Positions 1 to 64,000 of a stretch of DNA of 64,000 bases are shown here, in pieces. Under the pieces are notes generated by a model, which was not told the DNA's origin, did no database searches, and saw only the letters and a list, made by a program, of their open reading frames with translations. A program made the position numbers and the translations under genes. The stretch's first letter is position 1. Each line of letters opens with the position of its first letter. Location: the NCBI GenBank assembly GCA_017398555.1, contig JAFQFV010000037.1:1-64000 (forward strand), in the 5' to 3' direction. The stretch comes from Alistipes sp. Its GTDB lineage: Bacteria > Bacteroidota > Bacteroidia > Bacteroidales > Rikenellaceae.

Positions 1-157
1 AAACTTTCGCCAAAACTTCGTTTTGGTAGTATCTGTTGCGAGAATAACGTTGTCTGCGACAATAGAAAAACAGCAAGAGCAGTAGTTTGTAAGCAAGCTT
101 ACACTACCGCTCTTTCTATTTTTACTATCCTTGCGGATAGCAGTTATTCTCGAAAAA
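1..157 (+). repeat. Structured repeat R1, copy 1
   Basis: First of three R1 copies (others at 31230 and 40090). A long-range stem CGAGAATAAC (39-48) with GTTATTCTCG (143-152) encloses three hairpins: TTGTC-TGC-GACAA (50-62), a long middle arm (76-113; AGAGC, GTAG, GTAA paired with TTAC, CTAC, GCTCT) and TATCC-TTGC-GGATA (126-139). A separate hairpin CCAAAAC-TTC-GTTTTGG lies upstream (10-26). No reading frame is present. The copy may start left of the window. Function unknown: a structured RNA or a DNA mobile repeat are both possible. Confidence 0.8.
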
Positions 158-350
158 GATTCAAAACCAAAGTTTTGTTCTCTGCTCAATCCGAAAACAA
201 ACGGCTGATACTAATACTTTACAAAAATATTGACATTCCCTCCAAACCTCCCTTTGAGAAAGGGAGGCTTAGTCGCAGAGTTCCTCTGCTCCGGGTGCAA
301 CGATTAAGCGGGTTTCCTGGCTACGCAGTACAGCTAACGCAGTAAAAATA
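158..350 (+). repeat. R1 trailing segment, copy 1
   Basis: This segment follows R1 directly and is repeated after the R1 copy at 40127 (40241-40435), but not after the one at 31268. It holds hairpins CCTCCCTTT-GAG-AAAGGGAGG (247-267) and GCAGAG-TTC-CTCTGC (275-289). In the other copy the first hairpin reads CCCCCTTTT-GAA-AAAAGGGGG, so the pairing is kept although the sequence differs. No gene is visible. Confidence 0.7.
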
Positions 351-399
351 GCCAAACTAAAAGCAAATAAGAGTTTGCACGCCAATTATTCTGTGCACT

Positions 400-524
400 G
401 TTTTATCGTCAGAGTGGTGCAGATTCGGCATATCGTGAAAACACCCCGGATGGGACATACTCTGCGTATTTCCCATTCGGGGATTTGAGGGATATGGCGA
501 AGGTGTGACACTATCACGATAAAA
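400..524 (+). repeat. Structured repeat R2, unit A1
   Basis: First of three R2 units in tandem. Outer arms TTTATCGTCA (401-410) and ACGATAAA (517-524) can pair. The central hairpin runs from CCCCGGATGGG to CCCATTCGGGG around a TATAC/GTATT-like inner stem. It is preceded by the R2 leader (about 370-400, containing TGTGCACT) that also precedes the single units at 23363, 31476 and 40471. Confidence 0.75.
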
Positions 525-528
525 CCGA

Positions 529-650
529 TTTATCGTCAAAAGTATGCAGATACGGTGCATCGTGATATAGGAGCGGATGGGACATACTACGGTATTTCCC
601 ATTCGGGACTATGAGGGATGTGCCGCAGGTGCGTGCTTTTCACGATAAAA
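529..650 (+). repeat. Structured repeat R2, unit A2
   Basis: Second tandem R2 unit, 4 nt after A1 and without its own leader. Arms TTTATCGTCA and CACGATAAAA flank a hairpin GGATGGG...CCCATTCGGG. The conserved strings GCATCGTGA and GAGGGATGTGC are shared with the other units. Confidence 0.75.
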
Positions 651-653
651 CCC

Positions 654-781
654 CATTTGTCGTCAGAGTGGGGCAGGTACAACGCTCGGCACAAAAAACA
701 GCGAAGGGCTGTACAAGACGTACTGCCCTTTGCTGGTTATTTGGGTTAGCGGAAGTAGATGCCCCGCTATCACGACAAATG
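654..781 (+). repeat. Structured repeat R2, unit A3
   Basis: Third tandem R2 unit, ending 4 nt before the stop codon of the outer-membrane gene at 786. Arms CATTTGTCGTCA and CACGACAAATG. The central hairpin (697-737) has AGCGAAGGGC, GTAC, GTAC and GCCCTTTGCT, unlike A1 and A2 in sequence but equivalent in pairing. The strings ACGCTCGGC and TTAGCGGAAG are shared with the unit at 40471, defining a subfamily. Confidence 0.75.
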
Positions 782-785
782 CACG

Positions 786-2210
786 TTAGAAGAGGTAGCC
801 GGTGTTGATATAAAACGCCCCCTTACCATCCTGCTTACGCAACTGACCGACAGGCAGACCGTACTCGAAAGCGACGATGAAGTTTTGGTTCATGATAAAG
901 CGAAGACCGGCACCGACGGTGATATGCGGGAGATCCTTCTCCTGACCCTTTGACATATACTCATCATACTCTGCGCGCACCTTAAGGTAGTCCAAACCGA
1001 GTTTCTCTACAGTACCCTTGAACTCCATATCGCGGCCTCTTGTGACGTATGTACCGTCGCTAAAGAGGTTCAGACCGAAGGCGATATTCTGCTTCCAGAG
1101 TGTGAAGTTCACAAAGCGCCAACGAATCTCGGCGTTATACGATGCCACATCCAGACCCTGCACGCGGTTACGCATAATACCACGCACGGTACGATAGCCA
1201 CCCATACCGTCACGGTCATACTGCGGACCTACGGTTGTAAGGTAAGGGCATACGTAGTATGGTGCATTCTTGCCGATAGTACCCTCATAGTTGAGTCGAT
1301 ATGCAATGGTGAGCACATCGTTCTTAATTACAGGGATATAGTGGCGGAAGGTTGCCGAGTAGCGGTAGTACGGGTTAGTTGTTCCGAGCCACTTCGGAGC
1401 GGCGATAATGTGAGCCTCAGCCCAAATACCGCGTGAAGGAGCTCCCTCCTTATCACGAGTATCGAAGAGCAGACCGGCACGGATAGTGCTATTCAGGCCG
1501 CCATCAGCCTCCTCATCAGAGATAAGACCCCACTCTCGATACTGCTCAAAGAGGGTCTTCTCGCTATCGGGGAACATCTTATGCTCTGCCTTATTCTTAT
1601 TAATCTTCTCGCGGTTTATAGCGCCCTGCTTGAAGTAGCTGAAGTGATAACCCGCCTCCCAGAAGAGCTTTTTGTCCCAGATATTACCGACAAAGTCACT
1701 CTTAAAGAGGATAGCCAGACGGTTAAGACGATACTTCGGAGTGTAGATGTACATATCCTCATTCTTCTTATCCTTACCTGCAGCGACCTTCTCGTGGTCG
1801 AAGTATGACATATAACCGTTAAAGCCGTAGAAGTCCATTGCCTTATCATTAAAGATAGTGAGCGCCGATGACCAACGCACGCCCGGAATAAGGAAGCGGT
1901 TGTCATACGAGAGGATATACTGCTGTGAGCCCTTTGTAAAGAAAGAGGCCTCGATATACCACTGCTGACGAGTATTTGGGTAGGTACTACCGTCACCAAA
2001 GTCGTAGATATTGAGCAGCGCACCGAGCTGGAAGCCCTTATCGGCATCAAATGCCACTGCGGGGAGCGGACCGAAGTTATAGCCGGTCTTTACAATCTCC
2101 TTCTTATCCTCTGTTTGAGCACTCTGCTCGGTTGTCTTCTTACTTTTAGCCTCTACGCTCTGAACAGCAAAGAGCACGAGCAGAAGCGAAACAATGTATC
2201 TAATCTTCAT
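786..2210 (-). CDS. Outer-membrane beta-barrel protein, surface antigen D15/BamA-like
   Basis: 474 residues. Signal peptide at about 1-20 (MKIRYIVSLLLVLFAVQS), then a short Lys/Thr/Glu-rich linker and an aromatic-rich barrel ending in ...TGYLF, the C-terminal Phe used for outer-membrane insertion. The segment APSRGIWAEAHI near residue 270 resembles the strand conserved in the D15/Omp85 surface-antigen family. There are no obvious POTRA domains, so this is a barrel-only relative, not BamA itself. An upstream Met would overlap the acyltransferase gene; the chosen start lies 11 nt past that gene's stop and directly begins the signal peptide. It is last in an operon with the acyltransferase and the symporter, suggesting an envelope role. 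Cargo unknown. Confidence 0.82.
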   Translation of the reverse strand: MKIRYIVSLLLVLFAVQSVEAKSKKTTEQSAQTEDKKEIVKTGYNFGPLPAVAFDADKGFQLGALLNIYDFGDGSTYPNTRQQWYIEASFFTKGSQQYILSYDNRFLIPGVRWSSALTIFNDKAMDFYGFNGYMSYFDHEKVAAGKDKKNEDMYIYTPKYRLNRLAILFKSDFVGNIWDKKLFWEAGYHFSYFKQGAINREKINKNKAEHKMFPDSEKTLFEQYREWGLISDEEADGGLNSTIRAGLLFDTRDKEGAPSRGIWAEAHIIAAPKWLGTTNPYYRYSATFRHYIPVIKNDVLTIAYRLNYEGTIGKNAPYYVCPYLTTVGPQYDRDGMGGYRTVRGIMRNRVQGLDVASYNAEIRWRFVNFTLWKQNIAFGLNLFSDGTYVTRGRDMEFKGTVEKLGLDYLKVRAEYDEYMSKGQEKDLPHITVGAGLRFIMNQNFIVAFEYGLPVGQLRKQDGKGAFYINTGYLF

Positions 2211-2220
2211 AGTAATAATA

Positions 2221-3534
2221 TTAATAAAGTATCTCTCTAATTTTACGATATTTTGCACGAAGGTCACTGTCGGCAAGCAGTTTTATATCCGAGCCAAAGA
2301 GTCGCAGAAGTCGCCAGCACTCCTGAGCCACGATTGGCGCAGGCAGAAAGGCAACAGTCAGCGGCAGAGCCCACTGCCAAGGCAGCACGGCATAGGCAAT
2401 TGCGGCGTAGATAATCATCAATATCGGCCAAACGATAAGGTTGATGAAGTAGCGTATCGAGTTACGGAAGGCGTAGTCCTTTAACCTCTTAAAGATAGCG
2501 CAGCACAGAGCATTTATCGGCAATGTAAGAATTGATGCCGGAATACTGTATGGCAGCGAAACAAGGACAAAGAGTGTCTTGAGAATACGCGACAGCACAG
2601 GATAGCGGACAGATACCGAGGCGAGGCTGATACGCTTTGACTTACGGCGCACAGAGGCCTCAGCACCAAGCTGCAACAGCTGTGCAGCGAGCTCAGGATT
2701 CTCGCTTTTCAGTCTATCAATCTGCTCTACGGTCTGCTTATTGAATCTAAAGTGCGCATCAAGGCGATTTTCGCCCCTCTCCCTATAGCGTTTAGCCTGC
2801 TGCTTTACCACAGCGGCACAAATCTCATATACGGCATCGTAGTTCTCGTCGTTCGGGATGTAGAATATCGACTCCTTCATTCGCTCGGCAAGGATATCCT
2901 TCAGCTCGACCATCTGCTCCGCCTGCGTAGCATCGCCGTGCGCAGCGATAAACTCACCCACATTAATAGGCTCGCCAATCTGCACGCGAACAGTCGAACG
3001 GAAACGGAAGAAGTTGCCATATCTCAGACCCATCGGAACGATATAGAGCGGCATATCGGGCATAAGTTCCTGAGCCTGAAAAGCGATGCGGAAGATACCC
3101 TTTGAGAGTGGTAGCGACGAATATTTCGCCTGATGTGTACCCTCAGGAAAGATGCAGAACGGCACCTTGTCGCGCAACACATCTACAGCCTTCTCAAAAA
3201 TCTCCTGATTCTTCTTCACCTCATCATAGCCGTCACGCATACGCATAATCGGCATAATCTTGAGCCAAGTGAGAATCTTCGCAAGTTTCGGATTTCGGAA
3301 GATATCTGCGCGAGCAACAAAGACCTTCGGCTTACGATCCATCGCAAGGATAACCAACGCATCCATCAGGGCGTTTGTGTGGTTTGGAGCATAGATAACC
3401 GCCCCATCCTGCGGGATACGCTCCTTGCCCACATATCGCACAGAGCGATAGGAGAGTCGGAGTGCAAAATCTACGTAGTAACGCAGCAGCCAATAGAGGA
3501 AGTCGAAGTCTTGGATTTTCTTCTCCTTTGCCAT
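2221..3534 (-). CDS. 1-acyl-sn-glycerol-3-phosphate acyltransferase-like protein (PlsC superfamily)
   Basis: 437 residues. The PlsC/LPLAT domain occupies about 30-250: the acceptor motif NHTNALMD (HX4D, about 51-58) and FPEGTH (about 129-134) are both visible. The C-terminal third contains two or three hydrophobic helices (about 320-400), longer than classical PlsC (about 240 residues) and typical of larger Bacteroidota members of the family. Likely acylates a lysophospholipid or related lipid at the inner membrane; the exact acceptor cannot be read from sequence. It lies 34 nt after the symporter gene and 11 nt before the barrel gene, so the three are probably co-transcribed. Confidence 0.88.
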   Translation of the reverse strand: MAKEKKIQDFDFLYWLLRYYVDFALRLSYRSVRYVGKERIPQDGAVIYAPNHTNALMDALVILAMDRKPKVFVARADIFRNPKLAKILTWLKIMPIMRMRDGYDEVKKNQEIFEKAVDVLRDKVPFCIFPEGTHQAKYSSLPLSKGIFRIAFQAQELMPDMPLYIVPMGLRYGNFFRFRSTVRVQIGEPINVGEFIAAHGDATQAEQMVELKDILAERMKESIFYIPNDENYDAVYEICAAVVKQQAKRYRERGENRLDAHFRFNKQTVEQIDRLKSENPELAAQLLQLGAEASVRRKSKRISLASVSVRYPVLSRILKTLFVLVSLPYSIPASILTLPINALCCAIFKRLKDYAFRNSIRYFINLIVWPILMIIYAAIAYAVLPWQWALPLTVAFLPAPIVAQECWRLLRLFGSDIKLLADSDLRAKYRKIREILY

Positions 3535-3568
3535 ATATAGAAATTGTGTTTAACAGACAGATTTAGCT

Positions 3569-4528
3569 CTACTCTGCCAGCGGTTTTCTGCGGAAAAGGT
3601 ATGCAACGGTAAGACCCGCAACAATATGCCAGATACCCCACCATGCAGTTACGATAAGCATACCTCCGTAGTGACCGTGCCAAATCTCCGGCGGGAAGAT
3701 TGCAGGGTTGAAGAGCATAATAAGACCCAGACCAGAATTCTGAATACCCACCTCGATAGTGAGCGAACGGTAATCCTTCTCCGGCAGTCTAAAGAGCTTA
3801 CCGCCGAAATATCCTGTACCCAAAGCACAAGCATTGTGGAGCAAGACGATGAAGAAGATGTAGAAGATGTTATCTACAATAATCTGGAAATTCTGCGAGA
3901 ACGATACGATAACCATACCGATAAAGAGCAGTACTGAGAGTACCTGTGCAGGCTTGGTAATTCTCTTTGTGGCATTCGGAAAATACTTTGCAAAGAGCAG
4001 ACCGCACACGATAGGCACACCGAGGAGCAACAAAATCTGCTCAAGCATCGGCAGGAATGGAATTACCAGCACCGGAATATCGCTATGTACGCTGACAAAG
4101 TGGCTGTAAAGAGTACCCCACAACCAAAAATTAAACGGCGTTACTATCGGTGCAAAAGCGGTAGTAATAGCCGTCATAGATACTGATAACTCAGTGTTTC
4201 CCTTCGAGAGTGACGAGATGAAGTTGGAGATGTTTCCACCGGGACAGCACGCCACCAAAATCATACCCAGAGCAACCATTGGTGTAATCCAATGATTAAG
4301 TGCCAAAGCCACTGCGAATGTCACTGCCGGAAGTCCTATCCACTGCATTAACACACCGACAATCACAGACTTAGGCTTTTTGAATACCTCCTTGAATGTT
4401 GATGTTTTAATGCCGAGAGCAACTCCGAACATAACAAAAGCAAGGATGATATTTACAATCATCATTCCCCCCTCACCAAAATTGATAGTCAATTCATTCA
4501 GACTCTCTAATTGTTCTTTCATTCCCAT
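3569..4528 (-). CDS. Bile acid:sodium symporter family protein (SBF/BASS)
   Basis: 319 residues with about nine to ten hydrophobic helices. The segment MILVACCPGGNISNFISSLSKG (about 92-113) carries the CPGGNxSN signature of the SBF/BASS family, where discontinuous helices bind Na+. Family members move organic anions with sodium: bile acids in animals, pantoate, pyruvate or steroids in plants and bacteria. The substrate here is unknown, although a gut anaerobe could use bile salts. A second Met two codons later (4522) is an equally good start. First gene of the run with the acyltransferase and barrel protein. Confidence 0.87.
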   Translation of the reverse strand: MGMKEQLESLNELTINFGEGGMMIVNIILAFVMFGVALGIKTSTFKEVFKKPKSVIVGVLMQWIGLPAVTFAVALALNHWITPMVALGMILVACCPGGNISNFISSLSKGNTELSVSMTAITTAFAPIVTPFNFWLWGTLYSHFVSVHSDIPVLVIPFLPMLEQILLLLGVPIVCGLLFAKYFPNATKRITKPAQVLSVLLFIGMVIVSFSQNFQIIVDNIFYIFFIVLLHNACALGTGYFGGKLFRLPEKDYRSLTIEVGIQNSGLGLIMLFNPAIFPPEIWHGHYGGMLIVTAWWGIWHIVAGLTVAYLFRRKPLAE

Positions 4529-4650
4529 AAGACAATGTAAATATTAAATTGTGCAATATAAATGTTGTTTCTATCCTAAGCCCCTGATAATCAGGAAATA
4601 TTAGCAGTTCCACCCCACTATTCGTCGGCCAACATTACACTAATTAAATA

Positions 4651-4658
4651 CAAATGTA
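4651..4658 (-). promoter_or_regulatory. Candidate -7 box for symporter operon
   Basis: Minus-strand TACATTTG fits the Bacteroidota TAnnTTTG element. No clear TTTG lies about 20 nt upstream, and the implied leader is about 120 nt, so support is modest. The rest of the gap 4529-4938 is AT-rich and shows no gene. Confidence 0.35.
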
Positions 4659-4873
4659 GCAAAATATTTTGATTCTTCGCCCTTTTTGCACATAAAATAG
4701 GACTTTTTAGAACATATCATCAAAAGTAGAGATACAAGACCGGAGCAAAGAGCACCCGTTATAAAATTCATTATTTATGTTGCAAAACACCCGAAAAAAT
4801 TTACAAAAATACACTGCTGATAATCAGATATTTACGATTTTATTTCAAAAAAGTGCTATTTTTTTAACAGATT

Positions 4874-4907
4874 TTTGCACTTTTGTACAATTTTTGTTTT
4901 ATCTTTG
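4874..4907 (+). promoter_or_regulatory. Promoter of PepSY-like gene
   Basis: TTTG (4874-4877), 22 nt, then TATCTTTG (4900-4907), a good Bacteroidota -33/-7 pair. It predicts a leader of about 25 nt before the start at 4939. Confidence 0.7.
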
Positions 4908-4938
4908 CCGTTAGAAAAGTAACTTAAAACTTTATACA

Positions 4939-5373
4939 ATGAAAAGATTTATATTAGCAATGGTACTATTTTTCGCATCGACTGCAGTTGTTGTTGCAGA
5001 CGAGCGTCCGATAAAGATTGGTCAGATGCCTAAGGCGGCCATCAGCTTTTTGAATAAAAACTTCACAGGCATTGATGTTCTATACGCCAACGTTGAGCGC
5101 GATATTTTGGATACCGACTACGAGGTAGGACTTGTAAATGGGACCAAAATCGACTTCAACGGCAGTGGCGAGTGGACAGAGGTGTCCAACAAGAAGAGTG
5201 GCGTTTCAAATAAGCTACTTCCGCAGAAGATTACTACGTACATAGAGCAGAACTACGCCAACGCTCAGATAATCAAGATTGAGCGTAGCAGTCGCAAGTA
5301 CGAGGTGAAGCTGACAAACGGGTTAGAGTTACTCTTCACAACAGATGGAGAGTTGATTGGTTTTGACGACTAA
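4939..5373 (+). CDS. Periplasmic PepSY-like domain protein
   Basis: 144 residues. Signal peptide at about 1-20, then two PepSY-like repeats (about 25-80 and 95-144). Each has the pattern of an amphipathic helix followed by YEV-type strands: DYEVGLVNGTKIDFNGSGEW and KYEVKLTNGLELLFTTDGEL. This matches the PepSY-like family common in Bacteroidota, whose structures resemble beta-lactamase inhibitor protein. Role unknown; such proteins may bind or inhibit peptidases in the periplasm. Single-gene unit: own promoter at 4874 and a terminator at 5429. Confidence 0.82.
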   Translation: MKRFILAMVLFFASTAVVVADERPIKIGQMPKAAISFLNKNFTGIDVLYANVERDILDTDYEVGLVNGTKIDFNGSGEWTEVSNKKSGVSNKLLPQKITTYIEQNYANAQIIKIERSSRKYEVKLTNGLELLFTTDGELIGFDD

Positions 5374-5428
5374 AGGTATATTCATAATGGAAATTGGTTA
5401 GTAAGTGTTGTTTAATTTGTGTTGGTAG

Positions 5429-5461
5429 CGGGTGTCCAAATTTGGGCACCTGCTTTTTTAT
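5429..5461 (+). terminator. Rho-independent terminator of PepSY-like gene
   Basis: The inverted repeat GGTGTCCAAA (5431-5440) and TTTGGGCACC (5441-5450) has one wobble and is followed by TGCTTTTTTAT. The right arm contains the TTTG used as -33 element by the following promoter. Confidence 0.8.
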
Positions 5462-5472
5462 AACTACCTTTG
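5441..5472 (+). promoter_or_regulatory. Promoter of comEC, overlapping the terminator
   Basis: TTTG (5441-5444), 20 nt, then TACCTTTG (5465-5472), only 4 nt before the ATG at 5477. The expected transcription start coincides with the start codon, so the mRNA would be leaderless. The -33 element lies in the terminator hairpin of the preceding gene. Confidence 0.65.
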
Positions 5473-5476
5473 TACT

Positions 5477-6934
5477 ATGCTAACCTTTTCACCGAAGAAT
5501 ATCAGCAGTCGTTTCGACAGAATGCCTATGGCGATGATGACCATCTCTCTCATTGCAGGTATTCTTGTCGCCGCGCACTTTGAGGTGGATGGTCTGGTAT
5601 GGGTAGCTATTGTCGGACTCTCTACCCTTCTATCATTTTGGAGGGAGAATTTTATTCTGCTCGCTATATTTGCCGTCGGAGCATTGGTCTATAATATAAG
5701 GTCGTACGATATCCTGCCTGAGGGTCAGGATGTAGAGTTAGGCATAAAGATTAGCGACAGCGGAATCAATTACGGCCGCTTCTCGACCTTTGATGCAGAG
5801 GTTTGTCAGCACAACAACCAATATTGCACAGCGCGTGTGAGGGTCACTGCCGACTCGCTGACAGTACTGCAACGCGGAGATATTCTCTTTGTTCACGCGC
5901 CGATACGACCATTTTCTCCTGCAGATAGCGGATATGCCCGTTCAATGCAGAAGCAGGGTTACTCGGGCAGAGTGACAATAAACGCAAACCGAATATCGGA
6001 GTGGCAAGTCAGCCGACGCAACAGCCTCCACCAATGGGCTGTTTCCAAGCTCAAATCCCTCCTACCGCAGAGCGATAGCCGAGATGTCGCCATATCGCTC
6101 AGCCTCGGTGCCAAGTTGGCAGGTCAAAGCGAAATCAAACAGAGCTACTCATACAGCGGCGTCTCGCATCTGCTTGCCGTATCGGGCCTGCACGTGGGTA
6201 TGGTGGCAATGTTGCTCACAATACTACTGCTGCCACTATCGCTCGTTTGGCGAGGCAATATAATCCGTTCCGTTCTCATCGTCGCCCTCATTTGGTTATA
6301 TGTCGCACTCTGCGGCTACCCGACAAGTGCCATCCGCGCAGCGATAATGTTCTCCGTGCTGCAACTCTCGCACCTGACACGCAACCGTTATAGTCAAGAG
6401 AACTCTATCTCCACGGCGGCGTTTATTATGCTCGCATTCAGACCTACAATGCTCTTTGAGCTCAGTTTCTGCCTCTCTTTTATTGCCGTTTTGGCGATTG
6501 TATTTGTCTATAAACCATTCAGCGCAATCTTCTACTGCCGCAGTCGAGTACTCCGAGAGTGCGTAAATGCCATAATGCTCTCTATAATCTGCGTCTATGC
6601 CACAGCACCACTCATCTCCAACAGCTTTGGCATCATCTCGCTGCTATCCATCATTCTCACCCCACCCGCACTAATCACAGCACAGATAATCATCATCAGC
6701 TCCCTTCTGGCACTCATCGCACCACTACCCCTCGCCCGCATACTATTCAGCGCTGCCGAGTGGTGCGCAGATATCCAAAACCGAGTTATCGAGTGGGCGG
6801 TATCGGGTGGCTACGGCTATGTAGAGTACCGCATTGACAACAATACGATGATGATAATATACCTTGTTATGGTTGTACTCCTGCTACTTGGCTTTGGACT
6901 AAAATACACCCCACCACAAGAGGAGATGGAGTAG
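5477..6934 (+). CDS. comEC: ComEC/Rec2-family competence protein
   Basis: 485 residues, strongly hydrophobic. The N-terminal part (about 15-185) matches the soluble DUF4131-type region after a membrane hairpin. The competence domain (about 190-460) contains GVSHLLAVSGLHVGMVAMLL and CGYPTSAIRAAIMF, hallmarks of the channel that imports single-stranded DNA. As usual in Bacteroidota, no C-terminal metallo-beta-lactamase domain is present. A start at 5432 is possible in frame, but that stretch encodes the previous terminator; the start at 5477 follows a good promoter, and 5522 (MPMAMM) is an alternative. Monocistronic as far as can be seen. Confidence 0.88.
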   Translation: MLTFSPKNISSRFDRMPMAMMTISLIAGILVAAHFEVDGLVWVAIVGLSTLLSFWRENFILLAIFAVGALVYNIRSYDILPEGQDVELGIKISDSGINYGRFSTFDAEVCQHNNQYCTARVRVTADSLTVLQRGDILFVHAPIRPFSPADSGYARSMQKQGYSGRVTINANRISEWQVSRRNSLHQWAVSKLKSLLPQSDSRDVAISLSLGAKLAGQSEIKQSYSYSGVSHLLAVSGLHVGMVAMLLTILLLPLSLVWRGNIIRSVLIVALIWLYVALCGYPTSAIRAAIMFSVLQLSHLTRNRYSQENSISTAAFIMLAFRPTMLFELSFCLSFIAVLAIVFVYKPFSAIFYCRSRVLRECVNAIMLSIICVYATAPLISNSFGIISLLSIILTPPALITAQIIIISSLLALIAPLPLARILFSAAEWCADIQNRVIEWAVSGGYGYVEYRIDNNTMMIIYLVMVVLLLLGFGLKYTPPQEEME

Positions 6935-6980
6935 AACTATATATTATAAGTTTTAGTAATAGTATTATAAAAAATATCAA

Positions 6981-7012
6981 TTTGACAAATAGAAAAAGTT
7001 GCATTATCTTTG
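6981..7012 (+). promoter_or_regulatory. Promoter of thioredoxin-ferritin-desulfoferrodoxin genes
   Basis: TTTG (6981-6984), 20 nt, TATCTTTG (7005-7012): a consensus Bacteroidota promoter about 40 nt before the thioredoxin start. The next two genes have gaps of only 32 and 41 nt, so it may drive all three. Confidence 0.75.
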
Positions 7013-7052
7013 CAGTAGAAAAGAGAAAATAACCACAAAAACAGATAAAGAT

Positions 7053-7409
7053 ATGGCAACTATACATTTGACAAAAGGTGGGTTTGAGCGAAGAGTAGCC
7101 GACCTGAACAGCATCAACAGCAACTGGAACTTTTTGGGCGACCGTCCCGCGCTGATAGACTTCTACGCCGCTTGGTGTGGTCCTTGCAAGGCACTCTCCC
7201 CTATATTGGAGGAGCTTTCTGAGGAGTATGCCGGCAAGGTGGATATCTACAAGGTAAATGTAGATGAGGAGCAGCAGCTGGCCGAGGCGTTCGGTATCCG
7301 ATCAATCCCGACCCTCTACTTTATCCCGATGAAGGGTCAGCCACAGAGGGCGATGGGTGCAATGCCAAAGGAGCAGCTGAAGAAGATGTTGGATAGTATT
7401 ATCAAGTAA
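7053..7409 (+). CDS. trxA: Thioredoxin
   Basis: 118 residues, the usual size of a single-domain thioredoxin. The active site WCGPC is at 41-45 after the strand PALIDFYAA; the cis-proline segment SIPTLYF lies near 84-90. It reduces disulfides of cytoplasmic proteins with electrons from thioredoxin reductase. No signal peptide, so cytoplasmic. The upstream in-frame Met at 6999 would place the promoter -7 box inside the gene, so 7053 is preferred. It is first in a run with ferritin and superoxide reductase, which points to oxidative-stress defence. Confidence 0.93.
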   Translation: MATIHLTKGGFERRVADLNSINSNWNFLGDRPALIDFYAAWCGPCKALSPILEELSEEYAGKVDIYKVNVDEEQQLAEAFGIRSIPTLYFIPMKGQPQRAMGAMPKEQLKKMLDSIIK

Positions 7410-7441
7410 CACTATAAATAACACTATAAAACCTTAAAACT

Positions 7442-7966
7442 ATGTTAAGCACTAAATTACACACAGCAATCAACGATCAGATTAATGCCGAGTTGTGGTC
7501 GGCATATCTCTACCTCTCAATGTCTATGGACGCCGAGGCAAAGGGTCTTAAGGGTGTAGCAAATTGGTTCTATGTTCAGTGGCTTGAGGAGCAGGATCAC
7601 GCACGAATACTGATGAACTACCTCAACTCACGCGATGCGAAGGTTACCCTTAAGCCTATCGAGCCTGTACAGACCGAGTGGGGCACAGTTCTTGATATGT
7701 TCAACAAGACGCTTGAGCACGAGAAGGTCGTAACAAGCCTTATCAACAATCTTGCAGCAATCGCTGCCGAGGATAAGGACTTCGCATCATCAAATATGCT
7801 CGTATGGTTTATCAACGAGCAGGTCGAGGAGGAGGAGTCTGCACGCGAGATGATCTTCGCTGTAGAGTCTGTAGAGGGCAATAAGTATGGCATGTACCAG
7901 CTCGACAAGGAGCTTGCAACAAGAGTCTATACACAGGCTTCACCCCTTGCAGCAAGTGCAGAGTAA
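7442..7966 (+). CDS. ftnA: Ferritin
   Basis: 174 residues. The four-helix ferritin fold is evident: QINAELWSAYLYLSMSMDAE (helix A with ferroxidase Glu), WLEEQDHARILMNYL (ExxH of the ferroxidase centre, about 50) and FINEQVEEEESAREMI (helix D). Twenty-four subunits form a shell that oxidises Fe(II) and stores it as mineral, limiting Fenton chemistry. It lies 32 nt after thioredoxin and 41 nt before superoxide reductase, an arrangement that fits joint induction by oxygen or peroxide; no regulator site is recognisable. Confidence 0.95.
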   Translation: MLSTKLHTAINDQINAELWSAYLYLSMSMDAEAKGLKGVANWFYVQWLEEQDHARILMNYLNSRDAKVTLKPIEPVQTEWGTVLDMFNKTLEHEKVVTSLINNLAAIAAEDKDFASSNMLVWFINEQVEEEESAREMIFAVESVEGNKYGMYQLDKELATRVYTQASPLAASAE

Positions 7967-8007
7967 GATATAAAATAAGTAGTAACAGTTAAAAAAATTG
8001 AGAAGAT

Positions 8008-8382
8008 ATGGCAACAAAGTTTTTTAAGTGCCGCCACTGCGGTAATGTAGTAGAGAAGGTAGTAGATTCAAAAATCCCTGTCGTATGCTGCGGCGAGAAG
8101 ATGGAGGAGCTTATTCCAAACACCGTCGAGGCGAGCGGCGAGAAGCATATTCCGGTAGTTACGCGACTTGATGATTGCACAATCAAGGTCGAGGTTGGCA
8201 GCGTAGCACACCCGATGCTCCCAGAGCACCACATCGCATTTATCTATGTCGAGACTGAGGATGGCGGCATCCGCGTCGATTTGAAGGATAAGCCGGAGGC
8301 GACAATCTGCACCTGCACCTCAAAGCCTGTGGCAGTCTATGAGTACTGCAACCTCCACGGTCTGTGGAAGACAGAGTTGTAA
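8008..8382 (+). CDS. dfx: Desulfoferrodoxin (superoxide reductase)
   Basis: 124 residues. The N-terminal desulforedoxin domain binds the Fe(SCys)4 centre I with Cys8, Cys11, Cys27 and Cys28 (CRHC and CC). The C-terminal superoxide reductase domain has the GEKHIP motif (Glu and His), HPMLPEHHI and the final C-N-L-H, the ligands of the catalytic Fe(His4Cys) centre II. It reduces superoxide to peroxide without making oxygen, the strategy of anaerobes. Last gene of the thioredoxin-ferritin run and followed by a strong hairpin terminator. Confidence 0.94.
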   Translation: MATKFFKCRHCGNVVEKVVDSKIPVVCCGEKMEELIPNTVEASGEKHIPVVTRLDDCTIKVEVGSVAHPMLPEHHIAFIYVETEDGGIRVDLKDKPEATICTCTSKPVAVYEYCNLHGLWKTEL

Positions 8383-8386
8383 AATA

Positions 8387-8415
8387 AAAACGTGCTCTCT
8401 GGAGCACGTTTTTTA
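8387..8415. terminator. Bidirectional terminator between dfx and M23 peptidase gene
   Basis: Hairpin CGTGCTC-TCTG-GAGCACG with A-run before and T-run after, so it can end transcripts from both convergent genes. Confidence 0.85.
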
Positions 8416-8418
8416 TCT

Positions 8419-10134
8419 CTATCTGTAAAACTTATCCTCAAAGATAGCTATATTACCCACACTATCCGTCACACGCAGGCGGAGGGTGTGGGTTGTTTTT
8501 TTACCCGCCGCAAGAGGGCTATCGAATATGTGGTAGAGGGTCGATTGGAGCGGAGAGTAGTTCAAGCTTCTCCACTGGCCGTCAATATAGAGTTCATAGC
8601 TATCCACACCAGCAAAGTTATCCCCAACACGGAAAGAGATACGCTTTGCCGAGCTCAAATCGGCATTAGAGCGCCAATTTGGTTTGATTGTCGGAGCAGT
8701 AGTATCGGCAACAACAACCATCTGACCCGCCTTGCGTGTTCTGTAGTGGATAACCCCTCCCGCATAGAAACCGCCACCGTAGTAGTAACCACCCTTACGA
8801 CCCCTTACCGCCACGCAACACTTTGACTGCAATGTCAGCGGCACTGTGGCATAGATAGAGACGGTAATATAGCCCGATAACGGCATCTTCTCATCCAAAA
8901 CAATATAGCTCGGCGAGAGCACATCTACGCCCTCAATCTGAGGAGTCTCACCTGCTCTCTGCACACGGCAAAAGCTCGGCTCATAGAGGGCTGATGCTCC
9001 GATATAAACATTTATTCCACGCTCTCTAAGAACCCTGTCCTCACCCGCTCCCGCAATCTCGGCAGCGCTATCTCTAACGGCGGTAAATAGTTGATTATCA
9101 GATTTACCCACTATCTCAAACTCTACTTTGGAGATATTTCCGCAATCATCCTCAACCTCAATTACTATGCTCCTCTTCTCGCCACTTGCTGCACCAATAA
9201 CACCGCGATTTTTAACTGTCGGATAGAGATAATCGGGCGCTGCATCCTTCTTTGCTAAACGGATAACCTCGCACTTGGCATCGCGCTGCATCGGGTAGTA
9301 GCTGACAAGGTCACAGGTACGGGTATCGGCAAAGGCAAAACCATCCATTCGATACTCAAAGTTCTTCACACCATCAACCCTCTGCGCCACACGATAGATA
9401 CCGAAACGGCTTGTTGCATTGCCACTCTGGCGGTCACGACACTCTAACAGAAGGTAGCCATTTCGACCAACCGCCACGCTACCCTGCACAGTATATCTCT
9501 CACCACTCTTCTTTAGAGCATAGCTCCTCTTCGGAGCCTCAACCGCCACGCCGTCGAGGGTATCAACCTCTATGTAGTGCAGTCGCAGCAGTTGTGGAGC
9601 GAGTTTATCATTCGGACGAAAAACGTTACGGCGGATAATATTGTATGTATGCGTACCTTCCGCATTGCGAAGCTCATAGTGCAGATGCGGGCCGAATGAG
9701 TTACCCGTATTACCCGAAAAACCGATAACATCGCCCGCCTTTACCGGAAACTGCTCAGGTTGCAGAGCGATATCCACAGAGTTTGCACGATTGGCATAGC
9801 GATACTCGCGCACAAACTCCTCTACACCCTTCTCGTAGCGTGAGAGGTGAGCATAGACGGTCATTGTCCCCTCTTTCGGATGGGTCACATAGAGGGCCAA
9901 ACCGTAGCCATAGGCGGAGTGGATAATGCGTGATATATAGCCATCTGCCGCCGCCACAACAGGTTTACCCTGTGCGCCGTCAGTCTTTATATCCACACCC
10001 GAATGAAAGTGGTCGGGGCGCATCTCGGCGAAGGATGCCGAGTGAAGACCCTTGACATTTTTAATCGGATATTGATATGCAAAAGCGGCACTACAGAGCA
10101 CCGCAAAGAGTATAAATAGTCTATATCTTACCAT
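8419..10134 (-). CDS. M23 family metallopeptidase (LytM domain), exported
   Basis: 571 residues. Signal peptide at about 1-19. The LytM/M23 domain is N-terminal (about 20-160), with zinc ligands in HFHSGVD (about 41-47) and the catalytic HLH in FGPHLHYELR (about 147). M23 enzymes cut peptidoglycan cross-bridges. The following 400 residues look like beta-sandwich repeats (DDCGNISKVEFEI, VTDSVGNIAIFED), perhaps for cell-wall or protein binding. The start ATG overlaps the end of recX by 7 nt, so it is translated from the aroA-aroC-prmC-recX transcript. Confidence 0.87.
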   Translation of the reverse strand: MVRYRLFILFAVLCSAAFAYQYPIKNVKGLHSASFAEMRPDHFHSGVDIKTDGAQGKPVVAAADGYISRIIHSAYGYGLALYVTHPKEGTMTVYAHLSRYEKGVEEFVREYRYANRANSVDIALQPEQFPVKAGDVIGFSGNTGNSFGPHLHYELRNAEGTHTYNIIRRNVFRPNDKLAPQLLRLHYIEVDTLDGVAVEAPKRSYALKKSGERYTVQGSVAVGRNGYLLLECRDRQSGNATSRFGIYRVAQRVDGVKNFEYRMDGFAFADTRTCDLVSYYPMQRDAKCEVIRLAKKDAAPDYLYPTVKNRGVIGAASGEKRSIVIEVEDDCGNISKVEFEIVGKSDNQLFTAVRDSAAEIAGAGEDRVLRERGINVYIGASALYEPSFCRVQRAGETPQIEGVDVLSPSYIVLDEKMPLSGYITVSIYATVPLTLQSKCCVAVRGRKGGYYYGGGFYAGGVIHYRTRKAGQMVVVADTTAPTIKPNWRSNADLSSAKRISFRVGDNFAGVDSYELYIDGQWRSLNYSPLQSTLYHIFDSPLAAGKKTTHTLRLRVTDSVGNIAIFEDKFYR

Positions 10135-10622
10135 TCTTCATCAACCTTAACAATTCTCTCCACACAACGCTTTGCCGTAGAGAAGTCATAACCTTGACCT
10201 GCAGCATAACGGAAGAGCTTTGCGCGAAGGTCTGCACCACTTTTTGCCTTTGTTGTTCGTACCTTACGCTCTAGCAGCTCCATCAGTCGCTCCGTCATAT
10301 CCACATCGCCACTCTCTGCCATCGCCTCGGCGATTATTGCGCCATCTATACCCTTTCGTTTTAGAGCTGCCGTAATCTTATAACCACCCCAACCACTTAG
10401 GTTTATCTTCTCACGAACAAAGGCTGCCGCGTAACGGCTATCATCTATAAATCGTTCTGCCACAAGGCGTTGTAACACTTTTCGAGCATCACTATCTGCC
10501 ACACCCCACCCCTTCATCAGTCGGAGGGCATCTGCGCTGCACTTCTCGCTACGGGCACAGAGATTCATCAGCGAGCGCAGTGCCTGCTCAGGGCTCTTTG
10601 TGCGTTTTACCTTCTGCTCCAT
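10128..10622 (-). CDS. recX: Regulatory protein RecX
   Basis: 164 residues, typical for RecX. Three-helix repeats are visible: ALRSLMNLCARSEKCSADALRLM, VLQRLVAERFIDDSRYAAAFVRE and the GGYKITAALKRKGI segment that is diagnostic of the family. RecX binds RecA filaments and limits recombinase activity. It is not next to recA here; it overlaps prmC by 16 nt upstream and the M23 peptidase gene by 7 nt downstream, so it belongs to the same translationally coupled run. Confidence 0.87.
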   Translation of the reverse strand: MEQKVKRTKSPEQALRSLMNLCARSEKCSADALRLMKGWGVADSDARKVLQRLVAERFIDDSRYAAAFVREKINLSGWGGYKITAALKRKGIDGAIIAEAMAESGDVDMTERLMELLERKVRTTKAKSGADLRAKLFRYAAGQGYDFSTAKRCVERIVKVDEEW

Positions 10623-11437
10623 ACCATTCGCTCTTTATCAAAGATATCTTTAGCCACAACCACATCGCTATAGCCCATTTGACGAAGCATATCGGCTATT
10701 TGCGAGCCAAACTGCTCATATATCTCGAAGTACAATCTGCCACCCGTACGCAACATCGCAAGACCATTTTGGGCGATGCTGCGATAGAAGCAGAGTGCAT
10801 CATCATCAGCCACAAAGAGTGCTGTATGCGGCTCAAAATCGACCACATTTCTATCCATTGTCGCCAAGTCCGACTGCGGAATATATGGAGGGTTTGAGAC
10901 AATAATATCGAACTGTCCGAGATGACTCATATCTGCCAGCGCATCCGCCTTGACAAACTCCACCTTCACTCCATTTCTCTCTGCATTTCGTGCAGCAATC
11001 TCAAGGGCAATATCGGATATATCTACCGCCACAACCTCTGCACCCTCAACCATCTTGGCAAGCGATACGGCAATAGCTCCGCTACCCATACCCACATCGA
11101 GAATACGCACCCCGGCTCTGCTGTCAGCCACCACACGTGCTACCAACTCCTCGGTCTCAGGGCGCGGAATGAGCACGCCGCTTCGCACCTCAAAAGTAAG
11201 GTCACAGAACTCTGCCTCGCCAAGCACATACTGCACGGGGCAGGCTGCCGAGAGTCTATCTATAATAGTCTGAAAATCATCTATTTGACACTCATCGTCA
11301 TAGTGCACCACAAGTTCAGAAAAGCTATAACCGCAACGGTTGCAGACCACTTGGCGAGCTATTGCAGTCGCCTCGCGTTCGTCGTAAATAGTCTGCACCG
11401 CCTGCTCGATAGTGCGTATAGCCTCTCTTACCGTCAT
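10607..11437 (-). CDS. prmC: Peptide chain release factor N5-glutamine methyltransferase
   Basis: 276 residues. N-terminal helical domain (about 1-85), then a Rossmann methyltransferase with SAM motif ILDVGMGSGAIAVSLA (about 115-130) and the catalytic NPPYIP (about 186-191), which binds the target glutamine. PrmC methylates the GGQ motif of release factors RF1 and RF2 and thereby improves termination. Its start overlaps the aroC stop by 4 nt and its end overlaps recX by 16 nt. Confidence 0.94.
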   Translation of the reverse strand: MTVREAIRTIEQAVQTIYDEREATAIARQVVCNRCGYSFSELVVHYDDECQIDDFQTIIDRLSAACPVQYVLGEAEFCDLTFEVRSGVLIPRPETEELVARVVADSRAGVRILDVGMGSGAIAVSLAKMVEGAEVVAVDISDIALEIAARNAERNGVKVEFVKADALADMSHLGQFDIIVSNPPYIPQSDLATMDRNVVDFEPHTALFVADDDALCFYRSIAQNGLAMLRTGGRLYFEIYEQFGSQIADMLRQMGYSDVVVAKDIFDKERMVWSRR

Positions 11438-12414
11438 AGCGACAACTTTAACTGAGCAAGCGCTATTGCCATCACAGCCTCAACAACCACCGCTGCACGA
11501 AGAACTATGCAGGCGTCGTGACGACCGCCAATGGTAAGAGGCTCAACACTCTGCGATGCGAAATTATATGTATTCTGTGGTTGTGCAATGCTCGGCGTAG
11601 GCTTTATAGCCACGCGAACAACTATCGGATTGCCATTTGTAATACCACCATTTATACCGCCCTCGTGGTTGGTTGCTGTGGTGCCGTTACTGTCAATAAT
11701 GCGGTCATTGCGTTCACTGCCACGCAGACGCACGCCCGCAAAGCCGCTACCGAACTCCACACCCTTTACCGCAGGAACAGAGAAGAGCAGATGTGCCGCC
11801 ACGCTCTCCACAGAGTCAAAAAATGGCTCACCCAAATCTCTGCCTGCACCCTCAACAACGCACTCGATAACTCCGCCAACCGAGTCGCCATCACGTTGTG
11901 CCGCAGCCACAACAGCCTCAAACTGAGAGCTATCTGTAGTGCCGCCAATCTCAACTATGCGACTTGCATAGCGCGCAGAGGATGTAATCTTCTTCGCCAC
12001 AACACCGGCTGCCACAAAGAGTAGCGTCATACGGCCCGAAAAGATACCGCCACCGCGCAAATCGAACTGCTCTCCGTACTTATGACGTGCCGTAAGGTCG
12101 GCGTGTGATGGGCGCGGATGATTTCTCAACCTATCATAGTCGCTGGAGCGGGTATTTTCGTTATAGAAGCGTATCTCAAGTGTATCGCCCGTAGTCATAC
12201 CATCTGCAACTCCACTCACGATATGGGGAACATCCCCCTCGCGGCGAGGTGTAGTGCCTTTTGCACCCGAACGACGACGGTCTATATCCGCCTCGAAATC
12301 ACTCTCAGCGAGGGCAATACCCGCAGGCACACCTGTAATTATCACTCCGAGCGACTCTGTGTGCGAGCCACCGTAGAATGAGATATTGAAATATCTTCCA
12401 AAACTATTATTCAT
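11434..12414 (-). CDS. aroC: Chorismate synthase
   Basis: 326 residues, somewhat shorter than the usual 350-360. The family motifs GGSHTESLGVIITGVPAG (about 15-32), RHKYGEQFDLRGGGIFSGRMT (about 110-130) and GRHDACIVLRAAVVVEAVMA near the C terminus are intact, so it is probably functional. It makes chorismate from 5-enolpyruvylshikimate-3-phosphate with reduced FMN. It directly follows aroA, the preceding step, with an 8-nt overlap, and overlaps prmC by 4 nt. Confidence 0.95.
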   Translation of the reverse strand: MNNSFGRYFNISFYGGSHTESLGVIITGVPAGIALAESDFEADIDRRRSGAKGTTPRREGDVPHIVSGVADGMTTGDTLEIRFYNENTRSSDYDRLRNHPRPSHADLTARHKYGEQFDLRGGGIFSGRMTLLFVAAGVVAKKITSSARYASRIVEIGGTTDSSQFEAVVAAAQRDGDSVGGVIECVVEGAGRDLGEPFFDSVESVAAHLLFSVPAVKGVEFGSGFAGVRLRGSERNDRIIDSNGTTATNHEGGINGGITNGNPIVVRVAIKPTPSIAQPQNTYNFASQSVEPLTIGGRHDACIVLRAAVVVEAVMAIALAQLKLSL

Positions 12415-13657
12415 CTCTCAACCTCTCTATATCTTCAAAAAAGTCGGGATAGCTCTTGGCAACGCACTCTGCTCCGAGAATAGTCACCTCACTATCGCTC
12501 AGCAGAGCTGCCACAGCAAGGGTCATCGCCATACGATGGTCACCATAGCTCTCAACCTCTACGCCACCCTTAATCTCTCCGCCGACAATGCGCATCACAT
12601 TCTCCTCCGACAAATCGACCTCAACGCCGAGCTTTCCAAACTCCTTACGGATAGCCTCGGCGCGATTACTCTCCTTATGCTCCAAACGGCGAGTACCGAC
12701 AATACGACTCTCACCCTCTGCCGCCGCAGCAAGTGTTGCAAGTGCCGGAAAGAGGTCAGGGCAGTTTGTCGCATCGAACTCAAAACCGCGCAATTCTCGA
12801 TGTGATGCAGTGACAGAATCGCCCTCCGTTGTAAGCTCTGCACCCGCGCGAACAAGGGCATCACACACCGCAACATCTGCCTGTTTTGAGAGCATCGAGA
12901 GGTTTTTAACCGTCACCGAGCCCGCCACAGCGCCTGCCACAAGGAGCATCGCCGCTGCGCTCCAATCGCCCTCAACGGCATACTCTGTCGGGGTGTAACT
13001 CTGACCGCCGGCAATGTAGAACTGCTCATAGTCATTATGCTCAATAGCAACACCAAAACGTGCTGCCGTATCTATTGTCATATCGAGATAGGGTTTCGAT
13101 ACTGCGCGAGTGACATTGATTACCGTATCCTGCTCTGCAAGTGGCAACGAGAGCAACAATCCCGTCACAAACTGCGAAGAGACCGAGCCATCGACATCTA
13201 TCTCGCCGCCCTGCATAGGTCCGCACACCTCGATTGGCAGCCTGCCGCCACCATCTCGAACATCTACACCAAGCGCCCTGAGCGGGTGTATCATCATATC
13301 CATCGGACGGTAGAGCAGCGTACCCTCGCCACTGATTACTATCGGCTCCTTGCAAAGTGAGGCGATAGGGGTAAAAAGGCGAGCCGAAAGGCCCGACTCC
13401 CCCACCGAAAGCGTGGTTGATTGAGGTTTCAGACCACCCTCGACAACTATCGTATGCTCATCCACACGCTCAACCTTTGCCCCGAGCATCCGGATACAAT
13501 TTAATGCAGAGAGAGTGTCATTGCAAAAGTCCATATTTCGCAATACACTCTTTCCCTCAGCCAACAGAGCAACGGCAAGCGCCCTCTGCGCATAACTCTT
13601 TGAGCACGGTGGCGTTACAACACCATTTAGACGCCCCTTAGATATCGTTTTGTCCAT
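12407..13657 (-). CDS. aroA: 3-phosphoshikimate 1-carboxyvinyltransferase (EPSP synthase)
   Basis: 416 residues. It transfers enolpyruvyl from PEP to shikimate-3-phosphate. The N-terminal substrate loop CSKSYAQRALAVALL is present, followed by GESGLSARLFTPIA and the C-terminal YGDHRMAMTLAVAALL motif. An in-frame Met 21 nt upstream (13678) lies inside a 14-nt tandem repeat, so the start MDKTISKGRL at 13657 is preferred. First gene of the overlapping aroA-aroC-prmC-recX-M23 run. Confidence 0.93.
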   Translation of the reverse strand: MDKTISKGRLNGVVTPPCSKSYAQRALAVALLAEGKSVLRNMDFCNDTLSALNCIRMLGAKVERVDEHTIVVEGGLKPQSTTLSVGESGLSARLFTPIASLCKEPIVISGEGTLLYRPMDMMIHPLRALGVDVRDGGGRLPIEVCGPMQGGEIDVDGSVSSQFVTGLLLSLPLAEQDTVINVTRAVSKPYLDMTIDTAARFGVAIEHNDYEQFYIAGGQSYTPTEYAVEGDWSAAAMLLVAGAVAGSVTVKNLSMLSKQADVAVCDALVRAGAELTTEGDSVTASHRELRGFEFDATNCPDLFPALATLAAAAEGESRIVGTRRLEHKESNRAEAIRKEFGKLGVEVDLSEENVMRIVGGEIKGGVEVESYGDHRMAMTLAVAALLSDSEVTILGAECVAKSYPDFFEDIERLRDE

Positions 13658-13665
13658 TATAATTT

Positions 13666-13693
13666 GGCTATTTGCCATTGGCCTTTAGCCATT
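13666..13693. repeat. Short 14-nt tandem repeat
   Basis: Two imperfect 14-nt copies, GGCTATTTGCCATT and GGCCTTTAGCCATT, in the gap before aroA. They make the upstream aroA start at 13678 unlikely. Confidence 0.5.
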
Positions 13694-13751
13694 AGCTTTT
13701 TCTACTTATTCCGCAACTTCAGAGTGCTGTCAAAAGCACTTTTGTCGAAGA

Positions 13752-14516
13752 CTACTCCTCGGCAACAAAGCGGTGGTTACGCTTGAGCTCGAAGTTTTTA
13801 CCAAGATATACTCGACGCACCATCTCATCGGCTGCAAGCTCCTCGGCAGTACCTGTCTTGAGGATTTTACCCTCATAGAGCAGATAGGTGCGGTCTGTAA
13901 TGGCAAGAGTCTCATCGACGTTGTGGTCGGTGATAATTACGCCGATATTCTTCTGCTTAAGGGTCGCCACGATGCTCTGAATATCCTCAACAGCGATAGG
14001 ATCGACACCTGCAAACGGCTCATCAAGCAGGATAAACGATGGGTTGATAGCAATCGCGCGAGCAATCTCTGTACGACGACGCTCACCACCCGAGAGCTGA
14101 TTACCGTAACTTTTGCGCACTTTTTGCAGACGAAACTCCTCGATAAGCTCCTCAAGACGATGACGCTGATACTCCTTTGTATAGTTTGTAATCTCCAGCA
14201 CCGCGCGGATATTATCCTCAACGCTCAGACGGCGGAAGACAGATGCCTCCTGTGCCAGGTAGCTCACACCCAACTGCGCACGCTGATAGACAGGCAGTTT
14301 GGTAAGCTCATTGACCGTTCCGTCGTCGTGCTCAAGGAAGATTCTGCCGCCATTTGGCTTGATAAGACCCACAATCATATAGAACGATGTGGTCTTACCC
14401 GCACCATTTGGGCCGAGCAGACCCACAATCTCTCCCTGACGAACATCAATAGAGACGTGGTCCACAACGGTACGCGATTTATATTTTTTAATCAGATCGG
14501 TAGTGTACAATCTCAT
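13752..14516 (-). CDS. lptB: LPS export ABC transporter ATP-binding protein LptB
   Basis: 254 residues, one ABC ATPase domain. Walker [10 protein letters not shown] (about 34-42), signature LSGGERRR (about 141), Walker [14 protein letters not shown] (about 161-173) and H-loop DHNVDE are all visible; the LptB-type [17 protein letters not shown] is diagnostic. It powers LptFGC, which extracts lipopolysaccharide from the inner membrane. A minus-strand -7 box TAACTTTG sits 29 nt upstream. The short insert [13 protein letters not shown] (about 63-75) is typical of Bacteroidota LptB. Confidence 0.94.
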
Positions 14517-14544
14517 ACCCGAAAAAAATTTGATTATTTTTCCA

Positions 14545-14552
14545 CAAAGTTA
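14545..14552 (-). promoter_or_regulatory. Candidate -7 box of lptB
   Basis: Minus-strand TAACTTTG, 29 nt before the lptB start. No good TTTG at the -33 position. It is divergent from the recQ -7 box at 14576. Confidence 0.45.
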
Positions 14553-14575
14553 TAGTTTTTTTCGAGAATTATAGC

Positions 14576-14583
14576 TATCTTTG
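14576..14583 (+). promoter_or_regulatory. Candidate -7 box of recQ
   Basis: TATCTTTG, about 52 nt before the recQ start. The -33 region is only T-rich, so support is moderate. Confidence 0.45.
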
Positions 14584-14635
14584 GGTAAGAATTTCGTTTT
14601 TTGAAACTTTAAGGAGAATTATTAATCATAGGAAG

Positions 14636-16825
14636 ATGGCTAAGGAACTGTTCACAAAGGAGTTAATACACCAGAAGCTGAAGGAGTACTTCGGATTCTC
14701 CTCTTTTAAGGGGAATCAGGAGGCTGTTATACTCAATCTGCTCTCTGGTCGCGACACATTTGTGCTTATGCCTACCGGTGGTGGAAAGTCGTTGTGCTAC
14801 CAGCTGCCGGCGCTTATGATGGATGGTGTAGCTATTATCATATCTCCGCTCATCGCGCTGATGAAGAATCAGGTGGATGCTATGCGCACCTTCTCTGACA
14901 ATCCGGGCATCGCCCACTTCCTTAACTCCTCTCTTACAAAGAATGCTGTGCAGCAGGTGCGTGAAGATGTACTTGCCGGAAAGACAAAGCTGCTCTACTT
15001 CGCCCCTGAGTCGCTGACAAAGGAGGATAATATCGCCTTTCTGCACAAGATTAAAATCTCGTTCTACGCCATTGACGAGGCGCACTGTATCTCGGAGTGG
15101 GGTCACGACTTCCGCCCTGAGTACCGTCGTATTCGCCCAATTATAAACGATATTGGTCAGGCACCGCTCATCACCCTTACGGCAACAGCTACGCCGAAGG
15201 TGCAGATGGACATTCAGAAGAACCTCGGTATGACCGACGCTACAGTCTTCAAGAGCTCGTTCAACCGACCAAACCTCTACTACGAGTTGCGTCCGAAGAA
15301 CGACCCTGACCGTGACATCATCCGCTTTATCAAGCAGAATGAGGGCAAGAGCGGTATTATCTACTGTCTGAGCCGTAAGAAGGTGGAGGAGCTCGCCGAG
15401 CTGCTTGTTGCCAACGGCATTAAGGCTCTGCCTTACCACGCAGGTATGGATGCCCAGACACGTGCCGACAATCAGGATGCCTTCCTCAAGGAGGGTGCCG
15501 ATGTTATCGTGGCAACTATCGCCTTCGGTATGGGTATCGATAAGCCGGATGTCCGTTTTGTCATCCACTACGACATTCCGAAGTCACTTGAGGGCTACTA
15601 TCAGGAGACAGGCCGTGCCGGTCGTGATGGTGGCGAGGGCTTCTGCCTTACCTTTTATAATTATAAGGATATACAGAAGTTGGAGAAGTTTATGCAGGGC
15701 AAGCCTGTTGCCGAGCAGGAGATTGGCAAGCTGTTGTTGCTTGAGACCCAATCTTATGCCGAGAGCAGTATGTGCCGCCGCAAAACCCTGCTCCACTACT
15801 TTGGTGAGGAGTACACCGAGGATAATTGCGGAAATTGCGACAACTGCTGCAACCCTCGTCCTCGTATAAATGCCACAGAGGAGCTTGTAACGGCTCTGGA
15901 GGCTCTTAAGAGCATTGGCGACAAGTTTAAGATTGACCACCTTGTAGCTCTGCTGCTCGGCAAGACCACAGCCATTATCAAGAGCTACGGACATAACAAT
16001 AGCGAGTTCTTCGGCATCGGTGCCGAGAAGAGCAGCAATTTCTGGAATGCCGTTGTGCGTCAGGGACTTATCATGGGTCTTATCGACAAAAATATCGAGA
16101 ACTACGGACTGATATCTATCACCCCTGCGGGCGAGAAGTTTATCGATAGCCCGACAATGGTTCGCATTGCCGAGGATCGCGACTATGACGAGGAGGAGAC
16201 AAAGAGCGTAGCACCTGCACACGGCAGTGCTGCCGATGAGGAGCTGTATGCAATGCTCAAGGATCTGCGAAAGAAGGTGGCAAAGAAGCACGACCTACCG
16301 CCATACGTCATCTTCCAGGACCCATCGCTTGCCGATATGGCTATCCACTACCCGATTACTATCGAGGAGATGCAGAATATCTCTGGCGTGGGTGCAGGAA
16401 AGGCAAAGAAGTTCGGCGAGGAGTTTATCGCACTCATTAAGGCCTATGTCGAGGAGAAGGAGATTATCCGCCCTCAGGATATGGTTGTAAAGTCTGTGGC
16501 AAACAAGGCAAGCAACAAGATTTTCATCATCCAATCTATCGACCGACAGATGGATTTCGAGGATATAGCTCGCGCAAAGAGCCTTAGCTTCGACGAACTA
16601 CTCACAGAGATTGAGGCTATTGTAAATTCAGGTACTCGCCTCAATATCAACTACTTCCTCGAAAAGTATATGGATGAGGATAAGATTGACGACATCTTCC
16701 TCTACTTCAAGGAGGATGCCGAGTCCGACTCCCTTGCCGAGGCATACGACGAGCTTGGCGACGAATATACCGAGGAGGAGATTCGCCTGGTGCGCATCAA
16801 GTTCCTCTGCGAGGCCGGTAACTAA
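14636..16825 (+). CDS. recQ: ATP-dependent DNA helicase RecQ
   Basis: 729 residues. The helicase core has Walker A MPTGGGKSLCYQLP (about 43-56), the DEAH box IDEAHCISEWGHDFRPEY (about 144-161) and motif VI QETGRAGRDG. The RQC zinc site follows (CRRKTLLHYFGEEY, then CGNCDNC), then a winged helix and an HRDC-like domain containing SGVGAGKAKKFGEEF (about 580-594), plus a C-terminal acidic extension (about 650-729). RecQ unwinds 3'-tailed and branched DNA in recombinational repair. It is monocistronic, followed by the initiator tRNA. Confidence 0.95.
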   Translation: MAKELFTKELIHQKLKEYFGFSSFKGNQEAVILNLLSGRDTFVLMPTGGGKSLCYQLPALMMDGVAIIISPLIALMKNQVDAMRTFSDNPGIAHFLNSSLTKNAVQQVREDVLAGKTKLLYFAPESLTKEDNIAFLHKIKISFYAIDEAHCISEWGHDFRPEYRRIRPIINDIGQAPLITLTATATPKVQMDIQKNLGMTDATVFKSSFNRPNLYYELRPKNDPDRDIIRFIKQNEGKSGIIYCLSRKKVEELAELLVANGIKALPYHAGMDAQTRADNQDAFLKEGADVIVATIAFGMGIDKPDVRFVIHYDIPKSLEGYYQETGRAGRDGGEGFCLTFYNYKDIQKLEKFMQGKPVAEQEIGKLLLLETQSYAESSMCRRKTLLHYFGEEYTEDNCGNCDNCCNPRPRINATEELVTALEALKSIGDKFKIDHLVALLLGKTTAIIKSYGHNNSEFFGIGAEKSSNFWNAVVRQGLIMGLIDKNIENYGLISITPAGEKFIDSPTMVRIAEDRDYDEEETKSVAPAHGSAADEELYAMLKDLRKKVAKKHDLPPYVIFQDPSLADMAIHYPITIEEMQNISGVGAGKAKKFGEEFIALIKAYVEEKEIIRPQDMVVKSVANKASNKIFIIQSIDRQMDFEDIARAKSLSFDELLTEIEAIVNSGTRLNINYFLEKYMDEDKIDDIFLYFKEDAESDSLAEAYDELGDEYTEEEIRLVRIKFLCEAGN

Positions 16826-16854
16826 GAGCTCTTAAAAATATTTTGCGAGAAAAT

Positions 16855-16885
16855 TTTGCAGATATAAAAATTTGCACTATCTTTG
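16855..16885 (+). promoter_or_regulatory. Promoter of initiator tRNA
   Basis: TTTG (16855-16858), 19 nt, TATCTTTG (16878-16885). It lies 44 nt before the tRNA 5' end. Confidence 0.7.
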
Positions 16886-16929
16886 CACTCGCAAACGATG
16901 AGATTTCGCTTCGGCAGATCAAGATACAT

Positions 16930-16983
<54 letters not shown>

Positions 16984-17003
<20 letters not shown>

Positions 17004-17096
17004 CCTTAGGACAGTCAATCGACTGTCCTTTTTTTTATTTTGCAGCAGCAACTGCGTTGCAATGTTCAAAGTATGGTTAATAGCACAAGTAAACTT
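16984..17096 (+). repeat. Direct repeat of tRNA-fMet 3' end, copy A
   Basis: From TTCGAGTCCC in the tRNA through the terminator to AAACTT. It matches 17307-17417 with one substitution and a 2-nt shorter T-run. It marks a tRNA-associated duplication of the attL/attR type. Confidence 0.85.
17008..17036 (+). terminator. Terminator of tRNA-fMet
   Basis: Perfect hairpin AGGACAGTC-AATC-GACTGTCCT followed by eight T. A second copy with six T lies at 17331-17357. Confidence 0.9.
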
Positions 17097-17165
17097 GACT
17101 ATTCTCCATACATTGAACAACGCTAAAACGTATCTGCAAAATAGACATACCGCGTGAATGGTTCT

Positions 17166-17306
17166 TTAATGGGTGGTTACCTCCCGCGTGTTAATCCACA
17201 CCGCCACTAGTGGCGACTGCGGCACTTGGTCGGTGATGATGCGCTGTGCGATTTCGGGCGACATTACCTCCTCGGTGATGACGCGCCGTTTCGCCACAGC
17301 GCGACA
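17166..17306 (-). pseudogene. Fragment of unidentified element ORF at tRNA-fMet
   Basis: On the minus strand this encodes a tail of about 45 residues ending in TREVTTH and a TAA stop. Two similar blocks, VITEEVMSPEIA and IITDQVPQSPLVA, suggest an internal repeat. The frame runs on into translated tRNA and terminator sequence, so only the C-terminal part is genuine. A related motif (ITEGVPLSRNAV...NTTEVTAH) lies beside tRNA-Val at 19040. I do not recognise the family. It probably belonged to an element that integrated at the tRNA. Confidence 0.5.
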
Positions 17307-17417
17307 TTCGAGTCCCACTCCCGCTACCTTAGGACAGTCAATCGACTGTCCTTTTTTATTTTGCAGCAGCAACTGCGTTGCAATGTTCAAAGTATGGTTA
17401 ATAGCACAAGCAAACTT
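17307..17417 (+). repeat. Direct repeat of tRNA-fMet 3' end, copy B
   Basis: Second copy of the tRNA T-arm, acceptor 3' strand, terminator and about 60 nt of flank, lying 323 nt after copy A. The two copies bracket a 210-nt GC-rich segment containing the ORF fragment, as expected for a decayed integrated element. Confidence 0.85.
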
Positions 17418-17437
17418 ACATAACTCGCAAATAATAC

Positions 17438-17466
17438 AAAAGGAGAAACAATGTGTTTCTCCTTTT
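17438..17466 (-). terminator. Terminator downstream of lpd
   Basis: Inverted repeat AAAAGGAGAAACA with TGTTTCTCCTTTT, starting 34 nt past the lpd stop. It ends in T-runs on both strands. Confidence 0.7.
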
Positions 17467-17500
17467 GTCGCAGCGGAAGTAAATACCGCATAAAACAATT

Positions 17501-18859
17501 TTATATAGAGAGGATTGCCTCCTTAAATATCTCCGACACAGTCGGATGCGGGAAGACGACCTCCTCAAGCTCTTCGATGGTCATTCCCTTCTCGATGGCA
17601 ATACAAGCGCCATAGATTATCTCGCTGGATGGGTTTCCGAGCATATGCACGCCCAGCACCTGACCGTCTTGTTCGCTGACAAGAACCTTGCAGACGCCAT
17701 TGCCGCCCTCATTCTCAGCAACAAAACGGCCTGCGTATGCCATAGGCAGTGTTGCGACCTTATAGGCGACACCCTTCTCCTTCGCGCTCTCCTCGGTAAG
17801 ACCTACGCCGCTAATTTCAGGGTTGGTATAGACTACGCCCGGAATTGCGTTGTAGCGCATAGTATCCTCTCGGCCGACAATGTTATTCACAACAACCTCG
17901 CCCTCGCGGCTGGCTGTATGGGCGAGCAGAGAGAAGCCTGTGACATCACCCGCAGCAAATACGCCAGGGACATTGGTACGCATCTTCTCATTGACCTTGA
18001 TACCACCGCGATTCATCTCCACACCGAGGCTCTCCAGACCAAAGCCCGCTGTTACAGGACGGCGGCCGACGCTGACAAGAATCTTATCGCCCGACACGGT
18101 GTGCTCGCCACCCTCTGCATCTACGTATGTGACAATATTTCCGTCAATCTTAGTCACCTTGCAAGAGAGGTTGAACTCAACGCCCCTCTTGGCATATATT
18201 CCGCGAAGCATCGCGCTCAGCTCTTTATCCAATCCGCCCAAAATCTCAGGCAACATCTCGACAACAGTTACCTTTGTGCCGAGGCTGTTATAGAAGCTGG
18301 CGAACTCCATACCGATTACACCGCCACCGATGATTACAAGGCTTGACGGCTGCTCCTTGAGTGCCAAAATCTCACGATTTGTAAGGATTATATCGCCCGC
18401 CTCTTTAAGCCCCGGAATAGGCGGAACAAATGCCTCCGAGCCTGTGCAGATTAGCAGATTGGCAGCGATAAACTCCTCATCATTGCACATAATCTTGACA
18501 CCCTCGGTCGTGCGACCCTCAATCATCGCAGCACCCTTAACTACCTGCACGCCGTGCGCCCTCATCTTGGCACCTACACCGGCAACTAAACGGCGCACTA
18601 CGCGAGTCTTTCTATCGACAATCTTGCCATAGTCAAAGGTCGCATCCTTTGCAAAGATGCCATACTTGTCGCCATGGGTAGCTGTGTCGTATATCTTCGC
18701 ACTATAGAGCAGAGTTTTTGTCGGAATACAACCCTCATTAAGACATACGCCGCCCAACTCTCGCTTCTCAAACAGAACTACCTTCAGCCCCTTTGCACCA
18801 GCCCTCTCTGCCGCTACATAGCCCGCAGGGCCACCACCGATGATTGCTAAATCTATCAT
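17501..18859 (-). CDS. lpdA: Dihydrolipoyl dehydrogenase
   Basis: 452 residues. FAD site GGGPAGYVAAERA (about 8-20), redox disulfide GGVCLNEGCIPTKT (Cys about 40 and 45), NAD site IIGGGVIGMEFASFY (about 174-188), second FAD segment AAGDVTGFSLLAHTASREG, and C-terminal HPTVSE with the catalytic base. It reoxidises lipoamide of the glycine cleavage H protein or of 2-oxoacid dehydrogenases. No E1 or E2 genes lie beside it; gcvT at 31621 makes the glycine cleavage system a likely user. Monocistronic between a candidate promoter at 18941 and a terminator at 17438. Confidence 0.94.
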   Translation of the reverse strand: MIDLAIIGGGPAGYVAAERAGAKGLKVVLFEKRELGGVCLNEGCIPTKTLLYSAKIYDTATHGDKYGIFAKDATFDYGKIVDRKTRVVRRLVAGVGAKMRAHGVQVVKGAAMIEGRTTEGVKIMCNDEEFIAANLLICTGSEAFVPPIPGLKEAGDIILTNREILALKEQPSSLVIIGGGVIGMEFASFYNSLGTKVTVVEMLPEILGGLDKELSAMLRGIYAKRGVEFNLSCKVTKIDGNIVTYVDAEGGEHTVSGDKILVSVGRRPVTAGFGLESLGVEMNRGGIKVNEKMRTNVPGVFAAGDVTGFSLLAHTASREGEVVVNNIVGREDTMRYNAIPGVVYTNPEISGVGLTEESAKEKGVAYKVATLPMAYAGRFVAENEGGNGVCKVLVSEQDGQVLGVHMLGNPSSEIIYGACIAIEKGMTIEELEEVVFPHPTVSEIFKEAILSI

Positions 18860-18940
18860 ATTGTAAATATTTTTTAGTTTATCTCTTCGATTTCAATCTC
18901 TACGGCAGTACTCAATAATCCTACCATCAGATAATCCCTA

Positions 18941-18948
18941 CAAATATA
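18941..18948 (-). promoter_or_regulatory. Candidate -7 box of lpdA
   Basis: Minus-strand TATATTTG, 81 nt before the lpdA start. No convincing -33 element. Confidence 0.35.
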
Positions 18949-19039
18949 ATAAAAGAGTCAGAGAATAAAAAATTATTCCCTGAATTATTGCAGTGCAAAT
19001 TATCATCTGACGTGATAAATTGCGCCGCGATCCGTCTGT

Positions 19040-19132
19040 CCCCTCAAAAAGCTACTGCGCGTCATCACCGAGGGAGTGCCGCTGTCGCGGAACGCGGTGC
19101 GGGAAAACACGACCGAGGTAACCGCCCACCTA
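19040..19132 (+). pseudogene. Fragment of unidentified element ORF at tRNA-Val
   Basis: Plus-strand frame reading LKKLLRVITEGVPLSRNAVR, then ENTTEVTAH, related to the fragment at 17166. At the DNA level both loci share GGTTACCTC, then CGTGTT, a GC-rich hairpin, GCGGCACT and TCGGTGATGA in the same order. The frame has no start and runs into the tRNA-Val 3' copy. Family not recognised; probably the scar of an integrative element. Confidence 0.5.
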
Positions 19133-19165
19133 ATTCTAATCCGTCAACTCCCACTCAAACAGAAG

Positions 19166-19190
19166 GCAAGCGGACACGCTTGATTTTTTG
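19166..19190 (+). terminator. Orphan terminator after truncated tRNA-Val tail
   Basis: Hairpin CAAGCG-GACA-CGCTTG followed by ATTTTTTG. It follows the plus-strand tRNA-Val 3' fragment, which has no 5' part. Confidence 0.7.
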
Positions 19191-19232
19191 TTTGTATGAG
19201 TTCGGGGAGCTTGCTCACAAGAACACATACAA

Positions 19233-19264
19233 ACAAAAAAACACGTCACTTCTTAGTGACGTGT
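19233..19264 (-). terminator. Terminator of tRNA-Asn/tRNA-Val transcript
   Basis: Minus-strand hairpin ACACGTCACT with AGTGACGTGT followed by seven T, 12 nt past the tRNA-Val 3' end. Confidence 0.85.
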
Positions 19265-19276
19265 CTTCTGTTTGAG

Positions 19277-19351
19277 TGGGAGTTGACGGATTCGAACCGC
19301 CGACCCTCTGCTTGTAAGGCAGATGCTCTGAACCAGCTGAGCTAAACTCCC
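19277..19351 (-). tRNA. tRNA-Val (TAC)
   Basis: 75 nt, acceptor GGGAGTT/AACTCCC with discriminator A, anticodon loop CTTACAA (anticodon TAC), T-loop TTCGAAT. It is co-transcribed after tRNA-Asn. Its 3' end is repeated in inverted orientation at 19138. Confidence 0.95.
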
Positions 19352-19443
19352 GAAAAATGGCTTGGGACTACAAGAATTTTTGCGTTCAACCGAAGTGCTA
19401 TCCACACTACCCCGGCATCGCTCTTGCAACCCTCGCGCAATTG

Positions 19444-19517
19444 CGCCTGAACAAGGACTTGAACCTAGGACCCCATGATTAACAGTCATGTGCTCTAACC
19501 GACTGAGCTATTCAGGC
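19444..19517 (-). tRNA. tRNA-Asn (GTT)
   Basis: 74 nt, acceptor GCCTGAA/TTCAGGC with discriminator G, anticodon loop CTGTTAA (anticodon GTT), T-loop TTCAAGT. One mismatch in the T-stem. First tRNA of the Asn-Val transcript. Confidence 0.95.
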
Positions 19518-19560
19518 GTTTTTAAGAACCTTCGCAGAGCTTTCTGCGTTTTTCGTGGTG

Positions 19561-19592
19561 CAAATATAGAGCAAATATTTTATCCCACCAAA
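19561..19592 (-). promoter_or_regulatory. Promoter of tRNA-Asn/tRNA-Val
   Basis: Minus strand TTTG (19589-19592), 20 nt, TATATTTG (19561-19568). It abuts the divergent promoter at 19596. Confidence 0.75.
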
Positions 19593-19595
19593 TAT

Positions 19596-19628
19596 TTTGT
19601 GAAAAAAATTAAAAAAAATGTAACTTTG
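19596..19628 (+). promoter_or_regulatory. Promoter of DUF1573 gene, leaderless layout
   Basis: TTTG (19596-19599), 21 nt, TAACTTTG (19621-19628). Only four bases separate the -7 box from the GTG start at 19633, so the transcript is expected to begin at or near the start codon. Confidence 0.65.
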
Positions 19629-19632
19629 TAGC

Positions 19633-20718
19633 GTGAATCGACTTTTACCTATATTATTATTGGGGCTTTTCTCCCTCTTTTTGGGCTCAACATACGCTCA
19701 AAACAGGGCCCTCACATTCACAAATCCACGTCACGACTTTGCTACCATTGCCGAGGATGGCGGGGTGGTAAGTCACACCTTTATCTGCACAAACACCTCC
19801 GACAAGCCGATAGTTATATTCAAAGTATCCGGTGGCTGTAGTTGCACAACGGCAGATTTCTCTCGCGAGCCGATACTGCCGGGCAAGCAGAGCGCAATAA
19901 CCGTTCACTTCGACCCGATGAATCAACCTGAGGGCAAGTTGGCGCGCAAAGTTGCCGTAACCACATCCGAGGGCAATCTCCTGCTCACATTTACAGGTTT
20001 TATTACCCCGCGCAAGAAGGAGATTTCGGAGCAGTACCCTATCATTTTAAGCGATGGCGTGCGCCTTGAGGCCAACACCCACGCCTTTGGATATGTCGAG
20101 CACGAGAATACAATTCGGAGCAGCATCGGGATTATCAACACATCTACAAAACCCATCTCGTTGCAACTCACTCCGACAACATCAAGCGGCGTTCTGGATA
20201 TCCGCTACCCGACCACCCTACAGCCCAAGGAGGCGGCGGCAATCGACTTTGGTTACGACATTGAAAAAGGGAGCAATATCTACGGCTCGTTAGAGGATGT
20301 TTTCAAGATTGAGATAGATAAAAAAACAAGCCGTTATCGTCTGATAATTAGCGGTATAGCAATCGACAAGCGCGAATTATCTTCAGATAAAGAGTGGCAA
20401 AAGATACAACTGAGCGAAAATTTTATTAAATTTGGCACATTAAAGCGCTCTTCAAGAGAGATAAGTAAGAGTCTTGAAATTCACAACTTCGGACTTGAAC
20501 CGTTAATAATCAGGAAGATAGAGTGCAACAACAGCTCTTTTAAGGTAAGGTTATCGGGCAAAACAACCATTCCGGGCGATGGCAAATCAAAGCTCACCGT
20601 AACTATCGACCCATCGAGGTGCGATTTTGGCGCGGTGACAGTTCGCATAACTATTGTGAGCAACGATCCACAATATCCGACAAAGAGTTTTAGGGTTAGT
20701 GCAATAGTAGAGAACTGA
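19633..20718 (+). CDS. DUF1573 domain protein, exported
   Basis: 361 residues with a GTG start. Signal peptide at about 1-22, ending before QNRALTF. At least three Ig-like beta-sandwich segments follow; the DUF1573 signature is seen in HDFATIAEDGGVVSHTFICTNTS (about 35-57), VSGGCSCTTADF and again in IKFGTLKRSSREISKSLEIHN (about 263-283). Such proteins occur in the Bacteroidota envelope without an assigned activity. No ATG occurs earlier in frame, and the GTG sits 4 nt after a strong -7 box. Confidence 0.8.
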   Translation: MNRLLPILLLGLFSLFLGSTYAQNRALTFTNPRHDFATIAEDGGVVSHTFICTNTSDKPIVIFKVSGGCSCTTADFSREPILPGKQSAITVHFDPMNQPEGKLARKVAVTTSEGNLLLTFTGFITPRKKEISEQYPIILSDGVRLEANTHAFGYVEHENTIRSSIGIINTSTKPISLQLTPTTSSGVLDIRYPTTLQPKEAAAIDFGYDIEKGSNIYGSLEDVFKIEIDKKTSRYRLIISGIAIDKRELSSDKEWQKIQLSENFIKFGTLKRSSREISKSLEIHNFGLEPLIIRKIECNNSSFKVRLSGKTTIPGDGKSKLTVTIDPSRCDFGAVTVRITIVSNDPQYPTKSFRVSAIVEN

Positions 20719-20785
20719 AGTGGCCTTAAACGCGACCGAAACAGAGTCTCTATTGATAGATAGAAATAACTTTACTAATTTATAG

Positions 20786-20794
20786 AACATACCT
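20786..20794 (+). promoter_or_regulatory. Start-proximal leader motif AACATACCT
   Basis: AACATACCT lies 6 nt before the nfnA start. The same string lies 4 nt before the start at 26407 and 3 nt before the start at 45154. A translation-initiation role is a guess. Confidence 0.35.
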
Positions 20795-20800
20795 AAATAT

Positions 20801-21685
20801 ATGGTAGAGATCTTAGACAGACAGCTGCTCGCCGAGGGTATTTGGCAGACCAAGGTCCTTGCACCGCGCATTGCCAAGTCGGCAAAGCCTGGTCAGTTCC
20901 TTATCGTCAGAGCAGACGAAAAGGGTGAGCGTATTCCGCTTACCATTGCAGATTATGACGCCGCAGAGGGCTCTGTGACTATGGTTACACAGGCTATGGG
21001 CGTATCGACACGCAAGATTGTTGCAAAGGGTGCAGGTGACCACTTTGCCGATGTTGCGGGTCCGCTCGGTCGTCCATCCGACTTTGTGGCTGAGCCTTTG
21101 GAGGAGCTTCGTGGCAAGCGATTTATATTTGTTGCCGGTGGCGTGGGCACTGCGCCCGTATATCCGCAGGTTAAGTGGCTCAAGGAGCATGGCGTAGAGG
21201 CAGATGTAATTATCGGTGCGAAGACCAAGGATATGCTCATCTACACCGAGCAGATGAAGAGTGTAGCTTCAAACCTCTACATCGCCACAGATGATGGTAG
21301 CGAGGGTTTTCACGGTCTTGTAACTGCACTGCTCGAAAAGCTGATTACTGAGGAGGGCAAGCAGTATGATTGCTGCGTGGCTATCGGCCCGATGATTATG
21401 ATGAAGTTTGTCACCCTGACAGCCAAGAAGTTCGAGCTGCCGTGCATCGTGTCGCTCAACGCCCTTATGGTCGATGGTACAGGTATGTGTGGTGCTTGCC
21501 GAGTAACTGTTGGTGGCAAGACAAAGTTTACCTGCGTAGATGGCCCTGAGTTTGATGCTTATCAGGTAGATTTCGATGAGGCTATGCGTCGTCAGGGTAT
21601 GTATCGCACACAGGAGCAGCGTGCGTTGGCTATTGCCAAGGAGCGCGCTGAGGGTCACAAGTGTAACATTGGTTTGGATAAGTAG
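20801..21685 (+). CDS. nfnA: NfnA-type FAD/NAD-binding subunit (electron-bifurcating transhydrogenase)
   Basis: 294 residues, related to the dihydroorotate dehydrogenase electron-transfer subunit. FAD-binding barrel at about 1-95 (RIPLTIADYD), NAD-binding domain at about 100-220 (FVAGGVGTAPVYPQVKWL) and a C-terminal [2Fe-2S] site with Cys in GTGMCGACRVT and FTCVDGPEFDA. With NfnB it couples NADH, NADPH and reduced ferredoxin. It is 2 nt upstream of the nfnB gene, the usual pair in anaerobes. Often annotated as sulfide dehydrogenase or glutamate synthase partner; the pairing makes Nfn the best call. Confidence 0.85.
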   Translation: MVEILDRQLLAEGIWQTKVLAPRIAKSAKPGQFLIVRADEKGERIPLTIADYDAAEGSVTMVTQAMGVSTRKIVAKGAGDHFADVAGPLGRPSDFVAEPLEELRGKRFIFVAGGVGTAPVYPQVKWLKEHGVEADVIIGAKTKDMLIYTEQMKSVASNLYIATDDGSEGFHGLVTALLEKLITEEGKQYDCCVAIGPMIMMKFVTLTAKKFELPCIVSLNALMVDGTGMCGACRVTVGGKTKFTCVDGPEFDAYQVDFDEAMRRQGMYRTQEQRALAIAKERAEGHKCNIGLDK

Positions 21686-21687
21686 TT

Positions 21688-23070
21688 ATGGCAAATAAGA
21701 TACCGCGCGTGCCGGTGCGCGAACAAGATCCGGCAGTTCGTGCCACAAACTTCCAGGAGGTTTGTTTGGGTTACAGCCTTGAGGAGGCTACTTTAGAGGC
21801 TTCACGTTGTCTGAATTGCAAGAATCCACGTTGCATCGCAGCGTGTCCTGTAGGTATTCAAATTCCGAGTTTCATCGAGGCTCTGAAGAGTGGTGACGTG
21901 AAGGGCGCAGCAGAGATTATCGCCAAAGATTCATCACTGCCAAGCATCTGCGGCCGTGTATGCCCGCAGGAGAGTCAGTGTGAGGGCAGCTGCATCCTCG
22001 GCATCAAGGGCGAGAGCGTTGCTATCGGCAAGCTTGAGCGTTATGTCGGCGATTGGCGACTGAACAACCCTCAACCTACTGAGTTACCTGCAAAGAATGG
22101 TCGCCGCGTGGCCATCGTCGGCAGTGGCCCTGCTGGTCTTGCTTGTGCCAGCGACCTTGCAAAGTTGGGTTACGATGTGACTGTATTTGAGGCACTGCAC
22201 GAGATTGGCGGTGTGCTTGTATATGGTATTCCTGAGTTCCGACTCCCTAAGAAGGGTGTTGTGGCGAAGGAGATTGAGAGCGTGCGCTCTTTGGGCGTGA
22301 AGTTTGAGACCGATGTTATTGTCGGCAGAACAGTCACTATCGACTCCCTGATGGACGAGGAGGGCTTTGATGCCGTATTTATCGGCTCAGGAGCAGGCCT
22401 GCCACGCTTTATGGGCATCGAGGGAGAGAACCTCAACGGCGTGCTCTCGGCAAATGAGTTCCTTACCCGCGCAAACCTTATGCGCGCATACGACGAGCAG
22501 TACGATACGCCGATTTATGTCGGTCAGCGAGTTGTGGTTGTCGGTGGCGGAAATGTCGCTATGGATGCTGTGCGTACAGCAAAGCGTCTGGGTGCCGAGG
22601 CGACTATCGTCTATCGCCGTTCCGAGGCGGAGCTTCCCGCACGCGTGGAGGAGGTACACCACGCAAAGGAGGAGGGTATCGAGTTCCGTATGCTGACAAA
22701 TCCGACCCACGTCATTGGCGACGAGAAGGGCTGGGTAAAGGGTATCAACTGCCTTAAGATGGAGCTTGGCGAGCCCGATGCAAGCGGCCGTCGCTCCCCT
22801 ATTGAGGTTGCAGGCTCTGACTTCGAGATAGAGTGCGACGTGGTAATTATGGCGCTTGGAACATCTCCAAACCCACTTATCGCCGCAACAACAGATAACC
22901 TCGAGACCTCCCGCCGCGGATGTATCGTAGCCGATGAGGCAGGTCGAACTACCCGCCCCGGCGTATTCGCCGGCGGTGATGCCGTAACAGGCGCCGCAAC
23001 CGTCATCCTCGCCATGGGCGCAGGCCGTAAAGCCGCCGCCGCCATCGACGAGTACCTGCAGAATAAGTAG
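21688..23070 (+). CDS. nfnB: NfnB / NADPH-dependent glutamate synthase small-subunit-like flavoprotein
   Basis: 460 residues. The N-terminal iron-sulfur region has CLNCKNPRCIAACPVGI (about 43-59) and CGRVCPQESQCEGSC (about 91-105), ligands of two [4Fe-4S] clusters. It is followed by FAD-binding GSGPAGLACASDL (about 147-159), NADPH-binding VVGGGNVAMDAVRTA (about 285-299) and C-terminal FAGGDAVTGAATVILAMG. It works with NfnA in flavin-based electron bifurcation, in the cytoplasm. Alone it could be called GltA/GltD-like, but no large glutamate synthase gene is nearby. Confidence 0.87.
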   Translation: MANKIPRVPVREQDPAVRATNFQEVCLGYSLEEATLEASRCLNCKNPRCIAACPVGIQIPSFIEALKSGDVKGAAEIIAKDSSLPSICGRVCPQESQCEGSCILGIKGESVAIGKLERYVGDWRLNNPQPTELPAKNGRRVAIVGSGPAGLACASDLAKLGYDVTVFEALHEIGGVLVYGIPEFRLPKKGVVAKEIESVRSLGVKFETDVIVGRTVTIDSLMDEEGFDAVFIGSGAGLPRFMGIEGENLNGVLSANEFLTRANLMRAYDEQYDTPIYVGQRVVVVGGGNVAMDAVRTAKRLGAEATIVYRRSEAELPARVEEVHHAKEEGIEFRMLTNPTHVIGDEKGWVKGINCLKMELGEPDASGRRSPIEVAGSDFEIECDVVIMALGTSPNPLIAATTDNLETSRRGCIVADEAGRTTRPGVFAGGDAVTGAATVILAMGAGRKAAAAIDEYLQNK

Positions 23071-23362
23071 CCGCAGGCTACGCAGTACCGCACAGAGTAC
23101 TGCCCGCTTTTTCGAGAAAAAGCATAGGAGTAGTTTTAACCCCTCTTCCCACGTTCTTTGTGGCTGTTTTTAGTTCTTGTCGCACAATCTCTTTGCCAAA
23201 TAGGCCGCGCTATGTGGCTGCATAGCTTGCGCAACAAACTCCTAAAAACATCGCACAAATAACATTGCAAGAGAGATTAAAGCCACTCCTGACAAAAAAC
23301 TTTCGCCAAATCTGCACACCTTTTTATCATCAAGAGGTTGCATACCGCTCAATCAGCGCACT
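23071..23362 (+). repeat. Repeat-island segment without R1 core
   Basis: The first 55 nt (GGCTACGCAGTAC, TACTGCCCGC and the hairpin GCTTTTTC-GA-GAAAAAGC) resemble 40021-40080. Near 23293 AAAAACTTTCGCCAAA matches the start of R1, but the R1 core is missing. The R2 leader follows (about 23331-23362, CAAGAGGTTG...). No gene is visible. Confidence 0.55.
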
Positions 23363-23503
23363 CATTTGTCGTCAAAATGCGGTAGTAGGTGCGCATCGCA
23401 AAAGAAACCCCTTTGGGATAGTAGTAAAATCTACAGCCCAAAGGGGTTTACTTTTAGGGATGTGCAGCTAATGCCGTATTTTCACGGCAAATGCCGACAA
23501 ATG
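23363..23503 (+). repeat. Structured repeat R2, unit B
   Basis: Arms CATTTGTCGTCA and GCCGACAAATG. The central hairpin (23405-23449) is AAACCCCTTTGGG...CCCAAAGGGGTTT around AGTAG/CTAC, different in sequence from the other units but equivalent in pairing. It ends 10 nt from the stop of the gene at 23514. Confidence 0.75.
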
Positions 23504-23513
23504 TCGGGGAATA

Positions 23514-24659
23514 CTATTCGACAAGAACAAACGGAACCCCCTCCCTCCCCACAAACTTATACATAGTAGCAGTGCAACTCTGGTACGGCTTATTGCGCTT
23601 GCGGTGAGAGATATAGAAGTAGTTATCGCCCAATGCGTGCATACCTGTAGAGGCCTTATCGAAGTGCCAACCGCGCACATCGGTATGGTTAGGGTCGGTC
23701 ATACCGCGACCGCAGAGGGTAAGAACGCTCTGCTTCTTTGCGTAATCAACACCCTTAAGGTTCTGCTTCTTTGGTGCGATATTTCCATCCACAACGTGGA
23801 GAGTAAAGCCGGCAAAATCACTCTTCTTTGTCTCGTAAGTCGCTAAGAACCAGAAGTTTCGAGTCTTGTCGTACTCCATATTCTGCACGCCCCAATTCCT
23901 ATTACCTGTATAGACGAAGTAGCGGCCTGCAGGCTTCTTAGGACCCGACTGGTGCATATTCTCCTGCGAGAGTGGCTGCTCATATTTCGCCAAATTTTTG
24001 GTGTCATACTGGAGCAGTACCTGATAGTCGTTATCTGTGCGGCTCTTATCGCCATAGATACCGTAAGCGATTGTCATATAGTACTTTCCATCGCTCTTGC
24101 CAAACTTCGGTCCAAAGGTTATGCCATCGAAACCACTACAGCCGTAACGGTGCTCAAGCTCTGTGCCGTTATTTACAACCTTCGCCTCAAAATCCTCAAG
24201 CACTGTTGGCAGATATATCGAGGTCATAATGCCGTCCTTCTCGGCGCTCATACCCTCACGAGTAATCTTATCCACATCAAAGATAGCAACATAAAACGCT
24301 GTATCCCAATGCTTTGTCGTATTCTCCTGCTTAAGAATACCACGACCGATAGAGTCATTTTTATACTCCAACGAGCCATAAATTCTGCCATCCTCCTCGT
24401 TAAACTCGATACAGCCGAGGTGACCGAGCAGACCCGTTACCGTACCGATAATATTTCCCTGCAGGTCGGCCTTAATGAGCATTGTGGTAAATGAGTAGTA
24501 GATATAGCCCTGCTTGGCATCGACTGCAATACCCTGTATATGACCCGCCTTCCACTCACCGGAGTAGATCTGTTTCGGGAACTTCTCGATTGGCGTTGCA
24601 GCCTGAAGAGCACCAAAGCCGACAAAGAGAGCAACAATGGTTGTAAATAGTTGTTTCAT
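23514..24659 (-). CDS. Exported protein of unknown function, beta-propeller-like
   Basis: 381 residues. Signal peptide at about 1-20 (ending ...LQA). The mature part has repeated strand patterns such as IQGIAVDAKQGYIYYSFTT, IEFNEEDGRIYGSLEY and MEYDKTRNFWFLATYET, suggesting a beta-propeller, with a Cys pair in GCSGFDG and LCGRG. No catalytic motif was recognised. Genes of this type are found in Bacteroidota as conserved hypotheticals. It follows the small membrane protein at 24671 by 11 nt, so the two may be co-transcribed; its stop abuts R2 unit B. Confidence 0.7.
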   Translation of the reverse strand: MKQLFTTIVALFVGFGALQAATPIEKFPKQIYSGEWKAGHIQGIAVDAKQGYIYYSFTTMLIKADLQGNIIGTVTGLLGHLGCIEFNEEDGRIYGSLEYKNDSIGRGILKQENTTKHWDTAFYVAIFDVDKITREGMSAEKDGIMTSIYLPTVLEDFEAKVVNNGTELEHRYGCSGFDGITFGPKFGKSDGKYYMTIAYGIYGDKSRTDNDYQVLLQYDTKNLAKYEQPLSQENMHQSGPKKPAGRYFVYTGNRNWGVQNMEYDKTRNFWFLATYETKKSDFAGFTLHVVDGNIAPKKQNLKGVDYAKKQSVLTLCGRGMTDPNHTDVRGWHFDKASTGMHALGDNYFYISHRKRNKPYQSCTATMYKFVGREGVPFVLVE

Positions 24660-24670
24660 AGATATTTAGA

Positions 24671-24934
24671 TTAATTTTTAACTGCTGTTGAGTGGTCAAT
24701 ATCGCAACCCGCGCAGTTGCCTGTACAGACACTATCCGTTTCGCAACTCTCGGCTGCCATATCCTCACGAGTCTCCTGCACAGCGCACTTGATACCGAGT
24801 TTTTTCATATTGGGATTTGTCGATATCTCCGACTCTATATGATGGCCCTTAAAGATAAGGGTTATGGAGAGGGCTACACCAAAGAAAGCGACCGCTCCAA
24901 TAGCAAAAAGCACAACAACTAACCAGCTGGGCAT
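24671..24934 (-). CDS. Small membrane protein with Cys-rich tail
   Basis: 87 residues. One transmembrane helix at about 4-28 (VVVLFAIGAVAFFGVALSI), then a short basic segment KGHHIES and a C-terminal CxxxCxxC motif (CTGNCAGC) with further Cys residues. The layout, one helix plus clustered Cys, recalls small maturation factors such as NqrM, which handles iron for Na+-NQR, but no nqr gene is in the window and similarity is only in layout. Possibly a metal- or FeS-handling factor. Confidence 0.6.
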   Translation of the reverse strand: MPSWLVVVLFAIGAVAFFGVALSITLIFKGHHIESEISTNPNMKKLGIKCAVQETREDMAAESCETDSVCTGNCAGCDIDHSTAVKN

Positions 24935-24987
24935 AAGCGTATTACAAAATTTACTTAAATTTATTTTACACCAAAGCTACTTAAAGC

Positions 24988-25018
24988 TTTGAAATCTCGC
25001 TACAAATTTATAAATTTG
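24988..25018 (+). promoter_or_regulatory. Promoter of trkA run
   Basis: TTTG (24988-24991), 19 nt, TAAATTTG (25011-25018), 19 nt before the trkA start. Confidence 0.65.
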
Positions 25019-25037
25019 TCTGAAATTTTGCAAGTCT

Positions 25038-26375
25038 ATGAGAATCGTAATTTCAGGAGTAGAGGAGATGGGCAACCACCTTGCCAAGATGCTGAGCGGA
25101 AACGGGCACGATATTACCATCATCGACCAGGACCCGAAGCTGCTTGCCGAGTTGAGCAATTTTGCCGATGTGATCACTATCGAGGGTGAGGCGACCACAT
25201 TTGCCACCCTTCGCAAGGCGGCTGTGCGCAAGTGCGACCTATTTATTGCCGTCGATTCGATAGAGAACGACAACATCCTCTCTGCAATGATGGCAAAGCA
25301 GTTGGGTGCCAAGAAGTCTATCGCCCGCATCGACAACAACGAGTATTTGGAGCCGAACAATAAGGAGATGTTTATCAACATGGGCATCGACTATCTGCTC
25401 TATCCCGAGAAGCTGGCTGCCGAGGAGGTTATCAATCTGCTCGGACACACTGCGACCACCGAGTTTGTCGATTTTTCGGGTGGTAAGCTCTCGCTGGTCG
25501 TCTTCCGACTTGAGCCAAACTCTTCACTTGTCGGCGAGCCTATTGCCGGCTTTGACGAGGAGCAGCCACTCAACTACCGCACCGTTGCCATTATGCGCGA
25601 CGGAGATACCATCATTCCGAAGCAGGGCGACAGCTACATGGTGGGCGATATGGTCTATGCCATCGCTCGTCACGACTCTGTAAGTTCCGTAATGGAGCTC
25701 TCGGGCAAGGGCAATGTGAGGGTGAACAATATGATTATCCTCGGCGGCTCACGTATCGGCGTACAGATTGCTCAGGCGCTGCAGGATAGCGTAAACATCA
25801 AGCTCATTGACTACAACGCCGACAAGGCATACCGTCTTGCCGAGATGCTCGACCGCACCCTTATCATCCATCAAGATGGCCGCGACACAGACGCTATGAT
25901 GGAGGAGGGACTTGCAAATATGGATGCCTTTATCGCCGTTACGGGCCGTAGTGAGACCAACATTCTTACCGCAATGCTCGCCAAGCGAATGGGTGTAAAG
26001 CGTGTAATTGCGGAGGTGGAGAATATGAACTACATCAACATTGCCGACTCTGTGGGTGTCGATACGATAATCAACAAGAAGATTGTAACCGCATCCAACA
26101 TCTTCCGTTTTACCATGTCCACCGACGTTCTTGCCATTAAGTGTCTGACAGGTAGCGATGCCGAGGTGCTGGAGTTTATCGTCAAGCCAAACTCTCCGGC
26201 GACAAAGAGCACTATCGGCCAGATGGGTCTGCCGGAGGATGTGATTATTGGCGGCATTGTTCGTGGCGACCGCGTATTTATCGCCACAAGCAATATGCAG
26301 ATAAATGCCTATGACCGCGTAGTGGTATTCGCTATGCCGTCAGCTATCGCAGATACAGGCTACTACTTTAACTAA
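25038..26375 (+). CDS. trkA: Trk potassium uptake system regulatory protein TrkA
   Basis: 445 residues in two halves, each an RCK-N nucleotide-binding domain followed by RCK-C. The first starts MRIVISGVEEMGNHLA; here GVEEMG replaces the usual GAGxxG. The second starts IILGGSRIGVQIAQAL (about 231-246). TrkA binds NAD(H) or ATP on the cytoplasmic face of TrkH and gates K+ uptake. No trkH gene is visible in the window. First gene of a plus-strand run through the zinc-ribbon gene at 30530. Confidence 0.92.
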   Translation: MRIVISGVEEMGNHLAKMLSGNGHDITIIDQDPKLLAELSNFADVITIEGEATTFATLRKAAVRKCDLFIAVDSIENDNILSAMMAKQLGAKKSIARIDNNEYLEPNNKEMFINMGIDYLLYPEKLAAEEVINLLGHTATTEFVDFSGGKLSLVVFRLEPNSSLVGEPIAGFDEEQPLNYRTVAIMRDGDTIIPKQGDSYMVGDMVYAIARHDSVSSVMELSGKGNVRVNNMIILGGSRIGVQIAQALQDSVNIKLIDYNADKAYRLAEMLDRTLIIHQDGRDTDAMMEEGLANMDAFIAVTGRSETNILTAMLAKRMGVKRVIAEVENMNYINIADSVGVDTIINKKIVTASNIFRFTMSTDVLAIKCLTGSDAEVLEFIVKPNSPATKSTIGQMGLPEDVIIGGIVRGDRVFIATSNMQINAYDRVVVFAMPSAIADTGYYFN

Positions 26376-26406
26376 CAGATATTTACAACATATAACATAC
26401 CTTCAA

Positions 26407-27045
26407 ATGTACATAGCCATTGCAGGAAATATCGGTAGCGGAAAGACCACGCTCACCGAGATACTTACAAAACACTACGGCGCCAGAGCCTACTATGAGG
26501 ATGTGGATAACCCCTACATCTCCGACTTCTATGAGGATATGAACCGCTGGGCATTCCAGTTCCAGGTACACTTCCTCGCAAGTCGTATTCGTCAGACGAT
26601 AGATATGCTCTCTGACGGCTCTCAGAACGTCTTTCAGGACAGAACAATCTATGAGGATGCCCACATCTTTGCCGGCAATCTTCACCAGATGGGGCTTATG
26701 TCGGGTCGTGATTTCGGAACATATATGAAGATTTTCGACATCTCGACCGACCTTATCCCTAAGCCTGATCTGCTGATTTACCTCAAGTCGAGCATCGACA
26801 CCCTTGTTCGTCAAATTCAGAAGAGAGGCCGAGAGTACGAGCAGAACATCGACATCGACTACCTCAAGCGCCTGAATGACCGCTACGACGAGTGGGTAGC
26901 CAACTACGAGGGCGAGGTATTTATCATCGACAAGGACAATATGGACTTTGTCGAGAATATCAAGGTGCTTGACTCACTCTACAAGCGTCTGGACGAGATT
27001 CACGCAGAGCACCCTGCTGTGCGTCAATCAACCTTCAAGTGGTAA
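26407..27045 (+). CDS. Deoxynucleoside kinase
   Basis: 212 residues. P-loop GNIGSGKTT (about 7-15), the DRTIYEDAHIFA segment (about 79-90; Asp-Arg motif of the dCK/dGK family) and the LID arginines in RQIQKRGREYEQ. It phosphorylates a deoxynucleoside, probably deoxyadenosine or deoxyguanosine, in nucleotide salvage; exact preference cannot be read. Start supported by P-loop spacing. It lies 31 nt after trkA and 17 nt before the rRNA methyltransferase gene, with the leader motif AACATACCT just upstream. Confidence 0.9.
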   Translation: MYIAIAGNIGSGKTTLTEILTKHYGARAYYEDVDNPYISDFYEDMNRWAFQFQVHFLASRIRQTIDMLSDGSQNVFQDRTIYEDAHIFAGNLHQMGLMSGRDFGTYMKIFDISTDLIPKPDLLIYLKSSIDTLVRQIQKRGREYEQNIDIDYLKRLNDRYDEWVANYEGEVFIIDKDNMDFVENIKVLDSLYKRLDEIHAEHPAVRQSTFKW

Positions 27046-27062
27046 CCATTTAGAGTGTAGAG

Positions 27063-28427
27063 ATGCAGCAGCTACCCGTCGATTTTATTGTCAATATGCG
27101 CCAGCAGTTGGGCGACAATGAGGCCGAGCGACTCTTCGCAGCGCTTGACTCCGCTTCGCCTGTATCTGTGCGTCTTAACGACCAGAAGTGGCACAGTGGC
27201 GAGTGGGGAGTGGCTATACCGTGGTGCGAGTGGGGGCGTTATCTCGACTCTCGCCCACAGTTTACCACCGATATACCTTTTGCTGCGGGTGCATACTACG
27301 TTCAGGAGGCGGGCTCGCAGTTTATATCACACATCCTGCGCACCGAGGGGGTCGATAGCGGCACTATTCTCGATATGTGTGCAGCCCCTGGTGGCAAGAG
27401 CACTCTATACGCCTCTACAGTTGGCAATCGAGGTCTTGTGGTTGCCAATGAGTATGTCAGAAATAGAGCCAACATCCTTGCCGACAATATCCGCAAGTGG
27501 GGTTTAGGCAATGTTGTTGTGACAAATAACGACCCATCACATATCGCCGCCTTTGAGGGTTGGTTTGATGTAGTTGCGGTCGATGCACCTTGTTCGGGCG
27601 AGGGTATGTTCCGCAAAGAGGAGGTGGCACGCACAGAGTGGAGCACAAACAGCGTAGAGATGTGCGCTCAACGCCAACGAGCAATACTTACCGAGGCGTG
27701 GCAGAGCCTTAAGGCGGGCGGACTACTTATCTACAGCACCTGCACATTCAACACCTCGGAGGATGAGGGAATCCTCGAATGGATGAGCGGTGAGTGGGGC
27801 GATGAGATATGTCCAAGTGCAAAGGTCAGCCTTCCTGACGGCTGCGATGCTGAATGTGTGAACATTGGTGACTTTCAGGGATTTAGGTTCTTCCCGCATC
27901 GTGTAGAGAGTGAGGGTTTCTTTGTCGCTGTAGCGCGCAAAAGTGGAGATATATCGAACAAGAGCGTAACTCCGAAATCTCGCAAGAAGATTATGACCGA
28001 CGCCCCAAAGGAGGCTATAAGAGAGCTTGCAAGGTGGGTAAACAACCCCGAAAATATCCGTTTTGCTGCCGTTGCAGAGAGCTACTACGCCTACCCTGCC
28101 GCCTACTATGAGCAGATTAAGGCGCTTGCACACAACCTTACCGTGATATACTCAGGCGTGGAGATGGGACAGATATTCAAGGGCAAGCTAAAGCCCGAGT
28201 GGCCTCTCTCTCAATCGGTTTGGTACAACCGAGGTGTTGTGCCGGCAGTGGATGTTGATAGAGAAACGGCTCTCGACTACCTGCGCAAGAGGGATATTTC
28301 GGCAGCACAATTCGAGGAGGGCATAAACCTCGTAACCTCTGACGGCTACCCTCTCGGCTTTGTGAAGAGGATAGGCAACAGAGTGAATAATACATACCCT
28401 AACTCGTTGAAGATAAATAATTTATAG
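27063..28427 (+). CDS. rsmF: RsmF-like rRNA (cytosine-C5) methyltransferase
   Basis: 454 residues. RsmB/NOP-type domain: SAM-binding DMCAAPGGKSTLYAS (about 99-113) and the two catalytic cysteines in VDAPCSGEGMFRKE (about 173-186) and YSTCTFNTSEDEG. The C-terminal third (about 310-454, ending with FVKRIGNRVNNTYPN) matches the PUA-like RNA-binding region of RsmF/YebU. Probable substrate is a cytosine of 16S rRNA. Sits inside the trkA run with short gaps on both sides. Confidence 0.9.
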   Translation: MQQLPVDFIVNMRQQLGDNEAERLFAALDSASPVSVRLNDQKWHSGEWGVAIPWCEWGRYLDSRPQFTTDIPFAAGAYYVQEAGSQFISHILRTEGVDSGTILDMCAAPGGKSTLYASTVGNRGLVVANEYVRNRANILADNIRKWGLGNVVVTNNDPSHIAAFEGWFDVVAVDAPCSGEGMFRKEEVARTEWSTNSVEMCAQRQRAILTEAWQSLKAGGLLIYSTCTFNTSEDEGILEWMSGEWGDEICPSAKVSLPDGCDAECVNIGDFQGFRFFPHRVESEGFFVAVARKSGDISNKSVTPKSRKKIMTDAPKEAIRELARWVNNPENIRFAAVAESYYAYPAAYYEQIKALAHNLTVIYSGVEMGQIFKGKLKPEWPLSQSVWYNRGVVPAVDVDRETALDYLRKRDISAAQFEEGINLVTSDGYPLGFVKRIGNRVNNTYPNSLKINNL

Positions 28428-28442
28428 AAATAGTTTCAATAT

Positions 28443-28919
28443 ATGGCAGAAAAACTTTTTTACACAATGGGAGAGGTGGCAGAGATGTTTGACGTCAATG
28501 CCTCGCTCATTCGTTATTGGGGCACACAATTCCCTGCACTCAAGCCGCACCGAAACAAGAAGGGCAACCGCCTCTTCACCCCTGCGGATATTGAGGTGCT
28601 TAAGCGAATTTATCACTATGTCAAGGAGTGCGGCATGACCCTTGAGGGTGCAAACCGAGCACTGCGTGGCGACCGTACGCAAACCCCTGAGGCTAATGCA
28701 GATATGGAGCTTCTCGATCGTCTGCACAACCTCCGTTCGATGCTTGTTGCAGTACGCGACTCTTTGGGCGAGGATACCCCACAGTCTGCCGCACCTGCAG
28801 CTGCACCTGTTCAGCCTGTAGTGGAGGCAACACCTGCCCCTGAAGTAGCAGAGCCGGAGCCACAGCCTGAGCAGCCTGCAAAACCGGTATATCGCGAGCA
28901 GACTCTCTTTGACTTTTAA
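28443..28919 (+). CDS. MerR family transcriptional regulator
   Basis: 158 residues. N-terminal winged helix-turn-helix at about 5-72 (YTMGEVAEMFDVNASLIRYW...KGNRLFTPADIEVLKRIY), then a short helix (about 90-112) and a Pro/Ala/Glu-rich tail (about 115-150). No effector domain or Cys sensor is seen. This short form is common in Bacteroidota, where the regulated genes are unknown. It lies between the rRNA methylase and nif3 genes with 15- and 12-nt gaps. Confidence 0.87.
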   Translation: MAEKLFYTMGEVAEMFDVNASLIRYWGTQFPALKPHRNKKGNRLFTPADIEVLKRIYHYVKECGMTLEGANRALRGDRTQTPEANADMELLDRLHNLRSMLVAVRDSLGEDTPQSAAPAAAPVQPVVEATPAPEVAEPEPQPEQPAKPVYREQTLFDF

Positions 28920-28931
28920 TAACATAACACA

Positions 28932-29723
28932 ATGACAATCAGAGATATAACTGCCAAAATTGAGGCATTTGCGCCACTCTCTCTGCAGGAGTCGTATGAC
29001 AATGCAGGGCTTATCGTTGGTCGCTATGACGACCAGCTACAAGGTGGTGTACTGCTTGCCGTAGATGTCACAGACGAGGTTATTGACGAGGCTTTAGAGC
29101 TTGGTTGCGGGATGATTATCACCCACCACCCTATCATCTTCCACCCTCTCAAGCGCTTCAACTCCGCATCGGTTGTCGAGCGTTGCGTAGAGCGCGCCAT
29201 TCGCCACAATATTGCCCTCTACGCCTGCCACACCAACCTCGATTCGGCACCACACGGAATGAGTTGGCGCCTGGGTCAGATGCTCGGCGTGGACAATATG
29301 GAGGTACTTGAGCCTACTGTTGAGGGTGCAGGTTTCGGCGTTGTCGGCACTCTGCCAAAGCCGATTGCCACCGAGCAATTTTTTGCACAAATCAAAGCCA
29401 CTTTGGGTTGCGGCGCTATCCGCCACAGCAAGATTGACCGACAGAGTATCGAGCGCGTTGCAATATGCACCGGTTCAGGCAGTTCGATGATTGGCGCAGC
29501 CGCTGCAAAGGGGTGCGATATCTACATTACAGCAGACCTGAAATACAACGACTACTATCTGCCGGATGGTCGTTTTATTCTCTGCGATGTAGGCCATTTT
29601 GAGAGCGAATATTGCGCAATTGATTTATTATTCGATATTTTGGCGGATTTGTCAAATATTTTTAGTAACTTTGCGCTCCATAAGAGCGCTAATACGAAAA
29701 ACCCAATGAATTATTTTATATAA
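28932..29723 (+). CDS. Nif3-like dinuclear metal-centre protein
   Basis: 263 residues, the short form without the middle insertion. Metal ligands: MIITHHPIIFHPLK (His pair, about 58-71), CHTNLDSA and GHFESE near residue 220. The C terminus ends NPMNYFI, the usual family ending, so the gene is complete although its last 80 bases become AT-rich. Nif3/YbgI proteins form hexameric toroids; a GTP cyclohydrolase type 2 label is common but not proven. The following zinc-ribbon gene is its habitual neighbour. Confidence 0.9.
   Translation: MTIRDITAKIEAFAPLSLQESYDNAGLIVGRYDDQLQGGVLLAVDVTDEVIDEALELGCGMIITHHPIIFHPLKRFNSASVVERCVERAIRHNIALYACHTNLDSAPHGMSWRLGQMLGVDNMEVLEPTVEGAGFGVVGTLPKPIATEQFFAQIKATLGCGAIRHSKIDRQSIERVAICTGSGSSMIGAAAAKGCDIYITADLKYNDYYLPDGRFILCDVGHFESEYCAIDLLFDILADLSNIFSNFALHKSANTKNPMNYFI
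29666..29673 (+). promoter_or_regulatory. Possible internal promoter at end of nif3-like gene
   Basis: TAACTTTG inside the AT-rich 3' end of the gene, about 105 nt before the next start. TTTG lies 23 nt upstream (29639-29642), a slightly long spacing. Confidence 0.35.
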
Positions 29724-29777
29724 TTCGTTGATTGTAAGTGTTTTATAAGCGAACGGAATAACAAAAAATAACTATAT

Positions 29778-30530
29778 ATGGCTACAACAAAGAAAACCGC
29801 AGAGGTAGATTACTCGATGTACGAGAAGATTATGGCTCTTTACGAGTTGCAGAAGATTGACTCTCAGATTGACGAAATCAACAAAGTAAAGGGTGAGCTT
29901 CCGGACGAGGTACAGGATCTGGATGACGAGATTGCAGGTCTTCAGACTCGTGTTGATAGCATCAATGCCGAGATTGAGGAGCTGGGCGCTCTGACTCGTC
30001 AGCGTCGTCGTCAGATTGACGAGGCAAATATGCTTATCGCCAAGTACAACGAGCAGCAGGCAAATGTTCGCAACAACCGCGGGTTCGATGCTATTGCTAA
30101 GGAGATTGAGTACCAGGAGTTGGAGATTCGTCTAGCAGAGAAGCACCTGAAGGAGTATGCCGCAGCGGTAAAGGTTAAGAAGGCTAAGGCAGAGCAGACT
30201 GAGGCTGTTATTGCTGAGCGCAACGTGGACCTTGAGGCTAAGCGCGCAGAGCTTGCAAATATCGAGGAGGAGACTGCCGATCAGGTTGCCGAGCTCTCTG
30301 CACAGGCTGAGGTTGCAAAGAAGAAGATTGACAATCGTCTGCTGACAGCTTATGGTCGTATCCGCAGCAAGGTTCGCAATGGTCTTGCAGTGGTTACCGT
30401 GCAGCGTGACGCTTGCTCTGGTTGCTTCAACCGCATCCCACCACAGCGCCAGGTAGAGGTTAATATGGGTAAGAAGTTGATCGTTTGCGAGTACTGCGGT
30501 CGTATTCTGGTCCCTGGTGATCAGGAGTAG
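29778..30530 (+). CDS. Coiled-coil protein with C4-type zinc ribbon
   Basis: 250 residues. A long coiled coil (about 15-185; repeated E-I-E-E-L, K-A-K-A-E-Q) is followed by a zinc ribbon with CSGCFNRIPP and CEYCGRI (about 211-240), ligating one Zn(II). This is the zf-RING_7 family that accompanies nif3 in many bacteria; a nucleic-acid-binding role is suspected. Last gene of the trkA run, followed by a hairpin terminator at 30545. Confidence 0.88.
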   Translation: MATTKKTAEVDYSMYEKIMALYELQKIDSQIDEINKVKGELPDEVQDLDDEIAGLQTRVDSINAEIEELGALTRQRRRQIDEANMLIAKYNEQQANVRNNRGFDAIAKEIEYQELEIRLAEKHLKEYAAAVKVKKAKAEQTEAVIAERNVDLEAKRAELANIEEETADQVAELSAQAEVAKKKIDNRLLTAYGRIRSKVRNGLAVVTVQRDACSGCFNRIPPQRQVEVNMGKKLIVCEYCGRILVPGDQE

Positions 30531-30544
30531 TCTTCTATATTTAC

Positions 30545-30585
30545 AGTAGCCGAGTTGTCATAAGCAGCTCGGCTACTTATTATTA
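30545..30585 (+). terminator. Terminator of trkA-to-zinc-ribbon run
   Basis: Stem AGTAGCCGAG (30545-30554) with CTCGGCTACT (30568-30577), then TATTATTAT. The T-tract is weak. Confidence 0.7.
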
Positions 30586-30612
30586 TAACAGAAGGTATAA
30601 CAAATCATAAAA

Positions 30613-30644
30613 TTTGGTTTATTCAAACTAAATGCCTATCTTTG
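30613..30644 (+). promoter_or_regulatory. Promoter of TlpA-like gene, leaderless layout
   Basis: TTTG (30613-30616), 20 nt, TATCTTTG (30637-30644), 8 nt before the ATG at 30653. The box would lie inside the longer frame starting at 30632, which argues against that start. Confidence 0.65.
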
Positions 30645-30652
30645 ACAATGTT

Positions 30653-31192
30653 ATGAGATATATTTACCACTTTTTTATACTCGTTCTATCTCTCTTTTGT
30701 TTGGATAGTTGCTCTGTAATGATGGACAACGAGTCGGCTGAAGACCACGAGAAGAGTACCCTTGTGCGCGTGGGCGATATGGCTCCCGACTTCACTGTCG
30801 AGCTGCTCTCAGGCAATAAGGCTACACTCTCGCAGATGCAGGGCAATACCGTGCTGCTCGTCTTCTTCGAGTCCACTTGCCCAGACTGCAAACTACAGCT
30901 CAGCCTGCTCAATGGCGTGCTCGAGCAGTTCGCAGATAAGAACTTCACCCTGCTCACCATCTCTCGCGGCGAGGATAAGCAGACCCTGACAACCATTGCA
31001 GATAACTATGGCTACCGATTCGATATTGGCCTTGACACAGATAAGAGCATTTACTCACTCTACGCAACAAAGTACGTCCCACGCTGCTTTGTTATCGACC
31101 CCCTCGGCCATATCATCGCAACCTCCGTCGGCTATAGCGCTAACGACTTCGCCTTACTATTAGACGTAGTTGTCAATAACCTGCAGAACTAA
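30653..31192 (+). CDS. TlpA-like thioredoxin-fold lipoprotein
   Basis: 179 residues. N-terminal hydrophobic segment with a lipobox-like Cys (LFCLDSC), so probably membrane-anchored in the periplasm. The redoxin domain (about 37-175) has APDFTVELLSG, the redox motif ESTCPDCKLQL (CPDC) and the cis-proline segment YVPRCFVID. It resembles TlpA/ResA proteins that reduce or oxidise exported thiols, for example in cytochrome c maturation. It stands alone; downstream comes the repeat island at 31200. Confidence 0.85.
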   Translation: MRYIYHFFILVLSLFCLDSCSVMMDNESAEDHEKSTLVRVGDMAPDFTVELLSGNKATLSQMQGNTVLLVFFESTCPDCKLQLSLLNGVLEQFADKNFTLLTISRGEDKQTLTTIADNYGYRFDIGLDTDKSIYSLYATKYVPRCFVIDPLGHIIATSVGYSANDFALLLDVVVNNLQN

Positions 31193-31229
31193 CCATAGTA
31201 CCGCACCTTTTTGAAAAAAGGCGCCCGAA

Positions 31230-31387
31230 AAACTTTCGCCAAAACTTCGTTTTGGTAGTGTCTGTTGCGAGAATAACGTTGTCTGCGACAATAGAAAAAC
31301 AAAAATAGCACTTCACTTTCAAGCAAGCTTGAGTGAGTGCTATTTTCATTTTTACTATCCTTGCGGATAGCTGTTATTCTCGAAAAA
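31230..31387 (+). repeat. Structured repeat R1, copy 2
   Basis: Closing stem CGAGAATAAC (31268-31277) with GTTATTCTCG (31373-31382); upstream hairpin CCAAAAC/GTTTTGG. The first and third inner hairpins are as in copy 1. The middle arm is quite different, AAAATAGCACT...AGTGCTATTTT with CAAGCAAGCTTG at its tip, yet still fully paired. The R1 trailing segment seen in the other two copies is absent. Confidence 0.8.
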
Positions 31388-31475
31388 GAATTAAAAAACC
31401 ATAGTTCTGCACTACGCTACATCCGTGCACTCATTTTCTCCTTCAAGAGTTCGCACGCCTCTTAATATGTGCACT

Positions 31476-31611
31476 CATTTGTCGTCAAAATGCGGTAGTA
31501 GGTGCATATCGTGAAATATCCCCGGATGGGTAGTACTCGATGTACGTCCCATTCGGGGATATGAGGGATGTGCAGCTAATGCCGTATTTTCACGGCAAAT
31601 GCCGGCAAATG
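31476..31611 (+). repeat. Structured repeat R2, unit C
   Basis: Arms CATTTGTCGTCA and GCCGGCAAATG; second stem ATGCGGTA with TGCCGTAT (wobbles). Central hairpin 31516-31562: ATATCCCC, GATGGG, GTAC, GTAC, CCCAT, GGGGATAT. The leader (31444-31475, AAGAGTTCGCACGCC...TGTGCACT) is shared with units A1, B and D. It ends 9 nt before the gcvT stop. Confidence 0.75.
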
Positions 31612-31620
31612 CACAAAAAA

Positions 31621-32715
31621 TTATACAAATGGTAACTTAACCACCTCCGCCTTCAACAACCTTCCACGCACCTCAACAGCGATAACGGTGCCGACCTTTG
31701 CGTATTCGGTCTTAACATAGCCCAAGCCGATACCGACGTTGAGAGTTGGGGAGATAGTACCTGAGGTTACTACGCCGATAGAGTTACCCTCAAGGTCAGC
31801 GAGTGGATACTCGTGGCGAGGGATACCGCGGTCAATCATCTTAAAGCCGACGAGCTTACGGCTCACGCCCTCAGCCTTCTGTGCTGCGAGCAGATCGCGG
31901 TCGAGAAACTCCTTACCATCGACGAACTTGGTAATCCAGCCCAAGCCCGCCTCAAGTGGAGAGGTGGTGTCAGAGATGTCGTTACCATAGAGGCAGAAGC
32001 CCTTCTCAAGGCGCAGGGTATCGCGAGCGCCGAGGCCGATATTCTTCAGACCATACTCCTCGCCTGCTGCCCAGAGGGCGTTCCACATCTTCTCTGCATC
32101 CTCATTGTGGAGGTAAATCTCGCAGCCACCTGCACCTGTATAGCCGGTAATTGAGAGGATAGAGTCGCAGCCAGCCACATCCATCTGGCGGAAGGTATAG
32201 TACTCCATATCCTCAACAGGCTCTGCGCACATCTTCTGCACAATCTTCATAGCCAACGGGCCCTGTACAGCCAGCTGACAGATGCGATCTGAAGCGTTCT
32301 CCAGCTCCACGCCCTCGCGCATACCGAACTGCTCGCCATATTTGAGGATGTGAGCCCAATCCTTAGCGATATTTGCGGCATTTACGCAGAGCATATACTT
32401 TGTCTCGCTAAAGCGATATACAAGCACATCATCGACAATACCGCCCTGACCATTTGGCATACAAGAGTAGAGCACCTTGCCGTCATAGAGCTTTGAGCAG
32501 TCGTTAGACATAATCTTCTGGAGCAGAGCGAGTGCATTGCTGCCCTTAACCCAAATCTCGCCCATGTGGCTAACATCAAAGACGCCCGCACCATTGCGAA
32601 CAGTGGCGTGCTCATCCTTAATGCCCGAGAACTCGATTGGCATATTATAACCCGCAAACTCCGCCATCTTGGCACCTGCGGCAATGTGATAAGAGGTAAA
32701 AGGTGTAACTTTCAT
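31621..32715 (-). CDS. gcvT: Glycine cleavage system aminomethyltransferase (T protein)
   Basis: 364 residues, the normal length. Motifs: [13 protein letters not shown] (about 46-58), [23 protein letters not shown] (about 98-120) and [21 protein letters not shown] (about 193-213), plus the C-terminal GCV_T barrel ([17 protein letters not shown]). It releases ammonia from aminomethylated H protein and passes the one-carbon unit to tetrahydrofolate. A longer frame to 32871 would run into the neighbouring gene; [10 protein letters not shown] is the standard start. Last gene of the ftsY operon; the other gcv genes are not in the window. Confidence 0.94.
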
Positions 32716-32759
32716 ATTGTTTTTTGGTTTTAAGGTTTTCGTTAGTATGCTATTTTCAA

Positions 32760-33974
32760 CTACTCGGTCTTTGCCGGACGCTTGAAGCCTACACGCGGAC
32801 AACGAGTAAACTCCTTGGTGCGATCGAAGAGGTAGCGATATGTAGTGTGCATCTTGTGCTGATTTGCACAAACGTATGTCTTAATCATCTTATTCATCAC
32901 AGGGTTAAAGTCGCCAATCCACGCAAACTCAAACGATTTATACGAGTTGCGACCCTTCTGGATATAATTCTCAAGGATATAGGTCATAATGGCGCTCTCG
33001 ATACCTTTACCCTGGTATTCGGGTGTTATACCGAAGATAATACCAAACACTCTGTCGCACGACTTACGCACCTTGAGTTCGTACATAAGGCGCAACTTCT
33101 CAATCAGTCCGAACTTACCGTTAAATTTACCTATTACACAGTTAAGATCAGGCACCATAACAAAGAAACCTATTGGTTTGTCGTTATGGTAGGCGAAATA
33201 TATCAAATTAGGATCAATAATCGGACGAAGAGTACGCATAAGGGTCTGAGCCTCCTCCTTTGTCATCTCCTTAACTCCTGTAAACAGAGCCCACGCCTTA
33301 TTGTAGATAGTACGCAGATTTTCAGCCGCCTCCTCGAGTTTTGTGTTGTTGATATCCTTGATTTGATACTCCGGATTGGCCAACACGCGATGGGCCTTCT
33401 CAAGAGCCGTTTCGCTCAGTACGCCATCTTGTACACGCCAAACATAGGTATTCTGATTAAAGTAGTTCTGGAAGCCGTAGTTCTCAAACAGCGCCTTGTA
33501 GTATGGTGGATGGTATGGGTTGGTATAGAGCGGCTGATAGTCATAGCCCTCAACGAGCAGGCCCCACCAAGCATCACGCGAGCCGAAGTTTATCGGGCCA
33601 TCCATAGCCTCCATACCCTTTGACTCAAGCCACTGCTTGCAGGCATCAAACATCATATTTGCCACCTGCTGGTCGTCGATACTCTCAAAGAAACCGCAAC
33701 CACCTGTCGGCTGCTCATAGTCATCCGAGCCATTCTTGTCATAAAATGCCGCAATACGACCCACAGCCTTGCCCGACTCGCTATCCTCAACATACCAACG
33801 AATAGCCTCGCCGTGCTGGAACTTCTTATTCTTCTGAGGATCGAATACTGCCAAAATATCGTTATCCAACGGACAGACCCAATTCTCATAGTTCTCATAT
33901 ATCGGACGATCTACGTGCAACCACACCTTCTCATCCGCACTATTCAATACCTCTTTCAGAATGTACTTTGCCAT
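32760..33974 (-). CDS. GNAT-like N-acetyltransferase of unknown substrate
   Basis: 404 residues. It belongs to a Bacteroidota-wide family often labelled [29 protein letters not shown] (about 55-79) resembles an N-terminal half domain, and the C-terminal half has [25 protein letters not shown] (about 305-329), like the acetyl-CoA-binding QGxGxxxA motif. Bulky aromatic residues are frequent ([27 protein letters not shown]). Cytoplasmic, no signal peptide. Substrate unknown. It is located between the Sel1 gene and gcvT, with 27- and 44-nt gaps. Confidence 0.75.
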
Positions 33975-34001
33975 AGTTTTCTTCTATTTATTTTGTCTCT
34001 T

Positions 34002-34571
34002 CTAATACTCAACCTTAAAGCTCTTTAATAGCTCTCTGGACATCTTATGCCCCTGACGTGCTGCAGCAATATACCACCTTACCGACTCCTCGGCACTTGT
34101 CTCAACACCTTTACCCTCGGCATACAGACCCGCAAGTTCAAACTGCGCACGAGCTACGCCCTGCACAGCCGCTGCGGCATACCAACCTGCCGCAAGGTCA
34201 TAGTTTTTCTTCACTCCGCGACCCTTATGGTAGCAGATGGCAAGAGTGCACTGCGCGTATGCAAAGCCCTGCTCGGCAGCAAGCCTATACCACTTCACCG
34301 CCTCGCTATGACAGCAATCTACGCCACGTCCCACCTCGAAACACCAACCCAAGTAGTGCTGCGCTGCGGCATAGCCTGTCGTAGCTGCCTTGTAGAAGTA
34401 GATGGCAGAGAGTTTATAGTCGCCTGCAGCTGCAGTCTCTGCGCCACGACGATATATCTGCTCCGCATCCCACTGCGGGTCAAGCTCGACAATAGCCAAG
34501 CCAACCTTCAGCGCCTCTATTGAGCGCTCGGCACTCTGTTGCTGTTTATGTTTTCTAAATAGTAGGCACAT
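34002..34571 (-). CDS. Sel1-like repeat protein
   Basis: 189 residues. Four Sel1/TPR-like repeats in tandem at about 40-180, for example AAQHYLGWCFEVGRGVDCCHSEAVKWYRLAAEQG and AQCTLAICYHKGRGVKKNYDLAAGWYAAAAVQG. Such superhelices bind proteins. No signal peptide, so probably cytoplasmic. Partner unknown. It lies 11 nt after rimO in the ftsY-gcvT operon. Confidence 0.85.
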   Translation of the reverse strand: MCLLFRKHKQQQSAERSIEALKVGLAIVELDPQWDAEQIYRRGAETAAAGDYKLSAIYFYKAATTGYAAAQHYLGWCFEVGRGVDCCHSEAVKWYRLAAEQGFAYAQCTLAICYHKGRGVKKNYDLAAGWYAAAAVQGVARAQFELAGLYAEGKGVETSAEESVRWYIAAARQGHKMSRELLKSFKVEY

Positions 34572-34582
34572 AGATAGTCAAA

Positions 34583-35878
34583 TTATACCAACTCCGCAAA
34601 TAAATCATATTGGTCGGCACCTGTAATACGCACATCGTAGAAGCGACCCCTGAAGAGGCGCTTGCCGACAGATGCAACCTCAATAAATATCTCCTCATCC
34701 ACCTCCGGCGAGTCATACTGACTGCGGGCGATGTAGTAGTCACCTCTGCGCTCATCGATAATCACACGCTCAACGCGACCGATACGGGATGTGTTGTTAT
34801 CGAGTGAGATATCGCTCTGAATACGCATAATCTCCTCTGCGCGGTAGTTCTTCACACGCTCCGGAACATTATCCGAGAGCTTCTCGGCAGAGAATGTACC
34901 CTCCTCCTCCGAGTAAGGGAAGACACCGAGGCGCTCAAAACGCTGCTCACGCACAAAGTCACACAGCTCAGCAAAGTCCTCAGCGCTCTCATTTGGATAG
35001 CCGACAAGCATCGTCGTACGGATAGCTATATCGGGAATTGCAGCACGCAGACGAGCGAGCAGTTCAATCGCCTCCGCCTTAGTATGGCGACGGTGCATCA
35101 GCGAGAGCTGATTATCCGAGATGTGCTGAAGCGGAATATCGAGATACTTACAAATCTTCGGCTCGCGTGCCATAACATCAATAACCTCCTGCGGGAAGTC
35201 TGTCGGGTAGGCATAGTGCAGACGTATCCACTCAAGCCCCTCAATCCGGCAGAGCTTCTCAAGCAGTTGAGCGAGGCAACGCTTACCATAGAGATCCACG
35301 CCATAGTAGGTGGTATCCTGGGCGATAACCATAATCTCCTTCACGCCCTTTGCCACCAACTTCTCCGCCTCCTCCAACAGCTGCTCCATAGGCACCGAGA
35401 TATGCTTGCCGCGAATGCCCGGAATTGCGCAGTAGCCACAACGCCAATTACAACCCTCCGAAATCTTCAGGTAGGCGTAATGCTTTGGTGTAGAGAGGTT
35501 TCGCTCGGTAGAGTTCTTATCGTACTCGGCAGACAGAGCCTCAACTACACCCGACAAATCGCGTGCGCCGAAGTACTCATCCACCTCAGGAATCTCCTCT
35601 CGCAGATAGTCGGCATAGCGCTCCGAGAGGCAGCCGATGACAAAAAGTTTTTCAATCAACCCCTCATTCTTGGCACTCACCGCGTTAAAAATTGTATCGA
35701 TACTCTCCTGCTTGGCATCACCAATAAAGCCGCAGGTGTTGATAACGACAATCTTTGCATCTGTACTATCGCTATCGAACACTATCTCATACCCAGCCGC
35801 AGCAAGCTGTGCTGCGATATGCTCAGAATCGACACGGTTTTTGGCACAACCGAGAGTTATGACATTTATCTTCTTCAT
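34583..35878 (-). CDS. rimO: Ribosomal protein S12 methylthiotransferase RimO
   Basis: 431 residues. N-terminal UPF0004 domain with cysteine ligands of the auxiliary cluster (ITLGCAKNRVDSE, NTCGFIGDAK, IGCLSERY), radical SAM core with EGCNWRCGYCAIP (CxxxCxxC, about 142-154) and a C-terminal TRAM domain. It adds a methylthio group to an aspartate of S12 and needs two [4Fe-4S] clusters. The ITLGCAKNRVDSE start distinguishes RimO from MiaB. 12 nt after ftsY. Confidence 0.95.
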   Translation of the reverse strand: MKKINVITLGCAKNRVDSEHIAAQLAAAGYEIVFDSDSTDAKIVVINTCGFIGDAKQESIDTIFNAVSAKNEGLIEKLFVIGCLSERYADYLREEIPEVDEYFGARDLSGVVEALSAEYDKNSTERNLSTPKHYAYLKISEGCNWRCGYCAIPGIRGKHISVPMEQLLEEAEKLVAKGVKEIMVIAQDTTYYGVDLYGKRCLAQLLEKLCRIEGLEWIRLHYAYPTDFPQEVIDVMAREPKICKYLDIPLQHISDNQLSLMHRRHTKAEAIELLARLRAAIPDIAIRTTMLVGYPNESAEDFAELCDFVREQRFERLGVFPYSEEEGTFSAEKLSDNVPERVKNYRAEEIMRIQSDISLDNNTSRIGRVERVIIDERRGDYYIARSQYDSPEVDEEIFIEVASVGKRLFRGRFYDVRITGADQYDLFAELV

Positions 35879-35890
35879 TCAAATAGTCTT

Positions 35891-36886
35891 CTATTTTCCA
35901 AACAGAGCCCTCACAAATTCGTGACGGTCAAAAATCTTAAGTTGGTCTATACCCTCACCCACGCCGATATAACGAACAGGCACGCTGAATGAGTCGCTGA
36001 TACCGATAACCACGCCACCCTTTGCCGTACCGTCAAGCTTTGTGATGGCAAGCGATGTGACCTTTGTCGCTGCAGTAAACTGACGAGCCTGCTCAAAGGC
36101 GTTCTGCCCTGTCGAGCCGTCGAGCACAAGCATAACCTCGTGCGGAGCATCAGGAATAACCTTCGCCATAACGTTACGAATCTTTGTCAGCTCATTCATC
36201 AGACCCACCTTATTGTGCAGTCGGCCTGCAGTATCAATCAGCACCACATCGGCACCGTTTGCAACGGCACTCTTGAGTGTATCGTAGGCAACAGAAGCAG
36301 GGTCGGAACCCATCTGCTGGCTAATCATCGTAGCACCCGCACGCTCTGCCCAAACGGCGAGCTGGTCGATAGCCGCCGCACGGAATGTATCGGCAGCACC
36401 GATATAGACCTTCTTACCGGCACGCACAAGCTGCGCTGCGAGCTTACCGATAGTGGTTGTCTTACCGGCGCCATTGACACCCACAACCATAACCACATAC
36501 GGCATACCCTCCTTAACATCAAGACCGAAGTTTTCGACTTTACCCTCAGCCTCCTCCATCAGCAGTGCAATCTCATCGTAGAGGATACTCTGCAACTCGT
36601 CAGAGCCTACATACTTATCACGTGCCACACGTGCCTCGATGCGCTCAATAATCTTCACGGTGGTATCTACACCCACATCGGATGTAATGAGTACCTCCTC
36701 CAGCTCATCCAGCACCTCTGCATCCACGGTCGAACGACCTGCAACGGCACGCGCTATCTTTGAAAAGAAGCCCTCCTTGGTCTTCTCCAGGCCTGCATCC
36801 AAATCCTTACGATCCTGCGCTACAACATCACTCTGCAGCTGCTCATCTTCCTTTTTCTTACTCTTAAAAAGATCAAAAAATCCCAT
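35891..36886 (-). CDS. ftsY: Signal recognition particle receptor FtsY
   Basis: 331 residues. Short charged N terminus ([16 protein letters not shown]), then the NG domain: [16 protein letters not shown] (G1, about 117-132), DTAGRLHNK (G3), [10 protein letters not shown] (G4, about 276-285) and the closing [11 protein letters not shown]. FtsY docks the SRP-ribosome complex at the membrane. The long acidic A domain of E. coli FtsY is absent, as in most Bacteroidota. First gene of the operon ftsY-rimO-Sel1-acetyltransferase-gcvT; a minus-strand -7 box lies 29 nt upstream. Confidence 0.95.
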
Positions 36887-36914
36887 AATAGAAACATTCT
36901 GTGTAAATCAATGC

Positions 36915-36922
36915 AAATATAG
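36915..36922 (-). promoter_or_regulatory. Candidate -7 box of ftsY operon
   Basis: Minus-strand TATATTTG, 29 nt before the ftsY start. No consensus -33 element. Confidence 0.45.
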
Positions 36923-36957
36923 TAAAAATTACTATATTTCAGCCTCCATATAGGCAT

Positions 36958-37004
36958 AAAAAATATTCCGATAGCAGGCTATGCTGTCATCGGAATATTT
37001 TTCA
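36958..37004 (-). terminator. Terminator of sulfatase gene
   Basis: Inverted repeat AAAAATATTCCGAT with ATCGGAATATTTTT around a smaller GCA...TG stem. It ends in a T-run on the minus strand, 18 nt after the sulfatase stop, and also shields ftsY from read-through. Confidence 0.8.
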
Positions 37005-37021
37005 GCTATTCGACACCGCTA

Positions 37022-38581
37022 CTAAGGGTAGGTAATTTCAAGTTGGAATAGCGGATTTTCAATCTCTGTGTGCGACTCTTTTATGGCTCGCCACATAGCC
37101 TTTACCACCTGTTGTTTTTCGGCTGCCAAATCACGCTCCTCTCGCGGATCATTCACAATATCAAAGAGTTGCATTGTCGTATTTCCATCGGCAACATCGG
37201 TCACAAGACCCTTCCACTGCCCCATTCTCACGCTCAGCCAACCCCTATCTTTCCTAAATGGCGGGAACTCCCAATAGAGGTACTTATGCTCCTTTTGGCG
37301 GCCACCGACAAGTGTCGGCAGCAGTGATATTCCGTCACCCTTTGGCGCCTTAACACCCGCAATATCGCAGAGCGTCGGCATAACATCGGGGAAGTAGCCG
37401 ATATGGTCACTCACCGTCGGGGTTATTCTATCGCCCCACGCAACGATAAACGGCATACGGATACCGCCCTCGTGCAGCGAACGCTTTGTCCAGCCACGAT
37501 CGCTACGGAACGGGTGGGCGCAGTCAAACCAATTGGTATTTGTGTAGCTGTTATGGGTCGGGCCGTTATCGCTCGTAACCATTATTATCGTATTGTCATA
37601 CAGACCTTTAGCCTTCAGCAACTCGACAAGTTTTCCAATCTGAAAATCGAGATACGATATCATCGCCGCGTATGTCGCCTTCGGGTAGCGCGTAGGGAAA
37701 TAACCCTTACCCAAATAGACGGGCTGCTCATCGCCAAACTTCTCGACATACTTCGCCACCCACTCATCCGGAGCCGAGAGGGCACTATGCGGAATTGTTG
37801 TGGTCCACATCAAGAAGAAGTTTTCATCGGCACTATCCTCAACAAATCGCTCAATGCGCTCATAAATTGCATCGGGGCTGTATGTCGGGCCTGTGAACTT
37901 CTTGTAACTCGCACTATCATAAGGGTCTGCGCCCTTGTCGAGCTTATCTCCCAAATTCATCCTCGGATTGGCTGTATATTCCCTCTCCAAACCGTTGTAG
38001 AGGAACGGCGGATAGTAGCACTGCGCCATACGCTGACACAGATAGCCATAGAAGTAGTCAAAACCCATATCAAGCGGGGTGCTCTTCGAGTTTACGCCAC
38101 CCAAACCCCACTTACCAATCAGCGCCGTGCGATAGCCCGCATCACGCATAACGGTCGCAAGTGTCGTTGTCCCCTCAGTAAGCGGTGCCTGACCCTCAAG
38201 CTCAGGGTTGGCACGCATCGCATCTATGCTCCACACATCGCCACGGCCTACCATCTCATCATTCGAGCGAATCTGCGCATGTCCCGAATGTAGCCCCGTC
38301 ATCAGCGTACAACGCGACGGAGCCGAGACAGGCGCACCGGCATACATATCTGTAAAACGGACACCGCGAGCCGCCAACGCATCTATATTCGGCGTCTCGA
38401 TTTTGGTCTGTCCATAACAGCCAAAGTCGCCATAGCCCGCATCATCCAGCAGGATAAATACCACATTTGGCCGCTGATTATCACACTTCTTGCTGCACTT
38501 GCCGACATTTGCAGCCTCTGCTTGCGCCGTTGCCACCATCGCACACGCCATAGCCGCAACCGCTGCTCGATTCTCTCTCAT
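37022..38581 (-). CDS. Sulfatase, S-type (formylglycine-dependent), exported
   Basis: 519 residues. Signal peptide at about 1-23. The alkaline-phosphatase fold has the metal-binding FILLDDAGYGDFG (about 42-54) and the active-site SAPSR (Ser86 to Arg90), so formylglycine is made from serine, which requires the anaerobic radical SAM maturase anSME. TSDNGPTHNSY and GEFP-like C-terminal segments (YWEFPPFRKDRGW) are typical of family S1 sulfatases. It removes sulfate esters from glycans such as mucin or glycosaminoglycans; the substrate is not determinable here. Not inside a SusCD locus. No anSME gene in the window. Confidence 0.92.
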   Translation of the reverse strand: MRENRAAVAAMACAMVATAQAEAANVGKCSKKCDNQRPNVVFILLDDAGYGDFGCYGQTKIETPNIDALAARGVRFTDMYAGAPVSAPSRCTLMTGLHSGHAQIRSNDEMVGRGDVWSIDAMRANPELEGQAPLTEGTTTLATVMRDAGYRTALIGKWGLGGVNSKSTPLDMGFDYFYGYLCQRMAQCYYPPFLYNGLEREYTANPRMNLGDKLDKGADPYDSASYKKFTGPTYSPDAIYERIERFVEDSADENFFLMWTTTIPHSALSAPDEWVAKYVEKFGDEQPVYLGKGYFPTRYPKATYAAMISYLDFQIGKLVELLKAKGLYDNTIIMVTSDNGPTHNSYTNTNWFDCAHPFRSDRGWTKRSLHEGGIRMPFIVAWGDRITPTVSDHIGYFPDVMPTLCDIAGVKAPKGDGISLLPTLVGGRQKEHKYLYWEFPPFRKDRGWLSVRMGQWKGLVTDVADGNTTMQLFDIVNDPREERDLAAEKQQVVKAMWRAIKESHTEIENPLFQLEITYP

Positions 38582-38603
38582 AAATAGGTATGGTTATCTG
38601 TCA

Positions 38604-38611
38604 CAAATATA
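38604..38611 (-). promoter_or_regulatory. Candidate -7 box of sulfatase gene
   Basis: Minus-strand TATATTTG, 22 nt before the sulfatase start; weak -33. It is divergent from the tRNA promoter at 38630. Confidence 0.45.
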
Positions 38612-38629
38612 ACATTTTTCCATAAAAGA

Positions 38630-38661
38630 TTTGCACCATTTACACATTTTTCCTATCTTTG
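38630..38661 (+). promoter_or_regulatory. Promoter of tRNA (CAT)
   Basis: TTTG (38630-38633), 20 nt, TATCTTTG (38654-38661), 29 nt before the tRNA. Confidence 0.75.
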
Positions 38662-38690
38662 TCGCCGTAAAATTTACAAAAAATTTTTCA

Positions 38691-38764
38691 GGACCCATAG
38701 CTCAGTCGGTTAGAGCAGCGGACTCATAATCCGAAGGTCGTGGGATCATGCCCCTCTGGGTCCA
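38691..38764 (+). tRNA. tRNA with CAT anticodon (Met, or Ile2), unusual T-loop
   Basis: 74 nt. Acceptor GGACCCA/TGGGTCC, discriminator A, anticodon loop CTCATAA. The T-arm is GTGGG-ATCATGC-CCCTC: the loop lacks T54 and A58 of the normal TTCGANT and the stem has one T-T mismatch. It could be elongator tRNA-Met, or tRNA-Ile2 if C34 is changed to lysidine; this cannot be settled here. Confidence 0.85.
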
Positions 38765-38765
38765 C

Positions 38766-38796
38766 AAGGCTTCGCCAGTTGGCGAGGCCTTTTTTT
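38766..38796 (+). terminator. Terminator of tRNA (CAT)
   Basis: Hairpin AAGGCTTCGCC-AGTT-GGCGAGGCCTT followed by a T-run, 1 nt past the discriminator base. Confidence 0.85.
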
Positions 38797-38829
38797 GTTG
38801 CCATATATGCGGATGCAACGAAAATTTTG

Positions 38830-38837
38830 TAACTTTG
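38830..38837 (+). promoter_or_regulatory. -7 box of patB-like gene, leaderless layout
   Basis: TAACTTTG, then TGGT, then ATG at 38842. Four bases separate box and start codon. The -33 region is poor. Confidence 0.5.
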
Positions 38838-38841
38838 TGGT

Positions 38842-40020
38842 ATGAAGTACAACTTTGACCAGATTATTGACCGCCGAGGTTCGGGAGCTATCAAGTGTGA
38901 CGGACTCGAGCAGTGGTATGGCAACAGCGAGCTGCTGCCTATGTGGGTTGCAGATATGGACTTTGCAACGCCCGACTTTATCATCGACGCTATCAAGGCG
39001 CGACTTGAGCACCCCATTTTCGGCTACACAATGGAGCCTGAACGCTACCGCAAGGCGATTATCAGCTGGATTGCCTCGCACCATAATTGGCAGATAGAGA
39101 GCGATTGGATATGCTACATCCCCGGCATTGTCAAGGGTATCGCAATGGCGATGGTGTCACTACTCAAGGTGGGCGACAAGGTTATCATTCAGCCGCCCGT
39201 ATATCACCCCTTCCGCAACGTGGCTACGCACAACGGTTTTGAGGTTGTCGAGAACCCGCTGCGTCGCACCGAGAGTGGTAGCTATGAGATTGACTTTGAG
39301 AATCTTGAGGCGGTTGCTGACAGCCGTTGCAAGATGCTCATCCTTGCCAATCCGCACAACCCTGTGGGTATTCTCTGGAGCCGCGAGACGCTCGTTCGCC
39401 TTGCCGACTTCTGCCTGAGCCGCGGCATTATCGTAATCTCAGACGAGATTCACTGCGACATGGCACTTTGGGGTAAAAAGCATATCCCGTTTGCATCGGT
39501 CAGCGACAAAGCCGCCGAGTGCAGCATCACCTTCGGCGCACCATCAAAGACATTTAACATCGCAGGCATTGTCACCTCCTACGCCATCGTGCCAAATGAG
39601 AGCCTTCGCGAGAAGTTCTTCGGTTGGATGGGCGGCAACGAGCTCAACCAGCCCGACATCTTCGCTCCTATAGCCACCGTGGTAGCCTTCGAAAATGGCG
39701 AGCCGTGGAGAGTGCAGATGCTCAAATATGTGGAGGAGAATATCGAATTTACAATCGACTTCTGCCGCAAATATATCCCGCAGATAACCCCTATCCGCCC
39801 CGAAGCCTCGTTCCTCGTATGGCTCGACTGCCGAGAGCTAAACCTCAGCCACACAGAGCTCGTCGAGCTGTTTGAAAACAGGGCAAAACTCGCCCTTAAC
39901 AGCGGCGCCATCTTCGGCACCCAGGGCGAAGGATTTATGCGCCTCAACGTCGGCACACCACGCTCCGTTCTCGAACAAGCCCTACAGCAACTAAAGGCAG
40001 CTATTGCAGATTTAGGATAG
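38842..40020 (+). CDS. patB: PatB/MalY-type cystathionine beta-lyase (PLP aminotransferase fold)
   Basis: 392 residues. Fold-type I PLP enzyme: MWVADMDFATPDFI (about 34-47) is the PatB/MalY signature, then NPHNPVGILWSRE (about 171-183), SDEIHCDMALWG (about 202-213) and the PLP lysine in GAPSKTFNIAG (about 233-243). These enzymes cleave cystathionine or cysteine S-conjugates to pyruvate, ammonia and a thiol. No regulator domain. It follows the tRNA and its terminator, and a repeat island follows it. Confidence 0.9.
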   Translation: MKYNFDQIIDRRGSGAIKCDGLEQWYGNSELLPMWVADMDFATPDFIIDAIKARLEHPIFGYTMEPERYRKAIISWIASHHNWQIESDWICYIPGIVKGIAMAMVSLLKVGDKVIIQPPVYHPFRNVATHNGFEVVENPLRRTESGSYEIDFENLEAVADSRCKMLILANPHNPVGILWSRETLVRLADFCLSRGIIVISDEIHCDMALWGKKHIPFASVSDKAAECSITFGAPSKTFNIAGIVTSYAIVPNESLREKFFGWMGGNELNQPDIFAPIATVVAFENGEPWRVQMLKYVEENIEFTIDFCRKYIPQITPIRPEASFLVWLDCRELNLSHTELVELFENRAKLALNSGAIFGTQGEGFMRLNVGTPRSVLEQALQQLKAAIADLG

Positions 40021-40089
40021 CCAGAGGCTACGCAGTACTGCCCGCACAGTACTGCCCGCTTTTTCGAGAAAAAGCAGGGCGTGCAAAAA
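40021..40089 (+). repeat. Left boundary of repeat island at 40 kb
   Basis: GGCTACGCAGTAC, two GCAGTACTGC or CAGTACTGCCCGC strings and the hairpin GCTTTTTC-GA-GAAAAAGC, shared with 23071-23125. It directly follows the patB stop and may also act as its terminator. Confidence 0.6.
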
Positions 40090-40245
40090 GCTTTCTGCGA
40101 AACTCCGTTTCGCTTGTAGGCTGTTGCGAGAATAACGTTGTCTGCGACAATAGAAAAACAGCAAGAGCAGTAGTTTGTAAGCAAGCTTACACTACCGCTC
40201 TTTCTATTTTTACTATCCTTGCGGATAGCAGTTATTCTCGAAAAA
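40090..40245 (+). repeat. Structured repeat R1, copy 3
   Basis: Closing stem CGAGAATAAC (40127-40136) with GTTATTCTCG (40231-40240); inner hairpins identical to copy 1. The upstream hairpin is GCGAAAC-TCC-GTTTCGC (40097-40113) instead of CCAAAAC-TTC-GTTTTGG, with paired changes at two positions. Confidence 0.8.
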
Positions 40246-40435
40246 AAATCAAAACAGAGTTTTGTTCTCTGCCAAATCCAAAAACAAACGGCTGATACTA
40301 ATACTTTACAAAATATTTACATTTCCCCCAAACCCCCTTTTGAAAAAAGGGGGCTTAGTCGCAGAGTTCCTCTGCTCCGGGTGCAACAATTAAGCGGGTT
40401 TCCTTGCTACGCAGTACAGCTAACGCAGTAAAAGC
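40246..40435 (+). repeat. R1 trailing segment, copy 2
   Basis: Matches 158-350 closely. Hairpin CCCCCTTTT-GAA-AAAAGGGGG (40333-40353) and GCAGAG-TTC-CTCTGC. No gene is visible. Confidence 0.7.
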
Positions 40436-40470
40436 AAACCAGAGTTCACACTCCGCTCAATCTGTGCACT

Positions 40471-40597
40471 CATTTGTCGTCAAAAGGTAGTAGTAGCAAC
40501 GCTCGGCGAAATTGAACACGATGGGCTGTACTAAGCGTACTGCCCATTGTAGGCATATTTCGTTAGCGGAAGCTAATGCTGCCTTTTCACGACAAAT
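40471..40597 (+). repeat. Structured repeat R2, unit D
   Basis: Arms CATTTGTCGTCA and CACGACAAAT. Central hairpin CGATGGGC-TGTAC...GTACT-GCCCATTG. Same subfamily as A3 (ACGCTCGGC, TTAGCGGAAG). Its last base touches the stop codon of the gene at 40597. Leader at 40441-40470. Confidence 0.75.
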
Positions 40598-42402
40598 TAA
40601 CAATCCTCACTACGCGCCGCAGTAGTATCAATCAATGTATATACCTGAGTATAAGGCACATCAGTCTTACCCACGCCCTTACGCATCATGGATTTGAGTT
40701 GGTCGAGGTGGGTATAATAGATGTCGCGCGGGAGGGCTTTATGGCGGCGGCAGATGGTAGCGGCGAGGCCGACGACCTCGCCCATCATTGCTGTTGTGCG
40801 CATAACGCGAACCGTTCCGAGGGCGATATGGCTGACGGAGATATTTCGACCCGCCATAAACATATTTTCGACATCCTTCGAGTAGAAGCAGCGGTATGGT
40901 ATCGGATAGAAGCCCATCGGGTCGAGATGTCCGCAAGAGAGGTACTCCTGACCGGGGAAGAGTCGGCTATTCTCGGGGTCCGGATAGTGCTGGTCGATAT
41001 ACCACGAGGTAGATGTCGAGCCATCGGGATAGATGACGTTATTTTTCAAATCCTGCTCGCGCAGCACAAACTCCCCTATCAGGCGGCGGGATTCACGTTT
41101 TCCTGCCACGTGGCTTACCCAGCCGAGGTAGCTATTAGCGTAATCCTCCCTCTTGGAGTATCTATTTTTGAGATAAGACCAATTTGAGTACGCCACATAC
41201 ATTCCGTAGTCGCGGATACGCTCGGCATCAGCAATCTGATCATCGCGCATACCCACCTCCCAATACCACTGACCACGGCGTACAACCTGCACACTCTGCT
41301 CGTCAATCTTAAGGCCCCAATCAATATCAGGGAATGGTCTATCTACCTCATCTTCAAGGCAATACCACTGCAGCGATGCACCCATAGTCATACCATCGGC
41401 TGTTTGCGGCGCTGACGGCTCTCCATACTCACTCTGTGCCTCACGACCCATATGCCACTCTGCACCTGCGAGCACTCCAAGAGTTGCATCGCCCGTACAA
41501 TCGGCAAACAGGCGACCCTTTATGCGGATACGGCTATGGTTCATCACATCGGTAGCAACGAGAGAGGCTATTCTATTCTCGCGCTTTGTCACCTCAGTTA
41601 CTCGGTAGCCCATAAAGAGGGTTATACGGCGCTCGGCAAGCACAGCGGCCAACTTCTTTTCATCCTCATAGACCTCTGCAGGGCGGGCATTTCCCTTTGT
41701 CACGGGGGCAAACTCGTTGAGCAGGTAGCCGAGTGACGGATAGAGACCTATATTTAATCTACCGCCAAGACCCACACGAATCTCGGAGGAGTTATTACCA
41801 CCCAACACCTCACGATCCTGAATAAGCGCCACGCGAGAGCCCGTGCGCGCAGCAGCTATAGCTGCACACATACCCGCCACGCCACCGCCAACAACAACAA
41901 AGTCGAATGACCCCGCACTCTTTGGCGCAGATGGCAGTTTGAGCAGGCGCCTACGAAGGGCTTTGTAGCTCTGCAAATCATCCTTCGGAGGTTTTGGGTT
42001 TGTGGTGAGCAGTATAGCATCAAAGCGACCGTCAAAGCCCGTAAGGTCACGCACCGTAACGCTATGTTCCCCCGCTGTAAGCTCTACAGCCACACCACGC
42101 TGCCAATGCCACTCGGAGTTTTGATTGCCGAAAACGCCCACGCTCTGCCCATCGACAAAGACCTCAAAAAGGCCCGGTGTAGGTGCATCAGACCAATATT
42201 TAGTCCAATTTCGGGTGCGAACAAAGATGTTATACCGACCCGCAGTTGCCACCGTAAAGGTTGTCTTGGCATCCTCAACGGGGATACCCAGACCGTGAGC
42301 GAGCAGATATGTAGAGCCCATAAGGTCAAAGAATTGGCGGTCGGCACTCCAACCTCCGCGCTGGTCGAACATTGACGCCAGCAGAAGCAGTGAACTATCC
42401 AT
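40597..42402 (-). CDS. FAD-dependent oxidoreductase with N-terminal beta-sandwich domain
   Basis: 601 residues. The N-terminal region (about 5-135; FDQRGGWSADRQFFDLMGS, AGRYNIFVRTRNW, VFVDGQSVGVFG) is a carbohydrate-module-like sandwich. It is followed by the PF12831-type flavoprotein with FVVVGGGVAGMCAAIAAARTG (about 148-168), LGGNNSSEIRVGLGG and the C-terminal GRNISVSHIALGTVRVMRTTAMMGE. This architecture occurs in polysaccharide-degrading Bacteroidota and usually has a signal peptide; here MDSSLLLLASMFDQ leaves almost none. Substrate unknown. The start at 42402 follows a minus-strand -7 box; the next upstream Met (42453) would overlap the divergent promoter. Confidence 0.82.
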   Translation of the reverse strand: MDSSLLLLASMFDQRGGWSADRQFFDLMGSTYLLAHGLGIPVEDAKTTFTVATAGRYNIFVRTRNWTKYWSDAPTPGLFEVFVDGQSVGVFGNQNSEWHWQRGVAVELTAGEHSVTVRDLTGFDGRFDAILLTTNPKPPKDDLQSYKALRRRLLKLPSAPKSAGSFDFVVVGGGVAGMCAAIAAARTGSRVALIQDREVLGGNNSSEIRVGLGGRLNIGLYPSLGYLLNEFAPVTKGNARPAEVYEDEKKLAAVLAERRITLFMGYRVTEVTKRENRIASLVATDVMNHSRIRIKGRLFADCTGDATLGVLAGAEWHMGREAQSEYGEPSAPQTADGMTMGASLQWYCLEDEVDRPFPDIDWGLKIDEQSVQVVRRGQWYWEVGMRDDQIADAERIRDYGMYVAYSNWSYLKNRYSKREDYANSYLGWVSHVAGKRESRRLIGEFVLREQDLKNNVIYPDGSTSTSWYIDQHYPDPENSRLFPGQEYLSCGHLDPMGFYPIPYRCFYSKDVENMFMAGRNISVSHIALGTVRVMRTTAMMGEVVGLAATICRRHKALPRDIYYTHLDQLKSMMRKGVGKTDVPYTQVYTLIDTTAARSEDC

Positions 42403-42422
42403 AGCTAGAGTTTTTTGTACTA

Positions 42423-42453
42423 CAAATGTACAAACTTCTTTGCAGTTGAACAA
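42423..42453 (-). promoter_or_regulatory. Promoter of FAD oxidoreductase gene
   Basis: Minus strand TTG (42451-42453), 20 nt, TACATTTG (42423-42430), 20 nt before the start. It overlaps the divergent promoter of the GDSL gene. Confidence 0.55.
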
Positions 42454-42470
42454 GAAAAGTTATATCTTTG
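42439..42470 (+). promoter_or_regulatory. Promoter of GDSL hydrolase-pepC genes
   Basis: TTTG (42439-42442), 20 nt, TATCTTTG (42463-42470), 16 nt before the start at 42487. Confidence 0.7.
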
Positions 42471-42486
42471 TAAAAACCGATGTACC

Positions 42487-43224
42487 ATGAAACAGCTACT
42501 AATTCTATTTGCAGCGCTCTTTACCCTTAGCTGCGCATCAAAATCATCAGAGAATGTACCGAGCGATAAGTACACCGTCGAGGGTACTATTGCTGTGAGC
42601 AAAGAGTGCGATTTGAAGTGGATTACTCGCTATGAGGAGAAGGATATTCAGGCACTGCGCGACCGAGCAGCCGTTGAGCCTGCCGAGTGCGATGTGATGT
42701 TCTTCGGCAGCTCCTCTATCCGTATGTGGAAGAGTCTTAAGGAGGATTTCGCTCCGCTGACCGTTGTCAATCGCGGTTATGGAGGTGCTACACTGCGTGA
42801 CCTTCACTACAACTACAAGACCGTAATGGCGCACTATAAGCCAAAGGCCTTTGTATTCTACTGCGACAACGACCTGAGGACAAAGCCGAAGGTCGATATT
42901 CCTGTAGGCGAATTGTTCGACCTTGTCCGTCTGTTATTCAACCGATTAGAGCAGGACTATCCGGGTGTTCCCGTATATTTTCTTGCTATGAAGCACAACG
43001 AACGCCGCGAGGCTATACGTGACCGTCAGGTGGTATATAACTCGCTGATAAAGGAGTATGCCGAGCGCAGCAGCAATCAGGTGATATATGTCGATACCTG
43101 CACCCCTCTGCTTACGGAGGATGGCAAGATAGACGCAACCAAGTTCCTTGACGACAAACTGCACCTTAACGAGAAAGGCTATGCAGAGTGGGTAAAGGTT
43201 CTCAAACCGATGCTTATTAAATAG
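42487..43224 (+). CDS. SGNH/GDSL-family hydrolase, lipoprotein
   Basis: 245 residues. Lipobox FTLSCASK (Cys about 18), so exported and lipidated. The SGNH fold shows block I VMFFGSSSIRMW (about 74-85), block II NRGYGGATLRDL, block III FVFYCDNDL and the Asp/His dyad in DDKLHLNEKG near the C terminus. It probably removes acyl or acetyl esters from a glycan or lipid. The frame can be opened at 42415, but that would include the promoter; MKQLLILFAALF begins the signal peptide. 8 nt before pepC, so probably co-transcribed. Confidence 0.85.
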   Translation: MKQLLILFAALFTLSCASKSSENVPSDKYTVEGTIAVSKECDLKWITRYEEKDIQALRDRAAVEPAECDVMFFGSSSIRMWKSLKEDFAPLTVVNRGYGGATLRDLHYNYKTVMAHYKPKAFVFYCDNDLRTKPKVDIPVGELFDLVRLLFNRLEQDYPGVPVYFLAMKHNERREAIRDRQVVYNSLIKEYAERSSNQVIYVDTCTPLLTEDGKIDATKFLDDKLHLNEKGYAEWVKVLKPMLIK

Positions 43225-43232
43225 TTACAGAT

Positions 43233-44606
43233 ATGAAGAAGATTTTATTTACAATCTGCCTGCTTGTCTCTGCGACAGTTATGGCACAGAGTGGAGGCAT
43301 TGATGCGGCTATGTTGGAGAGCATCCGCACCGGCTACAAGGGCACTGCTGCCGAGCGTGCGGTAAAAAACGCACTTGCGACAACCTCTATCTCTACCCTT
43401 GCCACAAATGGCGACAACCTCGCAATGTGCGACACCCACTTCTCTGACAGGGTTAAAACAAAGGGCATCACCGACCAGAAGTCATCGGGTCGTTGCTGGC
43501 TCTTTACAGGCCTTAATGTGTTGCGTGCAAAGATGATTACAAAGCACGACCTTAAGGATTTTGAGTTCTCGCAGAACTACCTCTCCTTCTACGACCTGCT
43601 GGAGAAGTCAAACCTCTTCCTTCAGGGCATTATCGACACTCGCAGTCTGCCACTTGACGACCGCAAGGTGGAGTGGTTGCTCAAGAGCCCGATTGGTGAC
43701 GGTGGTCAGTTTACAGGTGTTTCAAATCTGATTACAAAGTATGGTGCTGTACCAAAGTCGGCTATGCCGGAGACCTACCAGAGCAACAACACACGCGATA
43801 TGCGAATGATTCTCTCGCTCAAGTTGCGCGAGTTTGCCCTTACGTTGCGCGAGGCGAAGAAGGGCGAGCTGCAGAGCCTCAAGACCACTATGCTCACAGA
43901 GATTTACGGTATCCTTGTAAAGTGTCTTGGCGTACCACCGACAGAGTTTGAGTGGATTCGCTACAACAGCAAGGGCGAGAAGGTTTCGGCAAAGGTATAT
44001 ACTCCGAAGAGCTTCTATGACGAGTTTGTCGGCGAGGATTTGGAGAATAACTACATAATGATTATGAACGACCCGACCCGCGAATATGGTAAGGTATATG
44101 AGATAGACTACGACCGCCACCTCTATGATGGCGAGAATTGGCTCTACATCAACCTACCAATCGAGCGTGTGAAACAGATTGCTATCGCCTCTATTAAGGA
44201 TAATACAGCGATGTACTTCTCTTGCGACGTAGGCAAGTACTTTGACCGCAAGAGGGGTGTTTTGGATATTGCAAACCTCGACTATCAGTCACTCTTTAAC
44301 ACCACACTGCCGATGAACAAGAAGCAGCGCGTATCGACCTTTGCCAGCGGCTCTTCGCACGCCATGACACTTATCGCCGTGGATATTGACGAGCAGGGCA
44401 AGAGCACAAAGTGGATGGTTGAGAATAGCTGGGGTGCAAACAGCGGCTACAAGGGCAATTTGATTATGACCGACGAGTGGTTTAACGAGTATATGTTCCG
44501 CCTTGTTGCCGAGCGCAAGTATGTGCCGCAGGATGTGCTCGATATGCTCAAGCAGAAGCCGATACTTCTGCCGGCGTGGGACCCGATGTTCGCTCCTGAG
44601 CAGTAA
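43233..44606 (+). CDS. pepC: C1-family aminopeptidase C (bleomycin hydrolase-like), exported
   Basis: 457 residues. Signal peptide at about 1-18 (ending ...VMAQ), unlike the cytoplasmic PepC of lactic bacteria. Papain-like triad: Cys in SSGRCWLFTGLNVLRAK (about 84-100), His in SSHAMTLIAVD (about 373) and Asn in WMVENSWGANSG (about 394). The C1B family removes N-terminal residues from peptides; export suggests use of peptides in the periplasm or on the cell surface. Downstream hairpin at 44629 ends the transcript. Confidence 0.92.
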   Translation: MKKILFTICLLVSATVMAQSGGIDAAMLESIRTGYKGTAAERAVKNALATTSISTLATNGDNLAMCDTHFSDRVKTKGITDQKSSGRCWLFTGLNVLRAKMITKHDLKDFEFSQNYLSFYDLLEKSNLFLQGIIDTRSLPLDDRKVEWLLKSPIGDGGQFTGVSNLITKYGAVPKSAMPETYQSNNTRDMRMILSLKLREFALTLREAKKGELQSLKTTMLTEIYGILVKCLGVPPTEFEWIRYNSKGEKVSAKVYTPKSFYDEFVGEDLENNYIMIMNDPTREYGKVYEIDYDRHLYDGENWLYINLPIERVKQIAIASIKDNTAMYFSCDVGKYFDRKRGVLDIANLDYQSLFNTTLPMNKKQRVSTFASGSSHAMTLIAVDIDEQGKSTKWMVENSWGANSGYKGNLIMTDEWFNEYMFRLVAERKYVPQDVLDMLKQKPILLPAWDPMFAPEQ

Positions 44607-44628
44607 GAGACTGTTGAACAGCTTCTAA

Positions 44629-44664
44629 GAAAAAAGAGATTTGCTACTTGGCAAATCTCTTTTT
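44629..44664. terminator. Bidirectional terminator, partly inside the next gene
   Basis: Hairpin AAAAAAGAGATTTGC-TACTTG-GCAAATCTCTTTTTT. Its right half is the last codons (KRKKRFAK) of the minus-strand gene ending at 44644. Confidence 0.8.
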
Positions 44665-45009
44665 TCTCTTTGCATCGCGCGTGGCGGCCTGTTCTGTAGT
44701 CAGCAACGTGATTGTCGTAAGGTCTATATGCGGCTCATCGACCTCAATCTCAAGGGTGTAGGTCTCATATCCCGCCGCCTCGATAGTCATCATATAACCA
44801 CCCTGCGGCAACACAACGCGAAAACCCTCCGCGTCACTCTTGCGCTGATACTTGACATCCTTATCCCACTCAGAGGTGAATGTGACAAGTGCACCGACTA
44901 TCGGTTCTGCACTCTTCTTGGGAAAAAGTTGTCCCGAAACATCCGAAAGCTGAGCAAATGCCGAGCCTGCAAAGAGCAGTGAAATAGCGAGTATAAATAA
45001 TTTTTTCAT
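44644..45009 (-). CDS. Exported carboxypeptidase-regulatory-like domain protein
   Basis: 121 residues. Signal peptide at about 1-19 (MKKLFILAISLLFAGSAFAQ), then one Ig-like CarboxypepD-reg domain: VSGQLFPKKSAEPIVGALVTF, DAEGFRVVLPQGGYMMTIEAAGYETYTLEI. The tail is very basic (RDAKRKKRFAK). Such domains usually adorn TonB-dependent transporters; here it stands alone. The start at 45009 lies 4 nt after a minus-strand TATCTTTG box, predicting a leaderless mRNA; an upstream Met at 45033 would include that box. Confidence 0.8.
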   Translation of the reverse strand: MKKLFILAISLLFAGSAFAQLSDVSGQLFPKKSAEPIVGALVTFTSEWDKDVKYQRKSDAEGFRVVLPQGGYMMTIEAAGYETYTLEIEVDEPHIDLTTITLLTTEQAATRDAKRKKRFAK

Positions 45010-45013
45010 AGAG

Positions 45014-45021
45014 CAAAGATA
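45014..45021 (-). promoter_or_regulatory. -7 box of CarboxypepD-reg gene, leaderless layout
   Basis: Minus-strand TATCTTTG, CTCT, ATG. Four bases between box and start. No strong -33. Confidence 0.5.
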
Positions 45022-45095
45022 ATAAAGTTTCACTATTAAGAGTTCTAAAAGTGAGAAAAGTTAAATCATTTTTTCGCAAATCCGAGAAAAAGTCG

Positions 45096-45103
45096 TATCT
45101 TTG
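45096..45103 (+). promoter_or_regulatory. -7 box of GDPD gene
   Basis: TATCTTTG, 50 nt before the GDPD start. The -33 region (TTTTCG) is weak. The leader ends with AACATACCT at 45142-45150. Confidence 0.5.
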
Positions 45104-45153
45104 ACAAAAGAAAGTAATTTTATTAATTTATTAATCTATAGAACATACCTAAG

Positions 45154-46017
45154 ATGAAAAGATTCTTTATGATTGCAGCATTTGCTGCTTCAATGGTTCT
45201 CTCAGCAGACTTTGCTACTGCACAGAGCAAGGTTGAGGACTATCCGACAGTTCAGTTCTTCGCACACCGAGGCAGCCGCTTTGAGTATGACGAGAACACT
45301 ATGCTCGCTTTCCGCGAGGCTTATGCTCGTGGTGCTCGTGGTTTCGAGACCGATGTTCGTATGACAGGTTCCGGCGACCTTATCCTTAGCCACGACGAGT
45401 CACTCTACCGTACTTGCGGTGTTGATAAGCAGACCGAGGATATGACTACTAAGGAGTGCCTGAAGATTAAGACTAAGTCAGGTAATGACCTCGCCCTCTG
45501 CCAGGAGCTTGCCGACTTCCTCTCTGACAAGCCAAATATGTATGTTGAGTGGGAGATTAAGACCATTCCTGAGCTCTACACCGAGGCTAAGCTTGAGGAG
45601 CTGTGCGAGAAGTTGTGGAATATGACTATGCCAAACAAGCCTGCCTCTTCACTCTACCTCTTCACCTCTTTCGATAAGCGCGCACTGAATATTATGAAGC
45701 GCCTGCACCCTGAGGCAGAGATGATGCTTCTTAAGAGCAAGCCAGCATCACCAGAGATTCTTATGGAGGCTTACAATATGGGCATTATGCGCGTAGGTTG
45801 TAAGATGGACGGTACCACCCGCTCAACTATCCGCTTGGGTCACAAGCTCGGTATGATTGTATCTCTCTGGCCAGGTAACAATAAGGAGGACTTCTTCCTC
45901 GGCGCTGCACTCGGTTGTGACGCTATGTGCTGCGACCGCTTCTTCGAGGTTGCCGAGTGGGCAGAGAAGAACCTCCCATTCGTAAAGATTAAGGGCTACG
46001 AGAAGCCACAGAAGTAA
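45154..46017 (+). CDS. Glycerophosphodiester phosphodiesterase, exported
   Basis: 287 residues. Signal peptide at about 1-23 (ending ...DFATAQ). GDPD TIM barrel: FFAHRGSRFEYDENTMLAF (His and Arg of the HRG motif, Glu-Asn), GFETDVRMTGSGDLILSHDESL (metal-binding Glu-Asp and catalytic His) and WPGNNKEDFFLGAALGCDAMCCD. It hydrolyses glycerophosphodiesters to glycerol-3-phosphate and an alcohol in the periplasm. Codon use is very regular and biased to frequent codons, which hints at high expression. A strong terminator follows at 46029. Confidence 0.92.
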   Translation: MKRFFMIAAFAASMVLSADFATAQSKVEDYPTVQFFAHRGSRFEYDENTMLAFREAYARGARGFETDVRMTGSGDLILSHDESLYRTCGVDKQTEDMTTKECLKIKTKSGNDLALCQELADFLSDKPNMYVEWEIKTIPELYTEAKLEELCEKLWNMTMPNKPASSLYLFTSFDKRALNIMKRLHPEAEMMLLKSKPASPEILMEAYNMGIMRVGCKMDGTTRSTIRLGHKLGMIVSLWPGNNKEDFFLGAALGCDAMCCDRFFEVAEWAEKNLPFVKIKGYEKPQK

Positions 46018-46028
46018 TCTGTTGACCA

Positions 46029-46068
46029 TAAAAAATAGGCACCGCTTGTGGGCGGTGCCTATTTTTTT
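46029..46068 (+). terminator. Terminator of GDPD gene
   Basis: Hairpin AAAAATAGGCACCGC-TTGTG-GGCGGTGCCTATTTTT followed by T-run. Confidence 0.9.
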
Positions 46069-46144
46069 GCTATTGGCTATTCAACTTTCGGCGTTTCAGC
46101 AGGGCTAAAATCCTTCACGAGAAAACAATTAAAAAATCAACATT

Positions 46145-46993
46145 ATGAACACAACAATCAAACTAAACGATTTGCTTAAAATTGACTCTAAAGAGCTGAC
46201 TAAGTACAAGCTGCATTTAGCGGCTTATAACGGCACAGAGCAACCGTTGGATGTATTCTCAAGAGATTTTAACCAATGGATTGAATGGAACAGATGGCGT
46301 GGTGGCAAGAACGACTTCTCGCGCGAGTATATCCTATCTCTTATCCCGGACTACCACAAAAGCGACAAATATATCTTTGGCGGAGTATTTCAAATAACCA
46401 AGCGCCACGAAGATTGGGGCGATACCGAAATTGGCTATGACCTTATTGTTGTAGAGGAGTTTTCACCTTTGATTGGTCGATTAGTCGTCGAATTTCACCG
46501 CTACTCCGGGATGAGAGGCCGAGCCTTCTACCTTGAGAGTTTTATTGACGATATGGTTGTAACCCAGATTCTCGAAAAGCCTTACTCCGGCATCGACTTC
46601 CCCGGATACGACAATGTTCTGATTAACTTCTCGGCATTAGAGCATATCGTACAACGCCAAAAGCAAGATTGGAAGGTCGCTTTGGAGAATATGAAGGGTA
46701 TCTATGTTATTGTAGATCGTTCCAATGGCAAAAAATATGTCGGCTCGGCCTATGGAGAAGGTGGCATTTGGGCAAGATGGAGTACTTATGTATATTCTGA
46801 CGGACACGGATACAATGATGAGCTTGTTGATGTAATATCGGCAAATGGTGTTCAGTATGCTCGTGATAACTTTCAGTTGGCTCTCCTTGAGACGCTATCA
46901 ATGAAGAGCGACCAAGATACTGTCATCCATCGCGAATCTTTTTGGAAAGAGGTGCTGTTTAGTCGCAGCAGATTTGGGTATAATAAGAATTAA
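46145..46993 (+). CDS. GIY-YIG nuclease family protein
   Basis: 282 residues. The C-terminal half (about 185-282) is a GIY-YIG domain: KGIYVIVDRSNGKKYVGSAYGEGGIWARWSTY contains GIY, the YVG counterpart of YIG, and the catalytic Arg; Glu in ...LLETLSM or HRESFW can be the metal ligand. The N-terminal half (about 1-180) is not recognised. GIY-YIG nucleases of this layout are stand-alone genes in Bacteroidota; no methyltransferase or recombinase partner is next to it. It is isolated by terminators on both sides (46029, 46995). No good promoter is seen. Confidence 0.8.
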   Translation: MNTTIKLNDLLKIDSKELTKYKLHLAAYNGTEQPLDVFSRDFNQWIEWNRWRGGKNDFSREYILSLIPDYHKSDKYIFGGVFQITKRHEDWGDTEIGYDLIVVEEFSPLIGRLVVEFHRYSGMRGRAFYLESFIDDMVVTQILEKPYSGIDFPGYDNVLINFSALEHIVQRQKQDWKVALENMKGIYVIVDRSNGKKYVGSAYGEGGIWARWSTYVYSDGHGYNDELVDVISANGVQYARDNFQLALLETLSMKSDQDTVIHRESFWKEVLFSRSRFGYNKN

Positions 46994-46994
46994 C

Positions 46995-47029
46995 AAAAAG
47001 CCTGTTCGATTTTCGAACAGGCTTTTTTC
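46995..47029. terminator. Bidirectional terminator between GIY-YIG gene and Sus-type operon
   Basis: Hairpin AAAAAGCCTGTTCGA-TTT-TCGAACAGGCTTTTT. It ends both the plus-strand gene and the nine-gene minus-strand operon. Confidence 0.9.
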
Positions 47030-47045
47030 TTTATATAACGACTTG

Positions 47046-47504
47046 CTACTCAACAACTATCCCCTCAGGCAGAGCATCCACGCGGATATAGACCGAGATA
47101 TTCTCCGGGTCATCTTTTGCTATCCAGCGCATAGTGTCGCTCTGCATCTGAACGATATAGCGGTGTGACCAATCGAAGTAGTTGTACTCATCTGTGCCGT
47201 AGTTACCACGAATAACTGCGCCGAGTTCAGAGTCGATATCGATAAAGTAGTTGCCCGTGATTGTCTGGGTGTACATAGAGCCGACATTCTGATAGATTGT
47301 GTAGCTGCGATCCGAGCGCACAAAGTCGATATAGACAAACGTCCCCTCTGCAAGTGTCTTGCCATTGTCGTAGCTCTCAAGCATCCAGAGCCCCGCAAGG
47401 GTTGTCGGAGTGACCTCGATAAGCATATCACTCTGATTGTTATCCGGTTTATCACAGCTGCACAAAGCGAGTGCTGCAAATAGTAAAGCGATGTATTTTC
47501 TCAT
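47046..47504 (-). CDS. Small lipoprotein, lipocalin-like
   Basis: 152 residues. Lipobox LALCSCDKP (Cys about 17). The mature part reads LAGLWMLESYDNGKTL then alternating strands (FVYIDFVRSDRSYTIYQ, TGNYFIDIDSE), the pattern of the small lipocalin-like lipoproteins found in Bacteroidota. No catalytic motif. Last gene of the SusC/SusD operon, 1 nt after the DUF1573 gene. Perhaps a surface accessory protein. Confidence 0.75.
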   Translation of the reverse strand: MRKYIALLFAALALCSCDKPDNNQSDMLIEVTPTTLAGLWMLESYDNGKTLAEGTFVYIDFVRSDRSYTIYQNVGSMYTQTITGNYFIDIDSELGAVIRGNYGTDEYNYFDWSHRYIVQMQSDTMRWIAKDDPENISVYIRVDALPEGIVVE

Positions 47505-47505
47505 T

Positions 47506-48234
47506 TTATTCTACCTTTATTTCTCTTGTTCGTGGTGCCATTTCGGCATCTATATATAGTCTTAAATTCTCTCTCTTCTCTGCTGTGAGGGTTATAACCA
47601 AATCCCCCTCCTCTCCCGGCTGTAGCACCTGTGGCTCACTTCTAACCTCCAACTCTGCTGACGAGAGCAGAGCATCCTTTGTAACCCTTATAGCCCTCTG
47701 CGAGCCATTTTTGCAGGCTATACGCTCAACATTGCTACTGCTAAAGTTCACTGATGGCTGACGCAACAGCAGTCCTGCACAATGGTATGGATAGTCGCCA
47801 CTGCGGTCGGCATCTGCAATCACATAGCCCTTCACACGCACTACAGCAACGAGTTTGTCACTTCCGCTACCCTCGTAGATGAAGAGTTTATGGTCAAATG
47901 GGCCCGGAAAACCCTTGCCCGAAAATCGCAGCACAACAACATCTCTTGCCCCGCCCCGCAGAGCGCCGCTACCCGCAGTAAGACAACGACACGTAGCCTT
48001 GCTATGCCACGCAGTAGCCACCTTACCACTATTTGTTATCTCTACCCTACGTTCAGCCACCTCACTCTCGGCAACACGTCCCAAATCGACCACGCGCTCT
48101 GCCACAACAAGCGTAGAGGGCACTGTTCGGGGATTTGCCACGCTGTCGAGCTTTGACCGTGGCACCAACTTAAGTTGAGCCACCGCCACACTACACAGCA
48201 GAGCAAGGGGTAGAAGCAGAGATAGTCGTCGCAT
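47506..48234 (-). CDS. DUF1573 domain protein, exported
   Basis: 242 residues. Signal peptide at about 1-19 (ending ...AVAQ). The DUF1573 pattern VVDLGRVAESEVAERRVEITNSG (about 48-70) with the CRC pair (KATCRCLTAG) is clear; a second sandwich domain follows (about 140-242). It is related to the exported protein at 19633. Function unknown. Its start overlaps the protease stop by 1 nt. Confidence 0.8.
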   Translation of the reverse strand: MRRLSLLLPLALLCSVAVAQLKLVPRSKLDSVANPRTVPSTLVVAERVVDLGRVAESEVAERRVEITNSGKVATAWHSKATCRCLTAGSGALRGGARDVVVLRFSGKGFPGPFDHKLFIYEGSGSDKLVAVVRVKGYVIADADRSGDYPYHCAGLLLRQPSVNFSSSNVERIACKNGSQRAIRVTKDALLSSAELEVRSEPQVLQPGEEGDLVITLTAEKRENLRLYIDAEMAPRTREIKVE

Positions 48235-50243
48235 TACAACCAGCCGTTACTATTTGCATCACGACGCACGGTGATGCTAAACTCAAAGCTCTTGCCGTTG
48301 CTCGCCTTGATAGCAGCCTTTGTCGAGCCACTTTCAAGACCGCTAAAGATGAGTTTGCCTCCCTCATTCTCACAGCTTGCCACCGAGCTATCCTCGATTG
48401 TAACCGTATATGTAAGGCTCTGACCATCAACGAAGTAACGCGATGGTACAACCGCTGTTTTGCCACCCTTTGCCACATAGATATTCGGAAATACCATCTC
48501 TGCACCCGCATCCCCTGCAATGGCTGCAAGGAAGGCTGCTGCATTAATCTGTCCTGCGCCCATCTGACCGCGGAAGTCGTTCAGATTGAGCAGCATAGGC
48601 TGTATAGGGCCAATATCGGCAACATATCGGCAATACTCCTTCTTACCTGTCATATAGCTATCAATCGGCACGGCAGTCTCTACAAGCAGCTGCTGCAACT
48701 CTGCCGCCTTAAAGTGGCGACGCAGCTCTGTTGCATAACTGATACCCAATGCCACAACGCCCGAAACGTGAGGACAGGCCATTGATGTACCCTCCATAAA
48801 GCCGTAGCCGCTCTCTGCAACGTGATATGGCAGCGTTGAGAGGATACAACCCACCTCGCCGTAGTTATGATTTTCATCCACATAGTCGAAGTAGTAGTCC
48901 TGATCGCCACCGGGTGCAGATATTGTCGTACCCGGACCATAGTTGGTATATACCGCCGGAGTAAAGTCGGCAGCCGTTGCTGCAACAGATACATACTCAT
49001 CCGCAGCACCCGGAAAACCTGCCGCAGGGGCGCTCTCATTACCACCCGCAAAGACTGCGATACCGCCCTCAATAGCTCCATTTGGCGAGCCTGCATAGTG
49101 GGTAAAGTACTCTATAGCCTCCCTCTCAAGCGGAGAGCCTGCAATCCACTCCTCCTTGGTATTGAAGTAGCTCTCGCCCCAATCATAGACATTGGAGCGT
49201 GGCGAGATATAACCCCAGCTACACTGCAACACCACCGCACCGTTATCTGCCGCATACTTAATAGCGCGAACGGTCGATAGGATACTTGTCGCCGTATTTC
49301 CCGAGAATATCTGGCAGACCATAATCTTCACACCACTGCCTGCGCTACCATTACCGCCGGCGATAGAGCTTATACCCTCGCCATTATTGTTCACCGCAGC
49401 GATAATACCCGCCACGTGTGTTCCGTGGCCCGAATCGAGTGCAGCATTGCTTACAATCTTACCTGAGTTGTGGACAAAGTTGTAGCCATAAATATCGCCC
49501 TTATAACCATTATCATCGGCATCGGTATCCATATCGTCAATCTCATCCTCATTGACCCAAATATTGGCTGCCAAATCGGGATGCTCGACAAATACGCCCT
49601 CATCCAACACCGCCACAATAACGCTATTATCGCCCGTGCTGCGCTCCCACGCGCCCTGACACTGAACATCGGCATCCTTAACTGACTTCACAACCCCATC
49701 CTTAGTAAAGTGGTCGCCACTATTTATCAGGTTCCACTGCTCAGAAAGAAGAGGGTCCGACATTGCCGCGCGAGTAGTATGCATCTGCTCTAAACGGCTC
49801 TTACTGAGCGGAGTAGCCTTGCCCGTATAGGCACGCTTGATGGTGCGATTTACATCGACAATCTGCACCTTACCAAGTGCAGCAAAGCGTCTTGCCACCT
49901 CCTCTGCGCTACTCTTGCTGCTGTCAAAGCGAACAATATACCACAGATTGAGCCCACTCTCTACAGTCTGCGCCTCAGTTGCGCTATCTACAGGAAAGAC
50001 ACGCTCAACAGAGCAAGCACCAATAGCTGCCAACAGCCCATCCACATCTGCATCGCCACTGCGAGTTACACGTGTTCCCTCTGCAGTTGCCTGGTCGATC
50101 ATCGCAGCCACATCGGTCGAGAACTTGACAAGTATCTCGCCCTCTACATACGGTGCCTCTGTAGGCTCAAGGGGCTGATTAAACTCACTGCTGCACGATA
50201 CTGCGAGCAGCAACATTACGATATACAAAAACTTACTCTTCAT
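48234..50243 (-). CDS. S8 subtilisin-like serine protease, lipoprotein
   Basis: 669 residues. Lipobox LAVSCSSEF, an inhibitor-like propeptide (about 30-170; GEILVKFS, VERVFPV), then the peptidase domain with Asp214 in VIVAVLDEGV, His273 in DSGHGTHVAG and Ser487 in EGTSMACPHVSG, so all three catalytic residues are intact. The C-terminal Ig-like domain (about 580-669; VAKGGKTAVVPSRYFV) may bind substrate. A cell-surface protease in a SusC/SusD operon suggests peptide or glycoprotein harvesting. The gene starts 11 nt inside the end of the preceding lipoprotein gene. Confidence 0.93.
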   Translation of the reverse strand: MKSKFLYIVMLLLAVSCSSEFNQPLEPTEAPYVEGEILVKFSTDVAAMIDQATAEGTRVTRSGDADVDGLLAAIGACSVERVFPVDSATEAQTVESGLNLWYIVRFDSSKSSAEEVARRFAALGKVQIVDVNRTIKRAYTGKATPLSKSRLEQMHTTRAAMSDPLLSEQWNLINSGDHFTKDGVVKSVKDADVQCQGAWERSTGDNSVIVAVLDEGVFVEHPDLAANIWVNEDEIDDMDTDADDNGYKGDIYGYNFVHNSGKIVSNAALDSGHGTHVAGIIAAVNNNGEGISSIAGGNGSAGSGVKIMVCQIFSGNTATSILSTVRAIKYAADNGAVVLQCSWGYISPRSNVYDWGESYFNTKEEWIAGSPLEREAIEYFTHYAGSPNGAIEGGIAVFAGGNESAPAAGFPGAADEYVSVAATAADFTPAVYTNYGPGTTISAPGGDQDYYFDYVDENHNYGEVGCILSTLPYHVAESGYGFMEGTSMACPHVSGVVALGISYATELRRHFKAAELQQLLVETAVPIDSYMTGKKEYCRYVADIGPIQPMLLNLNDFRGQMGAGQINAAAFLAAIAGDAGAEMVFPNIYVAKGGKTAVVPSRYFVDGQSLTYTVTIEDSSVASCENEGGKLIFSGLESGSTKAAIKASNGKSFEFSITVRRDANSNGWL

Positions 50244-51870
50244 CTTCTTCGGCTGTAGGTCGTTTCTTTGTTGTATATACATCATAGTAGTAGTTCATAT
50301 TCGCAGGCTCATTGTCGAATATCGCCAGAGTGCCATTCTTTGCTCTACCCTCCTGCGGGAATACAAGCACCTGAGGCAACCACATATCGAGTGCCGGATG
50401 GTAGAGCAGCCAATCAGGCAACATACCATAGAGTCGATTATGGTTTATCGAGAATCGCTTGCACGACGGCATAACCTTCTTAATACGTCTATCAACGAGT
50501 ATCTGCGGCAGTGAATCCACTGCATCTATCTCCTCCTGAGTGTAGTAAGGCACGCTATCGTCATCCTCAAATGTCGGCAGCTGACCCTGTAGGTAGTTCA
50601 CCGAGAGGATAAGGGTATCCAAATCCCACTTGAGCAGGTGCTCCGGGAATGTCGGCTCATCCATAAAGCCACCCAAGTCCTCTCTAATCGAGTTGCTCAA
50701 ATCGCTAACCAAACTACGCTGGTTGGCATTGAGAATAAGGGTACGCAGACGAGGGAAATTCTCCTTTGTAAGCACCTGAGGCACCTTCTGGAAGTTATTT
50801 GAGCAGAGATTAAGGTGCTCCAGATTTTTAAGTGCCGACAAACTATTTGGCAGCGAAACAAGTCCGTAGCTACCGAGTGTCAGACGACGCAGCTGTGTCA
50901 GCTCGGCAATATCATCACCCAACTCAAGGTTAAGGAGGAAGGTGTTTGTATTACCGAAGAAGTAGAGTTCATCGGCTGCTGTGAGGTACTTAACGGCATA
51001 CGGCAGCGGCTCCTTAATATTAAAGAAGTAGAACTCCGCCTTGCGCACACGGCCCACCTTTTCAGGGGTGCAACCCTCCATACTCTCATCCCACAGCACA
51101 ACATTATCCCACATAGTCATCGGCTGTGAAGCATCCCAACTTGCAAGCGTCTGCAGTGTGCGCGAAATAGAGAGCAGGGCCACCGAGTCACCGGCACGAG
51201 AGTCCGGAATAATAGGCTCTGCCGCCTGCTGTGCCACATTCAACCCATCCTGACGCGCCAGGTTCACATCCTCCTTTGGTCGGAAGACAACCTGTGCCAA
51301 ACGCTCCGACGGCATAGTATTGATATCCCAATTAAAGCGAACAGTTGTAGTGCGCGGACGAGCACCGCGGTTAAGGTCGAGCGTATGACGGCTACTCTTG
51401 AGCCACGCCGCATCGTCAGGAATATCGACCTCAAAATCGACATTGCTGCGCACCGTAACATCAAACCAACGCGCATCCAGACGGTCATAGTTGGCAAGCT
51501 CCACCTCTGCCTGCTCAACCTCGATGGTATAATCAAAGCCCTTCTGGTTGATTACCACCTCTTTATGCTCCCACGTATCGAGATTTTCAATACGTACAAC
51601 GCCGCGACGAGGCTTGGTTGTAAGAGCCGAGTCCACAATAAACTTACACTCTGTCGTACCCCTACCATTGGCAGGCGATACGGTAATCCACGCATTATCT
51701 GTCGAGGCTATCCAACGAGCATTCGACTTAATTACACGATTGACCGTTCCACCGACAGCCTCGACATCAAACTCGATGCCCTCGGTTGTAAACTGGTCGT
51801 CTGTCTTGTCTGTCTGACAAGCTACAGCGAGTGTAAAGAGCGATAAAAATATAATACTTCTCAACTTCAT
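50233..51870 (-). CDS. BACON and leucine-rich-repeat lipoprotein
   Basis: 545 residues. Lipobox LAVACQTD. Two BACON-type sandwich domains (about 30-115 with ARWIASTDNAWITVSPANGRG; about 120-215), then leucine-rich repeats (about 300-420: LTQLRRLTLGSYGLVSLPNSL, LKNLEHLNLCSNNFQKVP). BACON domains are linked to carbohydrate or mucin binding, LRRs to protein binding, so this is a plausible surface ligand-binding protein. It lies 1 nt after the DUF4458 gene; the upstream Met at 51891 would overlap that gene. Confidence 0.85.
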   Translation of the reverse strand: MKLRSIIFLSLFTLAVACQTDKTDDQFTTEGIEFDVEAVGGTVNRVIKSNARWIASTDNAWITVSPANGRGTTECKFIVDSALTTKPRRGVVRIENLDTWEHKEVVINQKGFDYTIEVEQAEVELANYDRLDARWFDVTVRSNVDFEVDIPDDAAWLKSSRHTLDLNRGARPRTTTVRFNWDINTMPSERLAQVVFRPKEDVNLARQDGLNVAQQAAEPIIPDSRAGDSVALLSISRTLQTLASWDASQPMTMWDNVVLWDESMEGCTPEKVGRVRKAEFYFFNIKEPLPYAVKYLTAADELYFFGNTNTFLLNLELGDDIAELTQLRRLTLGSYGLVSLPNSLSALKNLEHLNLCSNNFQKVPQVLTKENFPRLRTLILNANQRSLVSDLSNSIREDLGGFMDEPTFPEHLLKWDLDTLILSVNYLQGQLPTFEDDDSVPYYTQEEIDAVDSLPQILVDRRIKKVMPSCKRFSINHNRLYGMLPDWLLYHPALDMWLPQVLVFPQEGRAKNGTLAIFDNEPANMNYYYDVYTTKKRPTAEEDEE

Positions 51871-51871
51871 A

Positions 51872-54514
51872 CTACTCAAGCATTGCGTCACAGTTCAAAA
51901 TTGTCTGCGACTTGTCATAAATGAGGTAATAGGCTCCTACTTGCCAAGCATAACATATATCCGAGGCGTCAAAGATGATGTTCGGATTATCAGATATGTC
52001 GAGGTAGTAGATCAACGTAGATATAGTATCCTCAACCTTTCTAAGGTCGTTCGAGCCCAAATAGAGTCCGCGCAGACCCTTATGGTTAAAGATACCCTGC
52101 GGCCACTCTCTCATACAGCGCTCACCCCTCTCATTGCGCTGACTACGCAGGCCATATACAGTCAGATATGAGCTATCCAGCGGCTCAAATGGGAAGTGCT
52201 CAAAGCAGTTGAATGAGAACTCCACGCCATATAGATATGGCAGATTTACCGCGTGCATCTCCCACGGGAGCTCTTTCAACTTATTGTACGAAAGGTCGAT
52301 AGATGTCATATATATCGAATTCTCATACTCAAACGACCCCTTTGGAATCTCGTCAATATTACAAGCACGCAGGATGATATATGCCACCGTTGAGTTGCTC
52401 TTGGCAATTGCTGTAGGGTACTTTGTCAATTTCGGATTTTGTGCAAGAGTAAATGTTTCGACCTTCAAGCCGCGATATGTACCATCCTCTTCGCCCTCAA
52501 AACCATCAATATCATTACCTGAGAAATCGACCGATGTAAGCGATGAATTACTCTTGGCAGAGAAGATGTTTGGCACCTTCTTCAATCGGTTATATCTTAC
52601 AGAGAAGGCCTCTGAATCTGCATAGCCGCAGAAGTAACCCTCACTATCCGTTGGCAGACTCTCCAACTGATTAAAATCGAGGTAGAGCTGCACAGGAGAT
52701 ACAGATTTACCGAGCGGATAGATTTTAGAAATCTTATTATACGCCAAATCAAGCAGCGAAATCTTGGTCATATTGCGGAATGATTCCGGCAGCTCCTTCA
52801 GATTATTCTGTCGAGCATACAAAATCTGTATCTTCTCCTTCGATGCGCCATTTGCAATCGCCTCAAAGCCGGCAAAAATCTCCTCCGAGCTCCACTGCGC
52901 ATTATTGGCAATATTGAGCGACACCAACTCCGGCAGACGAGCTATCTGTAGCGGGAAATGTGTGAGTTTCGGACAGTTATATATCTCAAAGTCGGTACAA
53001 GATACCAAATCGCCAATCTCCTCCGGCAGACTCTCAACGGCACTATTTGCAATAAAGAGGTACTGCAACTTCTTCAGATTACCAATCTGAGCAGGGATAG
53101 ACTTAAGCCCATTGCAGAGTGTGCCGTGCAGAGTATCCATCTTCTTAATGGTCTGCTTTCCGCTCTTAAGGTCGATAATCTCTCGCTCACTCATAGTCTC
53201 ATAGAGAGATGTGGCAGCGATAGAGATACCATTTTCTGCCAGCGCACGAGCACAAGGCTCACTAAACTGCGTTGCAGGGTGTATCATCTTCAGATACTCG
53301 CCATGGCTCTGCAATCGGGATGCATTACGCTCCGAGAGCGATTTGCCGCTGTCGAGTGTAGGGTCATAAGAGAGCAGGTTGTTATCGTTATGGGTACCCA
53401 AATAGAGCTCTATAAGCTCTGTCAGCTGACCGATAGCAGGCGAAAGGTCGCCACTAAACGCGAAGTCACTAATATCTATCTTCGCCACACGACCGTTTGC
53501 ATGCAGCTCCACACCCGGCTGGTCACCCCACAAATCGGGATCCTTATTAAACTCCCAATTTGCACCGCGAGCCCAATTCTCGCCCACATAGTACCAGCTC
53601 GGACCATTAAGGCTCTTCCAAATCTCATACAGAGCGTAGTAATCCTTGATATACTCATCACTCTGATAGAGGGTTATGCGGACATCTGCCTCGGTGGTGA
53701 CATTATCCTCAACCGCAAACTCGGATAGCTTTGGCGAGTTATTGCTCTCCAACAGCGCCTTTGAGCGGTCGTAGGTCTCGTACGACACCACGCGATATGT
53801 TCCCGCAGGCAGCGACACGAGCGAGTCACAAGCAATAGTAGATGTTCTGTAGCCCTCCTTATCGCTAAACTCATTCTCTTCATCAAAGTGCATCGAGAAC
53901 TCTGTCGGCAACTTCTCAATCTTCACGGGGCTTGTCACACTGCCCGACGAGAGAACTCTACCCACCGTGAGCGAGATATACTTAATCTCATCGAATGTAT
54001 ATTCTCTATCTACGGCGCGAGTTGGAGCGGCCGAGAAGTCCTCCATAGCCTTCTTAAGGGTAAAACGCACCGAGCCTCGCGGGGTGACATTTACCGTAAT
54101 ATCCTGCATAGTAAGGCCACCGGCAATAACCTCAAAATAGGTCTCTGTAGCAGGAGTACCCGTATAGAGCAGTTCATCCTCCTTATCATAGAGGGCAAAT
54201 GCCACCAGGTTATACTCTCCTGTCAGCAACTGCAACTTATCTGAGCGCAATCCAAACTCCGCTTGACCATCTGCCGAGTGCAGGGTAAGACTCTGGGCTA
54301 TGGTTGTACCCTGATAGCCTAAGGTAACCTTGACCTTACAAGCCTCGGCAAGATACTCCAACACCGGCTTTACTGCGCGAGTGCCGTAAGATGCCTCCTT
54401 GTAGAGTTTGAACTGTACATATCCATACTCGTCATTGCGATAGTCCGGCTCTGTCTGTTTAGTACAGCCGACCAAAGCAAAGAGCATGGAGAGTATCAAA
54501 CATATTCTCTTCAT
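51872..54514 (-). CDS. DUF4458/leucine-rich-repeat lipoprotein
   Basis: 880 residues. Lipobox FALVGCTKQ. The N-terminal part (about 20-290) matches the DUF4458-type region with sandwich-like segments (YGYVQFKLYKEASYGTRAV; ITVNVTPRGSVRFTLKKA). Leucine-rich repeats follow from about 340 to the end (LTELIELYLG, LKKLQYLFIANSAVESLPEEIGDL, LDLAYNKISKIYPLG). Probably a surface-exposed binding protein. Start and preceding stop overlap as TAATG, so translation is coupled. Confidence 0.82.
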   Translation of the reverse strand: MKRICLILSMLFALVGCTKQTEPDYRNDEYGYVQFKLYKEASYGTRAVKPVLEYLAEACKVKVTLGYQGTTIAQSLTLHSADGQAEFGLRSDKLQLLTGEYNLVAFALYDKEDELLYTGTPATETYFEVIAGGLTMQDITVNVTPRGSVRFTLKKAMEDFSAAPTRAVDREYTFDEIKYISLTVGRVLSSGSVTSPVKIEKLPTEFSMHFDEENEFSDKEGYRTSTIACDSLVSLPAGTYRVVSYETYDRSKALLESNNSPKLSEFAVEDNVTTEADVRITLYQSDEYIKDYYALYEIWKSLNGPSWYYVGENWARGANWEFNKDPDLWGDQPGVELHANGRVAKIDISDFAFSGDLSPAIGQLTELIELYLGTHNDNNLLSYDPTLDSGKSLSERNASRLQSHGEYLKMIHPATQFSEPCARALAENGISIAATSLYETMSEREIIDLKSGKQTIKKMDTLHGTLCNGLKSIPAQIGNLKKLQYLFIANSAVESLPEEIGDLVSCTDFEIYNCPKLTHFPLQIARLPELVSLNIANNAQWSSEEIFAGFEAIANGASKEKIQILYARQNNLKELPESFRNMTKISLLDLAYNKISKIYPLGKSVSPVQLYLDFNQLESLPTDSEGYFCGYADSEAFSVRYNRLKKVPNIFSAKSNSSLTSVDFSGNDIDGFEGEEDGTYRGLKVETFTLAQNPKLTKYPTAIAKSNSTVAYIILRACNIDEIPKGSFEYENSIYMTSIDLSYNKLKELPWEMHAVNLPYLYGVEFSFNCFEHFPFEPLDSSYLTVYGLRSQRNERGERCMREWPQGIFNHKGLRGLYLGSNDLRKVEDTISTLIYYLDISDNPNIIFDASDICYAWQVGAYYLIYDKSQTILNCDAMLE

Positions 54515-56469
54515 TATTGTGCAATATTGAGTGTACAAATAAGTACCAAACTACCCTCTCCAAAGATTAGGGCTCCTGTTTTACCATTTCCGGTCTGAGC
54601 ATCCATAGTAACCATCTGGAAATCCTCACTATACTCATACTTGAGCCACTCCTCATCAGCCGTATTGTGATAACTCCAACTCTGTGGCAGACCCTTGAGC
54701 ATCGACATATTAGGTGTAGCTGTTGTATATGTGAGATGATATACCTTCTCGCCATAAGAGGCATACTTCGTATAGAGCTCGCCGGAGGTCAGCTCTACCA
54801 ATGTAGAGTTCTGCTGTGCCGCATACTCAGGGTAGTAGAAATTCACACCTGTTACCGCCTGTGATGCAGACTCATTGTAACGACAGAAGATAAGGGCAAA
54901 TACACCACTCTCATCAGCAAATGTCACCACACCCTCATAGTCGCCCGTAAGAGCATTCTTCGACGGCTCGGCGGTAGGCTTTGTCTGATCCATAACGATA
55001 CGCACCTTCTCCGAATTGGCACCGAAAACAGTTGTTGTAATCCAAGCGTTGCTGTCAGAGAGCTCTACTGTTGCACCTGTCGCATCGAAAGAGTAACACT
55101 TAATCTCTGTATATGGGCGAACTACATTGATATACCAATCCTCGTATGCCCACTGTGAGGTATAGAGCACATCGTAACCAATCTTTGTGGTTGAGAACTG
55201 ACTGAAAATCCAGTGCGAAGCGTCGAGTGGCTCGATGCTGTTACCGGCGCTCTCCATAGTCTGCTCGCCAACAATCTCGATAGAGCCGGGGTTAGCAGCC
55301 TGCTCAACAACGGTTGCGATATATGGCTTATAGGCCTCCGAAATCTCGCCATTGAGTGTTATCACATCGACATTCTCTGCATCCATACCATTTGGAAGCA
55401 CAAGCACGGTCGCCTTACGCGCTGCACCCTCATTCAAAGCAGCTGATATATTGAGCGAACGCTGCTGAATAACTGCACTATTGCTGCTATCCCACGCTGC
55501 ATAGTCGATAGTAAGCCACTGCGGAGCAAGTGTTGCCACCATAAGACCTCCAATCTGACTGAACTCTACCGCAACTACAGCAGAGCCATCAACACCCAAT
55601 ACAGTTGCTATAGCACCACTCTCAACATACTCGCCAATCATTGTACTATAGATATGACCCTGATAGTTAAACTCGGTCTTCTCTGTAAGGCCCTCAACGG
55701 CAAAAATCTCGGTCGCAGCAGGGATTGTCACCTTCATAGAGCTGACAACCTTATCTGTTACGGTCACATCGACAAAGTTGAGCGTTGCGCTCTGCGCCGT
55801 CATCGGATATTTCGACTCTTCGCCCTTAATCCAGAGCTCTGTCACGCCCGCAGTACCGCCCTCAATCGGAGAGATCCACTCCGGTGTGCCATCTACAATC
55901 CAGTCAAAGTTACTTACAACCTTAACACGTGTAGAGTAGAGCGACATCTCAGCAGGCCAAACCATTGTCATACCCTCGGCAGTAACCTCTGTATCGAGAT
56001 ACGCGTAGGTCTGCTCGCCCTCTGTAGCGTAGCTGAAAGTGTCATTCTCGATAGCTACAGGATAGATTTTCAGCTCGCGCTCTGTTGCAGTCATAGTAAG
56101 GGTTGCGATAAGTTCACTCTGACCCTGCATAGTCATTGTAACCTCACAAACAGGCTGCTCATCGAAGAGCTGAACATCGGCAACAGCGATAGTCACAGTA
56201 TGAGTACCCGCCTCGCCACGTACCTTGTAGGCAATATTCTCTCCATCCACGATAGAGTAGTATGCCGCAACGCTCTGAGGGATAGCTACCTCCCAAGCGT
56301 AGTTCGGCTCAATGTTGAGCGTAAAATGGCTACCCGGCAGAACATTCTCAACAACTGCCTCCGGGAAGTTCGGCTGCTCAGGCTGTGGCTCCTCACCCTC
56401 ACCATTTGGGGTTGGAGTACAAGCTACTGCAAGGAGCAGCAGTGAAATGGTGGTTAAAAACTTCTTCAT
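54514..56469 (-). CDS. DUF5003-type lipoprotein
   Basis: 651 residues. Lipobox LLLAVACTPT followed by a Glu/Pro/Gln-rich spacer (about 20-35). At least four Ig/BACON-like segments are suggested by FDWIVDGTPEWISPIEGGTAG and SDSNAWITTTVFGANSEKVRI, both of the W-x-n-W-i type. The general order matches DUF5003 lipoproteins of Bacteroidota. No catalytic motif. It lies 26 nt after the DUF4984 gene and is coupled to the DUF4458 gene. Confidence 0.78.
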   Translation of the reverse strand: MKKFLTTISLLLLAVACTPTPNGEGEEPQPEQPNFPEAVVENVLPGSHFTLNIEPNYAWEVAIPQSVAAYYSIVDGENIAYKVRGEAGTHTVTIAVADVQLFDEQPVCEVTMTMQGQSELIATLTMTATERELKIYPVAIENDTFSYATEGEQTYAYLDTEVTAEGMTMVWPAEMSLYSTRVKVVSNFDWIVDGTPEWISPIEGGTAGVTELWIKGEESKYPMTAQSATLNFVDVTVTDKVVSSMKVTIPAATEIFAVEGLTEKTEFNYQGHIYSTMIGEYVESGAIATVLGVDGSAVVAVEFSQIGGLMVATLAPQWLTIDYAAWDSSNSAVIQQRSLNISAALNEGAARKATVLVLPNGMDAENVDVITLNGEISEAYKPYIATVVEQAANPGSIEIVGEQTMESAGNSIEPLDASHWIFSQFSTTKIGYDVLYTSQWAYEDWYINVVRPYTEIKCYSFDATGATVELSDSNAWITTTVFGANSEKVRIVMDQTKPTAEPSKNALTGDYEGVVTFADESGVFALIFCRYNESASQAVTGVNFYYPEYAAQQNSTLVELTSGELYTKYASYGEKVYHLTYTTATPNMSMLKGLPQSWSYHNTADEEWLKYEYSEDFQMVTMDAQTGNGKTGALIFGEGSLVLICTLNIAQ

Positions 56470-56495
56470 AGTATCTATTTTTTAATTATTATCCA

Positions 56496-57398
56496 TTAAA
56501 ATCCCTCTCTCTTGAGTCGTTCAGCCTCCTCATCAGATATCCACTCAAGGACATTGTAGAAGTTGCCCACAGTACCAATCGGCGTACCCAAATCCTCAAC
56601 ATAGACGTGGAGCCACAGCACTACAAAGCGCTGACAACTATTAAAGTATGATGCGTAGTATGGGCTACTCTCTCCCAATATATGGTTGTCACCCAAAATC
56701 TGTCCGAATACCGAAGCCTCATCAGAGAGCACCTGGTCGCTCTCCATTGTCACCTTCGGCTCGGCAGCATTGCCTCCGTGGAGTGTCAGAGTAATATCGT
56801 AACCGTTGTAGAAGCAGTCGTGCAGAACAATCATATCCTCCTCTGTCGGATGTGGCTCAGTATAGATAACCTTCTGATACGACGCATTCTCACCTGGATA
56901 GTCACGCAACAGCAGTGAGGTAAGCACCGCGTAGCCGGTAAATGTATTGCGGTCAAACGGACAGCTCTTATACATCACCACCTTGGTCATATCCGAGTCC
57001 TTGTAGAGGTCCCACTTCAGCTGCTCTGCCATAACAAGACGCAGCTTGAAGCCCAACGAGTCTGTCGCCTCGATATTGTCATAAATACCCTCCACCTCAA
57101 CATCTGCGGCGAGCTCTCCTGCCGGAATAGTTACGCTGCTTGTCAGCAGGCGGTAGTGTTTACCCTCAACAGCATTGCTACCCGCATCGACAATCTCTAC
57201 GCCGAAAGTTCTGTCGTAGCTACGGGCAACGGTCGATGCTACAGCCACCTTAAAACGGCTGTTATCTCTCTGCACCATATTTGTCGATATGCTGTCGGCA
57301 AACATCACATACTCGGCATCCGAGTAGGTGGTGTACTGCTCCTTACAAGAGAGCAGAGCCAAAGCTGCTATTAAATATATAGGTAATCTCTTCATCAT
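56496..57398 (-). CDS. DUF4984-type lipoprotein
   Basis: 300 residues. Lipobox LALLSCKEQ. The N-terminal segment YSDAEYVMFADS...RFKVAVASTVARSYDRTFGVEIVDAGSNAVEGKHY resembles a calx-beta/DUF4843-like sandwich with GKHY motif; the C-terminal half (about 150-290) is the DUF4984 region. Its position directly after SusD (4-nt gap) is the usual place of a SusE/F-like surface glycan or peptide binder. Two Met codons in tandem; the first is given. Confidence 0.78.
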   Translation of the reverse strand: MMKRLPIYLIAALALLSCKEQYTTYSDAEYVMFADSISTNMVQRDNSRFKVAVASTVARSYDRTFGVEIVDAGSNAVEGKHYRLLTSSVTIPAGELAADVEVEGIYDNIEATDSLGFKLRLVMAEQLKWDLYKDSDMTKVVMYKSCPFDRNTFTGYAVLTSLLLRDYPGENASYQKVIYTEPHPTEEDMIVLHDCFYNGYDITLTLHGGNAAEPKVTMESDQVLSDEASVFGQILGDNHILGESSPYYASYFNSCQRFVVLWLHVYVEDLGTPIGTVGNFYNVLEWISDEEAERLKREGF

Positions 57399-57401
57399 AT
57401 C

Positions 57402-58919
57402 TTAGTTGCTTTCATTTGGTTGAACAAGTGAACCCGGCGCCTCAAGCTCGTGCTTTGGAATCGGCCAGACAAAGAGCGGATTATCCGCCTTAATCGTAAG
57501 TGAGCTGCCCTCTGCGAGTGAATTTGACTGCGGAGTTCTGGTAAAGCCCTCGCCATTGCGATAGAGCTTGCCCCAACGCTTTATATCTTGCAGGCGGAAA
57601 CCCTCCATATAGAGCTCACGCACACGCTCGGCAGCAATCTGCTCGATATAGTTATCGGCACTAAGGCTCACTGCACCACCGCCCGATATACGTGTAGCAC
57701 GCAGAGTGCTCAAGTCGTTCGATGCAGCAGAGTAGTTTGGTGTAGCCTGACGGCAGTATGCCTCGGCACGAATCAGATACTGCTCGGCAAGGCGGAACGG
57801 CTTCGGCATAACAGTATGATATATCAGCGCATTGTTTATAAAGTCCTGATTACCATAATACTTCACCAACAACGGCCACTGCAAACCGTGGTTATAACCT
57901 GTCTGAAGCGGATAGAAGTAGCTGCTATATCTCATATCTGCCTGCGAATAGAGGTTGAGCACCCACTGGGCAGGCACATAGTCCGGATAGTAGTATGTAT
58001 AGTCATTATTAAAGCCGAGGAATGTCTGACCAAGTGCGCCGCCATACGAAGTGGTGGTAAAACCGATGCGCCAGATAATCTCTGTAGCCACATCGTAGTT
58101 CCACATATAGTCGAAGTAGGTCATATCGCTCGTATAGAGTGATACGGCCGAGCTGAGCGCAAAATCATTACTCTCAATCAGCAGCGTAGAGTAGTCGATA
58201 GCACTCTGCCAATCCTGCATATAGAGCGCCACGCGTGCGTGCAGGGCGTATGCCATAGCGCGGGTAACAAAGGCGCTGCTGTATGCGTCATCATCCTCAT
58301 CCAGCAGACGCTCCGCCTCGGCAAGGTCAGCAAGTACCTGCTGATATGAGTCGTAGAGCGATGCTCGCGGCATAGGCTGCGGGTCAATAGTTGTCGTGCG
58401 AAGGACAACTCCCAACTCATCCTTTGCCGTTGCAGGGTCGTATGCCTTACAGTAGCACTTTATCAGCTCCGAGTATGCAAGTGCTCGAATGGCATAGACC
58501 TCACCGGTATAGATATCAAGGGTCTGGAGTTTTGTATCATCTGTTGTTGCCGCCATAACGCCCTCGATACGGTCGAGGTAGAAGTTACAGTTGGCAATAA
58601 TCTGATACAGAGCTGCATAGACAGCCTCTATCTCCGCATTTGTCGAGCGAATCTTCCACTGCCAAATATCGCCGTATGTATTTGAGTAGCCATCGACCGC
58701 ATAGACCATATCGGTCTGCAAATCGGGCAGTATTGTTAGCAGTCCGCTATAGAGGGCACTACTCTTAAAGAGCGAGTAGATACCTGTCACGGTCTGCTCG
58801 GCATCATCAAAGGTCTGCATAGCCTCAGGCTGCGGAATAGCCGAGCCGGGCACCTTATCCAGACAGCTGACAGCAGCAAAGGCTGTCAAAGCAACGAGAA
58901 ATATCTTTATCTTCTGCAT
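57402..58919 (-). CDS. SusD/RagB-family outer-membrane lipoprotein
   Basis: 505 residues. Lipobox FAAVSCLDK (Cys about 19). SusD helical TPR scaffold: TFDDAEQTVTGIYSLFKSS (about 40-58), AIRALAYSELIKCYCKAYDP and the C-terminal signature ERVRELYMEGFRLQDIKRWGKL (about 434-455). It forms the lid of the SusC channel on the cell surface and captures the nutrient. 11 nt after susC. The substrate class is not readable, but the protease in the operon points to peptides or glycoproteins. Confidence 0.95.
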   Translation of the reverse strand: MQKIKIFLVALTAFAAVSCLDKVPGSAIPQPEAMQTFDDAEQTVTGIYSLFKSSALYSGLLTILPDLQTDMVYAVDGYSNTYGDIWQWKIRSTNAEIEAVYAALYQIIANCNFYLDRIEGVMAATTDDTKLQTLDIYTGEVYAIRALAYSELIKCYCKAYDPATAKDELGVVLRTTTIDPQPMPRASLYDSYQQVLADLAEAERLLDEDDDAYSSAFVTRAMAYALHARVALYMQDWQSAIDYSTLLIESNDFALSSAVSLYTSDMTYFDYMWNYDVATEIIWRIGFTTTSYGGALGQTFLGFNNDYTYYYPDYVPAQWVLNLYSQADMRYSSYFYPLQTGYNHGLQWPLLVKYYGNQDFINNALIYHTVMPKPFRLAEQYLIRAEAYCRQATPNYSAASNDLSTLRATRISGGGAVSLSADNYIEQIAAERVRELYMEGFRLQDIKRWGKLYRNGEGFTRTPQSNSLAEGSSLTIKADNPLFVWPIPKHELEAPGSLVQPNESN

Positions 58920-58930
58920 AGTGTCACTCT

Positions 58931-61894
58931 TTAGAATGTAATATCGACTCCGAAGGTAAACTGACGCGACATAGGGTATTGTGCCGCATATAGATTTGTC
59001 GTACCCTCAGGGTCCAGGCCTGAGAACTTAGTGAATGTAAAGAGGTTTTGAGCCTGTGCATATACTCTCAACCCACTGAATACGCGGCTCTTACGGATAG
59101 CCTTCTCAGGAATTGAGTAGCTGAGCATCAGGTTCTTAAGACGAAGGAACGAAGCATCCTCCAGCAGTCGGCTATCGAACTCTGTATAGACGCCGTGACG
59201 AGGGATATCGGTCACATCGCCCGGCTTCTGCCAACGCTCAAGCAGACGGCGTGACTGGTTGTAAGATGCAAAACGACCATTCGACTCATCAAAGTAGCGG
59301 TCATTATTGAGCATCCAGCGGTCAGCCACCCAGCTAAACTGCGCTGTCAGCTGCAAACCCTTCCAGCTCAGAGCCGTTCCAAAACCGCCCTGCCAAGGGG
59401 CGATATAGCTCTTGCCGACAAGCACCTTATCCTCATCGCGCAACTCTGTAGTCAGCTCGCCATCCTTTGTGTACCACAGCGCATCGCCATTTGCAGGATT
59501 TACACCCGCGTAGCGGTTGATGTAGAACTCTCCGAGCGGATGACCAACAACGAGTTTGGTGTTTGTACCCGAGCGCTCATACTCCTGAACGCCATTGTAG
59601 AGCTCTGTAATGCGGTTATGGTTGTACGACACGTTGGCATTTACACTCCACATAAAGTCTGGAGTTGCAATCAGAGTACCCAGCACATTGAGCTCGACAC
59701 CCTTATTTACCATCGCACCCACATTATCCCAATAGTAGCCAAAGCCTGAAGTTGAATATGGCTCTGGCACCTCCATAAGCATATCGGAGGTGTGCTTGTA
59801 GTAGAGTTCCAAATCGACATTGAGTCTGTGCCAGAAGCCGAAGTGCAGACCGAGGTTTGTGGTCCACGGCTTCTCCCAACCCAGACGCTCATTCCCCGGC
59901 TGCATAAGACCTACGCCGGCATTTCCGACATAATCTGCACCACCACCGACCAGTGCAAGGTGCTCGTAGTTCGGAATTGACGAGTTACCCGAAGTTCCTG
60001 TCGAGAAGGATATTTGAGCATTTGTCAGCCACAATCTTGCACTATCAACAAATGCCTCATTACGCATATTCCACATAAATCCCACACTCCAGAAGCCTGC
60101 CCAACGACGAGAGGCACCGAAACGTGAGCTACCATCTGTACGCACCGAGAAGTCGGCGAAGTAGCGGTCGTCGTAGTTATACTCTCCACGGCCGAAGAAG
60201 GACACAAAGCCATAATCCGAATCTGTGGTATCGCCCCACGATGTGGCACGAGTTCCCGAAGAGACATTGGTCAGCTTATCGTTATTCTGACCCTGCGTAA
60301 GAACATTGAACGCCTCGTAGTGGCTATCCACACCCTCCTGACCAATCAGGAAGTTGAAGTTATGGCGGTTAGCGATATCAAAACGATAGTTTACCGTATT
60401 TGTGATAGTCAGGCTATAGCTATCTGTCGAGCTGCGGGATGCACTACCCTGTCCCTGATTTGGTGCATAGCTTGGGAATGACTGACCAAAGCCCGTTGTA
60501 TGCGAGTAGTCGATACCGAACTGAGTTTTGAGGGTAAGACCCTCGATAGGTGTCGCCTCGGCAAACTGTGTAGAGATAACCTTGTACTTCTTAAAGCGCA
60601 CAGGGTTATTCTCCAGCCACTCCACAGGGTTCTGTCCATTACCCTTCCAGCTACCGTCAGCGATAGAGGCTGTTGAGCCATCTGCACGATACGGATTCCA
60701 ATACGGCATCATAAAACGTGCTGCCGAGATTGGGGTTACAAGGGTATATGCGCCCTCATCTGCCTGTGTGATATTCTGATAGTTGAGCATCGTATTGGCA
60801 CCCATCTTGAGCCAACTGCCCATCTTACGCTCGAAGTTCTGACGCGATGAAAAACGCTCAAAGCCGGAGCCCATAGCCACACCATCCTGGTTATAGTAGC
60901 CCGCCGAGATGTAGTACGACGTCTTCTCATCCGCACCTGACACGGCAAGCTCATAGTTCTGCAACATCGCCGAGGAGTTGAACACCTGCTCCATCCAATT
61001 GATGTCGGTCTGGCTCAGCACAGCGTAGTTCTGACCCTCATCCATACCTATCTGGCGCTCATACTCGATACGCTCTGCAGTATTCATCAAATCCCACTTA
61101 CCACAAGCTACCTGCGAGAAACCGAGCTGCATACGATACTCGATGCGTGGACGGTCTGCCATCTTTCCGCGCTTTGTCGTAATGACGATAACACCATTTG
61201 CCGCACGCGCACCATAGATAGAGGTCGAAGAGGCATCCTTAAGCACCGAGATAGACTCGATATCGGCAGGGTTGATAGTGTTAAAGTCGCTGGCAGCAAT
61301 CGGCACACCATCGAGGATGTAGAGCGGAGCGGTACCCGAATTAATCGAGTTGGTACCACGAATGGTCATCACCGCAGCAGCACTCGGCTCACCTGTATTC
61401 GAGAGCACGGTAAGACCCGGCACCTGACCCTGCAGAGCCTGGTCAAAGGCTGCTGTCGGGGTCTTCTCGACCTTCTCCATCTTCACGGTCGATACAGAGC
61501 CTGTGATAGTACCCTTCTTGCGGACACCGTAAGCAATTACCACCACATCGTCAATCGCCTCGCTCTCTGACTGCAAAGCCACATTATAGGTCACACTACC
61601 CGATGCATCGGCAGGAACAACCCACTGCGCCTCCTTACAACCGAGGAAGGAAAATGAGAGGGTATTGCCCGCAATAGCATCGATGGAGTATGTACCATCA
61701 AAATTTGAGGTCACTCCCTGCATCGTCTCAAGGACAACAACTGCTACACCCAGCAGCGGGGAGTTATCTTCGGCAGATACCACTGTACCGCTGACAGTCA
61801 CCTTACTTACCCCTTGCGCAGAGGCAGTAAAAGCTGACAAAACCAGCAGAAGTGCAATGCCGAAAATGTGAAAAATTTGTTTGAGTGAGTTCAT
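58931..61894 (-). CDS. SusC/RagA-family TonB-linked outer-membrane transporter
   Basis: 987 residues. Signal peptide at about 1-26, a CarboxypepD-reg-like domain (about 32-110; VSGTVVSAEDNSPLLGVAVVV), plug (about 115-235 with LQGQVPGLTVLSN and GTAPLYILDGVPI) and a 22-strand barrel to the end (QFTFGVDITF). It imports large solutes with TonB energy. No N-terminal STN domain, so no anti-sigma signalling is expected, and no sigma/anti-sigma pair is adjacent. First gene of a nine-gene operon; promoter at 61902. Confidence 0.96.
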   Translation of the reverse strand: MNSLKQIFHIFGIALLLVLSAFTASAQGVSKVTVSGTVVSAEDNSPLLGVAVVVLETMQGVTSNFDGTYSIDAIAGNTLSFSFLGCKEAQWVVPADASGSVTYNVALQSESEAIDDVVVIAYGVRKKGTITGSVSTVKMEKVEKTPTAAFDQALQGQVPGLTVLSNTGEPSAAAVMTIRGTNSINSGTAPLYILDGVPIAASDFNTINPADIESISVLKDASSTSIYGARAANGVIVITTKRGKMADRPRIEYRMQLGFSQVACGKWDLMNTAERIEYERQIGMDEGQNYAVLSQTDINWMEQVFNSSAMLQNYELAVSGADEKTSYYISAGYYNQDGVAMGSGFERFSSRQNFERKMGSWLKMGANTMLNYQNITQADEGAYTLVTPISAARFMMPYWNPYRADGSTASIADGSWKGNGQNPVEWLENNPVRFKKYKVISTQFAEATPIEGLTLKTQFGIDYSHTTGFGQSFPSYAPNQGQGSASRSSTDSYSLTITNTVNYRFDIANRHNFNFLIGQEGVDSHYEAFNVLTQGQNNDKLTNVSSGTRATSWGDTTDSDYGFVSFFGRGEYNYDDRYFADFSVRTDGSSRFGASRRWAGFWSVGFMWNMRNEAFVDSARLWLTNAQISFSTGTSGNSSIPNYEHLALVGGGADYVGNAGVGLMQPGNERLGWEKPWTTNLGLHFGFWHRLNVDLELYYKHTSDMLMEVPEPYSTSGFGYYWDNVGAMVNKGVELNVLGTLIATPDFMWSVNANVSYNHNRITELYNGVQEYERSGTNTKLVVGHPLGEFYINRYAGVNPANGDALWYTKDGELTTELRDEDKVLVGKSYIAPWQGGFGTALSWKGLQLTAQFSWVADRWMLNNDRYFDESNGRFASYNQSRRLLERWQKPGDVTDIPRHGVYTEFDSRLLEDASFLRLKNLMLSYSIPEKAIRKSRVFSGLRVYAQAQNLFTFTKFSGLDPEGTTNLYAAQYPMSRQFTFGVDITF

Positions 61895-61901
61895 AATGGC
61901 G

Positions 61902-61932
61902 CAAAGGTAATACTTTTGTACTAAAGTACAAA
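61902..61932 (-). promoter_or_regulatory. Promoter of the SusC/SusD-protease operon
   Basis: Minus strand TTTG (61929-61932), 19 nt, TACCTTTG (61902-61909), 7 nt before the susC ATG, so the leader is very short or absent. No operator is recognisable. Confidence 0.75.
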
Positions 61933-61977
61933 GAGATTTGGATATTTATTACCATACTCTGCACCTGCTTGACACCA

Positions 61978-62013
61978 CAAAAAAAGCGTTCACCTCTGTT
62001 GAGATGAACGCCC
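61978..62013 (-). terminator. Terminator of cytochrome peroxidase gene
   Basis: Minus-strand hairpin GGCGTTCATCTC-AACA-GAGGTGAACGC followed by a T-run, starting 18 nt past the stop. Confidence 0.85.
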
Positions 62014-62030
62014 TCTTTATAGTTTTGCCA

Positions 62031-63389
62031 CTACTTATCGTTCGCGTTAGTGAGAAGCACTCCGTTATGCTCTCCAGTCAGGCTCTTCAGGAAGGCCACC
62101 ATTTTATCCTCATCGGCATCCGAGAGTTCAACACCCACCTGATATGTACCCATCTTGCAGACCGCCTCCTTCAGTTCAGGCTCTGTTCCATCGTGGAAGT
62201 ATGGTGCTGTGAGGGCAACATTTCTAAGGCCAGGAACCTTGAAGCGATGGCGATCACGCTCCAGTGCAGTCTCCTTAAATCGGCCATTATCCTCAACAGT
62301 CAGCTCGCCACCTCTATCGGCAAAGTAGTCGGCATACTGACCCATAAGTTCATAAGATTGGCCACCCAAATTTGGACCTACATGGCAGGTTGCGCAGTTA
62401 TACTTCTTGAAGAGGTTATAACCCTCAAGCTCCTCGGCAGTGATAGCAGCCTCATCACCTCGTAAGTACTTATCAAATCGAGAGTTAGGGGTTATAAGCG
62501 TATGCTCGAACTGAGCTATCGCATCGGTGATATTCGCCTCACTCCATCCATCCGGATATACAGCCTTAAAGGCACGTGTAAGGGCTCTATCCTTTGCCAA
62601 CTTTGCAATAATCTGGTCGAAAGAGTCGCAACCCATCTCCACAGGATTGAGCGGCGGACCTGCTGCCTGAAGAGCGAGAGTTGCTGCGCGACCATCCCAG
62701 AACTGCACGAAGTTATAGACGGCATTATATACAGTCGGAGCATTTACGCCACCAAACTGACCGCCAACACCCTCCGAGTACTGCTTATTATCCACACCTG
62801 CAGTGCCAAGGTCGTGACAAGAGGCGCAAGAGACGGTATTATCAATCGACAGACGTGTATCGTGATAGAGGATGCGGCCAAGCTCAGCCTTCGCCTCATC
62901 ATACTCAACACTCTGTGCTATAGGACGAATAGGCTCACCACCAAGGCCATCATTATAGTACTCTGCACGCCACTGCTCAGCCCACTGCGCCACAATAGCA
63001 GCCTTTGCATCGGTCATCTGACTACCCCAATGAACGAGGTAGTACTTTGCCATAGGCATATCTCCATCCAGAGCCGCCTTCTCGACCTTTGTCACATCGA
63101 CAACAGAGAGCTTCTCACCCGACTTGAGAGCCTTCATAAGTGGCTCAATATCAAACATCTGATAACCGGCCTTACTATCTGCCACAACAACATCTCCCAT
63201 AATCGGGAATGATGCGTAGAATGGCAACTCAGGCTCTGCACTATGGCAGCTCAGACATCCGCCATCCTCAAAGATAGCAGCTACGCGCTCCGTCTGGCTC
63301 AACTCAGCAGAAGGGGCCTTACAACTGACACGATAGGCGACAACAAGCAGTGCCACAACTACCAGCAATCCTAAACATAGTCTCTTCAT
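62031..63389 (-). CDS. Tri-haem cytochrome c peroxidase-like protein
   Basis: 452 residues. Signal anchor at about 1-22. Three CxxCH haem sites: CLSCH (about 45, in an N-terminal haem-binding extension), CASCH (about 189) and CATCH (about 335). The last two belong to the CcpA/MauG domain (LGRILYHDTRLSIDNTVSCASCHD; FKVPGLRNVALTAPYFHDGTEPEL). It probably reduces hydrogen peroxide in the periplasm, with the N-terminal haem as electron entry. It lies 21 nt after ccsA, whose product helps attach haem, so the pair makes functional sense. Confidence 0.9.
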   Translation of the reverse strand: MKRLCLGLLVVVALLVVAYRVSCKAPSAELSQTERVAAIFEDGGCLSCHSAEPELPFYASFPIMGDVVVADSKAGYQMFDIEPLMKALKSGEKLSVVDVTKVEKAALDGDMPMAKYYLVHWGSQMTDAKAAIVAQWAEQWRAEYYNDGLGGEPIRPIAQSVEYDEAKAELGRILYHDTRLSIDNTVSCASCHDLGTAGVDNKQYSEGVGGQFGGVNAPTVYNAVYNFVQFWDGRAATLALQAAGPPLNPVEMGCDSFDQIIAKLAKDRALTRAFKAVYPDGWSEANITDAIAQFEHTLITPNSRFDKYLRGDEAAITAEELEGYNLFKKYNCATCHVGPNLGGQSYELMGQYADYFADRGGELTVEDNGRFKETALERDRHRFKVPGLRNVALTAPYFHDGTEPELKEAVCKMGTYQVGVELSDADEDKMVAFLKSLTGEHNGVLLTNANDK

Positions 63390-63410
63390 AACTCTTTAGT
63401 TTTAAGGGTT

Positions 63411-64000
63411 TTATCTATTATATACATGTACACTCTCTGCAGCAGATGGCAGGTAATTTACGCCATACCAACACATCTGCAATGATATAAATGCCACCAC
63501 CATAACAGCCGTACGCAGCCCTCTGCTTGTATATCCCGACTGTTTCAGGTGCATAGCGAGCAGGTAGAACAGCCATGTAGCCGCAGCCCAACTCTCCTTG
63601 GCATCCCAACTCCAATACTCACCCCACGCCTCTTTTGCCCAAAGTGCTCCCGTAAGCATTCCTATCGTAAAGAATGCCACGCCACCCCAGGTGAGGCTCT
63701 GCATCGCCTCCTCCACATCCCTACGCCCAAAGAGCGAATAGATAGAGAGCACCGTTGCACAACCCAACAGGGCGTATGAGAAGATGTATATCGACACGTG
63801 CGGTATAAACCAAACGCTCTGCAACGCCGGCATAAGGGTCTGGTCGTGAATCTGAGGCTTAAAGTAGTTAATGGCCATAAATACCGTCGCCATCATCACC
63901 GCAAAGCCGAGCAGCCAACTATACCCCCAACGTCTGTATGCAAATGCTCCACAGACAAAGAGGAAGAACGAGTACCACAACCTCGTCTCACCCATAGTAC
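63411..64000 (-). CDS. ccsA: Cytochrome c biogenesis protein CcsA, 3' part
   Basis: The last 196 or so residues; the gene continues past the window edge because the frame stays open upstream of the Met at 63995, and MGETRLWYSFF is internal in CcsA homologues. Several membrane helices and the tryptophan-rich haem-handling segment WGEYWSWDAKESWAAATW (about 120 residues into the visible part) are present, with conserved His in WFIPHVSIYIFSYALLG. With CcsB/ResB it moves haem across the membrane and ligates it to apocytochromes (system II). Directly upstream of the tri-haem peroxidase gene. Confidence 0.9.
   Translation of the reverse strand, partial: TMGETRLWYSFFLFVCGAFAYRRWGYSWLLGFAVMMATVFMAINYFKPQIHDQTLMPALQSVWFIPHVSIYIFSYALLGCATVLSIYSLFGRRDVEEAMQSLTWGGVAFFTIGMLTGALWAKEAWGEYWSWDAKESWAAATWLFYLLAMHLKQSGYTSRGLRTAVMVVAFISLQMCWYGVNYLPSAAESVHVYNR

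What the first reader, a model, noticed from the sequence alone, without database searches (positions are those of the whole stretch)
400..40597. R2: six folded repeat units with a covarying central hairpin
Units at 400, 529, 654, 23363, 31476 and 40471 share arms (CATTTGTCGTCA / CACGACAAATG or TTTATCGT / ACGATAAA) and short core strings, while the central hairpin differs: CCCCGGATGGG/CCCATTCGGGG, CCCCTTTGGG/CCCAAAGGGG, CGAAGGGC/GCCCTTTG, CGATGGGC/GCCCATTG. Sequence changes but pairing stays, which indicates selection on structure (RNA or single-stranded DNA). A shared leader precedes the four first units. I know no named family that fits.
Basis: seen in the sequence. Interest (0 to 1): 0.75.

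Follow-up and report, generated by a model that had tools for sequence, protein, structure and literature searches.

The report
Rod-shaped hairpin repeats at gene ends
Gut bacteria related to Alistipes carry many copies of a rod-shaped, self-folding DNA repeat that changes its letters but keeps its shape and length, and that in this bacterium and its near relatives usually sits at the very ends of genes; which protein or process reads the shape is not known.

Summary
The six units belong to a family of about 126-nt single hairpins with 148 covariance-model matches at 112 sites in this 2.03-Mb Alistipes-like genome. A broader model hits 41 of 61 genus genomes, one other genus convincingly, and four more weakly. 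Sequence varies widely, but pairing, a C-C mismatch near the base, a TAC...GTA tip and arms of about 50 nt persist. Pairing is kept on one strand: G-T against A-C cells are 288 to 20, and close copies show the same bias. In this genome and near relatives the unit's 3' end usually abuts the end of a gene on the opposite strand, at or near its stop codon, and in one case a tRNA 3' end. Units keep to one strand along contigs. Several orthologous gene ends keep a unit while its inner modules differ. No Rfam family, Y1 transposase, integron integrase over cut-off or upstream promoter motif was found. Best reading: an ERIC/MITE-like repeat recognised as a folded single strand; protein and mechanism unknown.

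The parts
400..525 (+). R2 unit (outer arm TTTTATCG, CCCCGGATGGG inner module)
   Evidence: fold; CM R1 119.1 bits
527..651 (+). R2 unit, second of the tandem array
   Evidence: CM R1 115.1 bits
654..781 (+). R2 unit, gene-proximal unit of the array, other inner module (AACGCTCGGC / GTTAGCGG)
   Evidence: CM R1 109.7 bits; a unit is also at the orthologous gene end in L053 (G029) and L113 (Rikenellaceae MAG SIG182)
23363..23493 (+). R2 unit (CCCCTTTGGG inner module)
   Evidence: CM R1 107.3 bits
31476..31601 (+). R2 unit
   Evidence: CM R1 133.5 bits; the orthologous gene end carries units of other subtypes in G003, G006, G028, G061
40471..40598 (+). R2 unit; right end overlaps the stop codon of the minus-strand gene
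   Evidence: CM R1 107.3 bits; stop codon TTA at 40597
371..399 (+). leader before the first unit
   Evidence: sequence
23334..23362 (+). leader
   Evidence: sequence
31447..31475 (+). leader
   Evidence: sequence
40442..40470 (+). leader
   Evidence: sequence
786..2276 (-). gene whose 3' end the array 400-781 abuts
   Evidence: ORF list
23514..24659 (-). gene whose 3' end unit 23363 faces (gap 20 nt)
   Evidence: ORF list
31621..32871 (-). gene whose 3' end unit 31476 faces (gap 19 nt)
   Evidence: ORF list
40597..42453 (-). gene whose stop codon overlaps unit 40471
   Evidence: ORF list
1..180 (+). element A, a second long-hairpin repeat in the same orientation; further copies in the window at 31230-31409 and 40088-40267
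   Evidence: 32 blastn matches in this genome; the three window copies fold at z = -8.7 to -10.1

Best explanation
R2 is a non-coding, non-autonomous interspersed repeat family of Rikenellaceae, ERIC/MITE-like in kind. SHOWN HERE: each unit is a rod-shaped hairpin of nearly constant length (two arms of about 50 nt between a conserved base, GTCA/TCAC with a C-C mismatch, and a conserved TAC...GTA tip). Pairing is selected on one strand, the one antisense to the neighbouring gene. In this genome and its near relatives the unit's 3' end usually abuts that gene's end. Several orthologous gene ends keep a unit while its inner modules differ. INFERRED: the folded single strand, more likely DNA since no promoter motif reads into it, is recognised at its base and tip by an unidentified recombinase or repair protein during copying and exchange between sites. 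Contact with the gene end may mark the limit beyond which insertion or replacement would damage the gene, and the strand bias would follow from coupling to replication. The host pays little because the repeat sits outside the functional gene product.
For: Genome-wide family: 148 CM matches at 112 sites. One-strand selection: G-T 288 against A-C 20 cells on 41 pairs chosen on that strand, 22 to 7 on the 22 pairs shared with the fold of the complement; consensus fold -35.6 against -6.7 kcal/mol for the complement; in 37 close pairs, five random draws, WC->GT 29-35 against WC->AC 8-9, p 4e-5 to 1.1e-3. Non-coding flanks on the same strand are C-rich, so a general drift to G/T is not the cause. 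5' arm (GTCA to TAC) 48-52 nt in 176 of 176 measurable of 193 distinct units and in 21 of 21 measurable of 33 in G128 and G122; 3' arm 48-52 in 175 of 176 (one 71) and 47-50 in 21 of 21 (matches were found with models of that length, which favours it). No promoter motif into the unit: TANNTTTG in 2 of 45 own flanks (2.4 expected) and 7 of 67 relatives' (4.5 expected); on the other strand 13 of 45 and 10 of 67. Contact: stop codon -10..+20 nt from the unit in 34 of 45 (12.1 expected) and 53 of 67 (15.7 expected) antisense neighbours; tRNA-Arg 3' end at distance 0 in L043 and its orthologue L156. Strand constancy: 98 of 105 sites on the contig's majority strand, random mean 72, maximum 84 in 2000 draws. 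Inner modules differ at orthologous ends. Tandem arrays: gene-side unit full in 22 of 22 own and 21 of 22 relatives' arrays; other units full in 14 of 29 and 19 of 26.
Against: No mobilising protein was found. No filled/empty site pair with a target duplication was found; two of the window's four sites had no unit at the orthologous end in the five relatives examined for each, but those regions are rearranged. Sites shared between species suggest that movement is old or rare. Contact with gene ends is weaker in more distant genomes: 6 of 18 units of G128 and 4 of 18 of G122 lie within 20 nt of an antisense gene. Strand against skew in G122 contig C4 fits at 5 of 7 sites, one of them mixed and one where skew is near zero. 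G-T pairs are also what an RNA would show, and no expression data were at hand. That the leading strand is G-rich is recalled, not tested.
Confidence: 0.45

Rival explanations
1. Host 3'-UTR element: the unit, transcribed with the gene, forms a hairpin right after the stop codon and sets mRNA stability, termination or ribosome release, as proposed for ERIC and for REPs within 15 nt of a stop codon.
For: Units lie directly 3' of genes, several sites are shared between species, the gene-side unit of an array is nearly always the intact one. Precedents: passages of PMC2229807 and PMC12306157.
Against: The strand under pairing selection is the other one, not the mRNA strand. The unit also abuts a tRNA 3' end, where there is no stop codon. 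I saw no T-run after the hairpin in the window units.
Confidence: 0.2
2. Structured non-coding RNA transcribed from the unit strand, toward the gene's 3' end, bound by a dedicated protein at base and tip.
For: Recurrent G-U wobbles, conserved base and tip, near-fixed arm length also in another genus.
Against: No promoter-like motif enriched upstream on that strand (motif recalled). In 16 of 50 own and 41 of 81 relatives' sites with both neighbours called, both genes point the other way, so simple read-through from an upstream gene would not supply it.
Confidence: 0.2
3. No selection: arms are kept complementary by arm-to-arm template correction, as in quasi-palindromes.
For: Whole inner blocks differ symmetrically between copies.
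Against: Correction predicts no strand asymmetry and would remove the C-C mismatch and the wobbles; both persist in many sequence types and in another genus.
Confidence: 0.05
4. Integron attC-like recombination sites: the folded bottom strand, directly after a gene, is the substrate of a tyrosine recombinase.
For: Position directly after the gene and selection on the strand antisense to the gene resemble attC (attC features recalled).
Against: Integron integrase over cut-off in 0 of 41 genomes; all 41 have weaker matches, best 88.5 bits against a cut-off of 265, as general tyrosine recombinases give; the control genomes had none over cut-off either. Terminal arms lack the recalled RYYYAAC/GTTRRRY core; the tip is conserved rather than variable.
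Confidence: 0.05

Closest known systems
ERIC / IRU / RU-1 (enterobacteria, 127 bp) and the bacterial MITE group (NEMIS, RUP, RPE, YPAL)
   Same: Non-coding, about 100-200 bp, one long stem-loop, many intergenic copies, orientation relative to genes reported to matter for ERIC (passages of PMC2229807).
   Different: No sequence comparison with ERIC was made. Here terminal arms themselves covary instead of being a fixed TIR; no target duplication or TA end shown; contact with a gene end; strand bias along contigs; near-constant arm length; inner modules that differ at shared sites.
REP / REPIN elements with RAYT (GTAG- and CGTC-tagged)
   Same: Extragenic palindromes concentrated downstream of genes; CGTC occurs at the base.
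   Different: REPs are 20-40 bp with the tag unpaired (PMC3733652 abstract); here one rod of about 126 nt, with CGT of CGTC paired in the stem; no Y1 transposase in 41 genomes.
Integron attC sites (features recalled)
   Same: Long imperfect hairpin directly after a gene; the strand antisense to the gene is the one kept foldable.
   Different: No integron integrase over cut-off, no core boxes, conserved tip, and the window's neighbours are long ordinary genes in operon-like runs.

Membership tests
REP/REPIN-RAYT | 20-40 bp palindrome with GTAG or CGTC tag | tested here: not met
   full units are single rods of about 122-131 nt; definition from the abstract of PMC3733652
REP/REPIN-RAYT | Y1_Tnp (RAYT) in carriers (holds for GTAG REPs; CGTC REPs lack one according to PMC3733652) | tested here: not met
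   PF01797 in 0 of 41 genus genomes, control rings in 5 of 14; many of the genomes are incomplete
ERIC/MITE-like repeat | many short non-coding intergenic copies with one long stem-loop | tested here: met
   148 matches, single-stem folds in the copies folded
ERIC/MITE-like repeat | fixed terminal inverted repeat and target site duplication | tested here: inconclusive
   termini are inverted but vary in sequence; no clean empty site obtained
ERIC (the enterobacterial family itself) | sequence homology to ERIC | not tested
   no ERIC sequence was compared
Integron attC | integron integrase in the genome | tested here: inconclusive
   TIGR02249 over cut-off in 0 of 41, but also in 0 of 14 control genomes
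Integron attC | R boxes RYYYAAC/GTTRRRY (consensus recalled) | tested here: not met
   terminal arms are mostly TTTNNCGT...ACGNNAAA
Any Rfam family | match at gathering score | tested here: not met
   only four tRNAs in the window; two sub-threshold microRNA matches in 360-800
Retroelement-mobilised RNA | reverse transcriptase in carriers | tested here: not met
   RVT_1 in 15 of 41 genomes: none in this genome nor in unit-rich G011, G017, G021, G022, G028, G035, though present in unit-rich G003, G006, G025, G029, G061, G064

The most novel reading that the evidence does not exclude
R2 is a shape-defined rather than sequence-defined genetic element: a near-fixed-length hairpin rod that spreads and renews itself without a transposase. 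Its folded strand, on the inferred leading-strand template just past a gene, would stall synthesis; the nascent strand, ended at the gene's 3' boundary, would switch to another unit and copy its inner modules. This would explain contact with gene ends, strand bias, modular differences at shared sites, variable distal flanks, intact gene-side units and the one-sided wobble pairs together.
Probability: 0.17. Interest if true: 0.88.

Novelty: new variant of a known kind. Interest (0 to 1): 0.62.

Why it matters
It is an abundant repeat of Rikenellaceae with a strong one-strand structural signature, absent from Rfam. How small bacterial palindromic repeats without a known transposase spread is stated as open in PMC3733652 for CGTC REPs (passages) and in PMC2229807 for bacterial MITEs (passages). 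With about 150 copies in this genome, many sites shared between species and a nearly fixed geometry, R2 makes that question testable. It also breaks assemblies: several contigs of this genome begin or end inside R2 units or element A.

Tried and rejected
RAYT/Y1 mobiliser: 0 of 41. Y2/IS91 transposase: 0 of 41, but nothing rang in the 14 controls, so this is no evidence of absence. Reverse transcriptase: present in some carriers, absent from others and from this genome. Integron integrase: none over cut-off. Viral contigs, phages and plasmids: no match to the final pattern or to window 400-781; an earlier looser pattern gave 4 viral hits, not followed up and read as chance. Translation-only explanation of contact with gene ends: weakened by the tRNA-Arg case. 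A first pair-substitution count used a consensus fold of both members and so could hide broken pairs; it was replaced by a count on one member's own fold. Alignment A2 mixed both strands because the element is palindromic; it was not used, and A3 was built from unit-strand matches. In one search the script that looked for stop codons overshot in some relatives, and I first read G003 as lacking a unit at the 31621 gene end; one search showed a divergent one. Rows dropped: second-strand matches of the same unit and three weak or partial ones (L200 156-279, L209 5039-5159, L215 2649-2727) before the counts; one search left out four more short or odd ones. Literature: five full-text searches (15, 4, 12, 10 and 9 rows seen of up to 258) listed no paper on such a repeat in Alistipes or Rikenellaceae; I saw the abstract and passages of PMC3733652 and passages of PMC12306157 and PMC2229807, the rest as listings. 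Subscription papers and preprints are not covered.
Full report
WHAT IS THERE. Blastn of one unit already gives 48 matches in the genome of the window, G000 (2,030,739 bases, 38 contigs, 89.4% complete; the window is contig C35:1-64000). A covariance model of 59 full copies (A1, R1) gives 148 matches (993 candidates, 150 scored, so a lower bound), which collapse to 112 sites: 84 single, 20 double, 8 triple. In a first set of 77 copies the unit strand folds more stably than its complement in 77 of 77.

STRUCTURE AND SELECTION. On A1 94.2% of cells pair, against 75.6% in shuffles and 33-48% with partners slid by 1-3 columns; no shuffle of 500 reaches any measure. The pairing is one-stranded: on the unit strand G-T cells number 288 and A-C cells 20, and the consensus fold of the reverse complement falls from -35.6 to -6.7 kcal/mol. 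The 41 pairs were chosen on the unit strand; on the 22 pairs shared by both folds the count is 22 to 7, with 19 copies leaning to G-T, 6 to A-C and 34 even. A count on single members' own folds in 37 independent close pairs gives WC->GT 29-35, WC->AC 8-9, double WC changes 22-23 and transversion breaks 10-18 over five random draws (p 4e-5 to 1.1e-3). The non-coding flanks are C-rich on that strand (G 1319, C 1559; relatives 1919 and 2168), so a general G/T drift does not explain it. Invariant or nearly invariant positions sit at the base (GTCA/TCAC with a C-C mismatch) and at the tip (TAC...GTA). The 5' arm, GTCA to TAC, is 48-52 nt in 176 of 176 measurable of 193 distinct units from this genome and relatives, in 13 of 13 measurable of 17 in G128 and in 8 of 8 measurable of 16 in G122; the 3' arm, GTA to TCAC, is 48-52 in 175 of 176 (one 71), 47-50 in G128 and 49 in G122. 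The units were found with models of that length, which favours it.

WHERE IT SITS. Of 50 own sites with a predicted gene on both sides, 45 have a gene on the opposite strand at the unit's 3' side; its stop codon lies -10..+20 nt from the unit in 34 of 45 (40 of 45 within -11..+21), 12.1 expected for a unit placed uniformly in its gap. In relatives 67 of 81 have such a gene and it is 53 of 67 (62 of 67 within -25..+19), 15.7 expected. Genes here are the longest non-overlapping ORFs of at least 80 codons, a rough call; 11 and 21 sites at stretch ends were left out; the own set includes stretches fetched partly because they held minority-strand units; the relatives' loci were fetched by a pattern for intact units. 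The other side is loose: median gap 184 and 208 nt. Seven contigs hold sites on both strands; of the seven minority-strand or tied sites looked at, six also abut the end of an antisense gene, and one (C1:49674) does not. In L043 and its orthologue L156 the unit begins at distance 0 from the 3' end of tRNA-Arg(CCT), so a stop codon is not required.

STRAND. 98 of 105 sites on contigs with more than one site are on the contig's majority strand (random mean 72, maximum 84 of 2000). Third-position skew separated by gene strand shows the unit strand to be C-rich (own -0.076, window -0.102, relatives -0.037), so linked genes are on the leading strand if that strand is G-rich (recalled). In G122 contig C4 skew changes sign near 220 kb; of 7 sites 5 fit (the one at 61 kb where skew is near zero, the one at 100 kb of mixed strands), those at 184 and 219 kb do not; the stretches of contig C3 are uninformative.

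DISTRIBUTION AND TURNOVER. R1 hits 24 of 37 genus genomes including the own one and 0 of 24 from other families of the order. R2, built from 92 units of many genomes, hits 41 of 61 genus genomes. In a family-wide draw it hits 9 of 61: two of six from genus g1 and seven of 55 from other genera, of which G128 (g40) has 36 matches and the other six (in g29, g34, g38, g40, g44) 1-5 weak ones that I did not look at. Counts per genome are capped at 56-57 in those calls and can include both strands of one unit. In G128 most sequences are very different but the same base, tip and length recur, and the unit strand is the more stable in 17 of 18 (17 of 19 in G122). Contact with gene ends is weaker there: 6 of 18 units and 4 of 18 within 20 nt of an antisense gene. 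Orthologous gene ends carry a unit in several species in a number of cases, for instance the gene at 31621 in G003, G006, G028 and G061 as well, but not in G005, G029 or G030, nor in G002, G014 and G018, which have no match anywhere. The genes at 23514 and 40597 have no unit at that place in the five relatives examined for each (L060 of G003 has one further off). The loci compared were mostly fetched because they hold units, so no rate of sharing can be given. At shared sites the outer arms may be near-identical while the centre differs, as in L026/L081, L028/L152 and L140/L162. Over 33 listed pairs (one of them, L015/L020, two loci of this genome) paired columns were kept by 92 one-sided and 214 two-sided changes, on a consensus fold that by construction shows kept pairs. 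Arrays are polar: the unit on the gene side, judged by orientation, is full in 22 of 22 own and 21 of 22 relatives' arrays, the others in 14 of 29 and 19 of 26. In this genome 11 of those 29 lack the 3' end; in the ones I read, leader-like sequence stands there instead.

WHAT IT IS NOT. Rfam: none. Y1 transposase: none in 41. Integron integrase over cut-off: none in 41, nor in the controls. RVT_1: absent from this genome and six other unit-rich ones, present in six. Plasmids and phages: no match. Upstream of the unit, in its own direction, the recalled Bacteroidetes -7 motif is near chance (2 of 45, 2.4 expected; relatives 7 of 67, 4.5 expected), while the opposite strand, which may carry promoters of neighbouring genes, has it in 13 of 45 and 10 of 67 (the expectation is from shuffled flanks).

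READING. The nearest kind is the bacterial MITE/ERIC group (PMC2229807, passages). R2 departs from what those passages describe in covarying termini, near-fixed arm length, selection on the strand antisense to the neighbouring gene, contact with gene ends in one clade, strand bias and inner modules that differ at shared sites. I take the folded single strand to be the recognised form, more likely DNA than RNA because no promoter motif was found and no expression data were at hand, at 0.45. The recognising protein, the act of movement and any benefit to the host are not shown.

Noticed in passing
window 1-180, 31230-31409, 40088-40267: A second long-hairpin repeat (element A), 32 blastn matches in this genome, in the window in the same orientation as the R2 units and upstream of them; several contigs start or end in it.
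   Followed up: partly
window 16984-17096 and 17307-17417: A tRNA 3' end, a terminator-like hairpin with T-run and about 66 nt beyond are repeated at 96-98% identity 321-323 nt apart; only the copy at 16930 is called a tRNA by Rfam.
   Followed up: no
L043 2989-3061 and L156 5909-5981: tRNA-Arg(CCT) with an R2 unit starting at its very 3' end in two genomes.
   Followed up: partly
window 682-752: An R2 unit gives a weak, sub-threshold match to a microRNA-precursor family (mir-26, 21.2 bits, gathering 57), as a long imperfect hairpin may; read as chance.
   Followed up: no
L082, L087, L101, L110 upstream of units: Short near-tandem stretches such as GCTAATGGCTAACGGCTA recur in intergenic DNA of several relatives.
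   Followed up: no
L219 6135-6260 and L220 3535-3660 (G128): Two units of quite different inner sequence from the rest share the usual base, tip and length; their interiors are nearly identical to each other though they lie on different contigs.
   Followed up: no
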